Source: Litoreibacter roseus (GTDB lineage Bacteria > Pseudomonadota > Alphaproteobacteria > Rhodobacterales > Rhodobacteraceae). From it: 64,000 nt of DNA. The notes beneath the pieces are model-generated. The model did no database searches. It was given only the letters and a program-made list of their open reading frames with translations, and was not told the DNA's origin. A program made the translations under genes and the position numbers. Shown here piece after piece: positions 1-64,000 of the stretch; position 1 is the first letter of the stretch; each line of letters begins with the position of its first letter. The stretch lies in assembly GCF_009811795.1 (NCBI RefSeq), contig NZ_BLJE01000004.1:1-64000 (forward strand), written 5' to 3'.

Positions 1-223
1 CAACGACAATCCAAACAGGTGGTGGAACAACGATCGCGGTTTGCCGGATCGTGTTGAGTGATCCATCTAGATGTCCCGAAAGGGGAAACTGGAGCACGTG
101 CAGCGAACTCATGCTTTGTCCCGCACAGCAGTCCTAAAGCGATCTTTTGATTTGTTGCTTGTAGTGAATGTCCGGTAAGTGGGCTGCGACTGCAGCATTT
201 CGAGCTCGTGGTGAACGGCAGGT
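1..223. other. Left edge, no gene recognised
   Basis: This stretch lies outside the left inverted repeat of the IS110 element. I see no reading frame with recognisable protein content on either strand and no RNA gene. It is probably the flank into which the IS110 element inserted, or the end of a gene lying outside the window. Confidence 0.4.
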
Positions 224-1505
224 GTGGATGGCTCCTGCATTGCAAGAGTTTTTTGCGAGATTGCGATGGTCTGTCAGTACAGTCGTGTGTCCGGCCTGTT
301 TGCGTGGCGGTCTGCCACTGGCCCTGATGAGTTCCGCAGGAGATGTTCCAATCGGCTAAGCGGACTTGAGAGGTCCATGCCGTTCGTCGGAGTGTCATGG
401 CCTTTGGTTGACTTCATTTCGCATCATCACATCAAGCGTCTTGCATCTATTGGCAGGAGTGTCGGGTCAAGCGACTGGCCGCCGGTATTCCTCTCTTTTG
501 CTGAGCATGGCCCAAATGATCCGGGCGGATTTATTGGCCATGGCGACGGTTGCAAGCCGGAGCGGTTTCTCTGCAAGCATCTTGGCGGTCCAGATGTCCG
601 CTTTTTCCGGTTTGTTCTTCGCCATTAATGCACTGGACGTCATGCCGATTATCAGCAGCTTCCGGATGTATCGATCGCCCTTCTTGTTGATCTTACCCAG
701 TCTTTCCTTACCGCCACTCGACTTGTTCAGAGGCGTCAGGCCCAACCACGCAGCGAGATCACGACCAGTTTTGAATTGGTGAGCATCGCCGATTGCCGCA
801 ACCACTGCCGATGCTGTGATCGGATCAATGCCCGGCATGCGCATAAAACGCCGTGCATCTGTATCCAGCTAGGCATGTTGCTCGATCAGCTTGGTCAGTC
901 CATCAATCCTGGCATGTTCAGTTGATCCCCTGTTCCATGTTTGTGGGCAAATGTTGCTACGGCTTCGATGCCCGTGGGCAGGATGTGTCCAAGCTCTCGA
1001 AGAATACTACGGATTATGTTCACGATCTGTGTGCGTTGCCGAACGACCAAATCCCGCGCAAGGTGAATAGCCAAACTGGCCTGTTGATCCTTTGATTCGA
1101 TCTCAACGAAACGCATTGTCGGGCGTCGAACGGCTTCGCAGATCGCTTCTGCGTCAGCGGCGTCTGTCTTGCCACGCTTCACATACGGCTTCACATATAC
1201 CGCTGGCATAAGCCGCACATCGTGGCCAAGCTCGCGCAATTGACGGCCCCAATGATGAGCATATCCGCAAGCCTCCATACCGACGACGCAGCGCGGCAGG
1301 GTTTCAAAGAATGCCAATAGCTTCGCGCGCTTTATCTTCTTGTTGAAAACCTTCCGACCGGTCTCTGAAATCCCGTGAACTTGAAAAACGTCCTTGGCCA
1401 AATCCAGACCTACAGTCTTTACTGTCATTGGGTGGCTCCTTTCCTAGAAGTCGATGACAACTGCGCTTTTGCACACTCGACGCCGGTGGAGCAGGAGCCA
1501 TCCAC
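224..1505 (-). mobile_element. IS110-family element, decayed
   Basis: The element carries one transposase gene on the minus strand. It is framed by an exact 15-bp inverted repeat: GTGGATGGCTCCTGC at 224-238 and its reverse complement at 1491-1505. Most IS110 members lack terminal repeats but the IS1111 subgroup has sub-terminal ones, so the true ends may lie a few bases outside. The transposase is broken, so the copy cannot move by itself. It abuts the end of a decayed integrase gene. Confidence 0.7.
467..1428 (-). pseudogene. IS110-family transposase, broken
   Basis: The 5' part (895-1428) encodes the N-terminal DEDD RuvC-like domain: the start MTVKTVGLDLAKDVFQVHG, then KTDAADAEAICEA. The 3' part (467-844) encodes the C-terminal IS116/IS110/IS902 domain: MPGIDPITASAVVAAIGD, then LAAWLGLTP. 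The two parts are in different frames. Between them the expected linker (LTKLIEQHA, then LDTDARRFMRMPG) can be read from about 899 down to 830, but it contains an in-frame TAG. The gene therefore carries both a frameshift near 897-900 and a nonsense codon near 870. Intact relatives are about 340 aa, which matches the combined length. Confidence 0.9.
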
Positions 1506-1548
1506 CTCATCCGCAAATGGCCGCCCTTTCCAGCGACCCTAATGTCCA

Positions 1549-2180
1549 GATTTCAATCGCTTCTGCGATTGCTAACGCATCCTCTAGCTAGACCCCAAGG
1601 TATCATGCTGTGTTGACCATTTTTGTATGACCGAGCAGAAGTTGAACAGCGCGAAGGTTAACTGTCTTTTTGTAAATCTGGGTGACGTTCGTTCGCCGCG
1701 TCGAATGGGCTCCATAGGCACTTGCCTCAAGTCCAATCGACGTCACCCATTCCCGGACAATCCGCGCGTACTGACTTGTTGAGATGTGCAGGCGCTCGTG
1801 AAAGCGTCCTGGCCATAGGTACTCTGAGCCAACCAGCAGTTCATCTTCCATCCATTCCCAATTGAGGCGCGCGTGCCCTCGGAAATCTCGAAGCGCACCG
1901 GTTTCTGGGTTTTACTTTGAAGAACGGAAGCGCGTTTCTTGATTTGACCTGACGCCATCACGTCGACGACTTTCATCTTCACCAGATCACAGCCTCTAAG
2001 CTTGCTATCGATCGCCATGTTAAAGAGTGCGAGGTCACGATGGTTCTCCGCCAATTCGAGTCGGACGCGGATCGCCCAGACGTGTTTTGGCTTCAGTGGG
2101 CGTTTCTGACCGACGATGCATCCTTTGTTCCAAGCCGGCCGAAGTGCGGGAATGGCAGGTAGGTTTGGTGTAGATTCCAT
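1549..2180 (-). pseudogene. Tyrosine recombinase/integrase, decayed
   Basis: A short site-specific integrase of about 200 aa, lacking the usual N-terminal SAM-like domain. The 5' part has the first catalytic Arg region (SKLRGCDLVKMKV). The 3' part, in another frame, has the HxxR box (GAHSTRRTNV) and LLGHTK. A frameshift lies near 1850-1870. Reading past the first stop gives YLGV, stop, LEDALAIAEAIEI, which is the expected C-terminus interrupted by two nonsense codons. One looks like CGA to TGA at the Arg before YLG, which also shifts the catalytic Tyr region behind a stop. At least three lesions make this a clear pseudogene. It marks an old integrated element on this side of the window. Confidence 0.85.
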
Positions 2181-2336
2181 GACTGATCCTCCGATCCGCC
2201 ATGCTCGCCCAAAACGACAACCCAGTGTTGTCGTGGTAATCTACAATGCGCTTCGCCAGTTCTCTCGCGTATCGGATTTCACTACGACAATATCGGAAAG
2301 GCAGGGCAGGCAGTGAAGACACTTGCCAGCGCGCGT

Positions 2337-2765
2337 TCAGCTTCCGCAATAACTACAGGAGCTGGGATGCACATCCGTAATTTTCGTTTCGCGCAGCCTT
2401 TCCACAAGGCTTTCTTCGATGTCATCAAGGACTTCCGCAACGCGTGATTGTAGGCCAGTTTCGACGCTACAATGCGACGGTTCTGCGTCGCCACCGCTTC
2501 CTGCGACAAGCCTCTCGTCCAAAGCCAGATAAACGTCCGCAAGTGTGATGCTGTCGGCATCCTTGGCCAGCTGCCACCCACCCGCATGCCCTTTTTCCGA
2601 ACTCAGAAGACCCGCTTCACGGAGCTTCCCAAGCACACGCCGAACAACGACTGGGTTAGTCCCCGCATGATCGGCGATGTCTGCCGATGTGCGCACTCGG
2701 CCTGGCTCACCTGCCATGTGGCTGAGAGTGTGCAGGGCGAGAGACAGACGGCTGTTTCGCTTCAT
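2337..2765 (-). CDS. Rrf2-family transcriptional regulator
   Basis: 142 aa with the Rrf2 winged helix at the N-terminus (MKRNSRLSLALHTLSHMAG, then TSADIADHAGTNPVVVRRVLGKLREAGLLSSEKGHAGGW). The C-terminal half carries Cys99 (in PSHCSVE) and a terminal pair Cys137 and Cys140 (SSCSYCGS), plus His98 and His133. Rrf2 proteins often sense through Fe-S clusters or thiols, and these residues could bind metal; that is inference. It is divergent from the COG0523/ABC operon, with an imperfect dyad between the two genes, so local control of that operon and of itself is likely. Confidence 0.85.
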   Translation of the reverse strand: MKRNSRLSLALHTLSHMAGEPGRVRTSADIADHAGTNPVVVRRVLGKLREAGLLSSEKGHAGGWQLAKDADSITLADVYLALDERLVAGSGGDAEPSHCSVETGLQSRVAEVLDDIEESLVERLRETKITDVHPSSCSYCGS

Positions 2766-2794
2766 AGGCTGCGTTCCTTAATTCTGCCAGTATA

Positions 2795-2813
2795 TGTAAC
2801 AATGGATGTTGCA
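2795..2813. promoter_or_regulatory. Candidate operator between Rrf2 gene and metal operon
   Basis: TGTAAC (2795-2800), a 7-base spacer, then GTTGCA (2808-2813). The arms match at five of six positions. It lies between the divergent Rrf2 gene and the COG0523 gene, where a repressor would control both. I do not see the AT-rich palindrome expected for an alphaproteobacterial Zur site here. Confidence 0.35.
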
Positions 2814-2870
2814 TTCGTCTAGTAACTGAGTAAGTTGCGTGATTGTTGCCTTTCTTGCAGGAGATCAGAC

Positions 2871-4082
2871 ATGTCAGACACGCGCCTCCCCGTCACCGTC
2901 CTTTCAGGTTTCCTTGGCGCTGGAAAGACGACGCTTCTCAATCGCGTTCTGAACAACCGTGAGGGCCGCCGGGTTGCGGTCATCGTCAACGACATGTCCG
3001 AAGTGAACATCGACGCTGATCTGGTGCGGGCAGATACGGAGCTAAGCCGCACCGATGAGACGCTTGTGGAGATGTCTAATGGCTGCATCTGCTGCACATT
3101 GCGGGATGATCTGTTGGATGAGGTGCGCAGGCTCGCCGCCGAAGGGCGCTTTGACTATCTGCTGATCGAATCCACTGGGATTTCTGAGCCGCTGCCCGTC
3201 GCAGCAACGTTCGATTTCCGCGATGAGTTTGGTGACAGCCTGTCGGATGTTTCACGGCTCGATACGATGGTGACGGTGGTCGACGCGGTGAACCTGTTGA
3301 ACGACTACGCCAGTCACGATTTCCTGCGGGACCGCGGCGAGACCTTGGGTGAAGAGGATGACCGGACACTGGTCAACTTGCTTGTTGAGCAGATCGAATT
3401 TGCCGATGTCGTGATCCTGAACAAAGTCACGGACGCTGGTCCAGAGCGCAAGGACGCCGCGCGCAAGATCATTCGTAGCTTGAACGCAGACGCGAAGATC
3501 ATCGAGACGGATCATTCGAAGGTCGCAGCCGAGGCGATCTTGGACACTGGCATGTTCGATTTTGAGAAGGCCCATGAACATCCGATGTGGGCCAAAGAGC
3601 TGTATGGCTTTGCCGACCACACGCCCGAGAGCGAAGAGTACGGTGTGGCCTCTTTTGTCTACCGCGCCCGGTTGCCGTTCATTCCAGAGAAGATACTGAG
3701 CGTAATGAACGGCGATTTGCCCGGCGTAATTCGCGCCAAGGGGCATTTCTGGATTTCCACACGACCCGGTTGGGTTGCCGAATTCTCGCTCGCCGGAGCC
3801 TTGTCGAGCGTCAAGCCACTTGGAACCTGGTGGGCCTCCGTGCCGAAGGAGCGTTGGCCCGATCATGAAAGCGCGCACAATTACATGCAGCAGCACTGGC
3901 AAGAGCCATGGGGAGATCGACGGCAAGAGATTGTGTTCATTGGTGCGGGCATCGATTGGCCTGCGCTTAAGGCGCGGCTGGATGCCTGCTTGGTTCCGGC
4001 GACCGCGACGAGCGGGCCGGATGATTTGCCGGACTATCCGGATCCGTTTCCAGCATGGCGGCGGCAGGAGGAAGCGGCATGA
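2871..4082 (+). CDS. COG0523 GTPase, putative zinc metallochaperone
   Basis: 403 aa. P-loop GFLGAGKTT at residues 13-21, the subgroup motif [11 protein letters not shown] near 39-49, and the metal-binding CxCC (Cys72, Cys74, Cys75 in [11 protein letters not shown]). A CobW C-terminal domain follows. These GTPases deliver metal, and members with the [10 protein letters not shown] signature are commonly associated with zinc limitation. I chose the ATG at 2871 because AGGAG lies 7-8 bases upstream; an upstream in-frame TTG at 2835 lacks this. Its stop overlaps the next gene (ATGA), so it is the first gene of a long operon continuing to 10162. Zinc is inferred from family and context, not shown. 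Confidence 0.88.
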
Positions 4083-4714
4083 CGCTGGCGCGTGCCCTGG
4101 TCCGCAACGGGGCGATAGGCGTCGCCGTTGCCGACACGCCGGAAGATCTGAAAACATTTCTCCAACCCGGTTGCGCAGCCGCGATCTGGCGTAGGCAGCC
4201 GATGCCGAAGTTCCAAAGCTGGATTGATACCGTTGATCCATCCGTGCTCCTACAAGGCCGGATCGTCTTGCGACCGGATGCGGTGCCGTCTGCAGTAACA
4301 GCGCTTTGCGATGTGGCAGAAACACCAGACTGCTACGAACGCGATCAACTCATCGGTGATGTTAGCGCCTTGGCCGGGATCTTCGCCGACTTGATGAATA
4401 CGCCCTATCTTCGCTTGAGGTTGCAAGCCGTCACGACAAATGCCTGTCGTAAATTCCATATCGATGCGATCACAGCACGGCTTGTTTGCACCTATCGTGG
4501 GCAGGGAACGCAATACGGGATTTCAACCGACGGCGAGGACCCGGCGCGTGTCTTCTCGGTTGCAACGGGTGCGCCGATCCTTCTGCGCGGCACGCTCTGG
4601 CCTGAAAAACCGGCTTCAGGTCTGCTGCACCGCTCGCCACCCATTGAAGGGACGGGAGAGACCCGTCTCGTTCTCGTGCTGGATGCGGTAGACAGCCCGG
4701 AAGACGAGATTTGA
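4079..4714 (+). CDS. DUF1826-domain protein
   Basis: 211 aa, beginning at the ATG that overlaps the upstream stop codon. I recognise it as DUF1826 by the pattern [22 protein letters not shown] and the C-terminal [19 protein letters not shown]. The conserved His-x-Asp in FHID, with a distal His, resembles metal-binding residues of cupin or hydroxylase folds, but no activity is known to me. In many proteobacteria this family sits beside COG0523 GTPases in zinc-responsive loci, and it does so here. Confidence 0.8.
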
Positions 4715-4983
4715 CCCACAACCTCGGGTCGACTTCGCTCAAACGAAAGCGGCGCTCGGCTGACCCGATGCGCAGCTACGATGAACTACCAGCACCGCTG
4801 CGTCACTGGCTGGCGAAGGCAGCGCTACCGTGGTCGCCCACGTCAGCTCGTCGGGAATGGAATCGCGCCCGTGCGAAGGGTCTCAGCCCTGAAGACGCGC
4901 TATCCTTTCTGTCACAAGCAGAAGCCAGCACTCTCGCACGTGACCGCTTTTCAATCCCCAACAACCTGAAAACGAATATCTGA
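4711..4983 (+). CDS. Small DUF6525-like protein
   Basis: 90 aa, Arg/Ala/Leu-rich. The core RSYDELPAPLRHWLAKAALP is followed by a Trp-Ser-Pro turn and a second helix (GLSPEDALSFL). It matches my memory of the DUF6525 family of Rhodobacterales. It has no signal peptide or membrane segment. It starts with a TTG overlapping the DUF1826 stop and ends 10 bases before the binding-protein gene, so it is translationally embedded in the operon. Function unknown. An alternative ATG start exists at about 4768, which would give a 71-aa protein. Confidence 0.6.
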   Translation: MTHNLGSTSLKRKRRSADPMRSYDELPAPLRHWLAKAALPWSPTSARREWNRARAKGLSPEDALSFLSQAEASTLARDRFSIPNNLKTNI

Positions 4984-4993
4984 AGGGACGTCT

Positions 4994-6517
4994 ATGTCAT
5001 TTCTCACCCGCATGACCGCTGTCGCCTTGATTGCGCTCGGCACCGCAATGCCTGCCGCAGCCCAGGACGCTACGCTCACCATTTCCGTAACCTTTGGCCC
5101 GACGGCCGAGGTGCCTGACCCGCGTGCCGGCTATAACGGCTGGATGTCAAACCAGACCGGCGTCACAGAAACGCTCATGGGCGTTGACTATGACCTCAAT
5201 CTCTACCCGCGCTTGGCAGAGAGTATTGAGCAAAGCGCGCCGACAACCTGGCGCGTGACCTTGCGCGACGGTTTGACATTCCACGATGGCTCTCCTGTGA
5301 CGGCACAGGCGGTCATCGATGCAATTGCGCCGATCTCGGATGAAGCGGACCCAGCGTTCAACAAACGCATCGCCGGTGTGCTTGATCTCGCAGGCATGTC
5401 TGCGGATGGTGATCGTGTTGTGGTGTTCGAGACCAACAGCCCGAACGCCGCCTTCCAATGGAGCCTGTCTGATCCGGGTGTCGCCATTCTCGGCGCACCT
5501 TCAGACGCTTTCCCAATTAACGCAACCGGCCCCTATATCTTCCGGGAGGCTGTTCCCGAACAGTCATATCGTGTTGAGGCAAATGCCGATTACCGGCTGG
5601 GTAAACCTGGCTTTGACGAGGTGCGTGTTGTCGCTTCACCCGATCCAGCGACTGCGTCGCTCGCTTTTGAAGCAGGTGACGTCGATATGGTGATCAACTA
5701 TCCGGAGACGGATTTTGCACGCATTCAGGAAACGGGCGCACAAGGATTCACGGCGCCAACGGCGCGGCTCTACTTCTACTCGATGAACACGACATCAGGC
5801 CCGCTGGCGAACCCTTTGATCCGGCAAGCCGTATCTTTGGCGATAGACCGGGATGGCATTGTTGAAGCTGTTCTTTCCGGCGTTGGCGGTGTGCCAGCGG
5901 GGACGATCTACCCGGCGGACAAAAGCTGGGCGGCTGACATTGCGCCTTCCTATGATCCCGCGCGGGCGGAGGCGTTGTTGGCTGAGGCTGGAGCCGTCAA
6001 ACAGGGCGGGACTTGGACGCTCGATGGCGAACCGCTTGAGATCGAGATTCTGACTTACTCTTCACGGGCAGCGCTGCCGCCAACAGCGGAGATCACACAA
6101 GCCTTCCTGCAGCAGATCGGCATCACAGCTTCCGTGCGCGTGGGCGAGTACGGCGCAAGCAACGATGCGCTCAAGGCAGGCGATGGCGATATGTTCCTGC
6201 AAGCTTGGGTGATGCTGCCACAAGGTGATCCCGGTTCGATCCTGGGTTTCCTGTTGGCCAGTGATGGTGGCTCAAATGCAGGCAACTATGTAAATCCAGC
6301 AATGGACGCGCTTCTGGTGGAAGGTCAGACTACGTTTGAACAAGCCGAGCGTGAGCGGATTTACGATGAGGTTCAGCAGATCATTGCAGCCGATGTCCCG
6401 CTGATCCCCGTCTTCCACGTCAGTCAGGCTGTTGTAGCCCGTGCCGGTCTGACTGGTTATCAGGTCCACCCGACCGAGACTTACTGGATCACCCACGAGA
6501 CACGCTTCGCTGAATGA
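4994..6517 (+). CDS. ABC importer periplasmic binding protein (peptide/nickel type)
   Basis: 507 aa, family 5 solute-binding protein (DppA/NikA/OppA fold). A Sec signal peptide is clear (about residues 1-24, ending AAAQ-DAT). Typical family features are LAESIEQSAPTTWRVTLRDGL, then FHDGSPVTA, and ALAIDR-like residues in VSLAIDRDGIVEAVLSG. An AAGGGA-like ribosome site precedes the ATG. It is followed by two ATPases and two permeases in the order expected for a complete importer. The family also imports nickel, metal-chelator complexes and opines. The neighbouring COG0523 and DUF1826 genes favour a metal or metallophore cargo over peptides; this is inference. Confidence 0.88.
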   Translation: MSFLTRMTAVALIALGTAMPAAAQDATLTISVTFGPTAEVPDPRAGYNGWMSNQTGVTETLMGVDYDLNLYPRLAESIEQSAPTTWRVTLRDGLTFHDGSPVTAQAVIDAIAPISDEADPAFNKRIAGVLDLAGMSADGDRVVVFETNSPNAAFQWSLSDPGVAILGAPSDAFPINATGPYIFREAVPEQSYRVEANADYRLGKPGFDEVRVVASPDPATASLAFEAGDVDMVINYPETDFARIQETGAQGFTAPTARLYFYSMNTTSGPLANPLIRQAVSLAIDRDGIVEAVLSGVGGVPAGTIYPADKSWAADIAPSYDPARAEALLAEAGAVKQGGTWTLDGEPLEIEILTYSSRAALPPTAEITQAFLQQIGITASVRVGEYGASNDALKAGDGDMFLQAWVMLPQGDPGSILGFLLASDGGSNAGNYVNPAMDALLVEGQTTFEQAERERIYDEVQQIIAADVPLIPVFHVSQAVVARAGLTGYQVHPTETYWITHETRFAE

Positions 6518-7197
6518 CACTTCACGTTCACGGCCTGAGTGCAGAGCGCTCGGGCCAGATCATACTTCATCCCACGAATGTGGACTTCAAGCCCGGCGAA
6601 CGCGTCGGGCTTGTCGGTGCGTCAGGGTCTGGCAAGTCTACGCTTGGGCATGAACTGGTGGACGCGTTGCGCGCGCAAGGGGCCAGCGTTGCCCATGTCC
6701 CGCAGAGCCCGGATGAAGCACTCGATCCGTTGCGGTCGATGGCGTTTCATTGGCGCGAGGCTGAGCGGGCCTTGGGGCTTGCGCCCGACGACGCGCGGCG
6801 GACACTGTTGTTCAAGGCCCTTCAAATCGAGCGTGGCGATCTGCGCAGACGTCCGTGGGGCTGGAGCCGGGGGATGCAGCAACGGTTTGTCATTGCAATG
6901 GCTTTGATCGGTACGCCTGACCTGTTGGTCATGGATGAACCTACCTCCGCGCTCGACCCCGTGGTGGCAGCGGGGACCATGGATCTGCTTGATGACTATC
7001 TCAAAGACCGGCAAACCGCGCTTCTGCTGATCACGCACGATCTGGGGCTTGCCGCGCGCCGGGTCGCGCGATTGATAGTGATGGATGCGGGGCGCATTGT
7101 GGAGGATGCGCCGACCGAAGCGTTCCTCGCATCACCGAAAACAAGAGTCGCCAAGTCCCTTTGCGCGCATCGGAATTGGCTGGAACTGCCATGCTGA
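6514..7197 (+). CDS. ABC transporter ATPase (NikD/DppD type)
   Basis: 227 aa. Walker A GASGSGKST near residues 36-44, Q-loop VPQSPDEALDPL, Walker B LLVMDEPTSALDP, and switch His in LLITHDLGL. The signature motif reads WSRGMQQRF instead of the usual LSGGMQQR, so the first glycine is replaced by Arg. It is shorter than usual NikD (about 250 aa) and lacks the C-terminal oligopeptide extension. It starts at the ATG overlapping the binding-protein stop. Confidence 0.87.
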   Translation: MTLHVHGLSAERSGQIILHPTNVDFKPGERVGLVGASGSGKSTLGHELVDALRAQGASVAHVPQSPDEALDPLRSMAFHWREAERALGLAPDDARRTLLFKALQIERGDLRRRPWGWSRGMQQRFVIAMALIGTPDLLVMDEPTSALDPVVAAGTMDLLDDYLKDRQTALLLITHDLGLAARRVARLIVMDAGRIVEDAPTEAFLASPKTRVAKSLCAHRNWLELPC

Positions 7198-7916
7198 CGG
7201 TCGACAACATCTCGGTCCGGCGCGGCGTTTCAACGACGCTCGAAGAGGTCTCATTCTCACTCGAACCGGGACGCACGCTGGCGGTGGTGGGTGAAAGTGG
7301 TGCGGGCAAGTCCACCCTCATCAGCGCAATCCTTGGGCTGGTCCGGTGCTCAGCGGGCGGCGTGTCGTGGAACGGCGCACCGGTCTCGCGGTGCCGCCCT
7401 GCACTTGTCATGCAGGAACCGCGCGCGGCCTTTAATCCGCGCCTGTCCCTCAGGCGCTCTGTCATGGAACCTGTCGTGGCCCAAAACTTGGTTTTTGAGC
7501 CGGAGCGGTTGGCAATGCTGTGCCGCGCTCTGGAGGTTCAACCCGACCTTCTGGAGCGGCGTCCGGATCAGGTGTCCATCGGGCAGGCACAGCGCATGGG
7601 TATTCTTCGTGCCCTCATCGCCGCCCCGCCACTGGTGCTGTTTGATGAACCCCTGTCCGCGCTGGATGCAGTAACGCAAAAACACACCGCACGCCTGATC
7701 GCCGATATGCAGGCGCAAGAAGGGTTCGCGGCGCTGATCGTAACCCATGATCTCGGATACGCCGCTGCCTTCGCCGATGACATTGCAGCGCTCAGGGAGG
7801 GTCGGATCGAAGAAATGGGAACCGCACAGGCTTTCATCGCAGCACCGCAGACCGACTATGGACGCACGCTCCGCGATGCCGCCTTTGCCCTTGGTGCACT
7901 GGAGCGTGTCGCGTGA
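7191..7916 (+). CDS. ABC transporter ATPase (NikE/DppF type)
   Basis: 241 aa. Walker A GESGAGKST near residues 34-42, Q-loop VMQEPRAAFNPRLS, Walker B LVLFDEPLSALD, and switch His in LIVTHDLGY. The signature motif is VSIGQAQRMGI, again off the LSGGQ consensus, as in its partner. The ATG at 7191 overlaps the previous gene by seven bases. Partner ATPase for the same importer; the two would form the nucleotide-binding heterodimer. Confidence 0.87.
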   Translation: MLTVDNISVRRGVSTTLEEVSFSLEPGRTLAVVGESGAGKSTLISAILGLVRCSAGGVSWNGAPVSRCRPALVMQEPRAAFNPRLSLRRSVMEPVVAQNLVFEPERLAMLCRALEVQPDLLERRPDQVSIGQAQRMGILRALIAAPPLVLFDEPLSALDAVTQKHTARLIADMQAQEGFAALIVTHDLGYAAAFADDIAALREGRIEEMGTAQAFIAAPQTDYGRTLRDAAFALGALERVA

Positions 7917-8851
7917 TCGGCGTCTTTACGGGGTTTCTATTGCGCGCCATCGTTGTTCTCATTGGTGCAGCCTTGGCGACCTTCGCGCTATTATGGCATG
8001 CGCCGGGTGATCCTGCTCTGGCGATTGCAGAAGCGCGCTATGGCCAGAATGTGTCCAAAGAGGTTCTAGATTTCATCCGGTCCGAGGCTGGTTTTGACGA
8101 CGGGTTCTGGACGGCGTTTTGGGCCTGGCTCTCCCCGCTTATGCTGGGTGACTTCGGGCAGTCTTCCGTCAATGGCCGAGAGGTCTGGCCTGACGTTGTG
8201 ACGGCGATGTCCTACACGTTTCCACTTGCGCTCGTCAGCTTGGCACTTGGCTTGGCCGTCTCGGTGCCTCTTGCCCTGATCGCAACGCGCAAACCGGGCA
8301 GTTGGCTGGATCGCGGGGCTGTGGCCCTCGCGTCGGTCGGGGTTGCCATCCCGGCGTTCTGGCTTGGGCTACTGCTGATCCTGCTCTTTGCCGTACAGCT
8401 TGGCTGGTTGCCCGCCATGGGGGCCGAGACGTCCGCGCACAGCATTTTGCCCGCAATGACGCTGGGGTTCGGTGTTGCTGCTTCCCTCACGCGCATTATT
8501 CGCTCGGGCATTTTAGAGGCACGCGGACAGCCTTTCCTGCCAGCCTTCACCAGACGGGGCGTCGCTCGCCGCGATATTGCCCGCGACCATGTCGCCCCCC
8601 ACGCCGTTGTGCCCGTCGTTACGGTGCTCGGTCTGGAACTCGCCTTTCTGCTGGAAGGCCTTGTCGTGGTCGAGGTGATCTTTGCGCGTCCTGGTCTCGG
8701 AAGCTTTCTCGTCAACGCAATTTTTGCCCGCGACTTCCCGAAAGTGCAGGCAGTCGTCATACTCGCCGCCGTCATCTTCGTGGTGGTGAACCTTGCCATC
8801 GACCTGATCTATCGCAGCCTTGATCCAAGAGTAAGTGGCCGCGATGCGTAG
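7913..8851 (+). CDS. ABC transporter permease (NikB/DppB type)
   Basis: 312 aa with six predicted membrane helices. The start is a GTG overlapping the upstream TGA (GTGA). It has the binding-protein-dependent permease loop (EARGQPFLPAFTRRGVARRDI) and the C-terminal ELAFLLEGLVVVEVIFARPGLG typical of DppB/NikB. Its C-terminal VVNLAIDLIYRSLDPR is mirrored by the fragment VVINLAIDI at 42.4 kb. Confidence 0.88.
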   Translation: MIGVFTGFLLRAIVVLIGAALATFALLWHAPGDPALAIAEARYGQNVSKEVLDFIRSEAGFDDGFWTAFWAWLSPLMLGDFGQSSVNGREVWPDVVTAMSYTFPLALVSLALGLAVSVPLALIATRKPGSWLDRGAVALASVGVAIPAFWLGLLLILLFAVQLGWLPAMGAETSAHSILPAMTLGFGVAASLTRIIRSGILEARGQPFLPAFTRRGVARRDIARDHVAPHAVVPVVTVLGLELAFLLEGLVVVEVIFARPGLGSFLVNAIFARDFPKVQAVVILAAVIFVVVNLAIDLIYRSLDPRVSGRDA

Positions 8852-9638
8852 CCTCTATGTTCTCGTTACCGTTTGCCTGCTGCTTGCGATATTCGGCCCA
8901 ATGCTCGCGTCGCATGATCCAACGGCAATAAATATTCCCAACCGGCTGCGCCCGCCCGGCGGCGAATGGCTTCTGGGCACGGATGCCCTTGGTCGTGACA
9001 TCTTCTCAAGGCTTCTGCACGGCGCGCGCTGGTCGCTGGGGCTCGCCTTTGTGGTTTCGCTGCTGGGTTTGATCATCGGGACAACAGTTGGCTTGATTGC
9101 AGCCCAAGGTGGGCGGGTGGCCGATTGGATTGCTATGCGGACCACCGACACGTTCCTAGCCTTTCCTGAGCTTATCGCGGCCGTGGTCATCGCGGGTATC
9201 CTCGGGGCGAACACTGGCTCACTCATCTTCGCGCTCACAGTGACAGGTTGGATGCGCTACGCCCGCATCGCACGAGGCATTGGTCTGTCCGTCGGCAACC
9301 GAGGATATGTCGTGCAGGCGCGACTTGCTGGCCTCTCGCCCCTCGCGATTGCGCGTTGGCATTATCTGCCGTCGCTGTTGCCATCGCTAACCGTCGTCTG
9401 GACCGGAATGCTTGCACGCGCGATCCTGGGTATATCGACGCTGGGGTTTCTGGGGTTTGGCGTGCAGCCCCCGATGCCGGAATGGGGGACGATGCTGCTG
9501 GATGCCCGGGTTCACATGCGCTCCGCTCCATTGCAGATGATCTGGCCTGGACTTTGTGTGGTTATCTCAGTTCTAGCGATTAATCTGGCCGGAGATGCCC
9601 TGCGTGATGCGCTCGCAGAACAGGATGCAAAGACGTGA
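8844..9638 (+). CDS. ABC transporter permease (NikC/DppC type)
   Basis: About 264 aa, six membrane helices. Family landmarks are WLLGTDALGRDIFSRLLHGAR, then TTDTFLAFPELI, and GFLGFGVQPPMPEWG. The ATG at 8844 lies inside the end of the upstream permease gene; a GTG at 8835 is also in frame. A clearly homologous but dead copy occurs at 42386-43116 in this window. Second membrane subunit of the importer. Confidence 0.87.
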   Translation: MRSLYVLVTVCLLLAIFGPMLASHDPTAINIPNRLRPPGGEWLLGTDALGRDIFSRLLHGARWSLGLAFVVSLLGLIIGTTVGLIAAQGGRVADWIAMRTTDTFLAFPELIAAVVIAGILGANTGSLIFALTVTGWMRYARIARGIGLSVGNRGYVVQARLAGLSPLAIARWHYLPSLLPSLTVVWTGMLARAILGISTLGFLGFGVQPPMPEWGTMLLDARVHMRSAPLQMIWPGLCVVISVLAINLAGDALRDALAEQDAKT

Positions 9639-10162
9639 CGCAGCCTGACAATCCATCGCTCGGGATTAGCCTACGCATTCTTTCGGGTGTTTTGTTCACT
9701 GGCATGGTCGTTTGCGTGAAAGCTCTGAGCGATGCGGTACCACTTGGTCAGATCGTTTTTTTCCGATCTTTCTTCGCGCTCATTCCGCTGGTGACCTTTT
9801 TGATGGCGCGCCACGAGTTCCCCGGAGCCATCGCCTTTTATTTCGTGGTCGTGTCCATGGCAGGTGGGATACTGACGCTGCTATGGGGCTGGACATTCCC
9901 TGACGCGCAAACTCTTATGTTGCTGGTGCTCGCGGGTCTCTTCGGTGGTTGCGCCCATATCGCAATGACACTTTCGTTCAGCTACGCCGAAGCATCCCGG
10001 CTGGCACCATTCGAATACGTCGCGCTTCTTTGGCCGGTTCTCGCGGATTTGCTGATCTTTGATCTGCCGCTCGGCACGAGTTTTCTATTCGCCCTGCCAC
10101 TGGTTCTGTTGGGGGCCGGTGTGGCTGCTTTCGAAGGGAAGGCGGGACTGAAACTGCCGTAG
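9635..10162 (+). pseudogene. EamA/DMT exporter with in-frame internal deletion
   Basis: 175 aa against about 290 for the family. The N-terminal piece has two helices (ending LMARHEFPG) and then joins directly to the start of the second EamA repeat (AIAFYFVVVSMAGG, then APFEYVALLWPVLADLL). Roughly 115 residues, most of the first EamA repeat, are missing, while the frame stays open. Six helices remain instead of ten. GTG start overlaps the upstream stop, so it is the last gene of the operon. EamA proteins export metallophores in some opine-metallophore loci, which would fit here, but this copy is probably non-functional. A functional half-size transporter is the less likely alternative. Confidence 0.6.
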
Positions 10163-10614
10163 GCACTCACTCCTATGTCAGGTCATTTTTTCGGTCCATA
10201 ACGACGAAATCTATTGGTTAAGGTCGCTGTCTAGATCTCCGCATGCTCGACTTGAGCAGCCTTACTGCCGGGATCGCCTGTACTAAACCAGTATCCAAAT
10301 CGCGCTCTCGCAGCGGAGGTCCGGTTTGGCGAAGCTGCATTGCGGCAAGGTCTTAAACGATGAATACGGGGTATGGGCCGTACTCGGGGCTCGATCTCAT
10401 GTCAAAGCTTTGAATGTCGAGCCTTCTTCAACGGCAGCAGCGAGCCCAACTTGACCAATGCGGCAACGTCAATGAAAGTTCGCTCATAAAGTTTTGGCGT
10501 CAAGCGGAGCGATCCGGTAATGACTATTCACGGCATTCCGTTCCTGATCGGCGTTTGCGGGTATGTCTATCTGATTTTGGCATTGCAGGTCAGCAGCGTA
10601 GATATGTACGGACC
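10163..10614. other. Intergenic, no gene recognised
   Basis: After the metal operon I see no protein with recognisable features and no clear terminator. The region runs into the IS3-type fragment and probably represents deleted or scrambled DNA next to it. Confidence 0.4.
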
Positions 10615-10782
10615 CTCGGCACACTGCGACGAGAAGTCCTGGAAGCCGAATGGTTGTACACTACCAAACAGGCACGGATCATCATCAATACCTGGCTCAG
10701 ACAGTACAATCGTGTTTCGCCACGTCAGGCCCTAAACACGCGCCCGCCCATCCCAGAAACCCTGCACAAAAGTGACCTATAG
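10615..10782 (+). pseudogene. IS3-type transposase, C-terminal fragment
   Basis: About 55 codons read LRREVLEAEWLYTTKQARII, then NTWLRQYNRVSPRQALNTRPP and a stop. This is the end of the integrase core (after the second catalytic Asp) of an IS3-family OrfB, with the usual RPHQAL box degraded to SPRQAL. Everything upstream in this frame is unrelated. It is a different IS3 lineage from the remnant at 59.1 kb. Confidence 0.75.
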
Positions 10783-10919
10783 AAATGGGGCTGGACAGGT
10801 GCTACGCCAAAGTCTTGACGGGGGCACTGCACGCAGGCCAGCGGGTGACCTTTGCTGATTGAAACCCGCATCGCCTGCCGGAACGCGCTTCCGTTCAAAG
10901 CGCGCGATGCAGGAGCGGT

Positions 10920-11399
10920 TTAATGAAAATCGGCGCTGATGTGATCCGCAACACCGTCCGCTGTGGCCATTTCATACATCGTTTTTGCGTCGACGATCCC
11001 GGCGATGGTGCCGTCCTCGTTGTAGCCGACAAGCGGGCCGTGAACGATGGCGAACATCACGCAGCCGTCGGGCGATACGGGCTGGTGAATGGCCGCAGCC
11101 TGTTCGCAGATGTAATCCCCCTTGCTGCCCGCATCGTCGTCATAGGCAAATCCGCCTTCCAGAATAACCCCTTCGACCGCGCCGATATGCCCATGTGGTG
11201 GCGCTTCGGCACCCGGATCGACTTTGAGAAAGAGGGTGAACCCCCCCGACCGGACATCGACGTCCATCAGACGGTAGTGCGTTCCCGGCATGACCCACGG
11301 CATCCAGGGTAGGGTTTCGGGGTTCAGAAAGGCGGGCTTGTCGTGCTTGGTCAGCGGGATGGCACTTGCAGGCGTCGTGTCAGCTGATTGCTTGTTCAT
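10920..11399 (-). CDS. Cupin of the 2,4'-dihydroxyacetophenone dioxygenase type
   Basis: 159 aa single-domain cupin. The first metal-binding motif is visible as PPHGHIGAVEGVILEGGF (His, His, Glu); the second is IHQPVSPDGC. The pattern MPWVMPGTHYRLMDVDVRSGGF matches DAD-family non-haem iron dioxygenases that cleave hydroxyacetophenones, and related ChrR-like cupins. GGAGG precedes the ATG at 11399. It is divergent from an AraC regulator across 72 bases, a usual regulator-target pairing. Carbon-carbon cleavage of an aryl ketone side chain is plausible but inferred. Confidence 0.75.
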   Translation of the reverse strand: MNKQSADTTPASAIPLTKHDKPAFLNPETLPWMPWVMPGTHYRLMDVDVRSGGFTLFLKVDPGAEAPPHGHIGAVEGVILEGGFAYDDDAGSKGDYICEQAAAIHQPVSPDGCVMFAIVHGPLVGYNEDGTIAGIVDAKTMYEMATADGVADHISADFH

Positions 11400-11471
11400 G
11401 ATCGTTCCTCCCGAGTCATCGCAATTTGATAGGGCATGCGGCGAAACAGAGGCTTGTAGGAAATTGCGAAA

Positions 11472-12410
11472 ATGCCGGGATATTGCTACAAACTGCCTAT
11501 GATCACTGACCCGGTATCCCCAGACGCCGACGCCGCTGTCGCCATCATGAAAAAGGGCTGGAACCTGCCGACCGCGTGGGACTTTGATGCGGCGAATGGG
11601 ATAACCGGCACGTTTTGGGACAAGCGCTGCGCGGCGTCACACCATCTGCCCTGCAATCTGAGCGACACGCACCTGATCCTGTCGCTAAACGCCAGCGACA
11701 TTGTCCACGCCGATGTCAGTCTGGAAGGGCGCAGGCAGTATTTCGGTGGGATGAAGCGGGGATCATGGATGCTGGTGGCTTCGGGCAGTGCACCCGATGC
11801 CGTCACATCTGGCGCTTTTTCCCTGCTGCATGTCTACATCCCCATTCGCTTGCTGCGGGATGCCTGCAATGCCTATGACCTTGGCGGCATCATCCCCGAA
11901 AAGGTGGCATACCTGCACGGCACCAACAGCGGCCATCCGGTGGTAAAACACGCTGCAGATTTGATTGCTGCCCATGCCGGACAGGACCGGTTGCGCCGCC
12001 TCCAGATCGATACGTCCTGCCAGAGCATGGTCACGGAAATTCTGCGGGCGTTTGATGCGCCCACAGATCAAGTCGATCGACTATCGCTCACACCCTGGCA
12101 GCGTGCCCGGCTCGAAGAGTATCTGAAAGAAGAATTTTGCAACGATATCGATTTGGCGCAATTGGCCGATGTCGCTGGCCTGAGCAAGTATCATTTTCTG
12201 CGCGCGTTCAAATCGTCGTTTCAAAGAACGCCGATGGCGGAGGTCACTGAGCGACGCTTGAGCCATGCCGCAGATCATCTACGGGAGAACAGGCTGTCGA
12301 TCACGCAGATTGCTCTGAAATGCGGTTTTTCGGATCACAGCCATTTTTCCGCGACCTTCAAACGGCGCTTTGGTGTGACCCCGTCGCGGTACCGGCGGAT
12401 GGATCAGTAG
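11472..12410 (+). CDS. AraC-family transcriptional regulator
   Basis: 312 aa. The C-terminal 100 residues hold two helix-turn-helix units: DIDLAQLADVAGLSKYHFLRAFK and ITQIALKCGFSDHSHFSATFKRRFGVTPSRYR. The N-terminal part is a ligand-sensing region with no recognised domain. AGGA lies about 10 bases before the ATG at 11472; a second in-frame ATG at 11499 has no ribosome site. It is divergent from the DAD-type cupin and most likely activates it. Confidence 0.82.
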   Translation: MPGYCYKLPMITDPVSPDADAAVAIMKKGWNLPTAWDFDAANGITGTFWDKRCAASHHLPCNLSDTHLILSLNASDIVHADVSLEGRRQYFGGMKRGSWMLVASGSAPDAVTSGAFSLLHVYIPIRLLRDACNAYDLGGIIPEKVAYLHGTNSGHPVVKHAADLIAAHAGQDRLRRLQIDTSCQSMVTEILRAFDAPTDQVDRLSLTPWQRARLEEYLKEEFCNDIDLAQLADVAGLSKYHFLRAFKSSFQRTPMAEVTERRLSHAADHLRENRLSITQIALKCGFSDHSHFSATFKRRFGVTPSRYRRMDQ

Positions 12411-12535
12411 ACCGGCTTGCTAGTCAGAAACCAATTGGTTGCACAGCGCGCCATGGCTTTTCCGGGATTTAGCACGCGATCAGATTGACGAGGCGGATCG
12501 TGCTTACCTGGCAACTGGATCAGCGATCTGGCGGG

Positions 12536-12838
12536 TCAAGATTGACCGCCTTCTGCCGGGCAGGTCGCATATTTCTGGGGCGCCGGCTTATGCAATCCGT
12601 GCCTTTGCTCGGAAATGGCCAGAACCGAGGAAATCGTGGAAACGGTGTAAGGCACCAGAAACGTCAGCAGTACTTTCCCCCAATCTCCGGGTGACATGGT
12701 GCCTGACAGGATTCTGTCGCCGTGATTGATCGCAGCCAGAACATGCCCGACAATCAGTGCCATGATCAGCGCGCGCCGCACCACAGTTCGGCGGGTGACA
12801 AGCCGAAAAAGCGGCTCGGCTTCAGGTTGCGGGTTCAT
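12536..12838 (-). CDS. nrtS: NrtS-type nitrate/nitrite transporter
   Basis: 100 aa. Two hydrophobic helices (RRALIMALIVGHVLAAINHG and WGKVLLTFLVPYTVSTISSV) with the conserved AINHGDRIL and PYTVST motifs match NrtS, a small nitrite/nitrate uptake protein of bacteria. The ATG at 12838 overlaps the 3' end of the maleylacetate reductase gene by 17 bases, so it is co-transcribed and probably translationally coupled. Its place in an aromatic operon is unusual. The tail after HGLHKPAPQK is longer than in the relatives I recall. Confidence 0.72.
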   Translation of the reverse strand: MNPQPEAEPLFRLVTRRTVVRRALIMALIVGHVLAAINHGDRILSGTMSPGDWGKVLLTFLVPYTVSTISSVLAISEQRHGLHKPAPQKYATCPAEGGQS

Positions 12839-13883
12839 GTCCGTGCCATGCGTTTTCCAAGAGCGTAACAAGGGCGTCACGCTCCAGCGCTCGGGGGTTG
12901 AAGTACGGGTTCTCCAGCGTGATGTCGACCGCACGCGCTATTCCGTCCTGCGGCATTCCCAGCTCTTCCAGCGAGGTCGGTACTCCGGCAGATTGCGCGA
13001 TCTGAAAGAGGGCGGCAGCAGGTTTGTCTGACTCGGTGGCACGGCGCAGCGCCTCCATCGCCCGCGGTATCGCGGGAGCGTTGTAGGCCAAGGCATGGGG
13101 CAGGATCACGGTATGCGTTTCCGCATGTGGCAGATCGAACGACCCGCCCAGAACATGGCACAGCTTGTGGTGCAGCGCCACGCCGCCCGATCCCAGACAC
13201 ACGGCGCAGAGCCATGCCCCATAGAGCGCATCGGAGCGAGCGTCGATGTCGGCGGGGGCCTCCTGAACACGGGCCAGCGCGCTGGTCATTTTGGCAATGC
13301 CGTCCTCTGCCATGAGCGACAGCACTGGATTCGCCTCTTGCGCGTAGAGCGCCTCGACCGCGTGCGCGATGGCGTTCATCCCGCTGGTGACAGTCATTTT
13401 TGGGGGTAGGGTCAGCGTAAAGTTCACGTCGTAGATGACGGTCTCCGGTAAAACCTTCAGCGTGCGTTGCGTGGTCTTTTTACCAGCCTCGGTCTGACCG
13501 ATGATCGGAGTCATTTCGGAACCCGCGTAGGAGGTCGGCAGCACCACCTGTGGTGCGTCGTTGCGTAACGCAATGGCCTTGCCCAATCCGATGGTAGACC
13601 CGCCACCGATGGACACGATTCCATCCGCGCCCGCCGTCTTAAAGGCCGCCATTGCGCGTTCCGTCACCTCGACGGGCGTGTGCATCGCCGCTTCGGAAAA
13701 CACGCCTGCCGATGCGTTTCCCAAGATCTCGGCCAGCGCTTCACCCTCGGCTTTCTGGTGGGTCGTTGTAAGCACCAAGGCTTTCTTGATGCCAAGGGCG
13801 CCCACTTCATCCGGCAGGGCAGCAGTGGTGCCGACGCCAAAAACGACACGCGCGGGCAGACCAGTATATGTGAAGCTGTTCAT
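12822..13883 (-). CDS. macA: Maleylacetate reductase
   Basis: 353 aa, group III (iron-type) alcohol dehydrogenase fold. GGGST and the LPTSYAGSEMTPIIG motif are typical of maleylacetate reductases, and ALHHKLCHVLGGSFDLPHAETHTVILPH covers the histidine-rich active-site segment in two motifs. It reduces maleylacetate to 3-oxoadipate (also reductively dechlorinating 2-chloromaleylacetate in known cases). This is the joining step between chlorocatechol or hydroxyquinol cleavage and the 3-oxoadipate pathway. It lies 97 bases after the thiolase gene in the same direction. Confidence 0.9.
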   Translation of the reverse strand: MNSFTYTGLPARVVFGVGTTAALPDEVGALGIKKALVLTTTHQKAEGEALAEILGNASAGVFSEAAMHTPVEVTERAMAAFKTAGADGIVSIGGGSTIGLGKAIALRNDAPQVVLPTSYAGSEMTPIIGQTEAGKKTTQRTLKVLPETVIYDVNFTLTLPPKMTVTSGMNAIAHAVEALYAQEANPVLSLMAEDGIAKMTSALARVQEAPADIDARSDALYGAWLCAVCLGSGGVALHHKLCHVLGGSFDLPHAETHTVILPHALAYNAPAIPRAMEALRRATESDKPAAALFQIAQSAGVPTSLEELGMPQDGIARAVDITLENPYFNPRALERDALVTLLENAWHGHEPAT

Positions 13884-13980
13884 CGTTTCATCCTATGGAT
13901 CATGAACGTATTCTGCCCGTCAGGCATTATAGCGTCCAATATGGTTTGGAGCCTTCTTTCATGCCAAAAACGTATTGAAG

Positions 13981-15183
13981 TCAGACCCGTTCGAGAGCGA
14001 CAGCGATGCCTTGGCCGACACCGATACACATGGTTGCAAGCGCCATTTTGCCGCTGCGCCGCGCAAGTTCCAGCGCAGCGGTGCCCGTGATCCGGGCGCC
14101 TGACATCCCAAGCGGATGGCCGAGAGCAATCGCTCCGCCATTGGGGTTGATGTGATCCGCGGCCTCAGACAGGCCAAGCTCCCGCAGTACCGCGATGCCT
14201 TGCGATGCAAAAGCTTCGTTCAGTTCGATCACGTCGAAATCGGTTGGGCTGATCCCAAGCCGCGCGCAGAGCTTCATTGTGGCGGGGGCGGGGCCGATGC
14301 CCATGATGCGGGGTGGTACACCCGCCGTGGCTCCGCCTGCGATGCGGGCCAACGGGGTCAAGCCATGGCTCCTGATTGCCTCGGCTGAGGCAATGATCAT
14401 CGCGGCTGCCCCGTCATTCACGCCTGACGCATTGCCCGCCGTGACCGTTCCACCGTCCCGGAACGGGGTTGGCAGGCTGGCCAGTTTTTCGAGCGAGGAC
14501 GGGCGTGGGTGCTCGTCGGTGTCGAAAACCAGTGCGTTGCCCTTGCGTTGGGGAATGGAGACCGGCGTGATTTCTTCCGCCAGCCGTCCGGCGGCGATGG
14601 CGTCTGCCGCAAGGGTCTGGCTTCGCAGGGCAAAATTATCCTGATCGGCACGTGAAATGCCAAAGTCTTCGGCTACGTTTTCACCGGTCTCGGGCATGCT
14701 GTCGACGCCGTATTGCGCCTTCATCACCGGATTGACAAAACGCCAGCCGATGGTCGTGTCGTAGACCGAGTTGCTGCGCGAAAAGGCTGCTTCGGCCTTT
14801 GGCATCACAAACGGTGCGCGGCTCATGCTTTCCACGCCGCCCGCGATAGCAAGGTCCATTTCGCCCGCGCGAATGGCGCGCGCCGCGGTGATGACCGCAT
14901 CCATGCCAGACCCGCAGAGCCGGTTTATCGTGGTGCCCGGTACGGCCTCGGGCAAGCCTGCCAACAAAAGGGACATACGCGCGACGTTACGGTTATCTTC
15001 GCCCGCCTGGTTGGCGCATCCATAGATCACTTCGTCCACTACCGCCCAATCAAGGGACGTATTGCGATCCATCAGAGCGCGCAACGGAACGGCTCCCAGA
15101 TCATCAGCGCGGACCGAGGCCAGCGTGCCACCGAACCGCCCGATAGGCGTTCGGATGTAGTCGCAGATGAAGGCTTCGGGCAT
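13981..15183 (-). CDS. pcaF: 3-oxoadipyl-CoA thiolase
   Basis: 400 aa thiolase. Acyl-enzyme Cys90 (INRLCGSGMD), His356 (ALGHPLGMSGAR) and the C-terminal Cys386 (MCIGVGQG). The N-terminus DYIRTPIGRFGG is that of the PcaF/PaaJ group. It splits 3-oxoadipyl-CoA into succinyl-CoA and acetyl-CoA. The ATG at 15183 overlaps the CoA-transferase stop codon (TAATG), confirming the operon and the start; a longer frame to 15303 lies within the upstream gene. Confidence 0.92.
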   Translation of the reverse strand: MPEAFICDYIRTPIGRFGGTLASVRADDLGAVPLRALMDRNTSLDWAVVDEVIYGCANQAGEDNRNVARMSLLLAGLPEAVPGTTINRLCGSGMDAVITAARAIRAGEMDLAIAGGVESMSRAPFVMPKAEAAFSRSNSVYDTTIGWRFVNPVMKAQYGVDSMPETGENVAEDFGISRADQDNFALRSQTLAADAIAAGRLAEEITPVSIPQRKGNALVFDTDEHPRPSSLEKLASLPTPFRDGGTVTAGNASGVNDGAAAMIIASAEAIRSHGLTPLARIAGGATAGVPPRIMGIGPAPATMKLCARLGISPTDFDVIELNEAFASQGIAVLRELGLSEAADHINPNGGAIALGHPLGMSGARITGTAALELARRSGKMALATMCIGVGQGIAVALERV

Positions 15184-15959
15184 TACGCCACCTCTTTTAC
15201 ATGTGCGGCGGCCGTCCGTGCCTTCAGCGCGCGCAAGACTTCCAGTTCTTCGGTTGTGGGCGGCGGCGTTTCCTCGACATCCGCGCCATAGCGAATGTCC
15301 CATCCAACGGTGTCGGCCATATCCGCCTGTGTCACGCCGGGATGCAATGACATGACAGTAAACTCCTTGGTCTCAGGGTCCGGCCGCCACACGGCCTTAT
15401 CGGTGATCAGCAAGGTTGGCCCCGCTGTTGTGATCCCAAGCTCTTGTCGATGCGGCCCGCCGCGCCCATGCCCGAAGGAGGTGAAAAAATCGATCTGCCG
15501 CACAAAACTTCGTCTCGCCTGCTTCATTGTTATGAATATCTGCTGACAGGACGACGCGATCTCGGGCGCACCTCCACCACCGGGCAGGCGGACTTTGGGT
15601 GCGTGATAATCCCCCACGACGGTCGTGTTGATGTTCCCGAACCGATCGAGCTGCGCCGCACCCAGGAAGCCGACGGTGATCCGTCCGCCCTGCAGCCAGT
15701 ACCGGAACATCTCAGGGACCGGCACCGTCGTGACGGCTGTGTCACACAGCTCGCCATCACCGATCGAGAGGGGGAGGACCTCTGGAGCGGTGCCAATGGT
15801 GCCGGATTCGTAAATCAGGGTGATGTCAGGCGCATGGGTCAGTCGCGCCAGGTTGCACGCGGCGGAGGGCGCGCCGATGCCCACAAAACAGACATCGTTG
15901 TTCGACAGCGCGCGGGCGGCGGCAACTGTCATGAGTTCATCTGCGATATACTGGGTCAT
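15183..15959 (-). CDS. pcaJ: 3-oxoadipate CoA-transferase, beta subunit
   Basis: 258 aa, glutaconate CoA-transferase-type subunit B, with the catalytic Glu51 in LIYESGTIG. It is larger than classical PcaJ (about 215 aa) and so resembles the CatJ type described in chloroaromatic-degrading Pseudomonas B13. It overlaps both the alpha subunit gene and the thiolase gene. With the alpha subunit it moves CoA from succinyl-CoA to 3-oxoadipate. Confidence 0.88.
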   Translation of the reverse strand: MTQYIADELMTVAAARALSNNDVCFVGIGAPSAACNLARLTHAPDITLIYESGTIGTAPEVLPLSIGDGELCDTAVTTVPVPEMFRYWLQGGRITVGFLGAAQLDRFGNINTTVVGDYHAPKVRLPGGGGAPEIASSCQQIFITMKQARRSFVRQIDFFTSFGHGRGGPHRQELGITTAGPTLLITDKAVWRPDPETKEFTVMSLHPGVTQADMADTVGWDIRYGADVEETPPPTTEELEVLRALKARTAAAHVKEVA

Positions 15960-16810
15960 GTTTCACCTTTGAGCTGGCTGACGCGCGACGCGAAGGCGGA
16001 CGCGTCGGCGTTCAGGACATTTTCGTGCATCCATTTGCCGAACGTGTCTCGATCTGCCGCGATCTTGTCCCAGTTGAGGTAGGCGGCGTTGTCTCGGGGA
16101 TAGTACCCATGGGCATAGGATGGGTGTGCTCCGCCTGGAACGTGGACGAGAGCGTCAATGGTCCAGTACGGCAGGACGCAGACGTTAGTGTGCGCATCCA
16201 GCTGTTCAACTACCTCTTCGACGGTGACGATTGCGGATTTGGCGGCCAGCACCGCCTCTTTTTGGACACCCACGATCCCCTCAATCAGCACGTTGCCCCG
16301 CCGGTCGGCTTTCTGGGCATGGATAACGCTGACATCGGGGCGGATCGCCGGGACTGCGGACAAAGCCTCACCCGTAAAGGGACAGGTGACGCTGCGGATG
16401 TTCGGGTTCACGTCTTTGAGCCCGGCACCGAGGTATCCCCGAAACACCGCCATGGGCAGCCCGGCGGCCCCAGCCTCGTAAGCGTTGGCCATCGCTGCGT
16501 GGGAGTGTTCCTCGATCTCAAGCGCACGTGGCCAGTCGTTTTCGACCGCGTCTCGCAGCCGGCGCAACAGGCCAACGCCGGGATTGCCCGCATAGGAGAA
16601 GACGGCCTTGCGCGCCAGTCCCATGCCGATCATCTGGTCATAGACCAGATCGGGCGTCATCCGGATCAGGGTCAGGTCGTCGATGCCCTGGCGAATGACT
16701 TCGTGCGCCGCGGCATGGGGGATCAGATGGGTGAACCCTTCGAATGCGACCGACATGCCGGGTCGAATGATCGTTCTTACGGCGTCCTGAAGTGCGTGGA
16801 ATTTGGCCAT
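15956..16810 (-). CDS. pcaI: 3-oxoadipate CoA-transferase, alpha subunit
   Basis: 284 aa CoA-transferase subunit A, glutaconate CoA-transferase type: GMSVAFEGFTHLIPHAA near the N-terminus, then NPNIRSVTCPFTGE and VIHAQKADRRGNV. Longer than classical PcaI (about 230 aa), like CatI of Pseudomonas B13. First gene of the minus-strand operon pcaI-pcaJ-pcaF-macA-nrtS, divergent from a LysR regulator across about 92 bases. Confidence 0.88.
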   Translation of the reverse strand: MAKFHALQDAVRTIIRPGMSVAFEGFTHLIPHAAAHEVIRQGIDDLTLIRMTPDLVYDQMIGMGLARKAVFSYAGNPGVGLLRRLRDAVENDWPRALEIEEHSHAAMANAYEAGAAGLPMAVFRGYLGAGLKDVNPNIRSVTCPFTGEALSAVPAIRPDVSVIHAQKADRRGNVLIEGIVGVQKEAVLAAKSAIVTVEEVVEQLDAHTNVCVLPYWTIDALVHVPGGAHPSYAHGYYPRDNAAYLNWDKIAADRDTFGKWMHENVLNADASAFASRVSQLKGET

Positions 16811-16902
16811 GGTAGCAGATGCTCAAGTTGCGATTTGCCTTGGGTAGAATGCAAAAAGATGGAATATAAATTCAAAACGCGAGCTTCGGATGAGAAAAAA
16901 TC

Positions 16903-17841
16903 ATGAATCTGCTGTCCAGCATCACGCTTAAGCAGCTGCGCTGTTTCGTCGAGACCTATCATACGCACAGCGTCGCGGACGCCGCTGAGGCCTTGGGCAT
17001 CACGCAATCGGCCGCAAGCCGCCGGATCTCGGACCTTGAGACGCTGCTTGATACCCGGCTGTTCACACGGTCTGGGCGGCGATTGATGCCCAACGTCACG
17101 GCGACTTTGTTGCTGCGCCATGCCGAGGCTGCATTGCAGAAACTTGGCGCGGGGCTTGACCTGATTGCAGGTGCCGGCGCAGGTAATCGTCCGGCGCTGG
17201 TCATCGGTGCGCTGCCCACGGTTACTGGGACCGTTGTGCCGCGTGCTGTTTTGCGGATGCGGGTGGCGGTGCCAGACCTTTTGATCCGGATCGAAACAGG
17301 GTCAGGCGATCAATTGCTGCCGCGTTTGCGTAGCGGGCAACTGAATTGCGTCGTCGGGCGCATGGCGGCCACTGATCAGATGACAGGGCTTCGTTTTGAC
17401 CCGCTGTTTCGCGACCGGCTGGCCTTCGTCACCCGGGTAACGCATCCGCTTGCCGATGCCAAAACCTCTGCAAGCGCGCTTGCGCGGTATCCGCTCGTGA
17501 TGCCGCCGCAGAACGCCGTGATCCGCCCCGTCGTCGATGCGTTTCTTGCCGCGCGTGGCATCGGATTGCCCGAGGACCGCATTGAGACGACCGACCAATC
17601 GGTTGCGACGGCTATTTTGCGCGAAACCGATGCGATCTGGATCATTTCACGCGGTGTGGCAGAGGCGTTGGTGGCCGAGGGGCGGTTGACCTTTCTGTTG
17701 ATAGATGCCGCCGACACGATCGGTGCGATCGGTCTGATGCAGCGTAGCGATGAACAGTCTCCGGAAATGAACGCCTTTGCAGATTGCCTATACGATGCAG
17801 CGGTTCCGAACACTGCCGGCGGAGGTGATGCGATACCATAG
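16903..17841 (+). CDS. LysR-family regulator, PcaQ/GbpR-like
   Basis: 312 aa. N-terminal winged helix: ITLKQLRCFVETYHTHSVAD, then AAEALGITQSAASRRISDLE. The effector domain (ALVIGALPTVTGTVVPRAVLR) is of the PcaQ/GbpR subgroup, which responds to 3-oxoadipate-pathway intermediates or sugars. It is divergent from pcaIJF-macA-nrtS and is followed in the same direction by the MBL hydrolase, catB and catC, so it could control both units. The spacer 16811-16902 is AT-rich with an imperfect GAAT/ATTC dyad near 16861. I do not see a perfect PcaQ box. Confidence 0.82.
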   Translation: MNLLSSITLKQLRCFVETYHTHSVADAAEALGITQSAASRRISDLETLLDTRLFTRSGRRLMPNVTATLLLRHAEAALQKLGAGLDLIAGAGAGNRPALVIGALPTVTGTVVPRAVLRMRVAVPDLLIRIETGSGDQLLPRLRSGQLNCVVGRMAATDQMTGLRFDPLFRDRLAFVTRVTHPLADAKTSASALARYPLVMPPQNAVIRPVVDAFLAARGIGLPEDRIETTDQSVATAILRETDAIWIISRGVAEALVAEGRLTFLLIDAADTIGAIGLMQRSDEQSPEMNAFADCLYDAAVPNTAGGGDAIP

Positions 17842-17927
17842 AGGTATTGAGCAAGCAAAGAGTTGGTATTGGACGGCATGATGTTTGCCAGGCAAATAGG
17901 AGTCAAACATATGTGACGGAGAACGAC

Positions 17928-18830
17928 ATGACGATCGGACCTTTGCCCCGAATGACGCCAAAGATCGTAGGGGCTATGCGTGTTCATGCGCTCTTGGATT
18001 CCGTTGGGCCCACCCGAAAACCGGTCGAGATGTTGCGCGATGTGCCTGATGCGATTGTCGATCAGCATAAGGACTGGCTTGTGCCAAACTATGTCGCGCC
18101 GGATACGGGGCTGATGATCATGGCCTACCAGTCCTTTCTGATCGAATTGGGCGGCAAGGTCATTCTGGTCGATTGCGCGGTGGGTGAAGACGGCAACTTT
18201 CCCGCACGTCCCGACTGGCATCTCGGGAAATCTGACTGGCTGAACCATCTGGGGCAGGCGGGCCATCCGCCCGAAGACATTGACACCGTGTTTCTGACCC
18301 ATTTGCATCTGGACCACACCGGCTGGCTGACCCGCAAGACAAAGGACGGCTGGGTGCCAAGTTTCCCCAAGGCCCGCCATGTGACCAGCGCGACCGAACT
18401 GGAATTCTGGCCCAAGAAGCACGAAGAGTTCCCCTATATGGCCAGTTCGATCCCGGATTCTGTCACTCCCGTGATCGAGGCGGGCCTGTTCGCGCCCATC
18501 GCACCGGAGACTGAGATTGCGACTGACTTGTTTGTCGTCGATCTGGCGGGGCATTCACCGGGCATGATTGGATTGGAATACCGTCAGGATGGACAGGTTC
18601 TGGCCGCCTTCAACGCCGACCTGATGCACAGTCCGGTCCAGATGGCCGCGCCCGGCTGCGCCACGATGTTCTGCGCCGATCCCGCGGCAGCGGTCGCAAC
18701 GCGGCGCGACAAGCTGGCGCAATATGCCAAGGACAAGACACTGATGTTCTGCAACCACTTTCCGGGCGAATGTGCAGGCCACGCCGTGCCGCGCGGTGAC
18801 GGCTACATGTTCGTTCCGGTGACGGGGTAA
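17928..18830 (+). CDS. Metallo-beta-lactamase-fold hydrolase, candidate lactone hydrolase
   Basis: 300 aa. The zinc motif HLHLDH is at residues 125-130 (THLHLDHTGW), with further ligands in VDLAGHSPGM and CNHFPGE. The fold class includes N-acyl homoserine and other lactonases. GGAG lies just before the ATG at 17928; an upstream in-frame start at 17847 has none. It is five bases before catB and in line with catC. The cluster lacks both PcaD (enol-lactone hydrolase) and ClcD/TfdE (dienelactone hydrolase), so this protein is the best local candidate to open the lactone. The fold call is sure; the role is inference. Confidence 0.85.
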   Translation: MTIGPLPRMTPKIVGAMRVHALLDSVGPTRKPVEMLRDVPDAIVDQHKDWLVPNYVAPDTGLMIMAYQSFLIELGGKVILVDCAVGEDGNFPARPDWHLGKSDWLNHLGQAGHPPEDIDTVFLTHLHLDHTGWLTRKTKDGWVPSFPKARHVTSATELEFWPKKHEEFPYMASSIPDSVTPVIEAGLFAPIAPETEIATDLFVVDLAGHSPGMIGLEYRQDGQVLAAFNADLMHSPVQMAAPGCATMFCADPAAAVATRRDKLAQYAKDKTLMFCNHFPGECAGHAVPRGDGYMFVPVTG

Positions 18831-18835
18831 GGCGC

Positions 18836-19978
18836 ATGCTGAAGTCTCTCGTCGAACACCATCTGGGAAAAGTTGACCGGGTCGAGACCTTTCTTGTCGA
18901 TCTACCGTTCAAACGGTTGCAACGGTTCGCCCGCCTGGATGCCCGTGCTCAGACATCGTTGTTGATACGGATCACCGATCAGCATGGGGCGCAAGGGATC
19001 GGAGAGGCCATCGTTCCCTGTGGACCGTGGTGGTCCGGCGACAGTGTGGAGTCGATGAAGATCATCATCGACACCTACCTCGCTCCGGCGATGATCGGGT
19101 GTGAGCTAAGCCGGTTTAACGCGATCTTCGATACGCTCGCCCGGGTGGCCCGTGGCAATTTGTTGGCCAAGGCTGGGCTTGAAATGGCCTGTCTTGATTT
19201 GATCGGCAAATCGTTGGATGTGCCGGTGCATGTCCTTCTGGGTGGAAAACGCCGTGAAAGCTGCCCTATCGCCTGGCCCCTTGCCAGCGGTGATCCGGCA
19301 CAGGACCGGACTGAAATTGAGGATATGCTGTCCACCGGTCGCGCCAGCGCTTTCAAGGTGAAGGCGGGCGCAGATGACTTGCAGTCCGACCTGCGCCGGA
19401 TAGCCGATCTGACCGCCGCGCTTGCCGGGCGGGCGCCCCTGCGGATCGACCCGAACGAAAGCTGGTCAGAAATGCACGCGCTTGTCGCACTGCCGCAACT
19501 GGTGGCCATGGGTGTCGAACTGATCGAACAGCCCGTTCCACGAGAACAAATGGCCGTGATGGGCCGCATCACCGCGCGGTCTTCCGTGCCGATTATGATA
19601 GACGAAGGTGTACAGACAGACACCGACATGGCCCACTGCATTGAAGCTGAGGCCGCGCATATGGTGTCGATCAAGATCATGAAGTCCGGGGGTATGGGCG
19701 CCGCTCGTCGCGTGGCTGATCTTGCCCACACCGCAGGCATGCCCCTCTATATGGGAACTTTTCTGGAAACCGGCATCGGCACGGCCGCTGGGATGCATTT
19801 GGCGGCGACCCTGCCCAGCTTGCCCTTCGGGGGAGAGATCTTTGGTCCTCTTCTGATGCAAGACGATCTGCTGAGAGATCCCATGCAGTACAAGCAGGGG
19901 GCCGTATGGCTGCCTGAGGGGGCGGGTTTGGGGGTGCAGATCGATGACGACAAGCTGCGCCACTACACGCGCGTTTGA
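18836..19978 (+). CDS. catB: Muconate cycloisomerase (first copy)
   Basis: 380 aa enolase-superfamily enzyme of the muconate lactonising group. Catalytic residues are in place: Lys174 and Lys176 (AFKVKAG), metal ligands Asp205 (IDPNES), Glu231 (LIEQP) and Asp256 (MIDEG), and Lys280 (SIKIMKSGG). It converts cis,cis-muconate to muconolactone; chloromuconates are possible substrates. Its stop overlaps the catC start (TGATG), which pairs it with the classical branch. A second copy lies convergently at 20272-21423. Confidence 0.9.
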   Translation: MLKSLVEHHLGKVDRVETFLVDLPFKRLQRFARLDARAQTSLLIRITDQHGAQGIGEAIVPCGPWWSGDSVESMKIIIDTYLAPAMIGCELSRFNAIFDTLARVARGNLLAKAGLEMACLDLIGKSLDVPVHVLLGGKRRESCPIAWPLASGDPAQDRTEIEDMLSTGRASAFKVKAGADDLQSDLRRIADLTAALAGRAPLRIDPNESWSEMHALVALPQLVAMGVELIEQPVPREQMAVMGRITARSSVPIMIDEGVQTDTDMAHCIEAEAAHMVSIKIMKSGGMGAARRVADLAHTAGMPLYMGTFLETGIGTAAGMHLAATLPSLPFGGEIFGPLLMQDDLLRDPMQYKQGAVWLPEGAGLGVQIDDDKLRHYTRV

Positions 19979-20262
19979 TGCTGTTTCTTGTCCGCATGGA
20001 TGTGTGTTTGCCCTCTGATCTGAGTGATCAAGAGGCCGAAACGCTCAAGCACCAAGAAAAGCTTTATGCGCAAAAGCTGCAATGTGAGGGCACTTGGCTG
20101 CATCTTTGGCGTGTGGCCGGGCACTACGCAAACGTCAGCGTATTCTCTGTGGAGGACCTCGACACCTTGCATACGGCGCTCACCGGCTTGCCATTTTTTC
20201 CGTTTCTCGAGATCGAGATCACGCCGCTTTGTGCGCATCCGAGCCGTGTAGCACCTGAGTGA
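19978..20262 (+). CDS. catC: Muconolactone delta-isomerase
   Basis: 94 aa with the full CatC pattern: MLFLVRMDVCLP at the start, LQCEGTWLHLWRVAGHYANVSVF in the middle, and LPFFPFLEIEITPLCAHPS at the end. It isomerises muconolactone to 3-oxoadipate enol-lactone and forms a ferredoxin-like barrel decamer in known cases. The ATG overlaps the catB stop by one base. In Rhodococcus opacus 1CP a CatC relative (ClcF) works as 5-chloromuconolactone dehalogenase; this protein keeps the canonical GTWxHLWRxxGHY segment, so the ordinary isomerase is the first choice. Confidence 0.92.
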   Translation: MLFLVRMDVCLPSDLSDQEAETLKHQEKLYAQKLQCEGTWLHLWRVAGHYANVSVFSVEDLDTLHTALTGLPFFPFLEIEITPLCAHPSRVAPE

Positions 20263-20271
20263 CCCGGCCTC

Positions 20272-21423
20272 TCAGGTCTTTCGCGTCATAGCCGCGACCC
20301 GATCTTCATCCAGATCAATGCCCAATCCAGGTCCGTCCGGCAGGTGCGCCGCACCTCCTGTATAAGCCACAGGGTTTGCCGCTATGTCGTCGGCCATCAG
20401 CATCGGACCAATCACCTCGCCACCCAACGGCAGTGCCTTGCAAGTGGCCGCCAGATGCAGGCCCGCTGCAGTGCCTAGCGAGGTCTCAAGGAAAGTTCCC
20501 ATGTAGAGGGACATACCGCCCGTCTCGGCCAGATCGGCCATGCGACGGCTGGCCCGCAGGCCGCCCGCCTTCATTATCTTGAGCGACAACAGATGCGCCG
20601 CGCCGCTCTGGACTGCGCGCAGCACATCCGCTTCAGACTGTGCCCCCTCGTCGATCATGATCGGCACGCCAGAGCGCGCGGACATTCTGGACATCCAATC
20701 CAGCTGCACGCGGTCGAAGGGCTGTTCGATCATGTCGATACCCATTTCCTGTAGGCGGGGCAGGGCCAGCTTAGCGTCGGTAAAGCTCCACGCTTCGTTT
20801 GGATCGACCCGCACACCTGCGCGCCCGTTCAAATGAGTGACGTAAGCCTGCACACGGTCCAAGTCACGGCGCAGCGTTTCGGACCCCATCTTGACTTTGA
20901 ACGCGCTCGCCCGGCCCGTTGAAAGCATCGTGTCGATTTCCTGCAAGTCGGTATCTAAGTCGCCGCTGGCAAGCGGCCATGCCACCGCACATTCATCCCT
21001 AAACTTTCCTCCCAGAAGAGCCCAGACAGGCAGGCCGACGTGACGCCCCAACAGATCCAGCAGCGCCATTTCGACACCTGCTTTGGCGAAGGAGTTTCCG
21101 CGCGCAACGCGGGCAATGCCGGCCAGCGCATGTTCCACATTGCGCAGATCCAGACCTACAAATTCCGGCGCAAAATACTGATCAATCATCAGCTTCATGG
21201 TCTCAACCGCGTCACCGGACCACCACGGCCCGCAAGGCACAGTCGCCTCGCCAATGCCTTGCATGCCGTTCGAGGCAGTCAGCCGGACAAGGACCGTTGT
21301 CTGCGCCGTTGCCTCGAACCTTGCAAAGCGCTGGGTGCGTTTGAAAGGCACATCGAGTATTGCGGTTTCAATGCGTTCGACAGTCGCAGGAGGTGCGGGA
21401 ATCTGGGCCGAAATAACATTCAT
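20272..21423 (-). CDS. Muconate/chloromuconate cycloisomerase (second copy)
   Basis: 383 aa, same family as the first copy, with Lys176 and Lys178, Asp207, Glu233, Asp258 and Lys282 all conserved. By eye it is near 60% identical to the first copy, both having the unusual VPCGPWWSGD loop. It ends nine bases from catC, convergently, and its start faces the LysR gene catR across about 98 bases. That is the classical CatR-type divergent arrangement, so this copy is probably induced with the dioxygenase and may serve substituted (for example chlorinated) muconates. Which copy prefers which substrate cannot be read from sequence. Confidence 0.88.
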   Translation of the reverse strand: MNVISAQIPAPPATVERIETAILDVPFKRTQRFARFEATAQTTVLVRLTASNGMQGIGEATVPCGPWWSGDAVETMKLMIDQYFAPEFVGLDLRNVEHALAGIARVARGNSFAKAGVEMALLDLLGRHVGLPVWALLGGKFRDECAVAWPLASGDLDTDLQEIDTMLSTGRASAFKVKMGSETLRRDLDRVQAYVTHLNGRAGVRVDPNEAWSFTDAKLALPRLQEMGIDMIEQPFDRVQLDWMSRMSARSGVPIMIDEGAQSEADVLRAVQSGAAHLLSLKIMKAGGLRASRRMADLAETGGMSLYMGTFLETSLGTAAGLHLAATCKALPLGGEVIGPMLMADDIAANPVAYTGGAAHLPDGPGLGIDLDEDRVAAMTRKT

Positions 21424-21472
21424 GGTCTAGCCTTGTTTCAGAGTTACGCTTGTCTAGCCTTTGAATTGCCTT

Positions 21473-21487
21473 ACGGTAAAATACCGT
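21473..21487. promoter_or_regulatory. Candidate CatR-type operator
   Basis: A perfect dyad ACGGTA, AAA, TACCGT lies between the divergent cycloisomerase gene and the LysR gene. ATACCG recurs at 21503-21508. CatR/ClcR/BenM regulators bind ATAC/GTAT-rich dyads in just such divergent promoters, though their usual spacing (ATAC-N7-GTAT) differs from this one. Confidence 0.5.
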
Positions 21488-21521
21488 TGCGGAACTTGGT
21501 TGATACCGAAGGAGTATGGCG

Positions 21522-22460
21522 ATGGAATTCAGACAGCTGCGGTATTTCGTTGCGGTCGCTGAGGAAGGTAACATCGGGCGCGCGGCGCATCGCTTGAATG
21601 TGTCACAACCGCCGATCAGCCGGCAGATCCAGGCGCTGGAATATGAGCTGGGGGCGGTATTGCTGACCCGGACCCCCAAGGGCGTGGACTTGACCGAGGC
21701 GGGCCGCGTATTCTACGCCGACGCTCAAAAGGTCCTGTCGCAGGCCAAGAACGCGATGGATCGTACCCGTGCCGCCGAACGTGGGGAATTGGGCCGGTTG
21801 GACATCGCATTTTTTGGATCGACGGTCTATCAGACCGTGCCCTTGATGCTGCGAGCGTTTCATCGGGCACAGTCAGAGATCGAAGTGTCACTGACCCGCA
21901 TGGGCAAGGCCGAGCAGGTCAATGCACTGCGCGATGGGCGTATCCATATCGGCTTTGGGCGCTACTATAATCAGGCTGCGGGACTGGAGATCGAGCTCAT
22001 CTCAAGAGAACCCCTATACGCGGCAATTCCCGCAGATCTGGCCCTTGCCAAACAGGATGAGGTGCCTCTGTCCGACCTCGCGTCCTTGCCTGTCGTGCTC
22101 TATCCCGCCGGCGATCGTCCGAGTTTTGCCGATGAAATCATATCCCTTTTCCGGGAGGCGGATGTCGAATTCGATGTGGACAGTGTTGCCACTGACTCGA
22201 CCGCGGCACTTGCGCTAATCGCCAGTGGGACACGCTGCACCATCGTTCCCGAAGCGATTGCAGCGCTTCGGTTTCCCGCGCTGGAATTTGTACTGATCAA
22301 GAACTGTAGCACGCTTGCACCCAGTTCGTGTGTGTATCTGGCTGAGGATCAGCCCCCCGTCCTCAAGGAATTTCTCAAGGTTCTCAGAAGCGTGTCTGTA
22401 TCCGCTTCGGTCGATACGGAAAATGCATCGAGGGGCGGTTTCAAAAGTATTGGAGCGTAA
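21522..22460 (+). CDS. catR: LysR-family regulator, CatR/ClcR/TfdR type
   Basis: 312 aa. The N-terminus MEFRQLRYFVAVAEEGNIGR and NVSQPPISRQIQALE are diagnostic of the CatR/BenM/ClcR/TcbR group, which senses muconate or chloromuconate. The second ATG (21522) is chosen because GGAG at 21511-21514 is correctly spaced for it and too close to the first ATG at 21516. Divergent from the second cycloisomerase; it also reads toward the dioxygenase and monooxygenase genes. Confidence 0.88.
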   Translation: MEFRQLRYFVAVAEEGNIGRAAHRLNVSQPPISRQIQALEYELGAVLLTRTPKGVDLTEAGRVFYADAQKVLSQAKNAMDRTRAAERGELGRLDIAFFGSTVYQTVPLMLRAFHRAQSEIEVSLTRMGKAEQVNALRDGRIHIGFGRYYNQAAGLEIELISREPLYAAIPADLALAKQDEVPLSDLASLPVVLYPAGDRPSFADEIISLFREADVEFDVDSVATDSTAALALIASGTRCTIVPEAIAALRFPALEFVLIKNCSTLAPSSCVYLAEDQPPVLKEFLKVLRSVSVSASVDTENASRGGFKSIGA

Positions 22461-22516
22461 TGATTGGCCTGGGCTACCCAATAGAGGAACCATTAACCGT
22501 TCCAGGGAGGAAGAGA

Positions 22517-23296
22517 ATGTCAGAACGCGTCAAGGAAATCACAATGGATATCGTCGAGGCCACACGCGATGTGTTGCGCAAGCACAATGTGACTTTTCCA
22601 GAATACCGCGCCGGGTTCATGCACCTTGCAAAGACACAGCAGGCCGGGGAAATCCCGCTTTTGATCGACGTATTCTTCAACTCCACAGTCGTGGACATTG
22701 AGAACAAGACCCGCAAGGGATCGCGCGCCGCGATCCAGGGCCCTTACTTTGTTGAAGATGCGCCGCTTGTGGACGGTCAGCTTGCCATTCGCGACGAAGA
22801 CAATGACCAGCCTCGCATGGTGATGCGGGGAAAGGTGAAAGGCACGGACGGTCAGCCCGTTGCCGGTGCGGTAATCGACGTCTGGCACTCAACGCCCGAA
22901 GGCCGCTATTCCGGCATCGCCAAACACGGCGAGATCGACAAGAAGTACTACCGTGGCAAGATCACGACAGACGCAAACGGCAACTACGAGTGCTATTCGA
23001 TCCTGCCGGTCCCCTATCAAATTCCCAACAAGGGCCCGACAGGCCAGTTGCTTGAGGAATACATGGGCGGCCATTCCTGGCGCCCCGCGCATATCCACTA
23101 CTGGGTTCACGCGGACGGCCTGCGCGACGTGATCAGTCAAGCCTATTTCGAGGGTGATCAGTACATCGAAAACGACAGCTGCAACGGCGGTGGCAGCGAA
23201 TTCATGGTGGCCGAAGCCTACGATGGCGACGTGCGGGTCATGGAGGTTAATTTCGAACTCGAGCCCGCAGCGGCCAAGATGCAGGCCGCTGAATAA
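22517..23296 (+). CDS. Intradiol dioxygenase, chlorocatechol 1,2-dioxygenase type
   Basis: 259 aa. Iron ligands are Tyr131 (GRYSGIAK), Tyr167 (PVPYQIP), His192 and His194 (RPAHIHYW). The length (catechol 1,2-dioxygenases are about 310 aa) and the segments IQGPYFVEDAPLV, then AGAVIDVWHSTPEG, YYRGKITTD, PVPYQIPNKGPTGQLL and QAYFEGDQYIENDSC follow ClcA/TfdC chlorocatechol dioxygenases closely. It opens (chloro)catechol to (chloro)muconate. GGGAGG precedes the ATG at 22517; the frame is open back to 22460, but that start overlaps the catR stop and has no clear site. Confidence 0.88.
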   Translation: MSERVKEITMDIVEATRDVLRKHNVTFPEYRAGFMHLAKTQQAGEIPLLIDVFFNSTVVDIENKTRKGSRAAIQGPYFVEDAPLVDGQLAIRDEDNDQPRMVMRGKVKGTDGQPVAGAVIDVWHSTPEGRYSGIAKHGEIDKKYYRGKITTDANGNYECYSILPVPYQIPNKGPTGQLLEEYMGGHSWRPAHIHYWVHADGLRDVISQAYFEGDQYIENDSCNGGGSEFMVAEAYDGDVRVMEVNFELEPAAAKMQAAE

Positions 23297-23309
23297 ACCG
23301 CTGATTAGA

Positions 23310-23332
23310 ACGGTGCCGTGTCGCGGCACCGT
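23310..23332 (+). terminator. Intergenic hairpin after dioxygenase gene
   Basis: ACGGTGCCG (23310-23318), loop of five, CGGCACCGT (23324-23332), a perfect 9-bp GC-rich stem 13 bases after the stop codon. No T-run follows (CCAAAGTTTC), so it may be an attenuator or mRNA-stabilising element rather than a full terminator before the monooxygenase gene. Confidence 0.55.
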
Positions 23333-23422
23333 CCAAAGTTTCAAGCAACACATCATTGGTGACGGAATATGCGGCATGTGATGCAAGTCGCAGGCGCGTT
23401 TCGTCATTCTGGGAGGATTCCA

Positions 23423-25201
23423 ATGACGGCACGTTACGAAACCGAAGTCCTTATCATCGGGACAGGCCCTGCTGGGGCCGCAGCCGCAGCACTTCTGGCC
23501 AAATACGACATCAAGACGATGATTGTGAACAGGTATGGCTGGACGGCCCCTACGCCGCGCGCTCACATCACCAATCAGCGCACGATGGAGGTGATCCGCG
23601 ACCTTGGACTTGAGGAAGACGCGAAGAGATATGCGGTTCCCAACGATCAGATGGGGGAGAATACCATCTGCGCAAGTCTGGCGGGCGAGGAGTTCGGCCG
23701 GATCAGGACATGGGGCACGGACGTGCGCCGCCGCGCGGATTACGACGAATGTTCGCCGACGTCGATGTGCGACATTCCCCAGAACCTGCTGGAACCGATC
23801 CTTGTGAAATCTGCCGCGCTGGATGGGGGTAAGGTGCGGTTCGATACCGAATACGTTTCGCACCAGCAGGACGCAAGCGGGGTCACGGCCTTGCTACGCG
23901 ACCGGCTGAGCGGAGAAGACTTCGAGGTTCGGGCCAAATACATGATCGGTGCGGACGGGGCCAATTCCCAAGTCCTCGCCGATCTTGGCTTGCCGCTTGA
24001 AGGACAGATGGGGAAATCCGGCTCCATTAATATGGTGTTCGAGGCGGATCTGTCGAAGTACGTAGCACACCGCCCGTCCGTTCTCTATTGGGTGATCCAG
24101 CCCGGATCGGACATCGGCGGGCTTGGCATCGGGGTCGTGCGTATGGTGCGCCCGTGGAACAAATGGCTGGCCATCTGGGGATATGATGTCGAACAGGGGC
24201 CGCCCGATCTGGACGATGCCTTTGCCACCGAGATCGTACACAAGTTGATCGGTGACGACAGCGTTCCGGTCAAGATCGAAGGCACGTCCACCTGGACGGT
24301 CAACGATATGTACGCCACCAACCTTCAGAAGGGGCGGGTGTTTTGTGCCGGAGACGCGATCCACCGCCACCCGCCGACAAACGGCCTCGGCTCCAACACG
24401 TCCATTCAGGACAGTTTCAATCTGTGCTGGAAAATTGCGATGGTCCTGCGCGGACAGGCCGACGAAAGCCTGCTTGAAACCTATACAACAGAGCGTGCGC
24501 CGGTGGCCAAGCAGATCGTCAAACGTGCCAATAAATCGCTCGGTGATTTCCCACCGATCGCCATGGCCCTCGGTTTGCCACAGGCAAAGAGCGTCGACGA
24601 GATGTACGCCAACATGGCCAAGCGCAAGGAATCCACGACCGAGGCAGAGACACAACGCGCTCAATTGCGCGCCGCGATCGCGGGCACCGACTATGTCTAC
24701 AATGCGCATGGCGTTGAGATGAACCAACGCTACGACAGCACGGCCATCGTTTCAGATGGATCCGATCCAGAAGAGTTCCGCGATGAAGAACTCTATCATC
24801 AGGCGTCATCGCGTCCTGGCGCGCCGGTCCCACATGTATGGGTGTACCGCGCCGATGGGCATCGTGTATCGACCAAGGATCTGTGTGGGCAGGGCCGCTT
24901 TACGCTGTTGACGGGACTGGGCGGCGAAGGATGGCGCAAGGCTGCGGATGCGGTGCGCGAATCCTTGGGTGTCGAGATTGACGTCCGTGTGATTGGGCCA
25001 GGTCAGGCTTTTGAGGATCACTACGGCGATTTTGCAGCAATACGTGGGACAGTTGACAGCGGTGCACTGCTTGTGCGGCCGGATTTTCATATCGCATATC
25101 GCGCGGAAACCTATTCGGGAACTGCCGCCAACGATCTTGTCAATGCAATGTCCGCCGTCTTGGGCCGCGCGACCGGTCGCCAGATACGGGCCGCTGAATA
25201 G
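23423..25201 (+). CDS. FAD phenol monooxygenase, TfdB (2,4-dichlorophenol 6-monooxygenase) type
   Basis: 592 aa (TfdB is 598). FAD site GTGPAG at residues 13-18, the segment TAPTPRAHITNQRTMEVIRD, GADG at 176-179, and the second FAD motif GDAIHRHPPTNGLGSN from 310. A thioredoxin-like C-terminal domain follows. The match to TfdB runs through the whole chain, including HRPSVLYWVIQPGSD and VRPWNKWLAIWGYD. It ortho-hydroxylates (chloro)phenols to catechols with NADPH. GGAGG precedes the ATG at 23423; the upstream start at 23369 has no site. Chlorophenol as the real substrate is inferred from the family. Confidence 0.88.
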   Translation: MTARYETEVLIIGTGPAGAAAAALLAKYDIKTMIVNRYGWTAPTPRAHITNQRTMEVIRDLGLEEDAKRYAVPNDQMGENTICASLAGEEFGRIRTWGTDVRRRADYDECSPTSMCDIPQNLLEPILVKSAALDGGKVRFDTEYVSHQQDASGVTALLRDRLSGEDFEVRAKYMIGADGANSQVLADLGLPLEGQMGKSGSINMVFEADLSKYVAHRPSVLYWVIQPGSDIGGLGIGVVRMVRPWNKWLAIWGYDVEQGPPDLDDAFATEIVHKLIGDDSVPVKIEGTSTWTVNDMYATNLQKGRVFCAGDAIHRHPPTNGLGSNTSIQDSFNLCWKIAMVLRGQADESLLETYTTERAPVAKQIVKRANKSLGDFPPIAMALGLPQAKSVDEMYANMAKRKESTTEAETQRAQLRAAIAGTDYVYNAHGVEMNQRYDSTAIVSDGSDPEEFRDEELYHQASSRPGAPVPHVWVYRADGHRVSTKDLCGQGRFTLLTGLGGEGWRKAADAVRESLGVEIDVRVIGPGQAFEDHYGDFAAIRGTVDSGALLVRPDFHIAYRAETYSGTAANDLVNAMSAVLGRATGRQIRAAE

Positions 25202-25225
25202 CACGCAAACTGGCGTTGAAAACTG

Positions 25226-25256
25226 AGGTCCCAGAGCGGTTTCCGCTCTGGGACCT
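25226..25256 (+). terminator. Strong hairpin terminator
   Basis: A perfect 14-bp stem with a three-base TTT loop: 25226-25239 pairs with 25243-25256 (AGGTCCCAGAGCGG and its complement). It lies 25 bases after the monooxygenase stop and is followed by GTTGTGTTT. It separates the monooxygenase unit from the Rieske oxygenase. Confidence 0.8.
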
Positions 25257-25426
25257 GTTGTGTTTCCGCATTTGAAAAATAGCGCTAAACATCTGAAAAT
25301 ATTGTCATAATAAGTTCTTCCTTTGTACGAATGGGCAGTGAAAACGGACGAATGATCCTGTTTGCAAATCCCGGGCGTGGGATTGTGTTTCTAATCAAGG
25401 AACATGCAAGTTAAGGGAGGAAAGAC

Positions 25427-26809
25427 ATGTCCATCATCCGCGAAGCATTGGAAGATGAAGACCAGTTCTCGTCCGTTGCGCCAACGACCAGCTATTTTCG
25501 GCGGCTGCGCAGCGATCTGAAAAAATACACTGGCAAGAAGCTGGCAAACAGCGTGGGTCGCGTGCCCGGATTTGGCGGATTGAAAAACGCCAACCCAAAA
25601 CCTGAATTGCAAGAATTGACGTCTGACGCCGGTTTCATGGCGGATTGGTACAAAAAGCCTTTTGGTGACGGCGACAAGCCGGACTCGCTTGCCGAGGTTC
25701 CGTGGGACTACATCGAGGCCCATCAGCATGAAGTCCCGTTCTGGGGCTTGCGAGAATACTGGTATCCGGCGCTTATGTCCGATGATCTGAAACACAACGA
25801 GCACCAATCGGTCAAATTGCTGGGGGACAATATCGTCCTGTTTCGCAATGCCGACGGGACGCCGAACGCCCTGGAAAACCGTTGCCCGCACCGCGGCCCC
25901 CTGCTGTCGCTGGGTCAGACAAATGTCTGGGACGTTGGTACGATCACCTGCCGCTATCACGGGATGACCTTCGACGGGCAGGGCAACTGCGTCGCGTTTC
26001 TGGCCGATGGTCCCAACAGCCCGGCCTGTGCCAAGGTCAAGGCAAAGTCCTACCCCGCCGAAGAGGTGGGGGGGATCATCTTTGTTTATATGGGGGTGCA
26101 GGAACCCAAACCTTTCCTCGATTCGATGCCGCACGCGCACGAAGTGTTCGCGCCGGGCACGGAAATCCGCAACACCCTCCATGTTCCTTACAGCTATCTG
26201 AACAGCCTCGACAACACCGTCGACATGACACATGTCGGATGTCTGCACCGCAGCTGTTACCTGTTCGGAGATCAGAAAATGGGTGGCGGGGTCGCATTTG
26301 AGGAACTCCCGGGCAACGGTATCTACGCCCATCTCCGCGACACTGGTGGACATGGCGGTGACAAGGCGATCGACGACATCCGATGGTTCATGCCCAACCT
26401 CGTGCACCACGGCGAAGAGTTCATGGAGGGCAAGGTAAACGGGCTCTATCTGTGGTTCGTCCCCGAAGATGTCGGCAGCTTCAAAGCCTGGATGATGGGC
26501 TCAATCAAGACCGAGAAAGCCGGTAAGGTCGGAGCCAAGATGATCCAGACGGTACTGACGCGCGCCCTGCAATCGGACGCGCTGCCGGGGATGGCCTGTT
26601 TTGTCGGGGGAGATGCTCCGATGCAAATGGCACAAGGCCGCGTTGCGCGCTGGGATCTGGACTATCTGGCCCGGACGGACCGGGCCATCGTCAAAGTGCG
26701 GCAGATCATGAAAGATGCACATAAGGCAGAAATGAAACTGCGTGAAGATATGGGGCTGGACCCGCTTGTACACCGCGCGCCCACAAAACGGGTCGCGTCG
26801 ACGGGTTGA
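25427..26809 (+). CDS. Rieske non-haem iron oxygenase, large subunit
   Basis: 460 aa. Rieske cluster ligands Cys143, His145, Cys165, His168 (CPHRG then CRYHG). Mononuclear iron motif N253-x2-D256-x2-H259-x4-H264 (DNTVDMTHVGCLH). There is an N-terminal extension of about 95 residues before the usual oxygenase start. GGGAGG lies before the ATG. No small subunit is nearby, so it fits the phthalate-dioxygenase/VanA-like group (alpha-only) working with a PDR-type reductase, which is encoded at 30123-31088. Substrate unknown; O-demethylation or attack on an aryl ether or carboxylate would feed the phenol pathway. Confidence 0.88.
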   Translation: MSIIREALEDEDQFSSVAPTTSYFRRLRSDLKKYTGKKLANSVGRVPGFGGLKNANPKPELQELTSDAGFMADWYKKPFGDGDKPDSLAEVPWDYIEAHQHEVPFWGLREYWYPALMSDDLKHNEHQSVKLLGDNIVLFRNADGTPNALENRCPHRGPLLSLGQTNVWDVGTITCRYHGMTFDGQGNCVAFLADGPNSPACAKVKAKSYPAEEVGGIIFVYMGVQEPKPFLDSMPHAHEVFAPGTEIRNTLHVPYSYLNSLDNTVDMTHVGCLHRSCYLFGDQKMGGGVAFEELPGNGIYAHLRDTGGHGGDKAIDDIRWFMPNLVHHGEEFMEGKVNGLYLWFVPEDVGSFKAWMMGSIKTEKAGKVGAKMIQTVLTRALQSDALPGMACFVGGDAPMQMAQGRVARWDLDYLARTDRAIVKVRQIMKDAHKAEMKLREDMGLDPLVHRAPTKRVASTG

Positions 26810-26825
26810 TCGTCGAGCCCACGTT

Positions 26826-26857
26826 CCAGGCATCGCCGCCCCAGTGATGATGCCTGG
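26826..26857 (+). terminator. Hairpin after Rieske gene
   Basis: CCAGGCATC (26826-26834) pairs with GATGCCTGG (26849-26857) across a 14-base loop, 16 bases after the stop codon. It is followed by CAAAACCCC, not a T-run, so termination is likely incomplete and the porin gene may be partly co-transcribed. Confidence 0.45.
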
Positions 26858-26966
26858 CAAAACCCCAGATTTCAACGACCAAGACCGGAGCACCAGCTGA
26901 AACAGCACCGCTCCGCCAATAAGAACCGACCCCAGCAAAAAGGGGCGGACCCAGGGAGGGACCCCA

Positions 26967-28115
26967 ATGAAAAATTCAACCAAAGGCCTTTTGGGCCTAA
27001 CCATTGGCATATGCGTATTGTCCGAAACAGCGGGGGCCGAGGGATTTGACCGCGCGTTGCCCAACACCGAATTTCTGTTTCAGCCCGGCGGTTATGCCGA
27101 GATCGGTGCGGGCTATCTGATGCCCGAAATCACCGGCGTATTTCCGGCGCCGGGCGGTGATGTCGCAACCGGGAATATCGGTCGCGATTTTTTCACGCCT
27201 CAATTTGCGATCAAATACGATGTCAACGAAAAGTTGTCTTTTGGCCTGCAATTCTCGCAACCCTACGGCCTATTGGCGCAGTATCCTCTTGGCACGCCTC
27301 CCGGTGCGCCGGTCCCGGCGCAAGGCACCGGCGGTGATTTCGGTGCGGATGAAGTGGGTATCTCCGCACGCTACAAGTTCACGCGCAATCACAGTGCGTT
27401 CGGATCGGTCCGCGTTCAACGCTACTCAGGGTATCTGAACCGTGGCGGTGTCCGCTTTGATTTCGGCAGCAGCACTGAGCTGGGGTATTCGCTTGGCTAC
27501 GCCTTCGAGATACCTGAGCGCCGCTTGTTGTTCACGGCCGAGTACACATCCGCTGTGAAGCACACCCATGTGACGAAACCCCGTCACGACGGTCTGGTGG
27601 CAATCGCCGATGTTGAATCGCCTGTCGGGGTATCCTTTGTGCCGGCGGTCACTGGCACGCCGCTTGAAAATGACACAATACATCGCACGCCGCAGTCCCT
27701 GACCCTGAACTTCCGAAGCCAACTGCCGATCGGGGACGGGAAGAACCTGATATTTGGCCGCTATCGCTGGGCTGACTGGTCAGAGGCTGACATCTCGTTC
27801 AATGGGCTGAACCCGACCCAATTCACAGACTCCCAGCATTTCGCACTGGGATTGGGTCGCGTCGTTACGGAAAATTTGGCGCTGACCGGAATGGTCGAAT
27901 ACCGCACCGGCGGCGCAAGCCCGAAACCAGGGCTGACACCATTCGAGAACTCAATCGGTCTGGTGTTGGGCGGACGGTACATTCTGAACGACAATGTCGT
28001 GCTTCAGGCAGCTTATACTTACGTCAAATTTGATGATGCGACGACGACAAGTGGTGGTGTCTTTACCGACAACAGTGCCGAAGGCATCGCCTTCAAGATC
28101 GGTTACTACTTCTGA
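26967..28115 (+). CDS. FadL/TodX-family outer membrane hydrocarbon porin
   Basis: 382 aa. A signal peptide (about residues 1-24, ending TAGA-EGF) precedes the OmpP1/FadL pattern: N-terminal ALPNTEFLFQPGGYAEIG, many alternating beta strands, and a terminal aromatic residue (KIGYYF) as in outer membrane barrels. FadL-type proteins let hydrophobic aromatics cross the outer membrane by lateral diffusion. Its location between the Rieske oxygenase and its reductase suggests uptake of the substrate of this cluster. Confidence 0.85.
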   Translation: MKNSTKGLLGLTIGICVLSETAGAEGFDRALPNTEFLFQPGGYAEIGAGYLMPEITGVFPAPGGDVATGNIGRDFFTPQFAIKYDVNEKLSFGLQFSQPYGLLAQYPLGTPPGAPVPAQGTGGDFGADEVGISARYKFTRNHSAFGSVRVQRYSGYLNRGGVRFDFGSSTELGYSLGYAFEIPERRLLFTAEYTSAVKHTHVTKPRHDGLVAIADVESPVGVSFVPAVTGTPLENDTIHRTPQSLTLNFRSQLPIGDGKNLIFGRYRWADWSEADISFNGLNPTQFTDSQHFALGLGRVVTENLALTGMVEYRTGGASPKPGLTPFENSIGLVLGGRYILNDNVVLQAAYTYVKFDDATTTSGGVFTDNSAEGIAFKIGYYF

Positions 28116-28176
28116 TTTTCTCAATCGCAACCGTCTTACCACAAAAATCTGAACCCGACCCAAGACAGGAAAAACC

Positions 28177-28539
28177 ATGAAACGGACACCCGCCTTTTCC
28201 CTTACGGCAGCAACCCTTGCCCTGATGATCTCCGGCGCGACACCCGCCCTTGCCGGACCACTGACCGAGTCCGAGATGCGCTCAGAACTTCTGAACAAGA
28301 CGCTCAAGGGGAAGCGCCTCGGGATGACATTTGTTCTTCAGCTCAGCAGCGACGGACACGCCAAGATGCAATCGACCGTGAAGGACGACGTCGGTAAATG
28401 GCGGATCAACGGGCAGCAGATGTGCCTGACGTGGAATGAATTTCGCGGCGGCAAAGAAAACTGTGCCACATTTTCGCGCGAAAAGGATGGCTACCGGCTG
28501 CAAGGCGGCCCACTGCTGCGCGTCGTCAGCGGGGCCTGA
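28177..28539 (+). CDS. Small secreted protein, function unknown
   Basis: 120 aa with a clear Sec signal peptide (MKRTPAFSLTAATLALMISG, cleavage after ALA). The mature part, about 95 residues, is a beta-rich domain with KWRINGQQMCLTWNEF and two Cys that could form a disulfide (GQQMC and KENC). The pattern recalls DUF995-like periplasmic proteins but I am not sure. It follows the porin by 61 bases and is probably in its operon. Confidence 0.65.
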   Translation: MKRTPAFSLTAATLALMISGATPALAGPLTESEMRSELLNKTLKGKRLGMTFVLQLSSDGHAKMQSTVKDDVGKWRINGQQMCLTWNEFRGGKENCATFSREKDGYRLQGGPLLRVVSGA

Positions 28540-28628
28540 TCGTCGGCATGCATGGCCGGACCTTGTCGCATGCGCCGGCTCCGGCGATCCCCAGACCTTT
28601 CAGTTTTGACAAATCGGAGACTTCAAAC

Positions 28629-28940
28629 ATGCACTATATCATTAACAATCACGACAACCCCGACAAAGCGGCCCTTCGCATGGAGGTTCGCGAGGCACAT
28701 ATCGCCTATCTCAAGTCGGATCATCCGGGCGCCAAGCTGGTGATGGCGGGCCCTCTTCTGGACGGTCACGGGGAGATGATCGGATCTCACCTGGTCGTCG
28801 CCGCAGATGATATCGCCGCTGTCGAGCAGTTTCAGCAAGACGATCCGATGGCGCAGTCAGGTCTGTTTTTATCCAGCCGCATCGACCCTTGGAAGTGGGT
28901 GATCGGCAATCCGGACGCACCTGCGCACCAGCCCAGTTAG
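28629..28940 (+). CDS. YciI-family protein
   Basis: 103 aa, ferredoxin-like dimeric barrel of the YCII superfamily. The conserved His (VREAHIAYL) and Asp (QQDDPMAQSGLF) typical of its active site are present. The ATG at 28629 has GGAG about 10 bases upstream. TftG, the 5-chlorohydroxyquinol dehydrochlorinase of 2,4,5-T degradation, belongs to this superfamily. In a chloroaromatic-like cluster this protein is a candidate for dehydrohalogenation or lactone rearrangement; the family alone does not prove it. Confidence 0.75.
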   Translation: MHYIINNHDNPDKAALRMEVREAHIAYLKSDHPGAKLVMAGPLLDGHGEMIGSHLVVAADDIAAVEQFQQDDPMAQSGLFLSSRIDPWKWVIGNPDAPAHQPS

Positions 28941-29152
28941 GAGCACTCGACATCCTTGGTACTGGCTGTTGTGCAAAGCGATCGGTAGCAATGGTGTGTT
29001 CTTACGGGCCGACGTGCGCCGAGCGACATCTTGTATCTAAGGGGGAAGCCACGTCTGCGTTGTGTTTTCGAGCAGCTTACATCTGGTCGCAAGTTGTCGG
29101 ATAAGCCCATCCCGCTGTCACATGAGATTTGATACATCAAACCGAATCCTGT

Positions 29153-29172
29153 ATGGTATTTATAAATACCAT
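29153..29172. promoter_or_regulatory. Perfect 20-bp palindromic operator before AraC gene
   Basis: ATGGTATTTATAAATACCAT is a perfect palindrome 64 bases upstream of the AraC-family start. Its core, GGTA-N8-TACC, is the same as in the paired operator between the TetR regulator and the RND pump (39718-39769): GGTATTT is shared exactly and the TACC end is conserved. This suggests the TetR protein encoded at 39797 or a close relative binds here. Confidence 0.65.
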
Positions 29173-29235
29173 TTTGGGTAAAACCCGATGCCGGAAGCGT
29201 ATCGAGTTTCGTCCAAATCTTGGGGAGGAGGAGAG

Positions 29236-30126
29236 ATGTCACTATTGGATATCCGGATGTCACGGATCGACGCGGGGTACGTGCATATTGAAAAAGGACA
29301 TCACTACGACGTACCCGTGCAACAGTTCAGTTCTCTCTACATTCCGCAGACCTGCCATATAGAGGTCTCTGTCGAAGGCGGCGCGTTTGAGCGTGTCGAA
29401 CGCGGCGGCCTGGTGGGATTGCCCAAAGGCACCGCGCACCGTCTGCGCCTGCCCGGAGAGCCACAACAGGCCCGTGGCACGATCGCGCCGCCGTTTGCCG
29501 CCCTGCGCACCCGAAATCGAATGGCCGAAAGGGTTTTTGCGGCGCGCCATGCCGTGTCCATCAATCCAATTCCTGATCTGGTGCCAACCCTGATTAGCGC
29601 CACGTGCGCCGAGATCGCCGCAGATCCCAGGCTAAAATCAACTGTGTCGGTCATCTGTGAGCTCGCCGATACCGGTACCAATACCCACGATGCAGTTTTT
29701 GTACGGATGTCCGAAGCGCTCGCGCTTGTCTTGATCGAGCGTGTCATGGAGCGTTCTGCGCCCGAAGGTGCCAGTGTGGACGGTGCCTTTCACGATATGC
29801 GGTTGCGCAACGCTATCCGGGCGATGCACGAACGCCCCGCAGAAGATTGGTCGCTCAACAGTCTCGCAAAGGAGGTCGGGTTGAGCCGATCCGCGTTTGC
29901 CGAAACGTTCCGAAATTCGACCGGGCAGACCCCCTACCAGTATCTGACAAGAGTCCGCATCGACGCCGCGACCCATTTGCTTGGCACTCCCAACCTGTCG
30001 ATTTCCGAGATCGCGTGGCAATCGGGTTATCAGTCGGACGCAGCGTTCATAAAGGCGTTCCGACGCATTGTCGGGGTTAGCCCTGGCGCGTACCGGCGGG
30101 CGCAAACTCAGGGTGCTCCTGCCTAG
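29236..30126 (+). CDS. AraC-family transcriptional regulator
   Basis: 296 aa. N-terminal cupin-like sensing domain (AraC_binding_2/CupinR type: VEGGAFERVERGGLVGLPKGTAHRL) and a C-terminal AraC domain with two helix-turn-helices (WSLNSLAKEVGLSRSAFAETF and ISEIAWQSGYQSDAAFIKAFRRIVG). A GGAGGAG ribosome site precedes the ATG at 29236. It is convergent with the oxygenase reductase, overlapping at the 3' ends by four bases. Probably regulates the Rieske/porin genes. Confidence 0.83.
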   Translation: MSLLDIRMSRIDAGYVHIEKGHHYDVPVQQFSSLYIPQTCHIEVSVEGGAFERVERGGLVGLPKGTAHRLRLPGEPQQARGTIAPPFAALRTRNRMAERVFAARHAVSINPIPDLVPTLISATCAEIAADPRLKSTVSVICELADTGTNTHDAVFVRMSEALALVLIERVMERSAPEGASVDGAFHDMRLRNAIRAMHERPAEDWSLNSLAKEVGLSRSAFAETFRNSTGQTPYQYLTRVRIDAATHLLGTPNLSISEIAWQSGYQSDAAFIKAFRRIVGVSPGAYRRAQTQGAPA

Positions 30127-31088
30127 AGATCCAGCACGATCCTTGATCCGGGCGCACCGCGTGACACGCACAGCGCAATCGCGGAGTTCTGTTCTTGTTC
30201 GTCAGGATAGAGGCTCGTATCGCGATGGATGATCTCGCCGCTGTCCAACACCTGAACGATGCAGGTGCCGCAGACGCCCTCCAGGCAGGATTGAGGGACC
30301 GAGACACCCTGCTCTCTCAGGGTCTCCAGGATCGAGCATTCCTTTGCCACGGGATAGACTGGGCCATCGCCCTTGAGTTGAACTTCGAATTCTCCGGCAT
30401 CCTCGGCGGACAACGGGGCGAGGTTCGCCTTGAAACGTTCCTGATGAAAGTGTCCAGCAGGCAGCCGTGAAGCCGCCTCCTGCACCGCGTCAAGAAACCC
30501 GGTGGGCCCGCAAGCATAGAGATGGTCGTTGCTGCGCAAACCACCGACGAATGCGGCGATATCCAGCGGGTTGGGGTCGTCGACCTCGTCATAGTGGTAG
30601 ATGATATTGGCGGCAATTGCCTCGTCTTGTATTTCACAGCGGAAGGCAGCGCGTTCCGGTGTTCTGGCACAGATGCGCAGTTCGTAGCCCGCTCCCCTTG
30701 CTTCAAGAGTTCGGGCCATGGATAGCAGCGGGGTGACGCCGATACCCCCGGCCAACAGAACGGATTTGCCGTGGCTTGGGTGCAGGCCAAAGTTGTTGCG
30801 TGGCGGGGATATCTCGACCGTGTCGCCCACGCGCACCGTATCGCATATTTCGACGGAACCGCCGCGCCCACCTGCGTCGCGCAAAACGCCGATCTCGTAG
30901 CGTCCGTTGTCTTCGGTTGCGCGGGTCAGCGAATACTGCCGGATCAGGCCGGATGGCAGATGCACGTCAATATGGGCCCCGGCTTCACACGCGGGCAGGG
31001 CGGTGTCCTGGCCTGCCAACCTAAAGGCGACTGTATCCTCTCCTACGATGGCTTTGCCGATCACGGTGACCTTGAGTGTGTTTGACAT
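30123..31088 (-). CDS. PDR/VanB-type oxygenase reductase
   Basis: 321 aa. Domain order: flavin-binding barrel (RQYSLTRATEDNGRYEIGV), NAD-binding domain (LLAGGIGVTPLLSMA, then YACGPTGFLDAV), and a C-terminal plant-type [2Fe-2S] ferredoxin domain (PQSCLEGVCGTC, with the fourth Cys in IALCVSRG). This is the phthalate dioxygenase reductase layout and would feed electrons to the Rieske oxygenase at 25427. GGAGG precedes the ATG at 31088; the frame extends to 31217 without a better start. Confidence 0.88.
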   Translation of the reverse strand: MSNTLKVTVIGKAIVGEDTVAFRLAGQDTALPACEAGAHIDVHLPSGLIRQYSLTRATEDNGRYEIGVLRDAGGRGGSVEICDTVRVGDTVEISPPRNNFGLHPSHGKSVLLAGGIGVTPLLSMARTLEARGAGYELRICARTPERAAFRCEIQDEAIAANIIYHYDEVDDPNPLDIAAFVGGLRSNDHLYACGPTGFLDAVQEAASRLPAGHFHQERFKANLAPLSAEDAGEFEVQLKGDGPVYPVAKECSILETLREQGVSVPQSCLEGVCGTCIVQVLDSGEIIHRDTSLYPDEQEQNSAIALCVSRGAPGSRIVLDL

Positions 31089-31188
31089 GATGGACCTCCC
31101 CTTTTGGTTCAGTCTTGCAGAGTTCACTGATCCGGTTTTGCCGGTTCGTCCGGTTGCCTTGTTCCTGCGTCCAAAGCGCGGGTTTGGC

Positions 31189-31431
31189 TCAGGTCTCGAC
31201 CGCGTCCACTTTGGCAAGATCCGGCGCGTCGACGTGGTGGATTTGTCCGGTCACTCCGGACAGCAGATACAAGGCAGGTTGGCCGACATCACTCTTCTCT
31301 TGCGCGTCACCCAGAAAGGAGAATGCCAGTTCGGCGCTGATGAGTGAGCAGGCTTCCGCAAAGCGTCCTCGCCGCGTCCAGTGTTGACGCGTCAAAGTAA
31401 ACATGGGCGTGATCGCCTTTGATCGTGGTCA
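31189..31431 (-). pseudogene. Possible DOPA 4,5-dioxygenase-like remnant
   Basis: From an ATG at 31431 the minus strand reads MTTIKGDHAHVYFDASTLDA and then ARTLC before the frame is lost at a stop about 40 codons in. GDHAHVYFDAxTxxxARxLC is the N-terminal signature of the DOPA 4,5-dioxygenase family (vicinal-oxygen-chelate-like ring cleavage). The usual middle part is not present; the sequence continues in another frame with no clear match. It lies directly upstream of the reductase gene. Confidence 0.4.
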
Positions 31432-31459
31432 TAGCACACCCTTTTCAGTTCTGGTTGCT

Positions 31460-32340
31460 TCAGATTTCCGGCGGCATCACTGCACAAGCTATCCTACCGG
31501 GTATCGCTCGTGGCCCGGGCCAAGATTTGGGTCGGGCTGGCGTCGAGGAACACGCCGCTGCGCAGACCGTCCAGCAGCGTAATTGCGGTGGGTGAGGTGG
31601 CAGCGTTGAAGTGTCGCCCCAATCTCCGTCGGAGAGTGCACTCAGGTCCACCGGGACCAACCCCATCCGCCGCAGCTTGTCTAGATCGCTCAGGTCTCCC
31701 AACCGTTGAGTCTGCCAGAAAGACAGGCGGATACCTGCAACGCGCGGTCTGCTTGAGAGACGATCACCAAGGTCAGGTCAGGCTGCTTGCCAATCCGGGT
31801 AACCTGCTGACGGAACGCCGAAATGTCGATATCGGGCGCGATAAGCGCGAGCGCCCGCCAAGCGGTCGTCGGAGGGGGCGGCGCGATATCGCGATTTGCG
31901 TGAGGGTTTCCGTCACAAGCCATGCCCCCATGAAATGCCCGATCAGAAACACGGGTCGCGGTTGCTATTCCGTACCATTCTGATCGCGGCCTCCAGCCCG
32001 TCACGTGAATAGGCGGCGCTGCCGCGGTCATAGGCGTAGCCGACGGGCAATCCCAACGAGTGTCAGGAGAACAGCAGTTGGGGACCGCGCGCAGGTCAAA
32101 GTCCTGCTTGATCTGTCCCTGGTGCATCACACTTTCAGCGTGGGTGTAACTGAACCCGTAAACGAAAAGGGTTAGCTCCGCATCGGCCGCCCCGCCGGTT
32201 CTCAGAGCTTTGGCAAAGTCCGCAGCGGAATGTCCTCATGCCGCTTGCATAGCGGCGTGCCTGTCTGGAGCAGCCGGTGAGTTGAGTTCAAGTCGTCCCT
32301 TGCGGTGCATCGGCCGCACCGAAACATCATAGGATGCGAA
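31460..32340 (-). pseudogene. Alpha/beta hydrolase (DUF900-like), decayed
   Basis: Pieces of one alpha/beta hydrolase can be read in changing frames on the minus strand: SYDVSVRPMHRKGRLELN, then ELTLFVYGFSYTHAESVMHQ, GYAYDRGSAAYSRDGLEA, then a broken GHSMGA-type nucleophile elbow, LIAPDIDISAFRQQVTRIGK, and GDLSDLDKLRRMGL. Several frameshifts and stops lie between them. No function remains. Confidence 0.7.
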
Positions 32341-32476
32341 GTAGGGTAATGACGATCAGCGTGTGCTGAAGCGGGTCGGAGGCTTGCCTTGCTCGCCTAC
32401 CGGAATCCGGTGGACAATCGACAGAACTTCATGGCCGCGCCGCCCAAAATGGCACTGCGCCTGTTCAGGACAACCG

Positions 32477-33835
32477 TCATGGAAACCACAACAGACCGGG
32501 CACGAGAATGGCACCGGTTACCAAAAGAACGATAACGCAGAATCCCATGATATCCCGCGCCGAAAGGCCCGCCACTGCCAACGCCGGCAGCGCCCAGAAA
32601 GGCTGGATCATGTTGGTCCATGCGTCACCCCAGGCAACGGCCATCAGCACGCGGATCTGATCGGCGCCAAGAGCCTGTGCCGCGGGCATCACGATAGGGC
32701 CCTGAATAGCCCATTGCCCGCCGCCGGACGGCACCAGAATGTTGACCGCCGCCGCACTGAAGAATGCCAATATCGGCAAGGTCTCGGCGCTCGCGCCGTT
32801 GACGAACAGGTCGGTCAGGCCGGCTGCAAGGCCTGACCCCATCATCATGCCCATGATACCTGCATAAAACGGAAACTGGATCAGGATTCCGCCAACGCCC
32901 TGAACCGCCTCCCGCATTGCTGCAAGGAAAGCACGTGCAGACCCGTGCAGGGCAAGGCCTAGGAACAATAGCAGGAAATTTATGGTATTTAGTGTCAGTG
33001 AAAATGTACCGTTCACGGTCTGCAGGACGATGAACGACAAACCAAATGCGCCGATGCTCCATCCCAGCAAAGGTGTGCGTTCTATCCATTGTGCGGGTGT
33101 CGGTTTTCCTTTCGAGGGTACCTGGACCGCTTCGGTTTCGAATCTGACGTCGCCCGCGCGAACGACCGGACCGCCGTGGTTGAGCATCAGGCAGTTTAAG
33201 ACCGGCACGGCGATGCAGACGCAGACCAACAGGAGCAGATTGAACGGCGCGAACAGGGTTTCCGACACGGGGAAAAGCCCGATATCCGCTTCGAGAAAGT
33301 TGCCCGGTGTTGCCGCTGTGAGCGGCACGGAACCCGACAGCCCGGCATGCTGAATGACAAACCCTGAATAGGCAGCAGCGACCAGCACGCGGTAGTCGAC
33401 ATCGGGCACTTCGCGGCCCAACCGCTTGGCGAATAGCGCGCCGATCACCAGTCCGAAGCCCCAATTCAGCCAACTGGCACCAAGGGCCACGACTGTCACC
33501 AGTACGATGGCCTGGCCTGGCGTTTTGGCCAGCCTTGCCAACTGACCCATAAGCCGATCAAAGAATGGGCTGGAAGCCAAAATGAACCCTGTTACCAGGA
33601 CCAGTGCCATTTGCATGGAGAATTCAAGCAGCGCCCAGAACCCATCGCCGAAGTGGGTGATCATCCTAACAGGCGTTTCACCCTCGATTGCGATGCCAAG
33701 ACCGAAAACGATCAACGTCAACAGAATGACGATGACCAATGGATCGGGCAGATAGTTCTGCATCATCTTGTCCAGCGCGCCCGTCAGGCGACCAAACAAT
33801 GATGGACGGTGGGCAACATCGGTGCTCAGGCTCAT
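32477..33835 (-). CDS. atoE: Short-chain fatty acid transporter, AtoE family
   Basis: 452 aa integral membrane protein with about 11-12 helices and family landmarks NWGFGLVIGALFAK, then GFVIQHAGLSGSVPL and VPSGGGQWAIQGPI. AtoE-type carriers take up short-chain fatty acids such as butyrate or acetoacetate. It is followed on the same strand by no close gene and preceded (12 bases) by the patatin gene, so the two are probably co-transcribed. Confidence 0.88.
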   Translation of the reverse strand: MSLSTDVAHRPSLFGRLTGALDKMMQNYLPDPLVIVILLTLIVFGLGIAIEGETPVRMITHFGDGFWALLEFSMQMALVLVTGFILASSPFFDRLMGQLARLAKTPGQAIVLVTVVALGASWLNWGFGLVIGALFAKRLGREVPDVDYRVLVAAAYSGFVIQHAGLSGSVPLTAATPGNFLEADIGLFPVSETLFAPFNLLLLVCVCIAVPVLNCLMLNHGGPVVRAGDVRFETEAVQVPSKGKPTPAQWIERTPLLGWSIGAFGLSFIVLQTVNGTFSLTLNTINFLLLFLGLALHGSARAFLAAMREAVQGVGGILIQFPFYAGIMGMMMGSGLAAGLTDLFVNGASAETLPILAFFSAAAVNILVPSGGGQWAIQGPIVMPAAQALGADQIRVLMAVAWGDAWTNMIQPFWALPALAVAGLSARDIMGFCVIVLLVTGAILVPGLLWFP

Positions 33836-33847
33836 TTTAAGATCATC

Positions 33848-34906
33848 CTATTCAGCGGCAGCGGTGACTGTGTCGGGGATACCGGCGCCAGACATCAGTT
33901 CTGCGAAAAGTGGTGATGGGTCGAAAGTCTGCGCGACCCCAAGCGATTGTCCATGCTTGGCCAGAAAAACCTCCGCCCTGGCATGACCTTGACGAAAGAG
34001 CCGGTCCAGATAAGCCTGTTCGACGTTCATCTTGGACGATGGTGCGTATCCGGCCAAATCGTCATCGCTCAGGACCCGGTGCAAGCGGGTGGCGTCGATG
34101 TCAGGCACTAAATCGCGGAAATGCATTGCAAATCGCAACTCCTTCAACAGGGCAGCGTTGAAGGTTACTTCGTTCAATCGGTTTGCGATCTCACGGGCAG
34201 TACGTGGCACATCCGGTCTGAAGAACGGGTTGGTCTGTACAAGGATCAAATCCTGCCCGAGGCCGCTGCGCACCAGCGGATAGAGCGCAGGGTTGCCTGT
34301 ATATCCGCCATCCCAATATGCTTCGCCGCCGATTTCCACGGCCTGAAACAGGTTTGGCAATGCCGCAGAGGCCAGAAGCACATCGATGGAAAGATCAGGC
34401 TGCGTAAAGACATGCGGCATGCCAGTCCGGACATTCGTTGCTGTTAGGAAGACGCGCGGCGCCGATGGGTGGTTCAGGGCGTCAATATCGAGCTGCTCTT
34501 CAAGAAGCCGTCTCAGCGGATGGAAGTTGGCAGGATTGGACTGATAGGGCGAAAAGGCCCGGCTGAGAAAGTCGAGTGCGAGATAGGCTGGGTTGCGATC
34601 AAGGCTCCAGTTGTCGGACAAACGGTCGAAGACGGTCCGCTGGACCGGAGAGAACCTGCCAGCGCGAGAGACTGCATGCCAATACTCATTCAGCGCAGCG
34701 CGTGCCGCGTCGGGACCGCCAGTGGCAAGACCCGCAGCGGTCAGGGATGCGTTCATCGCGCCGGCGCTTGTCCCGCTGAGCGCGGTGATGGTCGTTCCCG
34801 GATGCGTCAAAAGACAGTCAAGAACACCCCAGGCAAGCGCCCCGTGGGATCCACCGCCCTGCAAGGCCAGCATCACTGGCACCGTGTCTGGTGACGAACG
34901 GCTCAT
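33848..34906 (-). CDS. Patatin-like phospholipase/esterase
   Basis: 352 aa. Oxyanion loop LQGGGSHGALAWG, nucleophile elbow GTSAGAM (Ser near residue 46), and catalytic Asp in DGGYTGNP. Patatin-fold proteins release fatty acids from lipids. No signal peptide is visible. The neighbouring AtoE transporter suggests a link to fatty-acid or hydroxybutyrate metabolism. The start overlaps the DoxX stop (ATGA). Confidence 0.87.
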   Translation of the reverse strand: MSRSSPDTVPVMLALQGGGSHGALAWGVLDCLLTHPGTTITALSGTSAGAMNASLTAAGLATGGPDAARAALNEYWHAVSRAGRFSPVQRTVFDRLSDNWSLDRNPAYLALDFLSRAFSPYQSNPANFHPLRRLLEEQLDIDALNHPSAPRVFLTATNVRTGMPHVFTQPDLSIDVLLASAALPNLFQAVEIGGEAYWDGGYTGNPALYPLVRSGLGQDLILVQTNPFFRPDVPRTAREIANRLNEVTFNAALLKELRFAMHFRDLVPDIDATRLHRVLSDDDLAGYAPSSKMNVEQAYLDRLFRQGHARAEVFLAKHGQSLGVAQTFDPSPLFAELMSGAGIPDTVTAAAE

Positions 34907-35283
34907 GACCGTGGCTCATCTGAAAGACGTGATAGCCATGCAGCGGTGCATGACAAGATCATAAGGACAAGTGGCGGGACAGGGCTGTTTCCGATGAAGT
35001 GCAACTGGCTTATCGTGACACCCACAGATATCCCGATCATCAGCAGTGCGGCGAGCAGCACGCTGCCCGGCAGCAAGATCAGACCGGCGTCAAGTATCTC
35101 CAGAACGGCCGTGACCCACCGCAGCCATTGTCCGAATCCCAGTGTGTCGAAGGTCGCAACCAGAGCTTCGATTCCCAGCAGTTCGGCGATGCCCGCCACC
35201 GCGAAGATCAGCGCCAGCAACACGTGCATGGTCGTCGCCCAGCCGCGCTTTGATCTGTTGGCTTGCGTTGCAAGATTGGTCAT
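34903..35283 (-). CDS. DoxX-family membrane protein
   Basis: 126 aa, four hydrophobic helices (LLALIFAVAGIAELLG, WLRWVTAVLEILDAGLIL, LAALLMIGISVGVTI, LVLMILSCTAAWL), the DoxX layout. Two ATGs six bases apart are possible; the second (35283) has the better distance from GAAGGGA. Function of this group is unknown. First gene of the DoxX-patatin-AtoE unit. Confidence 0.75.
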   Translation of the reverse strand: MTNLATQANRSKRGWATTMHVLLALIFAVAGIAELLGIEALVATFDTLGFGQWLRWVTAVLEILDAGLILLPGSVLLAALLMIGISVGVTISQLHFIGNSPVPPLVLMILSCTAAWLSRLSDEPRS

Positions 35284-35498
35284 CGTCATTCCCTTCGTTC
35301 AGACGGCGCGCATGTCTGCGGCCTTGCTGGTGAATGCAAACGCAGCACTGATGGCAGGGGGCTTAGAAATTCCGCGTCGTGGTTTCTCTCCACCATCAAA
35401 TGTTCGCCCCAACCAGATGGATGCAAACTCGACCCCGCGCATCCTGACCCCCGCGGTTGGGCGTGCATGGACGACAGCGATATCCGCTCTCTCCTTGA

Positions 35499-38400
35499 TC
35501 ATGCCGTTTGTCCCGCGGTTCTGGCTGGCTGCGATCCCTTGTCGGATTCCCAAAAAAGCAATCGGTACAGTGCAGGAACGTAGAAGAGCGCCAGGATCGA
35601 CGCGATGCCGAGGCCGCCAATCATGAGCGTTGCCATCGGCTCCCACAGGGCACCGCCGCCGATGGCCATAGGGGCAAGGCCAAGCACCGTGGTCAGCGAG
35701 GTCAGCAGAATAGGTCGAAACCGTGTCTGCGCGGCCCGTACAATAGCGTCGTCCAGTGGCAGGGCTTCACGTTCGATGTCGATCTGGTCAATCAGAACGA
35801 TGGCATTGTTAATGATGATCCCGCTCAGCGCGATCATTCCCAACGTGCCAAAAAAGCTCAGCGGTTGGCCAAATCCGATCAGCGCAAGAGGGACGCCGGC
35901 GACCACCAGCGGCACGCAGAGCAACGTCAGACCGACACGGCGGAACGAGTTGAACTGGATCATCAACGCGAGCAGCATCACGGTGATCGCAGCCGGAAAT
36001 CCTGCGCCCAGTTTCGTGCGGACTTCGCCAGCCTGTTCAACCTCACCGCCGATTTTAACTTCATAGGCAGCGCCCAACTCCTCTGACAGCCTGTCGAGGG
36101 TCGGCTGGATGTGTTTGACCAGATCGAAAGCCGAGAGTTCAGAGGAAATCGCGCTGATGGTGACGGTGCGGCGCTGATCCAGTCGGCGCTGCGATGAGAA
36201 TTCCAGATCTGGCTCAAGCTGGGCAATCTGATCGAGAGATACAATCTGGTCATCCGTTGCGATGGATAGATTGGCAATGTCCTCGAAACTATCACGCGCG
36301 GATTCCTCGCCGCGAAGAACGATGGGGATCTGCCTGTCGGTATCGCGGAAGACGGATACTTGCGCGCCGTCAAGGAACCCCTCCAGCGCCTCCGACACCG
36401 TCTGCGAACTGAGGCCATATTCGCGCACGCGATCTTGCGCAATCACGATGCGACCCCGCAAGAGACGGCTGCCCCAATCGTTCTGATTTTCGACCATGCC
36501 AGGCGCGGAAGTGAATGACTGCTCGACCTCGTAGGCTGCTGCGAGGAGCTTGTCGGCGTCGGGGCCAGAGATTTCTACCTCGATCCCTGGTTCGCGCCCA
36601 CCCATGGCCAGACGTTTGAGCCGCGCACGGGCGTTTGGAAACGCCTGCGCGATGTGAGCGTTAGCGCGGTCGATGACGTCCGCCGACGCCTCGAAGGTGG
36701 TTGTGTTGACGATGAAGAAGGCGGAGGCTGGATCAGTATCCGCAGGGTCCAGCGTCAAGACAAAGCGGGGGCCGCCAAAGCCGACGAAAGCTGTGGCATC
36801 GACCACTTCGGGATTGATCTCTTGATCGATCAGCCAGTCGCTGAGCCGTTTGGTTGCATGTTCAGTCTCCGAGATATCGGTGCCCCTCGGCAGATCTAAA
36901 TAAACTAGGAATTGGTTGCGCTCCGACAGCGGAAACAGTTGCTGGCGGACGTTGCCCATCTGGCTGATCGACAGGGCAAGCACGCCGACCGTCACCAGCA
37001 CCGCGATCCATGGGGCGCGCATGATCCAGGCCACAACGCGTCCGTATGCGCGTGCAAGATGGTCAAAAGGACCCGGTTTCTGGTTTTTCTGAGGTTCCGG
37101 CAGGATCCAAACGGCAAGCAGAGGCAGCAAATAAAGCGCGGACAGAAAAGACCCAGTCAACATAAGTGCGACAACTGCACCCAGAGAATAGCCGTATTCC
37201 CCTTCCGTGCCATCCAGCAGGAACAACGGCAGGAAAGCCGAGACTGTCGTGATCGAGGCGATCAGCAGCGGTAGGGTGTACTGGCGGCCCGCAGCGAGTG
37301 CTGCTTCCTTACGCGCAGCACCCTCGCGGATCCGGCGGTCCATGTCTTCGATGATCACCAGGCCGTTGTCGACCAGCAGTCCGAGGGAGATTATTATTGC
37401 CGCAATGGAGACCTGCTGGAGCTCCACGCCGAAGGCAGGCATGAGTGTAAATGCAAAGGCGACGGCAAAGGGCACAATTGAGGCAATGACTAGCGCCTGC
37501 TGGTAACCCAAAAAAACGAACATCACCAGCAGGACCACAACGAAGGTTTGAAGCATGTTGTTTAGGGCATTGTTGACGGACTCCTCCACTACTTCTGGCT
37601 GGAAAGTGGAAAAGGCGACCTCGACGCCCCAGGGTTGATCTGCCTCAAAGTCCGCGAGCAGTTCCCGCAGATCCGCGCCCACTGCTACGATATCCTCGCC
37701 CGCATACATTTCGGCGGAGAGCAGGATCGCACGGGTGCCATTGAAGTAGATCGGTTGCTGAACGGGATCGGCAAGGCCGCGCTGGACAGTGACCAGATCC
37801 CCCAACCTGACCAAACCGATACCCGACAACTCGACAAGGGTGTTTTCAATGTCTTCGATGGATGCGAAATCACCGGAGGTTTCAAGCGCGATCCTTTGCC
37901 CATCCGAAACGACGGACCCGGCAGGGAGCCGCACGTTCTGTTCACGCAGCGCGTTGATGACGGGGTTTATCGTTGTGCCGATGGTGGCCAGACGCTCGCG
38001 GTCCACCTCAAGCAAGATGCGTTCCTCCTGAACCCCATAGAGAGTAACGGCAGAAATCTCATCCATGCCATAGATACGGTCGCGCAGGTCCTCGGCAAAC
38101 CGTTCGGCCTGTCGGGGCGTGAAACCATCGGCGGTCAGAGCGATGGTTGCAATCGCGACATCGCCGAAATCAGTGTTTACAATCGGCCCTTGGGTGTTTG
38201 CAGGCATGCCGCGCCCGGCGTCCTGCATATCGTCGTCGATCTCGGAAAACACGGCATCAATGCCATCCTCGGGCACGGAGGTCTCCAGATCAATCTGAAG
38301 GATCGCCACGCCCGAGATCAGTTGCGTGCGCACTTCATCCACGCCGGGGATCGCGCGCGCGGTCTCTTCCAGCGGTCTTGCCACAAGCTCTTCGAGCTGC

Positions 38401-38573
38401 GTCAGGGTAAGACCGGGGTTGGCCGCAACGACCACGGCGGTCCGAACGGTGATCGCAGGGTCCTCACGCTTGGGAAAGCCCAAGTATGTGCCTAGGCCTA
38501 ACGCCACGATCAAAATCATCATCAGCGTCGTGACCCGCGTGTTCTTCAGACCCATTCCGGTGAGAGAGGTCAT
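35499..38573 (-). CDS. RND efflux pump, inner membrane subunit
   Basis: 1024 aa, AcrB/HAE1-like. Two repeated halves of membrane helices and large periplasmic loops. Landmarks: N-terminal TGMGLKNTRVTTLMMILIV, GLLVDNGLVIIEDMDRR with the proton-relay acidic pair in TM4, FLPLFLLDGTEGEYGYSLG, and GIIINNAIVLIDQIDIER in the second half. Start overlaps the adaptor stop (ATGA). Exports toxic lipophilic compounds; near an aromatic cluster it may expel phenols or solvents. Confidence 0.9.
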   Translation of the reverse strand: MTSLTGMGLKNTRVTTLMMILIVALGLGTYLGFPKREDPAITVRTAVVVAANPGLTLTQLEELVARPLEETARAIPGVDEVRTQLISGVAILQIDLETSVPEDGIDAVFSEIDDDMQDAGRGMPANTQGPIVNTDFGDVAIATIALTADGFTPRQAERFAEDLRDRIYGMDEISAVTLYGVQEERILLEVDRERLATIGTTINPVINALREQNVRLPAGSVVSDGQRIALETSGDFASIEDIENTLVELSGIGLVRLGDLVTVQRGLADPVQQPIYFNGTRAILLSAEMYAGEDIVAVGADLRELLADFEADQPWGVEVAFSTFQPEVVEESVNNALNNMLQTFVVVLLVMFVFLGYQQALVIASIVPFAVAFAFTLMPAFGVELQQVSIAAIIISLGLLVDNGLVIIEDMDRRIREGAARKEAALAAGRQYTLPLLIASITTVSAFLPLFLLDGTEGEYGYSLGAVVALMLTGSFLSALYLLPLLAVWILPEPQKNQKPGPFDHLARAYGRVVAWIMRAPWIAVLVTVGVLALSISQMGNVRQQLFPLSERNQFLVYLDLPRGTDISETEHATKRLSDWLIDQEINPEVVDATAFVGFGGPRFVLTLDPADTDPASAFFIVNTTTFEASADVIDRANAHIAQAFPNARARLKRLAMGGREPGIEVEISGPDADKLLAAAYEVEQSFTSAPGMVENQNDWGSRLLRGRIVIAQDRVREYGLSSQTVSEALEGFLDGAQVSVFRDTDRQIPIVLRGEESARDSFEDIANLSIATDDQIVSLDQIAQLEPDLEFSSQRRLDQRRTVTISAISSELSAFDLVKHIQPTLDRLSEELGAAYEVKIGGEVEQAGEVRTKLGAGFPAAITVMLLALMIQFNSFRRVGLTLLCVPLVVAGVPLALIGFGQPLSFFGTLGMIALSGIIINNAIVLIDQIDIEREALPLDDAIVRAAQTRFRPILLTSLTTVLGLAPMAIGGGALWEPMATLMIGGLGIASILALFYVPALYRLLFWESDKGSQPARTAGQTA

Positions 38574-39703
38574 TGAGTGACCTCCGCCGTTTCATTCCAC
38601 AGGCTGACACGTTGATCCGGGTAGAGAAATGGGACCCCGGCTGTCACAACGCGGTCACCGGGCTTCAAACCGCCGCTGACAATCATCTCCGTGCCGTCAA
38701 TGCCGGCGATTACCACGTCACGCTTTGCAAGAACGCCATCTTTCACGACAAAGACTTGCCCACTCCGCTTCTGTCCGTCTGCCCTGACACGTGCGAGGTC
38801 TACCGTGAGGTGCGTGGCAAGGGCGCTTACGGGCAGCAAGATGCCTTGAGTGTCTTGCTCAATGGGCAGTTCGATGACCGTCTCAACCGCCATTCCGGAC
38901 CGCAAATTTTCGGGTGTTTCCTCAAGTTTGACGATAACCGGAAACGCGGAAACGGCAGGCGCGCGCCGCGCTATTTCAGAAATTCGGGCAGGAAGGGAGA
39001 CATCGGGCTGATCTGCGGAACGTATCACTACCGCATCGCCAAGGGAAAGTTGGGAGACGACATGATAACTGACAAGGATGCGGGCCTGAAGCCCGTTGTC
39101 CTGGTAGAGTGTGACAACAGGCTGGCCGGGCTGGACCGCACCAAAATTCTGAACCTCGATGCTGTTCACAATTGAATCGAAAGGCGCCAGTAGCTGAGTG
39201 TCGGCGTTGCTACCGCGCACAAGATCAAGAGTCCTGCGAAGCTGCTCAACACGGGCCAACGCCTGATCGCGGGCCGTAACGGCACGATCCCGTGCCACGC
39301 GGGATGCAACGTTTCTTTCAAATAGCTGAATTTGACGGTCGGCCTCGTCGCGCGCGTTTTGCAACCCGCTTTCCGCTTCGGCCAACGCGGCTTCCGCCTG
39401 TTGTTTCTGCAAATCGAAGTCTTCGGGATTAATCGTCAACAGCACGTCGCCCTTGGCAACGTTCTGACCAATTTGCAGGTCAACAGCTCCCAAGCGCCCG
39501 CCGACCTCGAATGCCAGTTGTGTAATTTGCGGAGGCTCCAGTATGGCAGGAAAGGTTCGAAGCTGTGTCGAAGACGAATGCTGTGCCACCACTGTTTTGA
39601 CGGCTCGCACCGGATCGTCGGACTGTGTCGTCTCGTCTTCGTTGCCCGGAAGACAGGCCATAAGAAGAAGCACGGCAGATAGGGCGGCGAGGGGGCGGAT
39701 CAT
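38570..39703 (-). CDS. RND efflux periplasmic adaptor (lipoprotein)
   Basis: 377 aa. Lipoprotein signal with lipobox LLMAC (Cys20), then biotinyl-lipoyl half-motifs (LAFEVGGRLGAVDLQIGQ and VASRVARDRAVTA hairpin coiled coil near residues 95-160) and beta-barrel domain (VVTLYQDNGLQARILVSY). The ATG at 39703 was chosen because it starts the signal; the open frame continues 44 codons upstream through the operator and is not coding. No outer membrane TolC-like gene is in the operon. Confidence 0.88.
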   Translation of the reverse strand: MIRPLAALSAVLLLMACLPGNEDETTQSDDPVRAVKTVVAQHSSSTQLRTFPAILEPPQITQLAFEVGGRLGAVDLQIGQNVAKGDVLLTINPEDFDLQKQQAEAALAEAESGLQNARDEADRQIQLFERNVASRVARDRAVTARDQALARVEQLRRTLDLVRGSNADTQLLAPFDSIVNSIEVQNFGAVQPGQPVVTLYQDNGLQARILVSYHVVSQLSLGDAVVIRSADQPDVSLPARISEIARRAPAVSAFPVIVKLEETPENLRSGMAVETVIELPIEQDTQGILLPVSALATHLTVDLARVRADGQKRSGQVFVVKDGVLAKRDVVIAGIDGTEMIVSGGLKPGDRVVTAGVPFLYPDQRVSLWNETAEVTQ

Positions 39704-39717
39704 TGCGTTACCTTTCG

Positions 39718-39769
39718 TGGTATTTGCCAGTACCGTCTTGCCGATCAGATATGGTACTGATAAATACCA
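39718..39769. promoter_or_regulatory. Paired TetR operator between RND pump and tetR genes
   Basis: TGGTATTTGCCAGTACC (39718-39734) faces GGTACTGATAAATACCA (39753-39769); the arms are inverted copies matching at 15 of 17 positions, with 18 bases between. Each arm is itself a GGTA-N8-TACC dyad. This is the expected form of two dimer sites of a local TetR repressor. The same motif occurs as a perfect palindrome at 29153-29172. Confidence 0.75.
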
Positions 39770-39796
39770 AGTCAAGAAGAATTTTGGGAACGTCAG

Positions 39797-40432
39797 ATGT
39801 GTGCCGATAAATCTCAGGCCGTTAACCTTGCTCAAGACAGGCGAAAGCGGGTGATCCTCGATGCCGCCCGGACACTATTCATCGAAAAGGGGTTTGAGCA
39901 GACATCACTGGATATGATCATCGCGCGTACGGGTGGATCCCGGCGGAATATCTATGATCTTTTCGGTAACAAGGAGGGCTTGTTTGAAGCGGTCATGAAG
40001 GATCAACTTGGAAGGATCCTATCAGGAACGCACGTCCCCAAATCCGCGGAGGACGGGGTATCCATCCAATCGCAGCTTGAGGCAATCGGGACCGAGTTCC
40101 TGATGGGATTGCTCCAGCCGACTGTCTTGCGAACCTTGCGCCAATTCATCGTTGCGGCGGGAGAGCGACCAGATTTGGGGCAACAAGCGTACGCTGCGGG
40201 TCCCGCTGTTCTCTACGAACGGCTTGAAACCTATTTCTCAGCGCTTGTCGCCGAAGGCAAACTGGACCTGCCTGACGTTGAAGTCGCTTCTCGCGCCCTT
40301 ACCGAGATGATCAAAGGGGGGCTGGAGTTAAAGGCAATGATGACGGGTGACTATGAAGTTTCGACAAAGCAAATTAGACGCCAGGTATCCAAAGCAGTGC
40401 TCTTGTTCCTACACGGTGCTTTGCCGCGTTGA
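39797..40432 (+). CDS. TetR/AcrR-family repressor of the RND pump
   Basis: 211 aa. N-terminal helix-turn-helix: RKRVILDAARTLFIEKGFEQ, then TSLDMIIARTGGSRRNIYDLFGNKEGLF. The C-terminal half is of the AefR-like TetR_C type (RTLRQFIVAAGERPDLGQ). It is divergent from the adaptor gene, with the paired operator in between, so it very likely represses the pump and itself. Confidence 0.87.
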   Translation: MCADKSQAVNLAQDRRKRVILDAARTLFIEKGFEQTSLDMIIARTGGSRRNIYDLFGNKEGLFEAVMKDQLGRILSGTHVPKSAEDGVSIQSQLEAIGTEFLMGLLQPTVLRTLRQFIVAAGERPDLGQQAYAAGPAVLYERLETYFSALVAEGKLDLPDVEVASRALTEMIKGGLELKAMMTGDYEVSTKQIRRQVSKAVLLFLHGALPR

Positions 40433-40900
40433 AATCGGTCTATTCGTGCGTCACTCGGAGCTCAACCTGACAGCTTACAATTGTCGCAAGAAAATCGAGA
40501 TGGCTCTCACAGCTGCCGCCCAGAATCCCCGCAAACTGATGAAGCTCGGGCCAATAGTTCCGGGCTCCACCTGACGAAGCAAGTGGAGAATCCACAGGCC
40601 AAACGGATTGCCTTGATAACCGCTCCAAGCTGATAAGATCGGATAAGTTTTTCAACGAGATCAGGCCGATATGCAAGACGAATGAAAGTCGGTTTGTTTA
40701 CGTCTGTTCCTGTGTTTGAAGCGCACAGCGTTTCGATCCGAAGATCATCATCGCTCCTAATAGATTCGCGGAAAATTATGATGGGATCCATGGCGCCAAA
40801 GTTGTCGTTGAGATATGGCCGCTCAATATCCCGTTAATGCCTCGTGGTACGCTGGCATACGTGCGGCTTTCGTCAGTATTTGATATGGTTGCAGGTCTGA
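40433..40900. other. Intergenic, no gene recognised
   Basis: Open frames of up to 94 codons occur (for example 40507-40791 on the minus strand) but none has recognisable domains or a good ribosome site. It may be the eroded end of a lost gene. Confidence 0.4.
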
Positions 40901-41329
40901 CTATTCGTTTGTCCAGTCAGTCGTGGTCGGCCCAGTCCTTATCTCAAGCATTTGGACGTCGCCGTCTCGCGCCGCCATCCGGTGCGGAACGCCCTCGGGT
41001 GTGAGTACAACCGTACCAGCCTCGAACACCTGTTCCGCATCTGGATCGATGGAAGTCCCGACCCCCAGATACATGGTGTCCTCGACGACCAAGGACATAC
41101 GGGCGTTGGGATGGCTGTGCGGTGGAAAAATGCTGCAGGCTTTCATAATCGCATTCGCGCCGAAAGCACCTTCGGCATCCATCGCTCCGGACATTATGGC
41201 CGACGACACGCCTTCAATCGGTGTTTGGTTCAGCGGCATTTCGGTAAGGCTCAGCTTTGACACTTCAGCGATCAGTACCGTAGGCATTGCTGCAACCGTG
41301 ATCATTGCGGTGGTCCGGAAGAAGGTCAC
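40901..41329 (-). CDS. Cupin-domain protein, possibly exported
   Basis: 142 aa. The N-terminus (residues 1-22, MITVAAMPTVLIAEVS) resembles a signal peptide. One cupin core: SIFPPHSHPNARMSLVVED, then GTVVLTPEGVPHRMAARDGDVQMLEIR, with His ligands in PPHSHP. It starts at a GTG 8-9 bases after AGGAG. It is divergent from a truncated TetR fragment, probably its former regulator. Function unknown. Confidence 0.75.
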   Translation of the reverse strand: MTFFRTTAMITVAAMPTVLIAEVSKLSLTEMPLNQTPIEGVSSAIMSGAMDAEGAFGANAIMKACSIFPPHSHPNARMSLVVEDTMYLGVGTSIDPDAEQVFEAGTVVLTPEGVPHRMAARDGDVQMLEIRTGPTTTDWTNE

Positions 41330-41400
41330 GGAATTAATCTCCTGCTAGTTATATTTAACATGCTCGTTAGTTCATAAATCGCGAGAATTAAAAGACTGGT

Positions 41401-41523
41401 GGGTTCAACAATATTCAGCGCGATCGCCCGGCGATCACAGATGACGGTAAAATTATCGATGCGGTCACCGATAGGTTTTGGGAAAAGGGTTTTGCGGAGA
41501 CGACCATTAGCGATCTGTTTGAG
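41401..41523 (+). pseudogene. TetR-family regulator, N-terminal fragment
   Basis: One frame reads RDRPAITDDGKIIDAVTDRF, then WEKGFAETTISDLFEGT, the DNA-binding start of a TetR/AcrR protein (like DAAMDLFWEKGFEATSI). The helix-turn-helix is cut off exactly where the IS6 end begins (41524). It was probably the divergent regulator of the neighbouring cupin gene, lost on IS6 insertion or deletion. Confidence 0.7.
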
Positions 41524-42385
41524 GGTACTGTTGCGTTAATTCCTTTTGGTCGAGGCTGGCGTCAGTGCAGACCTAGGGGCACGCGGCAATATCGAACAGC
41601 ATGCTGATGAATTCGATCTTGCCCGTGAAGCTTGGTCGCCTGTGATGGATATGGCCGCGTTTGATGGTTCGGATGGTTTCTATCCCACTCAGGGTTGCCT
41701 TGGCTGATCGTAAGGACCGGAAACTCTGGCGGTATCAAAGCAGCCGTTTCATCGCGGCATGATCGCTTTCAATGAGATTGTTTCGCCACTTTTTGTCGAT
41801 ATGTCGGATGCTGTCAAAATGTGGATCCTATCGGTAGTCGATCTCACGGATGACGCGCCGGTAGGTGTGGGCCTTGTCAGTACAGATCGTGACCGGTCGG
41901 TGCAGGCGAACGCGTTCGACCGCTCTATTCAGAAAGGTCTTCGCTGCTTTTGCATCTCGCCGTGCTGTGAGCCGGAAGTCGACCATCTGTCCCTTTGCAT
42001 CGATGGCTCGCCATAGGTAGCGCCATTTGTCGCCGACGCGGATGTAGGTCTCATCCCGCGCCAGGCAGGCGATCACGCAGTGATCTACCGAGAGGGGATG
42101 TGCCAGTCGACGCTCGCCCGCCGCTGGTGCTTCTTGGTCCGTTTCGCCAGCTCGGGACCGAACTTCTGCACCCAGCGATACACAATCGAGCGATCAATGG
42201 CGATGCCGCGTTCTGCCATGAGATCAGCGACATTCTGATAGGACAGCGAATAGCACAGGTACCAACGCACGGCTCAGAGTATAACCTCGCGCGGGAAGCG
42301 GTTATGCTTGAATGGGGGCCGACGGGGCATGCTCAACCTCGAAAGCCCGAATTTCGCCATACAAATCGATTAATGCAAAAGCCCC
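41524..42385 (-). mobile_element. IS6-family element, decayed
   Basis: About 862 bp, the size usual for IS6. The left end begins GGTACTGTTGCGTTAAT at 41524 and the right end, read inward, is GGGGCTTTTGCATTAAT from 42385; these match at 13 of 17 positions, as worn terminal inverted repeats. The single transposase gene fills the element and is dead. It joins a TetR fragment on the left to an ABC permease fragment on the right. Confidence 0.7.
41573..42330 (-). pseudogene. IS6-family transposase, broken
   Basis: Reading from the ATG at 42330: MPRRPPFKHNRFPREVIL, stop, AVRWYLCYSLSYQNVADLMA, then RTKKHQRRASVDWH, a frameshift, DETYIRVGDKWRYLWRAIDA, TDKAHTYRRVIREIDYR, stop, DPHFDSIRHIDKKWRNNLIE, KRLL, stop, YRQSFRSLRSAKATLSGIET and IRTIKRGHI. 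This covers the HTH and the DDE core of an IS6 transposase (about 240 aa) with three nonsense codons and one frameshift near 42080. Confidence 0.88.
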
Positions 42386-43116
42386 TCTTAAAAGCAGTTC
42401 TGTTCGTGGTCATCAATCTAGCGATTGATATCCCAAGCCGTCTCAGTCCGCCGAGCGCCGGGTGGCTTTTAGGAACTGACGCCTTAGGGCGCGACATTCT
42501 ATCAAGGCTTCTACATGGCGCGCGGTGGTCGCTTGGCTTTGCATTTCTCATCTCCGTTATCGGCCTGTGCGTTGGTACGCTCGCGGGCCTTGCAGCGGCT
42601 CGAAGTGGCGGGTTGGTAGATTGGATCGTCATGCGCACAACAGACACCTTCCTCGCCTTTCCCGATCTCGTTACCGCCGTCGTAATCGCAGGCATGTTGG
42701 GGGCGGAAACCGAAGGTTTGATCTTCGGCCTGACAATAACCGGATGGACGCGGTACGCGCGGGGTATTCGGGCTGTCACTGCAAACGCGCGGATGTGTTT
42801 GGCAGGCATGTCACCGATCAGTATTGCCCGCCGGCACTATCTACCATCACTCTTACCATCTCTGACAATCCTCTAGGCGGGTATATTCGCCCGCGCAATT
42901 CTTGGCATTCCCGCCTTAGATTTTCTTGGTTTTGGCGTGCAGCCGCCGTTGCCCAGATGGGGGACCATACTACTGGACGCGCGCATCCACATGCGCTCGA
43001 CGCCGCTCGAAATAATTTGGCTTGAGCTCACCATAGTCGCATGCATGATGGCAATCAATATGGTGGGCGACGTTTTACGGGACGCGTTTGCGGAACAGGA
43101 CACCCAGCATAACTGA
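42386..43116 (+). pseudogene. NikC/DppC-type permease, truncated copy
   Basis: One frame is homologous through its length to the intact permease at 8844-9638: GWLLGTDALGRDILSRLLHG, TTDTFLAFPDLVTAVVIAGM, RRHYLPSLLPSLTIL, then an in-frame TAG (42874), AGIFARAILGIPAL, GFGVQPPLPRWGTILLDARI and DVLRDAFAEQD. The first residues (KAVLFVVINLAIDI) come instead from the end of a NikB-type permease, so a deletion has fused nikB end to nikC start. It is the debris of a second importer operon related to the one at 5-9.6 kb. Confidence 0.88.
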
Positions 43117-43829
43117 CAGCGATAATTCCGATTTTTAGAGGCGCGTCAGTAGAATCTAAGCCGCTTACAATTTCTGTATCGGGGTCACATAGCCGATACC
43201 CATGGTTAGTCTTTTCATGATTGTACACTCATAGCAGGCGATTGACATACTGGTGCATCTCATAATGCTATCGAGGTCGTGCTGTATTTGTCGCAAGATC
43301 TCCCTGGCTACCGATAACCACACTTATCCTACACAAGATAGCTAGGTGAACCGTACCTATTTTCAATATACAGATAATTTTGTTTGCCTATGAGCATCTC
43401 GAATGAATTACTATCCAATTGAACGGAGGTTCAATAGCTGGGCGTTGGATGCCGACCCGGTGGAGTCTCAGATAAACCGCTATTGAGTAGTAGCTTAAGC
43501 ATTGTGATAGCTAAGGAACTGTTCGGGGTTCATCAAGCCCGACTATGCGGCTTTCGCTCCGGAGAGCGATCATCACCAAGCGCGTGCCCAACGCAACACC
43601 ACCGTTCTCAAGAGCTTTTTTATATGATGCCGTCGGGAGTTCTGTTGAACAAACCTGTCCCGACTGGCTATCTCACTCCAATGTGCATAATCGCGCAGAT
43701 GGAAAATTGCGAAGAAGATCCGATTATTGCATACGCGCTTAACGGGTGTCCAATCCATCGCAACACAAATCTGAACGACACGTCGATAGTTAAAGGGAAA
43801 CTGGATATCTGCTAATTAAAACCGAAGAT
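43117..43829. other. AT-rich region, no gene recognised
   Basis: This region is visibly richer in A and T than its surroundings. A 110-codon plus-strand frame (43483-43815) is the only long one; it has no recognisable domain and an atypical composition for this window. I take it as non-coding or foreign debris. Confidence 0.4.
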
Positions 43830-43855
43830 TCCGCACTCTCAATTCAGAGCGCGGA
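43830..43855 (-). terminator. Terminator of the iorAB-type operon
   Basis: TCCGC-A-CTCT, loop CAATTC, AGAG-C-GCGGA: a stem of nine pairs with one mismatch, 25 bases past the molybdopterin subunit stop on the minus strand. In that direction it is followed by AATCTTCGGTTTTAATT, T-rich as for an intrinsic terminator. Confidence 0.6.
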
Positions 43856-43880
43856 CCTTGCGAGACATGTTGGGCGGCCT

Positions 43881-46076
43881 CTAGCTTTGCAGCACACTGC
43901 GGACCCGGTCGCGGGTAAATGGCATATGCCTCAATCTCTGACCCCTAGCCGCGTAGAATGCGTTGGCAATCGCCGAAGACACCATTGGTGTCCCGACCTC
44001 GCCCACACCCGTCGGAGGTGCATCGACGGACGCGATATGAATGTCAATTGGCGGCACCCTATCGGCGCGGACAATTTCGTAATCGTAAAAATTGCTCTGC
44101 ACGACCTCACCTTTCTCGATGTCGATCCGCTCACTCAGCGCGCTGGAAAGGCCAAAGACGATGCCCCCCTCGATCTGATTGTGAGCGTTGTCCGGTGAAA
44201 CGATGCGACCGGCATCGACGGCCGCCCAGATATGCGTCACGAGGATCTCGCCGCTGCTGTCATCGACCTCAATCTCAGCGACCCCGGCAGCCATCGAGGA
44301 GCTATACCCCGCGAAGGACAGCCCAAGGGCACGGTCGCCCCGATCTTGCCAGCCAGACATATCTGCGACCTTTTCCAGCAGGTATTGCCCGCGTTGGTTG
44401 TCGCGAACGAGATCCAGTCTGAACTCTAATGGATCGCGTCCCGCTGCTTCGGCAAGTTCGTCCATAAAGGCCTCAGCAGCAAAGCTGGTATAGGCCGCAC
44501 CGATCCCTCGATAGGGGGCCAGCCGCGCTTGCCGCTCGGTGATGATATGATCCGCGCGGAAATCTGCGATGTCGTAGAACTTGCTCTCGGCCCCGCGCAT
44601 CGAGATCACGTCGTTGGGTTTCACAATCTCCCACCGGCCGGGATTGAAAAACCCGATTACGGTGGGTGTGGCCACTTTGTGATGCCAGCCCGTCAGTTGC
44701 CCATCGGTGGTCAGACCGGCCTCCAGCTGTTGGGCTGCGGCAGGGCGGAACGTGCCATTCTTAACATCATCCTCACGCGTCCAGGTGACTTTGACCGGGC
44801 GTCCCACCGCCCTTGAGGACAGCACGGCGTCGCGCACGTAATCCTGAACGAAGGCGGTACGTCGCCCGAAGCTGCCGCCCATTGTCATCATGTGCAGACG
44901 GATACGATCCTGCGTCGTGCCCAATGTCTCCATGATCGTATGGGTCGTCCAAGACTGCGTCTGTGTGCCTGCCCAAACCTCAACCCCCAATCCGTCAGGA
45001 TCAACAGAAGCGACCGCAGCCATGGGTTCGATCTGCGCGTGGTAGGCGTAGTCCGAAAGGTAGAGGTGGCTGACCGTGCTGTCCGCATTCTTGATAGCTG
45101 AAGTGGCATCGCCTTTTTCAGCCCAGACCGCGACATCGGCCTCAGGATCGCGCACGGCCTCTGCGTAGGATGCAAGCGTCGTTTCGCTGTTAAAATTCCG
45201 CGCAGGCGACGTGGTGGACCACTCGACCTGCAACAGATCACGTGCGCCAAGGGCGGCCCAGAGCGTTTCGGCAACAACGGATACGCCATCGGGTAAGGTC
45301 ACGATATCAATCACGCCTTCGACCGTGCGGGCCTCGGCATCATCGACCGCAGTCGGGGTTTCCCCCTCGACCGGGGTTCTCAAGACAACCGCGTGAGCCA
45401 TGTTGTCCAGTTCAACATCAATCGCGTATTCGGCCTTGCCGGTGCTTTTCGCAGGCACGTCGCGGCGCGGAATATCCTGTCCGATGATGCGGAATGATTG
45501 CGGGTCTTTCAGTGTCACAGCTTCAGCATCGGGAATTTGCACGCCATCCAGACCTGTCGCCGCCAGCGCGCCGTAGCTCAGCCGGGTGCCGTCCTCTGCA
45601 ATAACGGTGCTTGTTTCGGTGCGCAGGCTGTCTTTGGCAACGCCCAACTGTTGCGCTGCTATCTGCAAAAGAACATCGCGCACCTGGGCACCGGCGCGGC
45701 GCATCGGATCGTAGTATCCTTGCACGGCGGTGCTTCCTGCGGTGTAGAGAACTCCGCCGAAAATCGGATTCCCAAAGGCGCGATCATCTTCGTTCAATTG
45801 CGCGATCACCACATCATTCCAGTCCGCATCAAGCTCTTCTGCGAGCATCTGCGGAAGGGTGCTGTAGCTGCTCTGCCCCATCTCCGTGGAGGGGAATACA
45901 ATCGTGATGGCGCCATTCGGCGAGATCGTCAGCCATTGGTTTACGTCAAGCGTTGCGTCTTGCGCATTCACTTCAACAGCGGACAGTCCGCCTACACCAA
46001 GGACAAATACCAGACCTGCGCCACCTTTCAGGAGGGTGCGGCGTGAGAGGTTGGGCCTTAGGATCTGTGCGGTCAT
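43881..46076 (-). CDS. iorB: Molybdopterin-binding subunit, isoquinoline 1-oxidoreductase beta type
   Basis: 731 aa. Tat signal (NLSRRTLLKGGAGLVF) at the N-terminus, then aldehyde oxidase/xanthine dehydrogenase domains with GGSFGRRTAFVQDYV, YRGIGAAYTSFAAEAFMDEL and the C-terminal GVGEVGTPMV bearing the catalytic Glu. Such exported two-subunit enzymes hydroxylate N-heteroaromatics or oxidise aldehydes, passing electrons to cytochromes. It follows the [2Fe-2S] subunit by two bases. Isoquinoline as substrate is only the family name. Confidence 0.85.
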   Translation of the reverse strand: MTAQILRPNLSRRTLLKGGAGLVFVLGVGGLSAVEVNAQDATLDVNQWLTISPNGAITIVFPSTEMGQSSYSTLPQMLAEELDADWNDVVIAQLNEDDRAFGNPIFGGVLYTAGSTAVQGYYDPMRRAGAQVRDVLLQIAAQQLGVAKDSLRTETSTVIAEDGTRLSYGALAATGLDGVQIPDAEAVTLKDPQSFRIIGQDIPRRDVPAKSTGKAEYAIDVELDNMAHAVVLRTPVEGETPTAVDDAEARTVEGVIDIVTLPDGVSVVAETLWAALGARDLLQVEWSTTSPARNFNSETTLASYAEAVRDPEADVAVWAEKGDATSAIKNADSTVSHLYLSDYAYHAQIEPMAAVASVDPDGLGVEVWAGTQTQSWTTHTIMETLGTTQDRIRLHMMTMGGSFGRRTAFVQDYVRDAVLSSRAVGRPVKVTWTREDDVKNGTFRPAAAQQLEAGLTTDGQLTGWHHKVATPTVIGFFNPGRWEIVKPNDVISMRGAESKFYDIADFRADHIITERQARLAPYRGIGAAYTSFAAEAFMDELAEAAGRDPLEFRLDLVRDNQRGQYLLEKVADMSGWQDRGDRALGLSFAGYSSSMAAGVAEIEVDDSSGEILVTHIWAAVDAGRIVSPDNAHNQIEGGIVFGLSSALSERIDIEKGEVVQSNFYDYEIVRADRVPPIDIHIASVDAPPTGVGEVGTPMVSSAIANAFYAARGQRLRHMPFTRDRVRSVLQS

Positions 46077-46077
46077 C

Positions 46078-46536
46078 TCACACCTCCAGCGCGGCTTGCT
46101 CGACCGCCTTGAAAATTCGATTGTAGGTGCCGCACCGGCAGAGATTTGCGCTCATGTAGTTTGCAATCTCGGTGCGAGACGGCTCGGGGTTTTCGGACAG
46201 AAGGGCGGCGGCGCGCATGATTTGCCCGGATTGGCAGTAGCCGCACTGTGGCACCTGCTGATCAATCCAAGCCTTTTGCAGCGGGTGGGTTCCATCCTCG
46301 GACAGACCTTCGATCGTGGTGACTTCTGCCCCTTCGATATCGCCAACTGCCAGCTGGCATGAAAACTCAGGTGCGCCGTCGACATGAACAGTACAGGCCC
46401 CGCACATGGCCGCGCCGCAACCATACTTCGTACCCTTCAGACCCAGCGCGTCACGGATAACGAGCAGCAGAAGTTCATCCGTCGGTCTGTCGACTTCCAC
46501 CGGTCGACCATTGAGCGTGAATTGTGTCATGTTCAA
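46078..46536 (-). CDS. iorA: [2Fe-2S] subunit, isoquinoline 1-oxidoreductase alpha type
   Basis: 152 aa. Two iron-sulfur domains: plant-type (KYGCGAAMCGACTVHVDG, then SCQLAV) and the four-helix domain (QCGYCQSGQIMRAAALL, then ANLCRCGTYNRI). It is exported presumably in complex with the Tat-carrying large subunit. No molybdenum cofactor maturation gene (XdhC-like) is adjacent, which is less usual for this operon type. Confidence 0.87.
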   Translation of the reverse strand: MNMTQFTLNGRPVEVDRPTDELLLLVIRDALGLKGTKYGCGAAMCGACTVHVDGAPEFSCQLAVGDIEGAEVTTIEGLSEDGTHPLQKAWIDQQVPQCGYCQSGQIMRAAALLSENPEPSRTEIANYMSANLCRCGTYNRIFKAVEQAALEV

Positions 46537-46724
46537 ATTTCTCCTTTGGCGCTGGGTGCAATTTCTGGTTATCGGCTTTTAAGAGGTCAGGCGCCCTGCA
46601 CGGCACCGCCGCGTCGCTGAAACGCCTCCCCTTCAAAGATAGGGCGAAGCGCTCCCGTGTCCCGGGACGCTCAGGCCTTGGCAGATCACTGATTTGTGGG
46701 TGGAGGAATTTCGCCGATCGACGC

Positions 46725-47729
46725 TTATTTTTGGATGACCGCGTCTTCCCACTCGGCAAGGAATTTGCGCCGCTTGAGTCCATCCAAAAAAGTCATCAGT
46801 GCCGGTTCCAGCGCAATGGTCGCGCGTTCAGCCTTGTTTAGAGGGCCGCTGAGTGGCGGTAAAAGACTATCCTCATTCGGTCTCGACTGCCGGGTAATAA
46901 GATGCCGGATGAACATTTCTGCAAGAGCGGGGTTCGGTGCATCCCGTGAGACCATCGCCGTGCGCATCATGGTGGTCGGGAAGTCCGATGGAAGGATGAT
47001 TTCGAGCGTATCCTTGCTTTCGATCCGGGCGGCGGCGTAGCTGCCGAGGACATTATAAGCGACAGCGATGGTGCCGTCTGCAAGGTCATCGATCATATCG
47101 CCGGAACAACAGTAGAGGCGCACGTCAAGACTGCCCATAACCTCCATCAGCCGCCAATATGTTTCCGAGGCGCGTGCATCTTGGGTTGCAAACAGATAGC
47201 CAAGACCTGATTGACGCACGTCGTATGTGCCAATCCGGTTGCGAAATATCTCCGGTCGCGCGCGCATCGCTTGGATCAGATCCTGGCGGGATTGCGGGAC
47301 GGCATGACCCGTAAAGGCGGCCCGATTGATGACGATGGCGGCGGGTTCTGAGGTGAAGGCAAACAGACTTTGTCGCCATTGAGCCCAAGCCGGCGCGAAG
47401 ATATCTTCAAGCGGCAATGCCAGCCCGTCATTGGTCAGTTTGAGTTGCAGATCCATCGCGCTGGAAATGACCAGATCAAAGTCATTTGGGTCCGCCCTGA
47501 AACGGCGATCAATGTCCGCTGTCCCAGTGACAAGATATTCGATAGCGGTAGTCGGGTTTTCGGAAATAAAGCTTTCGATAATGGGCGCGAACAGCGCGGT
47601 ATCGGTACTTGCGATGATCCGAAGTGGTGGTCCGGATACCCCATCATTGAAGCGCTGTTGATCCTCCCATTCCTGCGCCGAGCCCAAGAGAGGGTAAATA
47701 CAGACGATTAAAGCGATAATGTAGCGCAT
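46725..47729 (-). CDS. Periplasmic solute-binding protein linked to TctE/TctD
   Basis: 334 aa. Signal peptide (MRYIIALIVCIYPLLGSAQE) followed by a type 2 periplasmic binding fold of the iron(III)/AfuA-like group (LRIIASTDTALFAPIIESFI, then IDRRFRADPNDFDLVISSAM). Cys-Cys near the middle (RLYCCSGD) is notable. It overlaps the TctE gene by 22 bases, so it is expressed with the kinase rather than with a transporter; no ABC permease is nearby. It probably acts as an accessory sensor or captures the same ligand. Confidence 0.78.
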   Translation of the reverse strand: MRYIIALIVCIYPLLGSAQEWEDQQRFNDGVSGPPLRIIASTDTALFAPIIESFISENPTTAIEYLVTGTADIDRRFRADPNDFDLVISSAMDLQLKLTNDGLALPLEDIFAPAWAQWRQSLFAFTSEPAAIVINRAAFTGHAVPQSRQDLIQAMRARPEIFRNRIGTYDVRQSGLGYLFATQDARASETYWRLMEVMGSLDVRLYCCSGDMIDDLADGTIAVAYNVLGSYAAARIESKDTLEIILPSDFPTTMMRTAMVSRDAPNPALAEMFIRHLITRQSRPNEDSLLPPLSGPLNKAERATIALEPALMTFLDGLKRRKFLAEWEDAVIQK

Positions 47730-49075
47730 GCGCCGCCCTCCGGTCGGTTTGACAGCAACAGATCACCCCCGTGGGCCATCGCGACGTCCTGCGCAATAGT
47801 CAGACCCAGACCAGATCCGATGGTGCCCGCTGCGTTCTGGCCGCGGGTGAAACGGGTCGCTAGTATGTCGATCTCGTTCGGCGGAAATCCGGGGCCGCTG
47901 TCACACACTTTGATCTGAATGTCCGGGTTCATTATCATTGCAATGTCGACGGCACTTTCGCCGGGCGCATATTTCAGTGCATTGTCGATCAAGTTGCGCA
48001 CAGCGTTCTGGATCAGGATCGGATCGCCGGAACAGGTGATTTTGCCTTCGCTGCGCAGATTGAGCCTGACGTCCTTCATGTCGGCAATCGGCGTCAAACG
48101 CTCCACAAGCTCTCCAACCAACTCGACCAGGTCGATCTCTTGGCGCTCAAGATGATCTGCCCGAAACGTAGTCATGGCGTGGTCAAGAAGCTGCCCAGCG
48201 GCGCGGGAGCTTTCGTCGATCGCCCGTATCATCGACCGCATGGCTTGCCGGTTCTCCTGTTTGTCTACCCGTTGCAAGGTCGCTTCTGCGTAAGACCGGA
48301 CCGTGGCAAGCGGTGTACGTACCCGATGTGCGGCCTCTGCAATAAAATCTTCGGACTGTCTCAGCGACTGGTCCAATCGGCCCATGAGTGAGTTGAGCGA
48401 TGTCACAAGCGCCAACATCTCAGACGGAACAGGCTTTTCGAACGGGCGCAGATCTTGCGGCCCCCGTCGTGTGACGGAGGTTGTCAGACGTTTGAGTTGA
48501 CCGATGGTTGTAGAAGAGGCCCAAAAAGAAAGGAGCGTCGCGAGCGCAAAGAACCCGGCGCCAAACAGAGCCGCATTGCGCGAGATCTTATCCAGCGTTC
48601 CGGAAAGTGCATCTTGGGTTTGGGCCAGATACACCCGGATTTGTGTGCGGTTCTCTGCCCCGATCAATGTGCGTGCCGCTGTCGCCACACGAACAGTTTC
48701 GCCTTGAAACTGGGTCGTTTCGAAGCTGCTTCGTCTCCCCGGGTTAACGGACGGGTTGGACAGTCCAGCGTACCCTGACAGAAAATTGCCATCTTGGTAG
48801 ATCGCGTAAAAAACCCGGTCGTCCGACGGAGTGCTGAGCATGGAGAAGGAGGCGTAGGGGATGTCGATCTCAAGTGTCCCATCCCGGATGGACGCAGCAT
48901 CGAGGATCGATGTCGCCGAAGCGCCAAGGATATTGTCTTGCCCCTGTTGAGCAATCTGGATCGCGTAGTTTCGGATCGCAAAGAACAGCAAAAGCGTCAG
49001 GATTGCGGCTCCACCGATCAGCGTCAGCACCAGACGGTTTCTGAGCGATCCAGACGCGATCAGGCTAGCTGTCAT
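47708..49075 (-). CDS. tctE: Sensor histidine kinase, TctE type
   Basis: 455 aa. N-terminal membrane helix, a TctE-type periplasmic domain (about residues 35-165), second membrane helix, HAMP-like region, phospho-acceptor His in EAAHRVRTPLATVRSYAEA, and an ATPase domain with NLIDNALKYAP, DSGPGF and GSGLGLTIAQ. It would sense external tricarboxylates. Overlaps the response regulator gene by 11 bases. Confidence 0.88.
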   Translation of the reverse strand: MTASLIASGSLRNRLVLTLIGGAAILTLLLFFAIRNYAIQIAQQGQDNILGASATSILDAASIRDGTLEIDIPYASFSMLSTPSDDRVFYAIYQDGNFLSGYAGLSNPSVNPGRRSSFETTQFQGETVRVATAARTLIGAENRTQIRVYLAQTQDALSGTLDKISRNAALFGAGFFALATLLSFWASSTTIGQLKRLTTSVTRRGPQDLRPFEKPVPSEMLALVTSLNSLMGRLDQSLRQSEDFIAEAAHRVRTPLATVRSYAEATLQRVDKQENRQAMRSMIRAIDESSRAAGQLLDHAMTTFRADHLERQEIDLVELVGELVERLTPIADMKDVRLNLRSEGKITCSGDPILIQNAVRNLIDNALKYAPGESAVDIAMIMNPDIQIKVCDSGPGFPPNEIDILATRFTRGQNAAGTIGSGLGLTIAQDVAMAHGGDLLLSNRPEGGACATLSL

Positions 49076-49733
49076 GATCCAACCGATACCCCAGCCCGCG
49101 CAAGGTCGTGATTTTCAGCTCGGAGCCCTCAAGGTGCTTCCGCAGGCGTGCGATGTAGACTTCGATAGCGTTTTCAGAGGCGTCATCGTCGAAGGAAAAC
49201 AGTCTGTCCGCCAGCTTTTGTTTCGAAAATATCTTGCCGGTCGCGTTGATCAGAAGCTCCAAAAGGCGAAGCTCCCGGTTGCGCAAATTGACCACTTCGC
49301 CCTTGACGGCCAGATGCCCGGCAACGGGATCGAATACAATTCCGCCGATCTCGACGGTTGATGTGGCCTTACCCGCCTTCCGGCGCAGGACGGCCCGGCA
49401 ACGGGCTTCAAGCTCGGCATGATCGAACGGTTTTGTGACGTAGTCATCCGCCCCCAGATCGAGGGAACCGATTCGATCTGATACTTGGCTGCGAGCCGTC
49501 AGAACGATCACCGGCGTGTCCAGATCGCTGGCACGGTGCTGCTTTAGAAACGACCGTCCGTCGCCGTCGGGCAGCATAATGTCGAGCAGGATCAGATCGT
49601 ATTCGCCGGTTTCAACAAACGCGGTGGCGTCTTGCAAATTCGCTGCATGATCAATGACATGCCCATCCAGACACATGCGTGACAAAATGGCATTCGCGAG
49701 TTCTTGGTTATCTTCGACAAGAAGGAATTTCAT
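49065..49733 (-). CDS. tctD: Response regulator, TctD (OmpR/PhoB type)
   Basis: 222 aa. Receiver domain with Asp51 (LILLDIMLPDGDG), Lys in YVTKPFDHAELEAR, and a C-terminal winged helix (LRNRELRLLELLINATGKIF, then IEVYIARLRKHLEGSELKI). Divergent from tctCBA across about 107 bases, as in known tct loci, so it controls that operon. Confidence 0.9.
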   Translation of the reverse strand: MKFLLVEDNQELANAILSRMCLDGHVIDHAANLQDATAFVETGEYDLILLDIMLPDGDGRSFLKQHRASDLDTPVIVLTARSQVSDRIGSLDLGADDYVTKPFDHAELEARCRAVLRRKAGKATSTVEIGGIVFDPVAGHLAVKGEVVNLRNRELRLLELLINATGKIFSKQKLADRLFSFDDDASENAIEVYIARLRKHLEGSELKITTLRGLGYRLDHDS

Positions 49734-49758
49734 GAAGGGCGCCAGCCATTCTGGGTCT

Positions 49759-49778
49759 GTGACAGGTCGGTGTCAGGT
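49759..49778. promoter_or_regulatory. Candidate TctD-binding direct repeat
   Basis: GACAGGT (49761-49767) and GTCAGGT (49772-49778) are near-identical and 11 bases apart, the spacing common for OmpR-type regulators. The repeat lies in the tctD/tctC divergent promoter region. Confidence 0.35.
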
Positions 49779-49840
49779 TATCGTGTTTTGTTGCTCTCAA
49801 CTGAGCCGCCATGCGGTCGGTTGTCAAATGGGAGGAAAAA

Positions 49841-50827
49841 ATGACGACATTGAAACTGGGCCGTCGCGCCCTGATTGCTGCTGCCGTTGCAGCGCTTGGG
49901 TTTGCCAGCCCTGTATCGGCTGATGGCCACAAGGTTCTGGACAGCATCCACTTCCTGATCCCCGGCGGCGCTGGTGGCGGTTGGGACGGCACCGCCCGCG
50001 GTACAGGTGAAGCGCTCACAGAAGCAGGTCTGGTCGGCAGCGCATCTTATGAGAACATGTCCGGCGGCGGCGGCGGTAAAGCCATCGGTTATCTGATCGA
50101 GAACGCCGAAAGCAACCACGGCACGCTCATGGTCAACTCGACCCCCATCGTGATCCGCTCGCTGACCGGGGTATTCCCGCAGAGTTTCCGCGACCTGACG
50201 CTGGTGGCAGGTACAATCGGTGATTACGCAGCGATCGTGGTGGGTAAGGACAGCCCGATCAATAATATGGCGGACCTGTTGGCGGCCTATGACGCGGATC
50301 CATCGGCCACGGCCATCGGTGGCGGCTCCGTGCCGGGCGGTATGGATCACCTTGTTGCGGCAATGGCAATGGAAGCTGCGGGCAAGGACGCGCTCAATGT
50401 AAAGTACATTCCATATGACGCTGGCGGTAAAGCTATGGCAGCGTTGCTGTCTGGCGAGATTGCCGCCCTGTCGACCGGGTTTTCCGAAGCTGTTGATCTG
50501 GCGAATGCGGGCGAAGTTAAAATCATCGGCGTAACCTCAGAGGAACGTGTCGACGCGGCACCCGACGCGATGACCATGAAAGAGCAAGGCATCGACACAA
50601 CCTTCGTCAATTGGCGTGGGTTCTTCGGAGCGCCCGGTTTGCCGGAAGACAAGCTGGCCATGTATCAGGACGCTATCGACAAGATGTACGAAACGCCCGA
50701 ATGGGAAGAGGTGCGCGCCCGTAACGGTTGGGTAAACATCCACAACTCAGGCGAAGAGTTCGAAGCGTTTCTCGAAGCGCAGGAACAGGTCATCGGCGAT
50801 CTCATGAAAAAGCTGGGTTTCCTGTAA
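49841..50827 (+). CDS. tctC: Tripartite tricarboxylate transporter, binding protein
   Basis: 328 aa. Signal peptide (RRALIAAAVAALGFASPVSA) and a TctC/Bug fold: IHFLIPGGAGGGWDGTARG, then YENMSGGGGGKAIGYL, and YIPYDAGGKAMAALLSGEI. GGGAGG precedes the ATG at 49841; an upstream start at 49811 lacks a site. Delivers citrate-like substrates to TctAB. Confidence 0.92.
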   Translation: MTTLKLGRRALIAAAVAALGFASPVSADGHKVLDSIHFLIPGGAGGGWDGTARGTGEALTEAGLVGSASYENMSGGGGGKAIGYLIENAESNHGTLMVNSTPIVIRSLTGVFPQSFRDLTLVAGTIGDYAAIVVGKDSPINNMADLLAAYDADPSATAIGGGSVPGGMDHLVAAMAMEAAGKDALNVKYIPYDAGGKAMAALLSGEIAALSTGFSEAVDLANAGEVKIIGVTSEERVDAAPDAMTMKEQGIDTTFVNWRGFFGAPGLPEDKLAMYQDAIDKMYETPEWEEVRARNGWVNIHNSGEEFEAFLEAQEQVIGDLMKKLGFL

Positions 50828-50836
50828 AATCCATCT

Positions 50837-50860
50837 GGCAGAGCGGGCAACTGCTCTGCC
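50837..50860 (+). terminator. Hairpin between tctC and tctB
   Basis: GGCAGAGC (50837-50844) pairs perfectly with GCTCTGCC (50853-50860) across eight bases. It lies 10 bases after the tctC stop with no strong T-run, so it probably limits read-through or protects the tctC message, giving more binding protein than membrane subunits. Confidence 0.55.
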
Positions 50861-50882
50861 TCTTCGTTCGGGGGAGGGGAAC

Positions 50883-51365
50883 ATGGCACTTGATCGCTGG
50901 ATCGCGCTGATCTTGCTCGGGATCTGTTTAGCGTATGGCTATGCCGCGTGGTTTACGATGGATAGCAGCCTTGCGCCTTTCATGAGGCGAAATCCGATCT
51001 GGCCAAGCACTTTCCCGAAAGTTCTGTCCGTTCTGGGGATTATCACCGCGCTCATCATCCTTCTCGGTTTGGAGAAGGGCGAAGCGAAAGAGGGCGAAAT
51101 CGATTATCGTCGCCTTGGTGACTACCACATCGGTCAGGCGCTGACACTTCTGGCTCTGATGGTGGCCTACGCGCTGTGCCTCCGCCCGCTGGGGTTTCTC
51201 TTCTCAACGACCGCGTTTTTGATCGTGGGCTCTTACATATTGGGCGAGCGTAAATGGCTGATGATGGTGCCCATCGCATTGGTTGCGACGCTGATCGTCT
51301 GGTATCTCGTCCAACAAGTTCTTGGCATCTACATGCGCCCGCTGCCGGGCTTTTTCGGAGGCTAA
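50883..51365 (+). CDS. tctB: Tripartite tricarboxylate transporter, small membrane subunit
   Basis: 160 aa with four membrane helices and the TctB pattern: WIALILLGICLAYGYAAWF, then PSTFPKVLSVLGI and LRPLGFLFSTTAFLIVGSYI. GGGGAGGG precedes the ATG. It ends one base before tctA. Confidence 0.9.
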   Translation: MALDRWIALILLGICLAYGYAAWFTMDSSLAPFMRRNPIWPSTFPKVLSVLGIITALIILLGLEKGEAKEGEIDYRRLGDYHIGQALTLLALMVAYALCLRPLGFLFSTTAFLIVGSYILGERKWLMMVPIALVATLIVWYLVQQVLGIYMRPLPGFFGG

Positions 51366-51366
51366 T

Positions 51367-52881
51367 ATGCTTGAAGGACTTCTGATCGGCCTTCAGACGG
51401 CTCTTTCTGTCCAGAATCTTCTGATGGTGGTCGGCGGATGTTTGATCGGGACATTTATTGGTATGCTGCCGGGTCTTGGCCCGATGTCGATCATTGCAAT
51501 TATGATCCCGGTGGCAATTTCCATAGGGGATCCGTCCGCCGCGCTGATCCTGCTGGCCGGCGTCTATTATGGTGCCATCTTCGGCGGCTCTACATCTTCC
51601 ATCTTGCTGAATGCACCTGGTGTGGCGGGGACTGTTGCCAGTAGTTTTGATGGCTATCCTATGGCCCGGCAAGGGAAAGCCGGGAAGGCGCTGACCATTG
51701 CGGCCATTGCCAGCTTCGCAGGCGGCACCATCGGTGCGATCCTTTTGATGGTGTTTGCGCCTGCCTTGTCGTCCGTGGCGCTCCTGTTCCATTCCGCCGA
51801 ATACTTCGCGCTTATGGTCGTGGGGCTTTCTGCCATCGCAGCATTTGCTGGAACGGGGCAGGTGGCCAAAGCATTGCTGATGACCGTCTTGGGCCTGATC
51901 ATGGCAACCGTTGGAGAAGGCGCGCTGTTCAACCTGCCACGCTTCACCATGGGGATCATGGATCTGCAGACGGGCTTTGGCTTTATTACTTTGGCGATGG
52001 CCATGTTCGCGCTGCCCGAGGCTTTGTTTCTAGTCCTGAAGCCGCGCAAGATCGAAGGCGAGGGCGACGGCGAGATCAAAGACTTGCGTATAACGCGTGC
52101 CGAGGCGAAGGCCATTGCCCCAGTGATAGGCCGACAGTCTTTGCAGGGATTTTTCATCGGGGTTTTGCCCGGCGCGGGCGCTACGATTGCAAGCTTTCTT
52201 GGCTATGCGGTTGAACGCAACATCGCGACAAAAGCAGAGCAGGAGGAGTTTGGCAAAGGCTCCATCAAGGGTTTGGCCGCGCCTGAAACCGCAAACAATG
52301 CCGCTTGCACAGGGTCGTTCGTGCCACTTCTGACGCTGGGCATCCCGGGTTCCGGCACAACAGCAATCCTGCTGGGCGCGCTCATCGCGCTGAACGTCAC
52401 GCCTGGCCCGCGCTTGATGCTGGATGATCCGCAGATCTTCTGGGCTGTGATCATGTCAATGTTCATCGGCAATCTTGTATTGTTGGTTCTTAATCTGCCG
52501 CTGATCCCGTACATTGCCAAGGTTCTGTCCATTCCGCGAAACTACCTGATCCCCTTCATTCTGTTTTTTACGCTGATGGGCGCCTATATCGGCCAGAACA
52601 ATGCGACGGAATTGCTGCTGCTTGTGGGCTTTGGGATCTGCGCCACCGCTCTTAAATTCGCAGATTATCCGCTGGCCCCTCTGCTGATCGGTTTTATTCT
52701 GGGCGGCATGTTGGAAGATAACTTCGCCCGCTCGATGCAACTTTATGACGGCATCAGTTTTATCTGGGAACGCCCGATGACTTTGGGTCTTTTGGTGATC
52801 GCGGCAATATTGATCGTGCTGCCCAGCTACCGCTCACGTGTTGCGAAACGTAAGGCCAGCGGAGTGGCGGACGGCGACTAG
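51367..52881 (+). CDS. tctA: Tripartite tricarboxylate transporter, large membrane subunit
   Basis: 504 aa, about 11-12 membrane helices. Diagnostic stretches: GTFIGMLPGLGPMSIIAIMI, YYGAIFGGSTSSILLN, FFIGVLPGAGATIASFLGYA, PETANNAACTGSFVPLLTLG and GIPGSGTTAILLGAL. The ATG at 51367 has GGAGGCT upstream inside the end of tctB. Confidence 0.93.
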   Translation: MLEGLLIGLQTALSVQNLLMVVGGCLIGTFIGMLPGLGPMSIIAIMIPVAISIGDPSAALILLAGVYYGAIFGGSTSSILLNAPGVAGTVASSFDGYPMARQGKAGKALTIAAIASFAGGTIGAILLMVFAPALSSVALLFHSAEYFALMVVGLSAIAAFAGTGQVAKALLMTVLGLIMATVGEGALFNLPRFTMGIMDLQTGFGFITLAMAMFALPEALFLVLKPRKIEGEGDGEIKDLRITRAEAKAIAPVIGRQSLQGFFIGVLPGAGATIASFLGYAVERNIATKAEQEEFGKGSIKGLAAPETANNAACTGSFVPLLTLGIPGSGTTAILLGALIALNVTPGPRLMLDDPQIFWAVIMSMFIGNLVLLVLNLPLIPYIAKVLSIPRNYLIPFILFFTLMGAYIGQNNATELLLLVGFGICATALKFADYPLAPLLIGFILGGMLEDNFARSMQLYDGISFIWERPMTLGLLVIAAILIVLPSYRSRVAKRKASGVADGD

Positions 52882-53274
52882 CAGTCCATGCGATATGCCG
52901 TCGTTGGCCCCCACTTGTGCGCATGACGGGATGGCTCTACCGGCTTGGAATGCGCGCGTGCCGGACACCTTCGCCGGGACTGCTGGCAAATATGCGATGA
53001 ACATAAAATCTTCGCCTCGGTGCATACGTGACCGCGCCGATTTTTCCAACTACAACGATAATGTGCCCAATGTGACGTTCGAGGTATGACTTTCCCCAAT
53101 TACGACGTGCCATTGCCTAACAAATGCCGTCGCATGGCTGGTATTTGTAAAAGGGATTTCCTGCAACGCTTCAAAGCTTCCCTTATGCGTCAGCTTTGCG
53201 CAGCTAAGCGGCCCGTATAGAAAACATCTACTATTGATCGGCGGACACTCGTCGCAAAAAGGCAGGCACTTTCA
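52882..53274. other. Intergenic, no gene recognised
   Basis: Between tctA and the glycosyltransferase gene I see no gene, no clear terminator stem next to the tctA stop, and only short frames on both strands. Confidence 0.4.
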
Positions 53275-54282
53275 ATGCGCATCAGCGTGGTAATTCCTTG
53301 CTACAGGGTGACAGCCCACGTCATGGGCTTGATCGAGAAAATCGGCCCCTCGGTCGAACGTATCTATGCGGTGGATGACGCATGCCCAGACAACTCAGGC
53401 GATTAAGTCGAGGCGAACACCAAGGATGCGCGGGTTACTGTGATCCGACACGAGGTTAACAAAGGTGTGGGTGGTGCGGTGATAACCGGGTACCGGCAGG
53501 CTTTGGCGGACGGCATGGATATCGTCGTGAAGCCTGATGGCGACGGTCAGATGAACCCCGATCTCATTCCGCTGTTCACGGAACCTATCCTGTCCGGGGA
53601 TGCCGATTACTCCAAGGGAAACCGCTTTTTTTCTGCGCGCGCGGTGCGAGGCATGCCGGGCGTTCGGCTGCTGGGCAATGCGATGCTCAGCTTCATGGCC
53701 AAACTTTCAAGTGGATATTGGAGCATTTTTGATCCGACAAATGGCTACACTGCTATTCATACCCGTGCCGTCGCAGCGCTGGAGCTTGACCGCCTGTCCG
53801 AACGTTATTTCTTTGAAAGCGACATGCTGATCCGGCTTGGTGACTTGCGCGCGGTCGTGCTCGATATTCCCATGCGTGCGGTTTATGCCGACGAAGTCAG
53901 CGGGCTTAAGATCCGCGCGGTTGTGACCGAGTTCCTGGGCAAACATCTTGCCGCGACCTTCAAGAGGATCGTGTACCTCTATTTCTTGCGTGGATTTTCG
54001 CTGGCTTCCCTCAACCTGTTCTTTGGCGGATTGCTTTTGCTGTTTGGCGTAATCTTTGGCGCCGTTGAATGGGGTGCATCGATCCGAAGTGGTGTCCCGG
54101 CGACGACCGGTACTGTGATGATGTCCGTGCTGCCAGTGATCTCTGGCTTACAGATGCTGCTGTTCTTCTTCAGCTACGATATATCCGCCGAGCCGCGCCG
54201 CCGTGTTCAGCGCCAAGCGGTGATCGCCTCGCTCTCTCCGCAATCGCCGGGGCTATTAGCGAATGAGAATGAGTCGAAGTGA
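53275..54282 (+). pseudogene. GT2 glycosyltransferase with one nonsense codon
   Basis: From the ATG at 53275 the frame reads MRISVVIPCYRVTAHVMGLI, then AVDDACPDNSGD, a TAA at 53404-53406 (codon 44), and continues without further damage: VTVIRHEVNKGVGGAVITGY, KPDGDGQMNPDLIPLF (DxD site), and two C-terminal membrane helices. This is a polyprenol-phosphate-hexose synthase-type GT2 (about 335 aa). Apart from the stop the gene looks fresh, so either a recent mutation or a sequencing error. A start at 53440 would lack the nucleotide-binding N-terminus. Confidence 0.75.
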
Positions 54283-54464
54283 TGACCACGCATATTCTTA
54301 CAAACACAGCACTAAATAGAATAGCCAATCCACAGAGCGCTTGTCTTGAGGCGGGCAAAGCTGATTCTGCGATGTTGCCTTGGCATCCGTCGATGCCGTC
54401 TAGTGTGCGCGAGCCAGCACCGCATTCGCGCCGATCGACCTCTTTATCGCCCCTGAGATTATGA
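54282..54464 (+). CDS. Small coupled open frame, uncertain
   Basis: 60 codons between two glycolipid genes. Its ATG overlaps the upstream stop (TGATG) and its stop overlaps the downstream ATG (ATGA), which is the main support. The product (Ser/Pro/Arg-rich toward the end) has no recognised domain. It may be a coupling frame or the eroded remnant of a larger gene. Confidence 0.3.
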   Translation: MTTHILTNTALNRIANPQSACLEAGKADSAMLPWHPSMPSSVREPAPHSRRSTSLSPLRL

Positions 54465-55570
54465 GCGGTAGGCCCCCTGCCGCAATGCGCACAGCCAGTG
54501 ACGTGATGTTGCTTTGGCTAGGGTTTTTCGCTGGATGGACGATCGCCTCCGTACCCCTGACACTGGCCTGTGCTCCGTTTCAAGCACTTTGGATCGCCTT
54601 GGGATCCGGTTTGATCGGTGCGGTAGCGTCACTTTTTATGCTGCGGAGTTCTCTTTCCTCTATCCTTTTGGAACCAGCCGTGCTTTCCGCCAACGCTGAG
54701 GCGCCCCTTCCCGCAATAGCCTATCTGTACATGGCCGTCGTGCAGGCGGGTATCGTCAGTCTTGCTGCGTTGAAATGGAAAATGGTGCTGGCCGAGACAC
54801 GGGTAAGCGGGCAGTCCATTCCGCTTGGTGCTGCTGTCGCGGCGACAGCAAACGGGGCGCTGATCGGGCAGACCATCTCCATTCAGGTCAGCACGCCGAT
54901 TGTCAGGGCTTGGGTTGCGCGCCGCTTTGGTATCAGTGCGCGCGCCGCCGCGGGCACATCGTTATTCGAACAATCCCTAGAGCTTGTGACGCTGGGCATC
55001 GTCGCAACGGCAAGTGTGGTCATGGTTGCGGCGGGTGGCGCTCTTCCGGTGGCGCTAATTGTCGTCTTTGGGCTGATTGTTCTCGTGACGATTGCCATTC
55101 GCCCGATACTTGCAGCGTTGACTAAAGCTTTAGTGCGTGCGGGGACTGTTCTTCCAGCACGTTTAGGGAAATTTACGAAAGTTATCGCGGATGGCCTGTC
55201 ATTGGCGGCAGCTCAAAACAGATCGATTCTGGCGCGCCTAATGAACTTGAGTCTTCTGCGCTATCTGCTTTTGCTTGGGCTCAATTTGGCCATTGTGAAG
55301 ATGATCTTGCCGCAGATCCCTCTGTTGCCGCTGGTTCAAGCCTTTCCGTTGATCTTGCTGGTGTCGTCCCTTCCATTTCTACCGGCTGGGCTAGGTGCAA
55401 CAGAACTCACATGGGCAAGTGTACTCATTCTCAACGGCGCCGACGCTGCGGGTGCTGCGGAAACAGCATTGGCGCTTCGTGTCGTGTCGTTGGCCTCCTT
55501 TTTGCTGGTCTATCCATACTTGGCGTTCAACGAGCGCGTTTCAGCGGTCTTTGCGCGAAATCAGCGGTAA
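54461..55570 (+). CDS. Flippase-like membrane protein (LPG synthase TM region/UPF0104)
   Basis: 369 aa with about eight to nine membrane helices. ANGALIGQTISIQVSTPIVR, FEQSLELVTLGIV and FLPAGLGATELTWASVLIL follow the AglD/YbhN-like flippase family, which moves lipid-linked sugars or aminoacyl lipids. It is downstream of a polyprenol-sugar synthase-type GT2, a common partnership. A second in-frame ATG at 54485 is possible. Confidence 0.75.
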   Translation: MSGRPPAAMRTASDVMLLWLGFFAGWTIASVPLTLACAPFQALWIALGSGLIGAVASLFMLRSSLSSILLEPAVLSANAEAPLPAIAYLYMAVVQAGIVSLAALKWKMVLAETRVSGQSIPLGAAVAATANGALIGQTISIQVSTPIVRAWVARRFGISARAAAGTSLFEQSLELVTLGIVATASVVMVAAGGALPVALIVVFGLIVLVTIAIRPILAALTKALVRAGTVLPARLGKFTKVIADGLSLAAAQNRSILARLMNLSLLRYLLLLGLNLAIVKMILPQIPLLPLVQAFPLILLVSSLPFLPAGLGATELTWASVLILNGADAAGAAETALALRVVSLASFLLVYPYLAFNERVSAVFARNQR

Positions 55571-57047
55571 ATCCCTGAGAACAGGTAAGGGCGATTGGGG
55601 TCAAACTTTGCGCCGCCTCTCGGGTCTCGCATCAGAATATGAGGCGTTTCCCGCCGGTATCCCTTTGCCAGCGGCCCGTGGAGTAAATCCTTCAATGCAT
55701 CAGTCCGATAGCTTTCGATAACCAAATCCGGTCGCCCATCGCCTTGCAGCGCGGTTGGCAAATCTCCATCCTCACCTTCCGCCATAGTTCGGCGGACACG
55801 TTCCGCATCAAGCCACAGCCGCGGCTCCATCCGGCGAGGTGGTACCATTCCAATGCCATCGAAATAGGTGTCGCCCGAAGCCAGCAAGGCCTCTGCAGTC
55901 TGAACTGTCGCTAACTGGTCGCGATTGTCATGCCGACGTAGCGGATATTTTTGGCCGCGCTTGGGATCGCCACTGCCGCAACAAGCGCTGCAGGGATGAC
56001 GAGGCTGCCACCCGCGCGGCTGATAATCTTCATCAAGCTATGCGCGCCATAGGGGGCAAGGAAGGGCAGAACCATCGTGAAAACGTAGGGCCACGTCTGG
56101 TTGTGAAAGAAGACAAAGAGTGTCAGCAGGATCGTGTGAACGAGATAAACCCGGGGCGCACCGTCCATTCGGAATATACGTGCGGCGATCAAAAGCAGGC
56201 CTACAGCCATCAAGCCCCAACCAACGAGATTTCGCGTGAACGTCTGCAACACAAAAGTGCTTAGGCCTTCGTAGAAGTTTCCGCCGTTCACCGCCAGGCC
56301 AAGGGGACCTGTAACGAGGGCATGTAGAACATCGCCGGCTTGAGCGCCCCCAAACCCTATGCAGTAGATCGCCAAGGCCAACGCCCATCCGATGACAAGC
56401 AACCCACCGCGTTTGATGCCTTTCAAGATGTCGCGCGCCAACAAGGCATCTGTGACGAGACCTGCGCCGAGCGCGACATTGAAGTAGACCGATTTTTGGG
56501 TGGTTACAAAGGCGAAGCCGCTCAGGAGTCCTGCGATCAGCAGTGCTCGGGTTCGGTCCGTACGATCTGACATCACCGCCAGCACTGCGCATGCCGCAAG
56601 AAGTATGGCCAGCGGTTCAGACCGTAGTCGAAAGCCTCTCTCGATGAAGGTGGAAATGCTTAGTAAAAGCGCGACAGCAACAAGGGCGGTCAGCCTGTCT
56701 TGGCCTAAGGCGCGGGCCATTCGGTAGGTGATGTAAACAAGCGCGATCGCAAGTGCGGCCATTGTGAGCCGCCCAATGATTAGCATGGATGTCGCATCCC
56801 AGCCTATTGCATGGGCAATCTCGAAAAATAGTACATATCCTACCGCCTTGGCCGACCAAATCGTCTCGAATGTCCCCGCAAAGAGCCAAACCGGCTGTGT
56901 GAAATGCCAGAATTCGTCCATGACGAAGCGTGTGTTGACCGCGAAGAAAATTAGAACTGCCAACTTGAGTGCGATGTAAATCCAGAGGGCGCGCAAGGCC
57001 GTCCCAGGCTTTGCTGCCGTGTGGCACGTGGCCGTCTGCATGCTCAT
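55561..57047 (-). pseudogene. GT39-like membrane glycosyltransferase, frameshifted
   Basis: The first 378 codons (55911-57047) encode a multi-helix ArnT/PMT-like enzyme with an acidic first loop (RFVMDEFWHFTQPVW). The frame ends at ATS, stop. Shifting frame near 55930 continues sensibly as DQLATVQTAEALLASGDTYF, then DGIGMVPPRRMEPRLW to a stop at 55561. The intact gene would be about 490 aa; one base is gained or lost. Such enzymes add sugars from polyprenol phosphate. Confidence 0.75.
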
Positions 57048-58057
57048 CTCATTGTATCCGGTACTGAAGCCTTTATCGGTGCTGGCGTAAACCGGCCCCG
57101 CAGAGCCAGTCGCATGCGGGGCATCAGGCGTGCGCGCAACTGAGACTTTGACAGAAACTCCGGTAGATTTAATCCGAGGCTTAACATTTTCAGTATTGCA
57201 GGAAGCAGCTTGTTTTTTTGTCCCGTCAGTGCCGCTGCCAGAGCGAGGTTTATTTCGATAGAGACGTTTGCAAGTCGCTGAACATGCGCGCGGGAGTCCC
57301 GAGGTAGGCGTGATGCGTGTGTTTGACCGGGCGCTGCGAGCTGGGCTCTTAGATCGGTTTTGTCACGCGCCCCTGTCACGGTCAGCGAACCGGCGTGAAT
57401 GCGAAATGATGCGGCCTCAGTCGGGTTCCAGTATATCCCTTTGTCCGCCAGACGGAGCCATAGGTCCCAGTCCGCTGTGTACCACAATGATGTATCGAGA
57501 CCCATTTCCATGACCGCAGACCTGCGCATCATCGCAGCAGGTAGCGCGACGGTATTTTGGACGAACAGCGTCGAAAGTGCCTCTTCTGAAGTCACGCGCC
57601 GGGTGTTTCGCCCAAAGGGTGGCGCCATACGACCCAATCGACGGCCGGAGAGATCGATCAGCGATCCCGCGTGCAACCACAGGTCTACGCTGTCGTCGGC
57701 CTCGGCCATAGCTTTTAAGATGGCTGTTCGGTCCGGAGTCCAGACATCGTCCTGATGCAACATCGTGACCAGATCCGCCTGCGCTTCGGCGAAACCCAAA
57801 TTCGTATTTTCAGTCCAGCCACTGCTGTGCGGGTTGTCGATGATGCGCAATGGAAACCGCTGCGACGCTCGCTCAAGCAGTGAGCGGCTATTGTCGGCTG
57901 AGCCTTGGTTGATGGCCAAGATTTCCAGACCCTCGGTCTGACCTTCGAGGGATGCAAGCGTGTCTGGAAGTGTCTCAGCACCGTTGTAAATGGGCATGAT
58001 CACCGAAAGCCATGGCTTCGGGCTCGCGCCTTGCGACTTGTCAGGTGCTGCAGACAT
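57044..58057 (-). CDS. GT2-family glycosyltransferase
   Basis: 337 aa. GT-A fold: LSVIMPIYNGAETLPDTLAS at the N-terminus, LHQDDVWTPDR as the DxD region, and TADWDLWLRLADKGIYW as the catalytic ED-like region. No membrane segments. The stop overlaps the start of the next gene (ATGA). It probably adds a sugar during capsule, exopolysaccharide or O-antigen synthesis. Confidence 0.85.
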   Translation of the reverse strand: MSAAPDKSQGASPKPWLSVIMPIYNGAETLPDTLASLEGQTEGLEILAINQGSADNSRSLLERASQRFPLRIIDNPHSSGWTENTNLGFAEAQADLVTMLHQDDVWTPDRTAILKAMAEADDSVDLWLHAGSLIDLSGRRLGRMAPPFGRNTRRVTSEEALSTLFVQNTVALPAAMMRRSAVMEMGLDTSLWYTADWDLWLRLADKGIYWNPTEAASFRIHAGSLTVTGARDKTDLRAQLAAPGQTHASRLPRDSRAHVQRLANVSIEINLALAAALTGQKNKLLPAILKMLSLGLNLPEFLSKSQLRARLMPRMRLALRGRFTPAPIKASVPDTMR

Positions 58058-58068
58058 GTCCCGTCCGT

Positions 58069-59140
58069 TCAGACCGGTGAATGGTTCAACCTGTTCCCAG
58101 TTACGATCGACAACAGAAAGCCAGTGAATACGATTTGTACGCCCATAACAACTGCTGTGAAGGCGGCAATCAGAGGACGTATCGCGTCAAGCGAGCCGAA
58201 ATCAGATGAAATCCAGCCACCTGCAATTGTAGCCGCCCAGACCAAACCAAGCAACGCGACCCCTGTGCCGCTTAGCAGCCAATGGTGAAGCGCCGAATTC
58301 TTTAAGAACGCGCCCAACAGACCATCGGCCAAACGGATCCCGTCCCTGAACGCCTGAGCGAAGGCAATCAAGCCCAAACAGGCGATCTGCACCGAGAGGA
58401 TTAGGAACGCGCTTGCCGCAACGGCCCAGTGATCGCCGATGGAGAAGCCTGCGAATTCCACCATTCCGCCGCCTAGGATCAACGCGGTCAGAACCGAAAG
58501 TCCGGCCAGGAAAAGTGCAGCGGCGGGTGCGAAAAATAATGGCGCGGGGCACAACATCAGCATGAAAAAGAGATGCCGGAACCCATCACGCCATGGATTG
58601 AGATGTGGCGCGTGCCCGCGCTTATCGGGGGAAAGCGTCACCGGCAGTTCAGCGATGTCGAGCTTCATGATCGCTGCCTTCAGCACCATCTCGGACGCGA
58701 ACTCCATCCCTGTCGACGTCAGTTGCATCCGTGTAAAGGCATCGCGGGTCAGCGCGCGCAGGCCGCAATGGGCATCGTTTACATTGGTTTTGACGAGGGA
58801 GCGTAGGATGGCAGACAGAGCCGGGTTGCCGATGTAGCGGTTTTTCCACGGCATCGCACCGTCCCGAATTTCGCCCTTAAACCGCGACCCCATACAAAGA
58901 TCCGCGCCGTTCACCAACTCGGCCACCATCGGAACACTCTCGACGAAATCATAGGAACAATCGCTGTCGCCCATCACCAGATATTTGCCGCGTGCCGCTT
59001 GAAAGCCGCCAATCAGTGCGGCCCCATATCCGCGCTCCGGAATATCAACCACCCGCGCGCCGCCTGCTCGGACGATCTCTTGGCTTCCATCGGTCGAGCC
59101 GTTGTCCGCGACGATGATTTCACCTGAAAGCCCATGATCC
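58069..59140 (-). pseudogene. Polyprenol-sugar synthase-type GT2, 5' end cut off
   Basis: The frame stays homologous back to about 59140: GLSGEIIVADNGSTDGSQEI, then VVDIPERGYGAALIGGFQAA, VMGDSDCSYDF (DxD), SRFKGEIRDGAMPWKNRYIG, NDAHCGLRALTRDAF, and four C-terminal membrane helices. The expected first 30 or so residues (VIPxYNE region) are missing and replaced by an IS3-type remnant. The missing piece is not on the other side of the remnant. An internal ATG (59052) could still give a shortened product. Confidence 0.75.
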
Positions 59141-59190
59141 TCCCCCTCTGAAGTGGTCCTCCGCTATGTTTAGGCAACCGGAGGATACAC

Positions 59191-59469
59191 ATGACAGACA
59201 AGCGACCGAAGCCCGAAGAGATTGTCACGAAATTACGGCAGGTTGTGGTTCTGACGGGGCAAGGGATGCCGCGTTTGGATGCGATCCGGCAGATTGGTGT
59301 CACTGAACAGACGTTCTACCGCTGGAAGAAGAAATACGGTGGAATGGGCACGGACCAATTGAAGGAACTGAAGCGCATGCAACAAGAAAACGAACGACTG
59401 GGCAGGGCCGTGTCCGATCTAACCTTGGACAAGTTGATCTTGGCGGAAGCAGCAAAGGGAAACTTCTAA
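59191..59469 (+). CDS. IS3-family OrfA
   Basis: 92 aa. Helix-turn-helix of the transposase_8 type (KPEEIVTKLRQVVVLTGQGM, then IGVTEQTFYRWKKKYGGM) and a C-terminal leucine zipper (LKRMQQENERLGRAVSDLTL). It appears complete, but the partner frame is broken. Confidence 0.85.
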   Translation: MTDKRPKPEEIVTKLRQVVVLTGQGMPRLDAIRQIGVTEQTFYRWKKKYGGMGTDQLKELKRMQQENERLGRAVSDLTLDKLILAEAAKGNF

Positions 59470-59517
59470 GCCCCGCTCGTCGCCGTACCTGCATTGATCG
59501 TGTTCGTGCTGGGCTGA

Positions 59518-59907
59518 ATGTCTCGGAACGCCGCGCTGCTGAGAGATGCTGGCTGGCATGTCAACGACAAGCGGGTCGAAAGACTGTGGCGAAGAGAGGG
59601 GCTGAAAGTGCCGATGAAGAAACCGAAGAAAGGGCGGCTTTGGCTGAACGATGGGTCATGTGTCCGGCTACGGCCTGAGTATCGCAACCATGTCTGGTCT
59701 TATGACTTCGTGCATTGCCGGACCGATGACGGAAGGGCATTCCGGACATTAAACATCATCGACGAGCACAGCCGAGAATGCCTGTCCATTCGGGTGGATC
59801 GCAAGCTGAACTCAGGCAATGTCATCGATGCCTTGAGCGACCTGTTTATCCTGCGCGGTGTGCCGTCGTTCATTCGTTCTGACAATGGCCCAGAGTTTGT
59901 TGCCTAG
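59518..59907 (+). pseudogene. IS3-family OrfB, deleted and truncated
   Basis: The start of OrfB (CIDRVRAGLNVSERRA) is readable in another frame at about 59490-59535, then jumps to LLRDAGWHVNDKRVERLWRR, losing about 35 codons. The DDE core begins (HVWSYDFVHCRTDDG, first Asp; IRSDNGPEFVA, second Asp) and stops at 59907, before the catalytic Glu. Confidence 0.85.
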
Positions 59908-59972
59908 GCTGTATTCTAGTGCTCACTCGATTTATTGATGATTGCTCTTCGTCGGTGTGTGTTGAAATCCTG

Positions 59973-61205
59973 TCAGCTCAGACTGGAAATCTTCCGGAGA
60001 AGTACGGAACGGGCAGAGAGCCAGCTGAAGTTCTGCGCCGACACGAGGGCATTATACCGCATTTCTGCAAGCTCGTGGTTGGAGGTGTCGGTCGCGCGCC
60101 TCAGTGATTTCGCCAAACCATTGGCGTCATCCGGATCGTAGAGAAATCCATTGACACCATCCTTAATCAGGTCGGGCAGATTTCCGAGCGCTGGTGCGAC
60201 GACGGGCAAAGCAAAAGAGAGCGCAAGCATCGCAGACCCAGAGGTCAACGCCTGCTTGTATGGGACAACCATAAAGTCGGAGGCGTTCATGTAGTTCTGG
60301 ATCTCCCAATCAGCAATCCAGCCGTCGTACGATATCAGATTTGTGCTAGTGGTAGAAAGTTCACCAAGCATCCCGGCGTCCGCTACTGTCTTCCTACCCG
60401 CAAGCAAAAGCACGCAGTCTCGCCCGTCTTCTGCGAGGCGATCAACCTGGCTTACCAACGCATCAAGACCTTTATAGCGTCTGATAAGGCCAAGATTGAG
60501 AAAAACTGTTGTAGAGTTTTTCAATCCGAGCTTTCCCCGCGCCACATCTTGGGAAACCGCATCGGGGTAAACGCCTATGTAATTTCCATGCTCGATTGTG
60601 TGAATATTGTCAGTCGGGGACATGCTCTGCAGAGCGATAGCTTCTTTGGCAGCTTCAGAGTGCACGAACACGGCGTGAGACAATTCCAGAAGTTTCAGAC
60701 GTAAGTCAGTCTCGATCGCGGCGTCCGGCGTATCGTGTTCCATCAGGTTGTGCACTGTCCAGAACAGGAGTCCTCCAAGATCGCGAAACGTCGCGCATTT
60801 CTTGATAAACTGCTGACAGTTTGTTCCATAGTCTGGGCTGGTTTCACTAGGCTCTAGAAAATTGAGCCAATGGACATGGAACACGACCGTCTCGTTCTCG
60901 CTCGACTTCAACTGATCCAAAGCTGCGTCGATTGTCCCTGCGGAATGGTCGAACCATTCGTTTGGATGGCCATAAAACAAACGTTGATAAGGATTGGTAT
61001 AGCTTGGCCAGTACAGGAGCTTTACAGTCTTGTCGCCGATCAGACCCCGAAGCTTGGTGGTGTATTGTGCCGTTTCCGGCACGGGGGAAGGTGCGGTCCT
61101 AGCGGCTTGTTCCGCTTTTTTTCTTTCCCGGGCTATTTTTTTTTGGTGACGCTTTGGAAGAAACAGCGCTTCCAGGCGAGAACTCAACGAATTCATATCG
61201 GACAT
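59973..61205 (-). CDS. GT4-type glycosyltransferase
   Basis: 410 aa. The C-terminal half is a GT-B glycosyltransferase group 1 domain: FLNLGLIRRYKGLDALVSQV, LLLAGRKT, VVPYKQALTSGSAMLALSFA, and NLPDLIKDGVNGFLYDPDD. The N-terminal half has YGHPNEWFDHS and HVHWLNFLEP. I chose the ATG at 61205 (MSDMNSL) because the longer frame runs into the upstream gene. Probably works in exopolysaccharide assembly with its neighbours. Confidence 0.85.
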   Translation of the reverse strand: MSDMNSLSSRLEALFLPKRHQKKIARERKKAEQAARTAPSPVPETAQYTTKLRGLIGDKTVKLLYWPSYTNPYQRLFYGHPNEWFDHSAGTIDAALDQLKSSENETVVFHVHWLNFLEPSETSPDYGTNCQQFIKKCATFRDLGGLLFWTVHNLMEHDTPDAAIETDLRLKLLELSHAVFVHSEAAKEAIALQSMSPTDNIHTIEHGNYIGVYPDAVSQDVARGKLGLKNSTTVFLNLGLIRRYKGLDALVSQVDRLAEDGRDCVLLLAGRKTVADAGMLGELSTTSTNLISYDGWIADWEIQNYMNASDFMVVPYKQALTSGSAMLALSFALPVVAPALGNLPDLIKDGVNGFLYDPDDANGLAKSLRRATDTSNHELAEMRYNALVSAQNFSWLSARSVLLRKISSLS

Positions 61206-61290
61206 CTTTACACCTTGATCCCCGTCCCGGGTTTTGATGGCCAGCGGGTTATACATCAGGCTGGCAAAGTGAATTTCGAAAGCGTCAGAG

Positions 61291-62112
61291 TCAACGACTG
61301 CGAAACACTTTCCTGAGTTCTCTGCGGATCTTCTGGGACAGTTTCCTCTTTCTCTTGCCCACGCTGACACGCGGAAAAGACGAAAGAACAGATGATCGGG
61401 ATCGGCCGCCAAGAAGCTCACTTTCGACATCAGGCGACAGCAGCGATGGTCCGGTCTGAAGCTGGTTCATAGCAAGTTCGTGGTCGGAGCGTTTTCTTTC
61501 GCGAGGTCCGGTGAAATGAAGAAGAAATACCTCTTCTTTGTGATTCTCTAAATCTGCAATGCGGCTGTTGAAGCTTGTATAGTCGTGCAAAGCAGCCGCG
61601 TCTTTGAAACGGGCATCTTCATGCAACAGATAAACAATTGCGTCCTGATCGCCTTTCGTAAACATACCCAAGTCTTCACGCCACCATTCCTCAACGCGCT
61701 CCAAAGACGTATCAATCACTGCGTTCGCAAATTCCGCACCAGCGGCACCGCCTCGGATAAGAAATTGACCTGAGCTGAGATAGGTGAAAATCTTTTTGTT
61801 TGTCGGGCTTCTACAAAATGTGACAAGTTTGCCTTCGTCCGGAATAAGCGATGTCAGATCACGGTCTTGTTGGATGAAGAATGCATCGTCGTCGATCCAG
61901 AATACATAGTCGAAGATTTTTATGTAGTGCAGAACGAAGAAGAATTTCGTCATGTACGGATTAGTAGCACCTGTTGGCCAATCACAGTTGATGTGGGTGT
62001 ACCCGTGCCTCTTCGCGTACGCGCGGTGGTTCCAACTTGAGAGGAATTCGCTGGGCGGAAAGCGACCGGATAAGATGCATAGGCGGGACGGGTCTGACAG
62101 AATTTCGCTCAC
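61291..62112 (-). CDS. GT34-like glycosyltransferase (GMA12/MNN10 type)
   Basis: 273 aa. YAKRHGYTHINCDW, then the nucleotide-sugar DxD in FWIDDDAFF, and the acceptor-site pattern FTKGDQDAIVYLLHED. This is the fold of galactosyl/xylosyl transferases of the GMA12/MNN10 family. A basic tail (KRKRKLSQKIRREL) ends the protein. Start overlaps the stop of the pyruvyl transferase gene (ATGA). Confidence 0.75.
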   Translation of the reverse strand: MSEILSDPSRLCILSGRFPPSEFLSSWNHRAYAKRHGYTHINCDWPTGATNPYMTKFFFVLHYIKIFDYVFWIDDDAFFIQQDRDLTSLIPDEGKLVTFCRSPTNKKIFTYLSSGQFLIRGGAAGAEFANAVIDTSLERVEEWWREDLGMFTKGDQDAIVYLLHEDARFKDAAALHDYTSFNSRIADLENHKEEVFLLHFTGPRERKRSDHELAMNQLQTGPSLLSPDVESELLGGRSRSSVLSSFPRVSVGKRKRKLSQKIRRELRKVFRSR

Positions 62113-62945
62113 AGAAGGATCCCTTTCTCCCGCAAGGTCGCTTCAGCCGGGAAAGAAATAGTGTCGATATCCAGAGTCAGCGACGCCGGTGAATTCGGTG
62201 CGGTCGCAAAATCAGCATCAATAATCGAGTCCAGCATGACTGGTTTGCCCAGCCCCACTGCCAAGTAGTAATCTTCGTATTTCAACAGCGGCTCTTCTGT
62301 TGCCGGCTTTATCAAGACGACTGGCCGATCCAGCGCGTGGGCAAAGACTGCTCCGTGCAGCGACGACGTGTAAATTAGTTCTGACTTTTGAATGCTCTTT
62401 CCAACGGAAAGTGGGTCATCGTCGATGTCGATAATCTTCATTCCGGCGGGCATCAGCTTTCGGATTTCTTCGCGCTCCCTGTAATGAGGAATGAACGAGA
62501 CCCGTCCGGGTTTTGCTTTCGCCGGTTTGAGCATTTTGGCAATCAGCAGCCCAGGATCCGCCAGCCACGCCACTCGCGACACGTCAAAACCTGCCGCCTT
62601 GTAGGCATCAAACGAAATGGGGCCGCGTAGTCCATGAACCATGACATCCGGCGCATGCTTAGACGGAAGCTCTGTTGTTTTGCAACCGATCCCCGAGAGT
62701 ACGTCACCGGGCTGAAGTTTGTGACCAATCGAACCAACGCACAGAATGCGCGGACCGTCTTTCACATTAACCGGGTTGGCTCCTGGGTAGAAGTACGAGA
62801 CAAGGTTTCGGGCGAAGATGTCGCCAGCATTGCCGATAGCAAAGTCTTTCCAAGCTGACTTGCGCTTCTTTACGTATTTGTCCCAAAAGAGCTTGCGGCG
62901 GCCCTTTACACGATCATGCCAATAAAAGGTGCGAACATCTGTCAT
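62109..62945 (-). CDS. Polysaccharide pyruvyl transferase family protein
   Basis: 278 aa. NAGDIFARNLVSYFYPG, LCVGSIGHKLQPGDVLSGIG, VHGLRGPISFDAYKAAG and the distal YTSSLHGAVFAHALDRPV are typical of the ExoV/PssK/CsaB family, which transfers pyruvate ketals to sugars. It would add acidic pyruvate groups to the polysaccharide built by this cluster. Confidence 0.85.
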   Translation of the reverse strand: MTDVRTFYWHDRVKGRRKLFWDKYVKKRKSAWKDFAIGNAGDIFARNLVSYFYPGANPVNVKDGPRILCVGSIGHKLQPGDVLSGIGCKTTELPSKHAPDVMVHGLRGPISFDAYKAAGFDVSRVAWLADPGLLIAKMLKPAKAKPGRVSFIPHYREREEIRKLMPAGMKIIDIDDDPLSVGKSIQKSELIYTSSLHGAVFAHALDRPVVLIKPATEEPLLKYEDYYLAVGLGKPVMLDSIIDADFATAPNSPASLTLDIDTISFPAEATLREKGILL

Positions 62946-63043
62946 CTTAGACCTTGAGCCCTTTCATACATTGTACGACTTTACCGCTTGAGATGACCTA
63001 CAGCTTAAAGGTGTAAGTCGCAATCGCCTGCTAGATCTGAAGG

Positions 63044-63991
63044 TTAGATTGCAGAAGAGTGAGCCTTTGGCCAGCGAGAGAGCGGTATCTGGGCAATGGA
63101 ATGCCCCACATCATTCACGCCATACCCGAGGGTCGCGTGGTCGTTGGAAACCATGATCCCTGAAAAGTACGTACAACTTAGAAGATTGGGATTGTGTTTG
63201 GGTTTTGATCCGGCGAGTGCAGACAGGCTGTGGGCCCAAACATCCGGGCTGAAACGAACACTGAAACCATCTCGACCGGCGTCGAAGCGTACAGGCTTAC
63301 CAAGATAGATCCGCTTCCCACGCCAGTAAAAACGTCGATGCGCAACGAGAACGTAGCTATCGGGTGACGAGCCAATACCGGCGAGTTGTGTTCCGATGGT
63401 CAATTTCGGTGTCTTGGAGGCCTTCGGATCAGGACCTTCGCCTGAAAGGTTTCGCGCCTGAAGTCGTTCAAAAGAGATCACTCCATCGCGGCGATTACTT
63501 TCCCGCAGAACTGTAAGTGGGTCTAGATCATAGAGCGCATGGAGCACACCGTCGCGCAGAAAAAATGCCCAGTTCTTTTCGATATTCCTCCGTTCAAAAT
63601 AATCCACTCGGTAAAGTTGCGACGGTTCGGGTGATAACCTAACGAGGTAAATATTGTTGGGTCGCTGAAAATGACCTGTGTTGAAGGTCAACCATGTCTC
63701 ATTGTCCAGCGTGCATATCTTGGGGTCGGCAACCGGATACCCGAGTTCGGTTTGAAACCTAGTGGAAAGATCAACCAGATCCCCGTCCAGTTGTCCGCTT
63801 GTGTCAATACGTTGAAAGAAGGCGTGGAATGGTTTCTCGCCGTTAGCAGGCAGCGCTCGGAACGCTATGTCAAATCCACCCTCGCGTTGCGCAAACGATG
63901 GATTGAACAGGTTTTTACACGCCGTCTGGTTCAAGGCGCCCGAGAACATCTGTGTCTCTGACGTCTGATGCCTTGAAAGGAACCGCATCAT
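63044..63991 (-). CDS. Five-bladed beta-propeller protein, glycan-related
   Basis: 315 aa to the first ATG; the gene may begin upstream, beyond the window. Blades can be seen in NPSFAQREGGFDIAFRA, ADPKICTLDNETWLTFNTGH, EKNWAFFLRDGVLHALYDLD and YVLVAHRRFYWRGKRIYLGK. The EKNW and LYDLDP patterns recall GH130/GH43-like propellers seen in exopolysaccharide loci, but I cannot identify catalytic residues. The adjacent glycosyltransferase and pyruvyl transferase genes support a role in surface polysaccharide. Confidence 0.6.
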   Translation of the reverse strand: MMRFLSRHQTSETQMFSGALNQTACKNLFNPSFAQREGGFDIAFRALPANGEKPFHAFFQRIDTSGQLDGDLVDLSTRFQTELGYPVADPKICTLDNETWLTFNTGHFQRPNNIYLVRLSPEPSQLYRVDYFERRNIEKNWAFFLRDGVLHALYDLDPLTVLRESNRRDGVISFERLQARNLSGEGPDPKASKTPKLTIGTQLAGIGSSPDSYVLVAHRRFYWRGKRIYLGKPVRFDAGRDGFSVRFSPDVWAHSLSALAGSKPKHNPNLLSCTYFSGIMVSNDHATLGYGVNDVGHSIAQIPLSRWPKAHSSAI

Positions 63992-64000
63992 TTTTTCAGA

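Follow-up and report, generated by a model that had tools for sequence, protein, structure and literature searches.

A predicted modified ortho-cleavage cluster for (halo)catechols in Litoreibacter roseus, with an MBL-fold protein as candidate replacement for the dienelactone hydrolase

The window, i.e. the whole stretch of 64,000 nucleotides of Litoreibacter roseus analysed here, contains a gene cluster that we read as a modified ortho-cleavage cluster for (halo)catechols in which an MBL-fold protein replaces ClcD/TfdE, and which probably also provides the plain catechol route of the genome. Based on sequence comparisons, we assign this reading a probability of about 0.6. The gene for the usual lactone-opening enzyme was not found in the cluster, where an MBL-fold gene is present instead. 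All genes named in a preliminary description of this DNA, from the TfdB-type monooxygenase to the CoA-transferase and thiolase, are present in the window (Table 1), and the core of the cluster recurs in other genomes, as became evident from the comparison with the related clusters L035 to L039. This recurrence, together with the scores obtained with curated models, excludes that the gene assignments are due to chance. Not included in that description were the second, PcaQ-like LysR regulator, the MBL-fold hydrolase, NrtS, and the block from the Rieske oxygenase to the ferredoxin-type reductase (25427-31094). Unless stated otherwise, six clusters were compared: that of the window and L035, L036, L037, L038 and L039, the latter five having been chosen by the similarity of their dioxygenases. 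Cluster L036 is from Roseobacter sp. H9.

Table 1. Features of the cluster and its flank, with positions in the window, strand and supporting evidence.
Feature	Position	Strand	Evidence
NrtS-type small membrane protein	12536..12820	-	NF038050, 46 bits (cut-off 25); downstream of maleylacetate reductase
Maleylacetate reductase (TfdF/ClcE-like, Fe-ADH)	12822..13883	-	PF00465/PF25137
3-oxoadipyl-CoA thiolase CatF/PcaF	13981..15177	-	NF006551, 711.6 bits (cut-off 605)
3-oxoadipate CoA-transferase subunit, CatJ-like	15183..15959	-	weak TIGR02428; 79% in L038
3-oxoadipate CoA-transferase subunit, CatI-like	15956..16810	-	weak TIGR02429; 74% in L038
LysR regulator 1, PcaQ-like	16903..17841	+	TIGR02424, 269 bits (under cut-off 303.8)
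MBL-fold lactonase-like hydrolase, proposed dienelactone hydrolase	17919..18830	+	PF00753
(Chloro)muconate cycloisomerase 1	18836..19978	+	TIGR02534, 385.6 bits (cut-off 334.95)
Muconolactone isomerase CatC	19975..20262	+	PF02426, 5.6e-34; 53% to L056 (pMI2)
(Chloro)muconate cycloisomerase 2	20272..21423	-	TIGR02534, 376.8 bits (cut-off 334.95)
Divergent control region	21424..21515		TTACGGTAAAATACCG, identical in L035
LysR regulator 2, CatR/TfdR-like	21516..22460	+	47% to two LysR genes in the tfd region of pJP4
Chlorocatechol 1,2-dioxygenase	22517..23296	+	NCBIfam TIGR02465, 387.7 bits (cut-off 359.25); tree
TfdB-type halophenol hydroxylase (predicted)	23423..25201	+	PF01494 + PF21274; tree
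Rieske oxygenase	25427..26809	+	PF00355; pathway link by position only
FadL/TodX-type outer-membrane transport protein	26967..28115	+	PF03349, 35.1 bits (cut-off 29.7)
YciI-family protein	28626..28940	+	PF03795
AraC-family regulator	29188..30126	+	
Ferredoxin-type reductase	30126..31094	-	PF00970/PF00111

The dioxygenase, in which ClcA/TfdC landmarks had been noticed before, exceeds the cut-off of the chlorocatechol model and groups in the tree with ClcA/TfdC-type enzymes, separate from plain catechol enzymes. The monooxygenase has the FAD_binding_3 and ring-hydroxylase C-terminal domains, is 76.8% identical to TfdB_I encoded by plasmid pJP4, and clusters with it with a support of 100/100, although for both the dioxygenase and the TfdB tree the program warns of long branches meeting. 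The placement of both proteins with plain catechol or phenol enzymes, the outcome that the preliminary description had set against its own view, did not appear when the phylogenies were run. The two muconate cycloisomerases of that description are likewise recovered: both score above the cut-off of TIGR02534, a model that covers muconate and chloromuconate enzymes alike, and both belong to the TfdD_II clade (100/100). The catC gene of that description, which lies between them, is confirmed by its Pfam domain, its score being narrowly under the NCBIfam TIGR03221 cut-off (125.7 versus 130.6). At E ≤ 1e-75, the own genome was the only one of the 385 genomes in the class sample to have such a dioxygenase, and two of the 398 genomes in the phylum sample, the own included, have one; the second match, L062, duplicates L060 (Hydrogenophaga PBL-H3) and is not counted apart.

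The lower part of the pathway is also encoded, in agreement with what had been described. The maleylacetate reductase has Fe-ADH domains and shares 45-77% identity with annotated or neighbouring reductases (73-77% with those of L036, L038, L039 and L095, and 45-62% with plasmid maleylacetate reductases). The thiolase is well above its cut-off, and the two CoA-transferase subunits, which score far under the NCBIfam cut-offs for pcaIJ, are presumably of the glutaconate-transferase-like CatIJ type. The LysR regulator previously classified as CatR/ClcR-type is of the CatR/TfdR type, and the divergent control region next to it contains an ATAC-N7-GTAT-like candidate site at position 21503; another is present in L036, both being matches to the consensus only.

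No alpha/beta-hydrolase dienelactone hydrolase of the ClcD/TfdE type was detected in the cluster. Four such queries gave no tblastn match at E ≤ 0.1 in the window, in L035 to L039 or in L056, and a profile built from twelve dienelactone hydrolases detected nothing in the window and gave one weak match overall (18.9 bits, in L035), which Pfam identifies as a general alpha/beta hydrolase and not as DLH. A profile search of the own genome placed none of its PF01738 matches within the window. Counting against our reading, other hydrolases occur near some of the related dioxygenases: L035 encodes a general alpha/beta hydrolase (4496-5353) and, 4.4 kb from the dioxygenase, an exported-looking hydrolase (15156-16160) that scores 30 bits with PF01738 (cut-off 21) and higher with Hydrolase_4, and L036 encodes a PcaD-PcaC fusion (16718-17977). 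Of the 15 plasmid loci viewed, 12 have an annotated hydrolase of the classic type in the neighbourhood of the dioxygenase. All 15 come from the 40 best listed among the 826 plasmid records in which a dioxygenase was matched, and they include L059 and L108, whose viewed stretches contain neither hydrolase, one lying among IS elements and the other being cut.

The MBL-fold gene is present in all six clusters compared, in differing gene order, and it accompanies the dioxygenase and maleylacetate reductase genes even where TfdB and cycloisomerase were unseen in the stretches compared (L037 and L039). A distant member adjoins the dioxygenase gene on plasmid pMI2 of Sphingobium MI1205 (L056). Six of these seven clusters form a single lineage and the agreement among them is therefore not independent. 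Homologues at E ≤ 1e-55 (61-69% identical) were found in three of 388 family genomes, the own included, and the same three carry a dioxygenase scoring more than 300 bits in a scan of 394 family genomes; these scans are samples whose genome sets are not fully identical, and the value of 1e-7 calculated for this coincidence presupposes that the genomes are independent, so that we do not read it as a probability. The superfamily itself is widespread: 52 other genomes of the 288 in the class sample have a relative at E ≤ 1e-40, the best of those listed being at most 40% identical. The HxHxDH motif and the His, Asp and His residues that we take to be the remaining metal ligands, the motif presumably supplying the others, are conserved in 7 of 7 aligned proteins. 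The closest solved sequence is 4xuk, a 'putative hydrolase' (1.4e-22); methyl parathion hydrolase (3.5e-21) and an ancestral dihydrocoumarin hydrolase obtained by reconstruction (7.8e-21) are also among the closest. No named NCBIfam lactonase equivalog was assigned, the best being AidB with 68.7 bits against a cut-off of 360, and an AlphaFold model computed on three sequences was poor (pLDDT 53.7).

The most serious alternative, which we nevertheless consider rather improbable, is that the dienelactone is opened in trans by a DLH-family protein and that the MBL protein does another job, such as signal quenching or the opening of an aryl lactone or ester whose product enters the pathway. The genome does encode PF01738 proteins elsewhere, on contigs C4 (position 138830, 150 bits) and C5 (44357, 138 bits), the latter retaining the Cys nucleophile motif, and relatives of the MBL protein include signal lactonases and organophosphate hydrolases. 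However, these DLH proteins are just 23-27% identical to TfdE_I and their surroundings appear unrelated by eye, whereas the MBL gene travels with the dioxygenase and maleylacetate reductase genes rather than with TfdB, and a separate MBL branch adjoins a dioxygenase on pMI2.

Less probable still is that the cluster serves the degradation of plain catechol or phenol, its dioxygenase being of broad range and halogenated compounds not being the natural substrates. This would fit the presence of CatC, CatIJ and CatF in the cluster, with PcaD elsewhere, and the fact that, among solved proteins, 2-hydroxybiphenyl 3-monooxygenase is the one most similar to the monooxygenase, outscoring a TfdB PDB entry. 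It would also fit the PF00775 genes of the genome, among which no separate CatA was found: the others encode the alpha and beta subunits of protocatechuate 3,4-dioxygenase, both over their cut-offs, and an enzyme on contig C7 (L041) that scores 158 bits on the chlorocatechol model and has a catechol model, far under its cut-off, as best NCBIfam match. The five best solved relatives of this C7 enzyme are of the hydroxyquinol type, 6-chlorohydroxyquinol dioxygenase being the best in PDB, and a hydroxyquinol route was rejected for the dioxygenase of the window since that type is represented by the C7 enzyme. Against the plain route, the dioxygenase, TfdB and both cycloisomerases all group with halo-aromatic enzymes in the trees, three related genomes hold a separate catA-catB-like pair besides this dioxygenase, and the cluster encodes a maleylacetate reductase, for which we know of no role in the plain catechol route; on the reductase and the trees we rejected a plain phenol/catechol cluster as such. 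That no separate CatA was found, together with the presence of CatC and CatIJF in the cluster, also makes the previously suggested merger of the modified ortho pathway with the ordinary catechol route well supported. Finally, it is very unlikely that the MBL protein is the enol-lactone hydrolase of the plain branch, substituting for CatD: in the window its gene lies directly ahead of those for cycloisomerase 1 and CatC, and the cluster showed no catD, but CatC has no match in L035 to L039, where the MBL gene persists, and a PcaD above its cut-off is encoded on contig C1.

In the modified ortho pathway that we favour, TfdB would hydroxylate (halo)phenols to (halo)catechols, which the chlorocatechol dioxygenase would cleave to (halo)muconates. 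The two cycloisomerases would convert these into dienelactone with loss of halide, or into muconolactone, the latter being taken by CatC. For the MBL protein, we propose the conversion of dienelactone (or halomuconolactone) into maleylacetate by means of metal-bound water; the reductase would then form 3-oxoadipate, from which CatIJ and CatF would complete the route. What the analysis establishes are the identities of the genes, their linkage and their phylogeny, together with the negative search for the usual hydrolase; the activities are all predictions, the MBL step above all. The pathway logic is not uniform across the clusters, because the stretches compared of L037, L038 and L039 contain a CMD-family gene and no cycloisomerase gene. 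We did not regard it as proved that the CMD gene takes the place of the cycloisomerase in these three, given that the genomes G112 and G116 possess a cycloisomerase gene next to that of a separate dioxygenase of the catechol type.

The released halide may be carried out by the NrtS-type protein, which has two hydrophobic stretches and whose start codon is uncertain; with the GTG at 12934, its gene would extend into that of the maleylacetate reductase. NrtS has a role in nitrate uptake; ordinary nitrate uptake is disfavoured here by the linkage to the cluster. Four of the six clusters (window, L035, L036 and L038) contain the gene, while any NrtS was found in 7 of 101 related genomes, the own included. 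On the other side, the cluster is flanked by a Rieske oxygenase gene, of which the ferredoxin-type reductase is the probable partner. The Rieske oxygenase had no match in L035 to L039 at E 1e-8, and no plasmid record had a match covering 80% of the protein. Genes of the YciI family are also annotated in the dioxygenase loci L058, L060, L103, L105 and L108.

If our reading is right, an unrelated fold takes over the step of the modified ortho pathway for which this cluster lacks the usual enzyme. This would correct the annotation 'MBL fold hydrolase', which is easily taken for quorum quenching, extend the diversity of halo-aromatic degradation into the Rhodobacterales, and make the origin of the tfd genes of herbicide plasmids open to a concrete test. 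More tentatively, the MBL protein might represent a further unrelated way of hydrolysing dienelactone, the third besides the alpha/beta hydrolases and the PF04199 type, recruited into halocatechol clusters at least twice, and NrtS might be a halide exporter; with marine-type alphaproteobacteria holding the nearest kin seen of tfdB_I and tfdD_II of pJP4, genes from a natural pool, possibly one for bromo-aromatics, may have contributed to the assembly of pJP4.

Compared with the tfd genes of pJP4 (Cupriavidus pinatubonensis JMP134), the cluster shares TfdB, cycloisomerases of the TfdD_II clade, a chlorocatechol dioxygenase (45-47% identical), a maleylacetate reductase and a TfdR-like LysR. It differs in gene order, in its MBL, CatC, CatIJF and NrtS genes, and in its location on a Rhodobacterales contig of 358 kb. 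The different order and host that had been pointed out thus hold, but the cluster is more than a known enzyme set reordered, since the dienelactone hydrolase was not found; nor is it, as had been suggested, a wholly independent version, because its monooxygenase is 77% identical to TfdB_I of the soil tfd genes. Plasmid pMI2 of Sphingobium sp. MI1205 (NZ_CP005191) resembles the window in having CatC-like, cycloisomerase, MBL, dioxygenase and maleylacetate reductase genes and no annotated dienelactone hydrolase in a stretch of 18.7 kb. In contrast to the window, this stretch has no TfdB or NrtS match, and its MBL protein is only 33% identical to ours and belongs to another branch, whose nearest plasmid kin (about 52%, Variovorax and Ewingella) are in two loci that, as viewed, have no dioxygenase. 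The idea of a marine role in bromo-aromatic degradation is not new: it was already proposed for the dichlorocatechol clusters of sponge Hyphomonadaceae, which are likewise marine alphaproteobacteria with a chlorocatechol dioxygenase, whereas the pathway listed there includes carboxymethylenebutenolidase, the classic dienelactone hydrolase (PMC7313196). The trans-dienelactone hydrolase of Pseudomonas reinekei MT1 is reported to be a metal-dependent enzyme outside the alpha/beta-hydrolases that performs the same step (PMC4108320, PMC5341072). It belongs to the cyclase-like family PF04199 and not to the MBL fold. The MBL protein of the window has members of the methyl parathion hydrolase/dihydrocoumarin lactonase MBL group among its nearest solved relatives.

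Every gene of the chlorophenol-type cluster listed in the preliminary description was found in the window, and phylogeny upheld its placing of the dioxygenase and monooxygenase with the enzymes of chlorinated substrates. The dioxygenase scores 387.7 bits with the chlorocatechol 1,2-dioxygenase model (cut-off 359.25) and falls inside the chlorocatechol enzymes, where the six Rhodobacterales-group proteins (from the window, the Roseitalea MAG locus L035, the Roseobacter sp. H9 locus L036, and L037, L038 and L039) form one group (96/95), separate from the catechol-type enzymes of genomes G112, G116 and G1136 and from the enzyme on the genome's own contig C7. At 76.8% identity, TfdB_I of plasmid pJP4 is closer to the monooxygenase than TfdB_II (64%) or the C7 paralogue (57%); TfdB_I joins the proteins of the window, L035, L036 and L038 at 100/100, and those four without it group at 93/95. 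Its best PDB match is 2-hydroxybiphenyl 3-monooxygenase (673 bits; a 2,4-dichlorophenol 6-monooxygenase entry scores lower, 500 bits), a ranking that counts against the TfdB reading and to which we give less weight than to the tree and the plasmid identities. Both window cycloisomerases exceed the TIGR02534 cut-off and group with those of L035 and L036 (100/99), with TfdD_II joining at 100/100, while CatC is slightly below its NCBIfam cut-off and the pcaIJ models match CatI and CatJ weakly. These trees have midpoint roots, small row sets (16, 20 and 26) and long-branch warnings, and sister positions may shift once more rows are added.

The known pathway requires a dienelactone hydrolase between muconate and maleylacetate. 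Searched by tblastn with four such enzymes, the window, L035-L039 and L056 (the dioxygenase locus of Sphingobium plasmid pMI2) gave no match with E <= 0.1, and the sole match of a profile of twelve plasmid enzymes, run against all frames of at least 60 residues, was a weak one (18.9 bits) to an L035 protein that is a general alpha/beta hydrolase by Pfam. An exported-looking hydrolase (Pfam DLH, 30 bits) lies 4.4 kb from the L035 dioxygenase, and a PcaD-PcaC fusion is present in L036. Of the plasmid dioxygenase loci viewed (15 in all), a dienelactone hydrolase is annotated in 12, a gene for an MBL-fold lactonase-like hydrolase is present in one (pMI2), and two have neither.

This MBL-fold protein is common to all six clusters. 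Within the stretches compared (six clusters and pMI2), the dioxygenase and the MBL gene occur in 7/7, maleylacetate reductase in 6/7 (that of L035 lies on another contig), cycloisomerase in 4/7 (not in L037, L038 or L039), TfdB in 4/7 and CatC in 2/7. Since the MBL gene-dioxygenase spacing varies from 142 to 3795 bases, as do order and orientation, the pairing has outlived rearrangement. The MBL protein of pMI2 falls in a different branch, suggestive of a second recruitment. Because L037 and L039 keep the MBL gene and maleylacetate reductase, with TfdB, CatC and cycloisomerase not seen in the cluster, the natural place of the MBL protein in the pathway would be the step just preceding that reductase, forming maleylacetate. 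HxHxDH, His, Asp and His are conserved in all seven aligned proteins, and methyl parathion hydrolases are among the nearest solved relatives, as is a reconstructed ancestral dihydrocoumarin hydrolase. The CMD-family gene of the three clusters lacking a cycloisomerase may have a role in lactone chemistry; its profile found none in the window, L035 or L056, and in L036 matched only the PcaD-PcaC fusion.

Features of the window, related clusters and own genome
Feature	Location	Observation
Transposase-like fragment	window 10414-10782	left of cluster; integrase core by eye
MBL gene	window 17919-18830	
TTACGGTAAAATACCG	window 21424-21515	within divergent control region; identical in L035
Extra module	window 25427-31094	Rieske oxygenase, outer-membrane transporter, YciI, AraC, reductase
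CMD-family (PF02627) gene	L037 13619-14437; L038 10985-11776; L039 10450-11316	
Broken maleylacetate reductase	G000:C3:342482-343343 (L074 8483-9344)	pieces 65-76% identical to window gene
Second aromatic cluster	G000:C7:66000-85000 (L041)	maleylacetate reductase (49%), TfdB paralogue (57%), hydroxyquinol-type dioxygenase, TRAP transporter; by eye, branched-chain-type ABC transporter

The cluster type is rare. The dioxygenase exceeds 300 bits in just 3 of 394 sampled family genomes (own, G112 and G116, the last with two copies; next best 185 bits), and the same three are the only ones with an MBL homologue at E <= 1e-55 in a sample of 388 from the family; in the class sample, the next MBL relatives are ~30-40% identical among the matches listed. 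A GTDB collection scan, which detects close relatives only, added the Roseitalea MAG (82%) and Roseobacter sp. H9 (75%) dioxygenases. The small protein NrtS, which may export halide, adjoins maleylacetate reductase or the MBL gene in the window, L035, L036 and L038 (4/7), with no match in L037, L039 or L056, and among 101 related genomes just 7, own counted, have an NrtS of any kind. By eye, the C3 locus borders glycogen-type genes. Besides the broken reductase it contains a TfdB fragment of 53 residues and the other NrtS stretch of this genome (72% over 57 residues), and it represents a decayed second cluster of the same kind. The transposase-like fragment hints at past mobility. Apart from its AraC gene, which is partially matched in L039, the extra module has no match in the related clusters, and ~100 residues precede the Rieske domain of its oxygenase.

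The other PF00775 genes of the genome encode, on C1 (where PcaD is also located), the beta and alpha subunits of protocatechuate 3,4-dioxygenase (both over cut-offs); the one on C7, which clusters with a separate maleylacetate reductase and monooxygenase, has hydroxyquinol-type enzymes first among solved relatives. As no plain CatA was found among them, the window cluster probably doubles as the catechol route.

The host group and substrate idea are already known, since the available text of earlier work proposes marine chlorocatechol clusters with a bromo-aromatic role in sponge Hyphomonadaceae (PMC7313196) and, in a macroalgal microbiome study, attributes functions in chlorophenol degradation to a MAG of the Rhodobacterales (PMC10919026). 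No description of the putative hydrolase replacement, the linkage of NrtS or the close kinship to TfdB_I turned up in the literature searched: in open PMC literature, no paper was found pairing 'chlorocatechol' with 'MBL fold', titles and abstract openings for 'dienelactone hydrolase' with 'metallo-beta-lactamase' described no such enzyme, and 'marine' and 'alphaproteobacteria' are absent from the available text of two recent tfd-evolution papers (PMC10531765, PMC11507517). The sponge clusters, as their available text describes them, differ in having the classic hydrolase. According to the accessible portions of PMC5341072 and PMC4108320, the trans-dienelactone hydrolase of P. reinekei is a metal-dependent enzyme of the step proposed here for the MBL protein, but it belongs to PF04199 and does not have the MBL fold.
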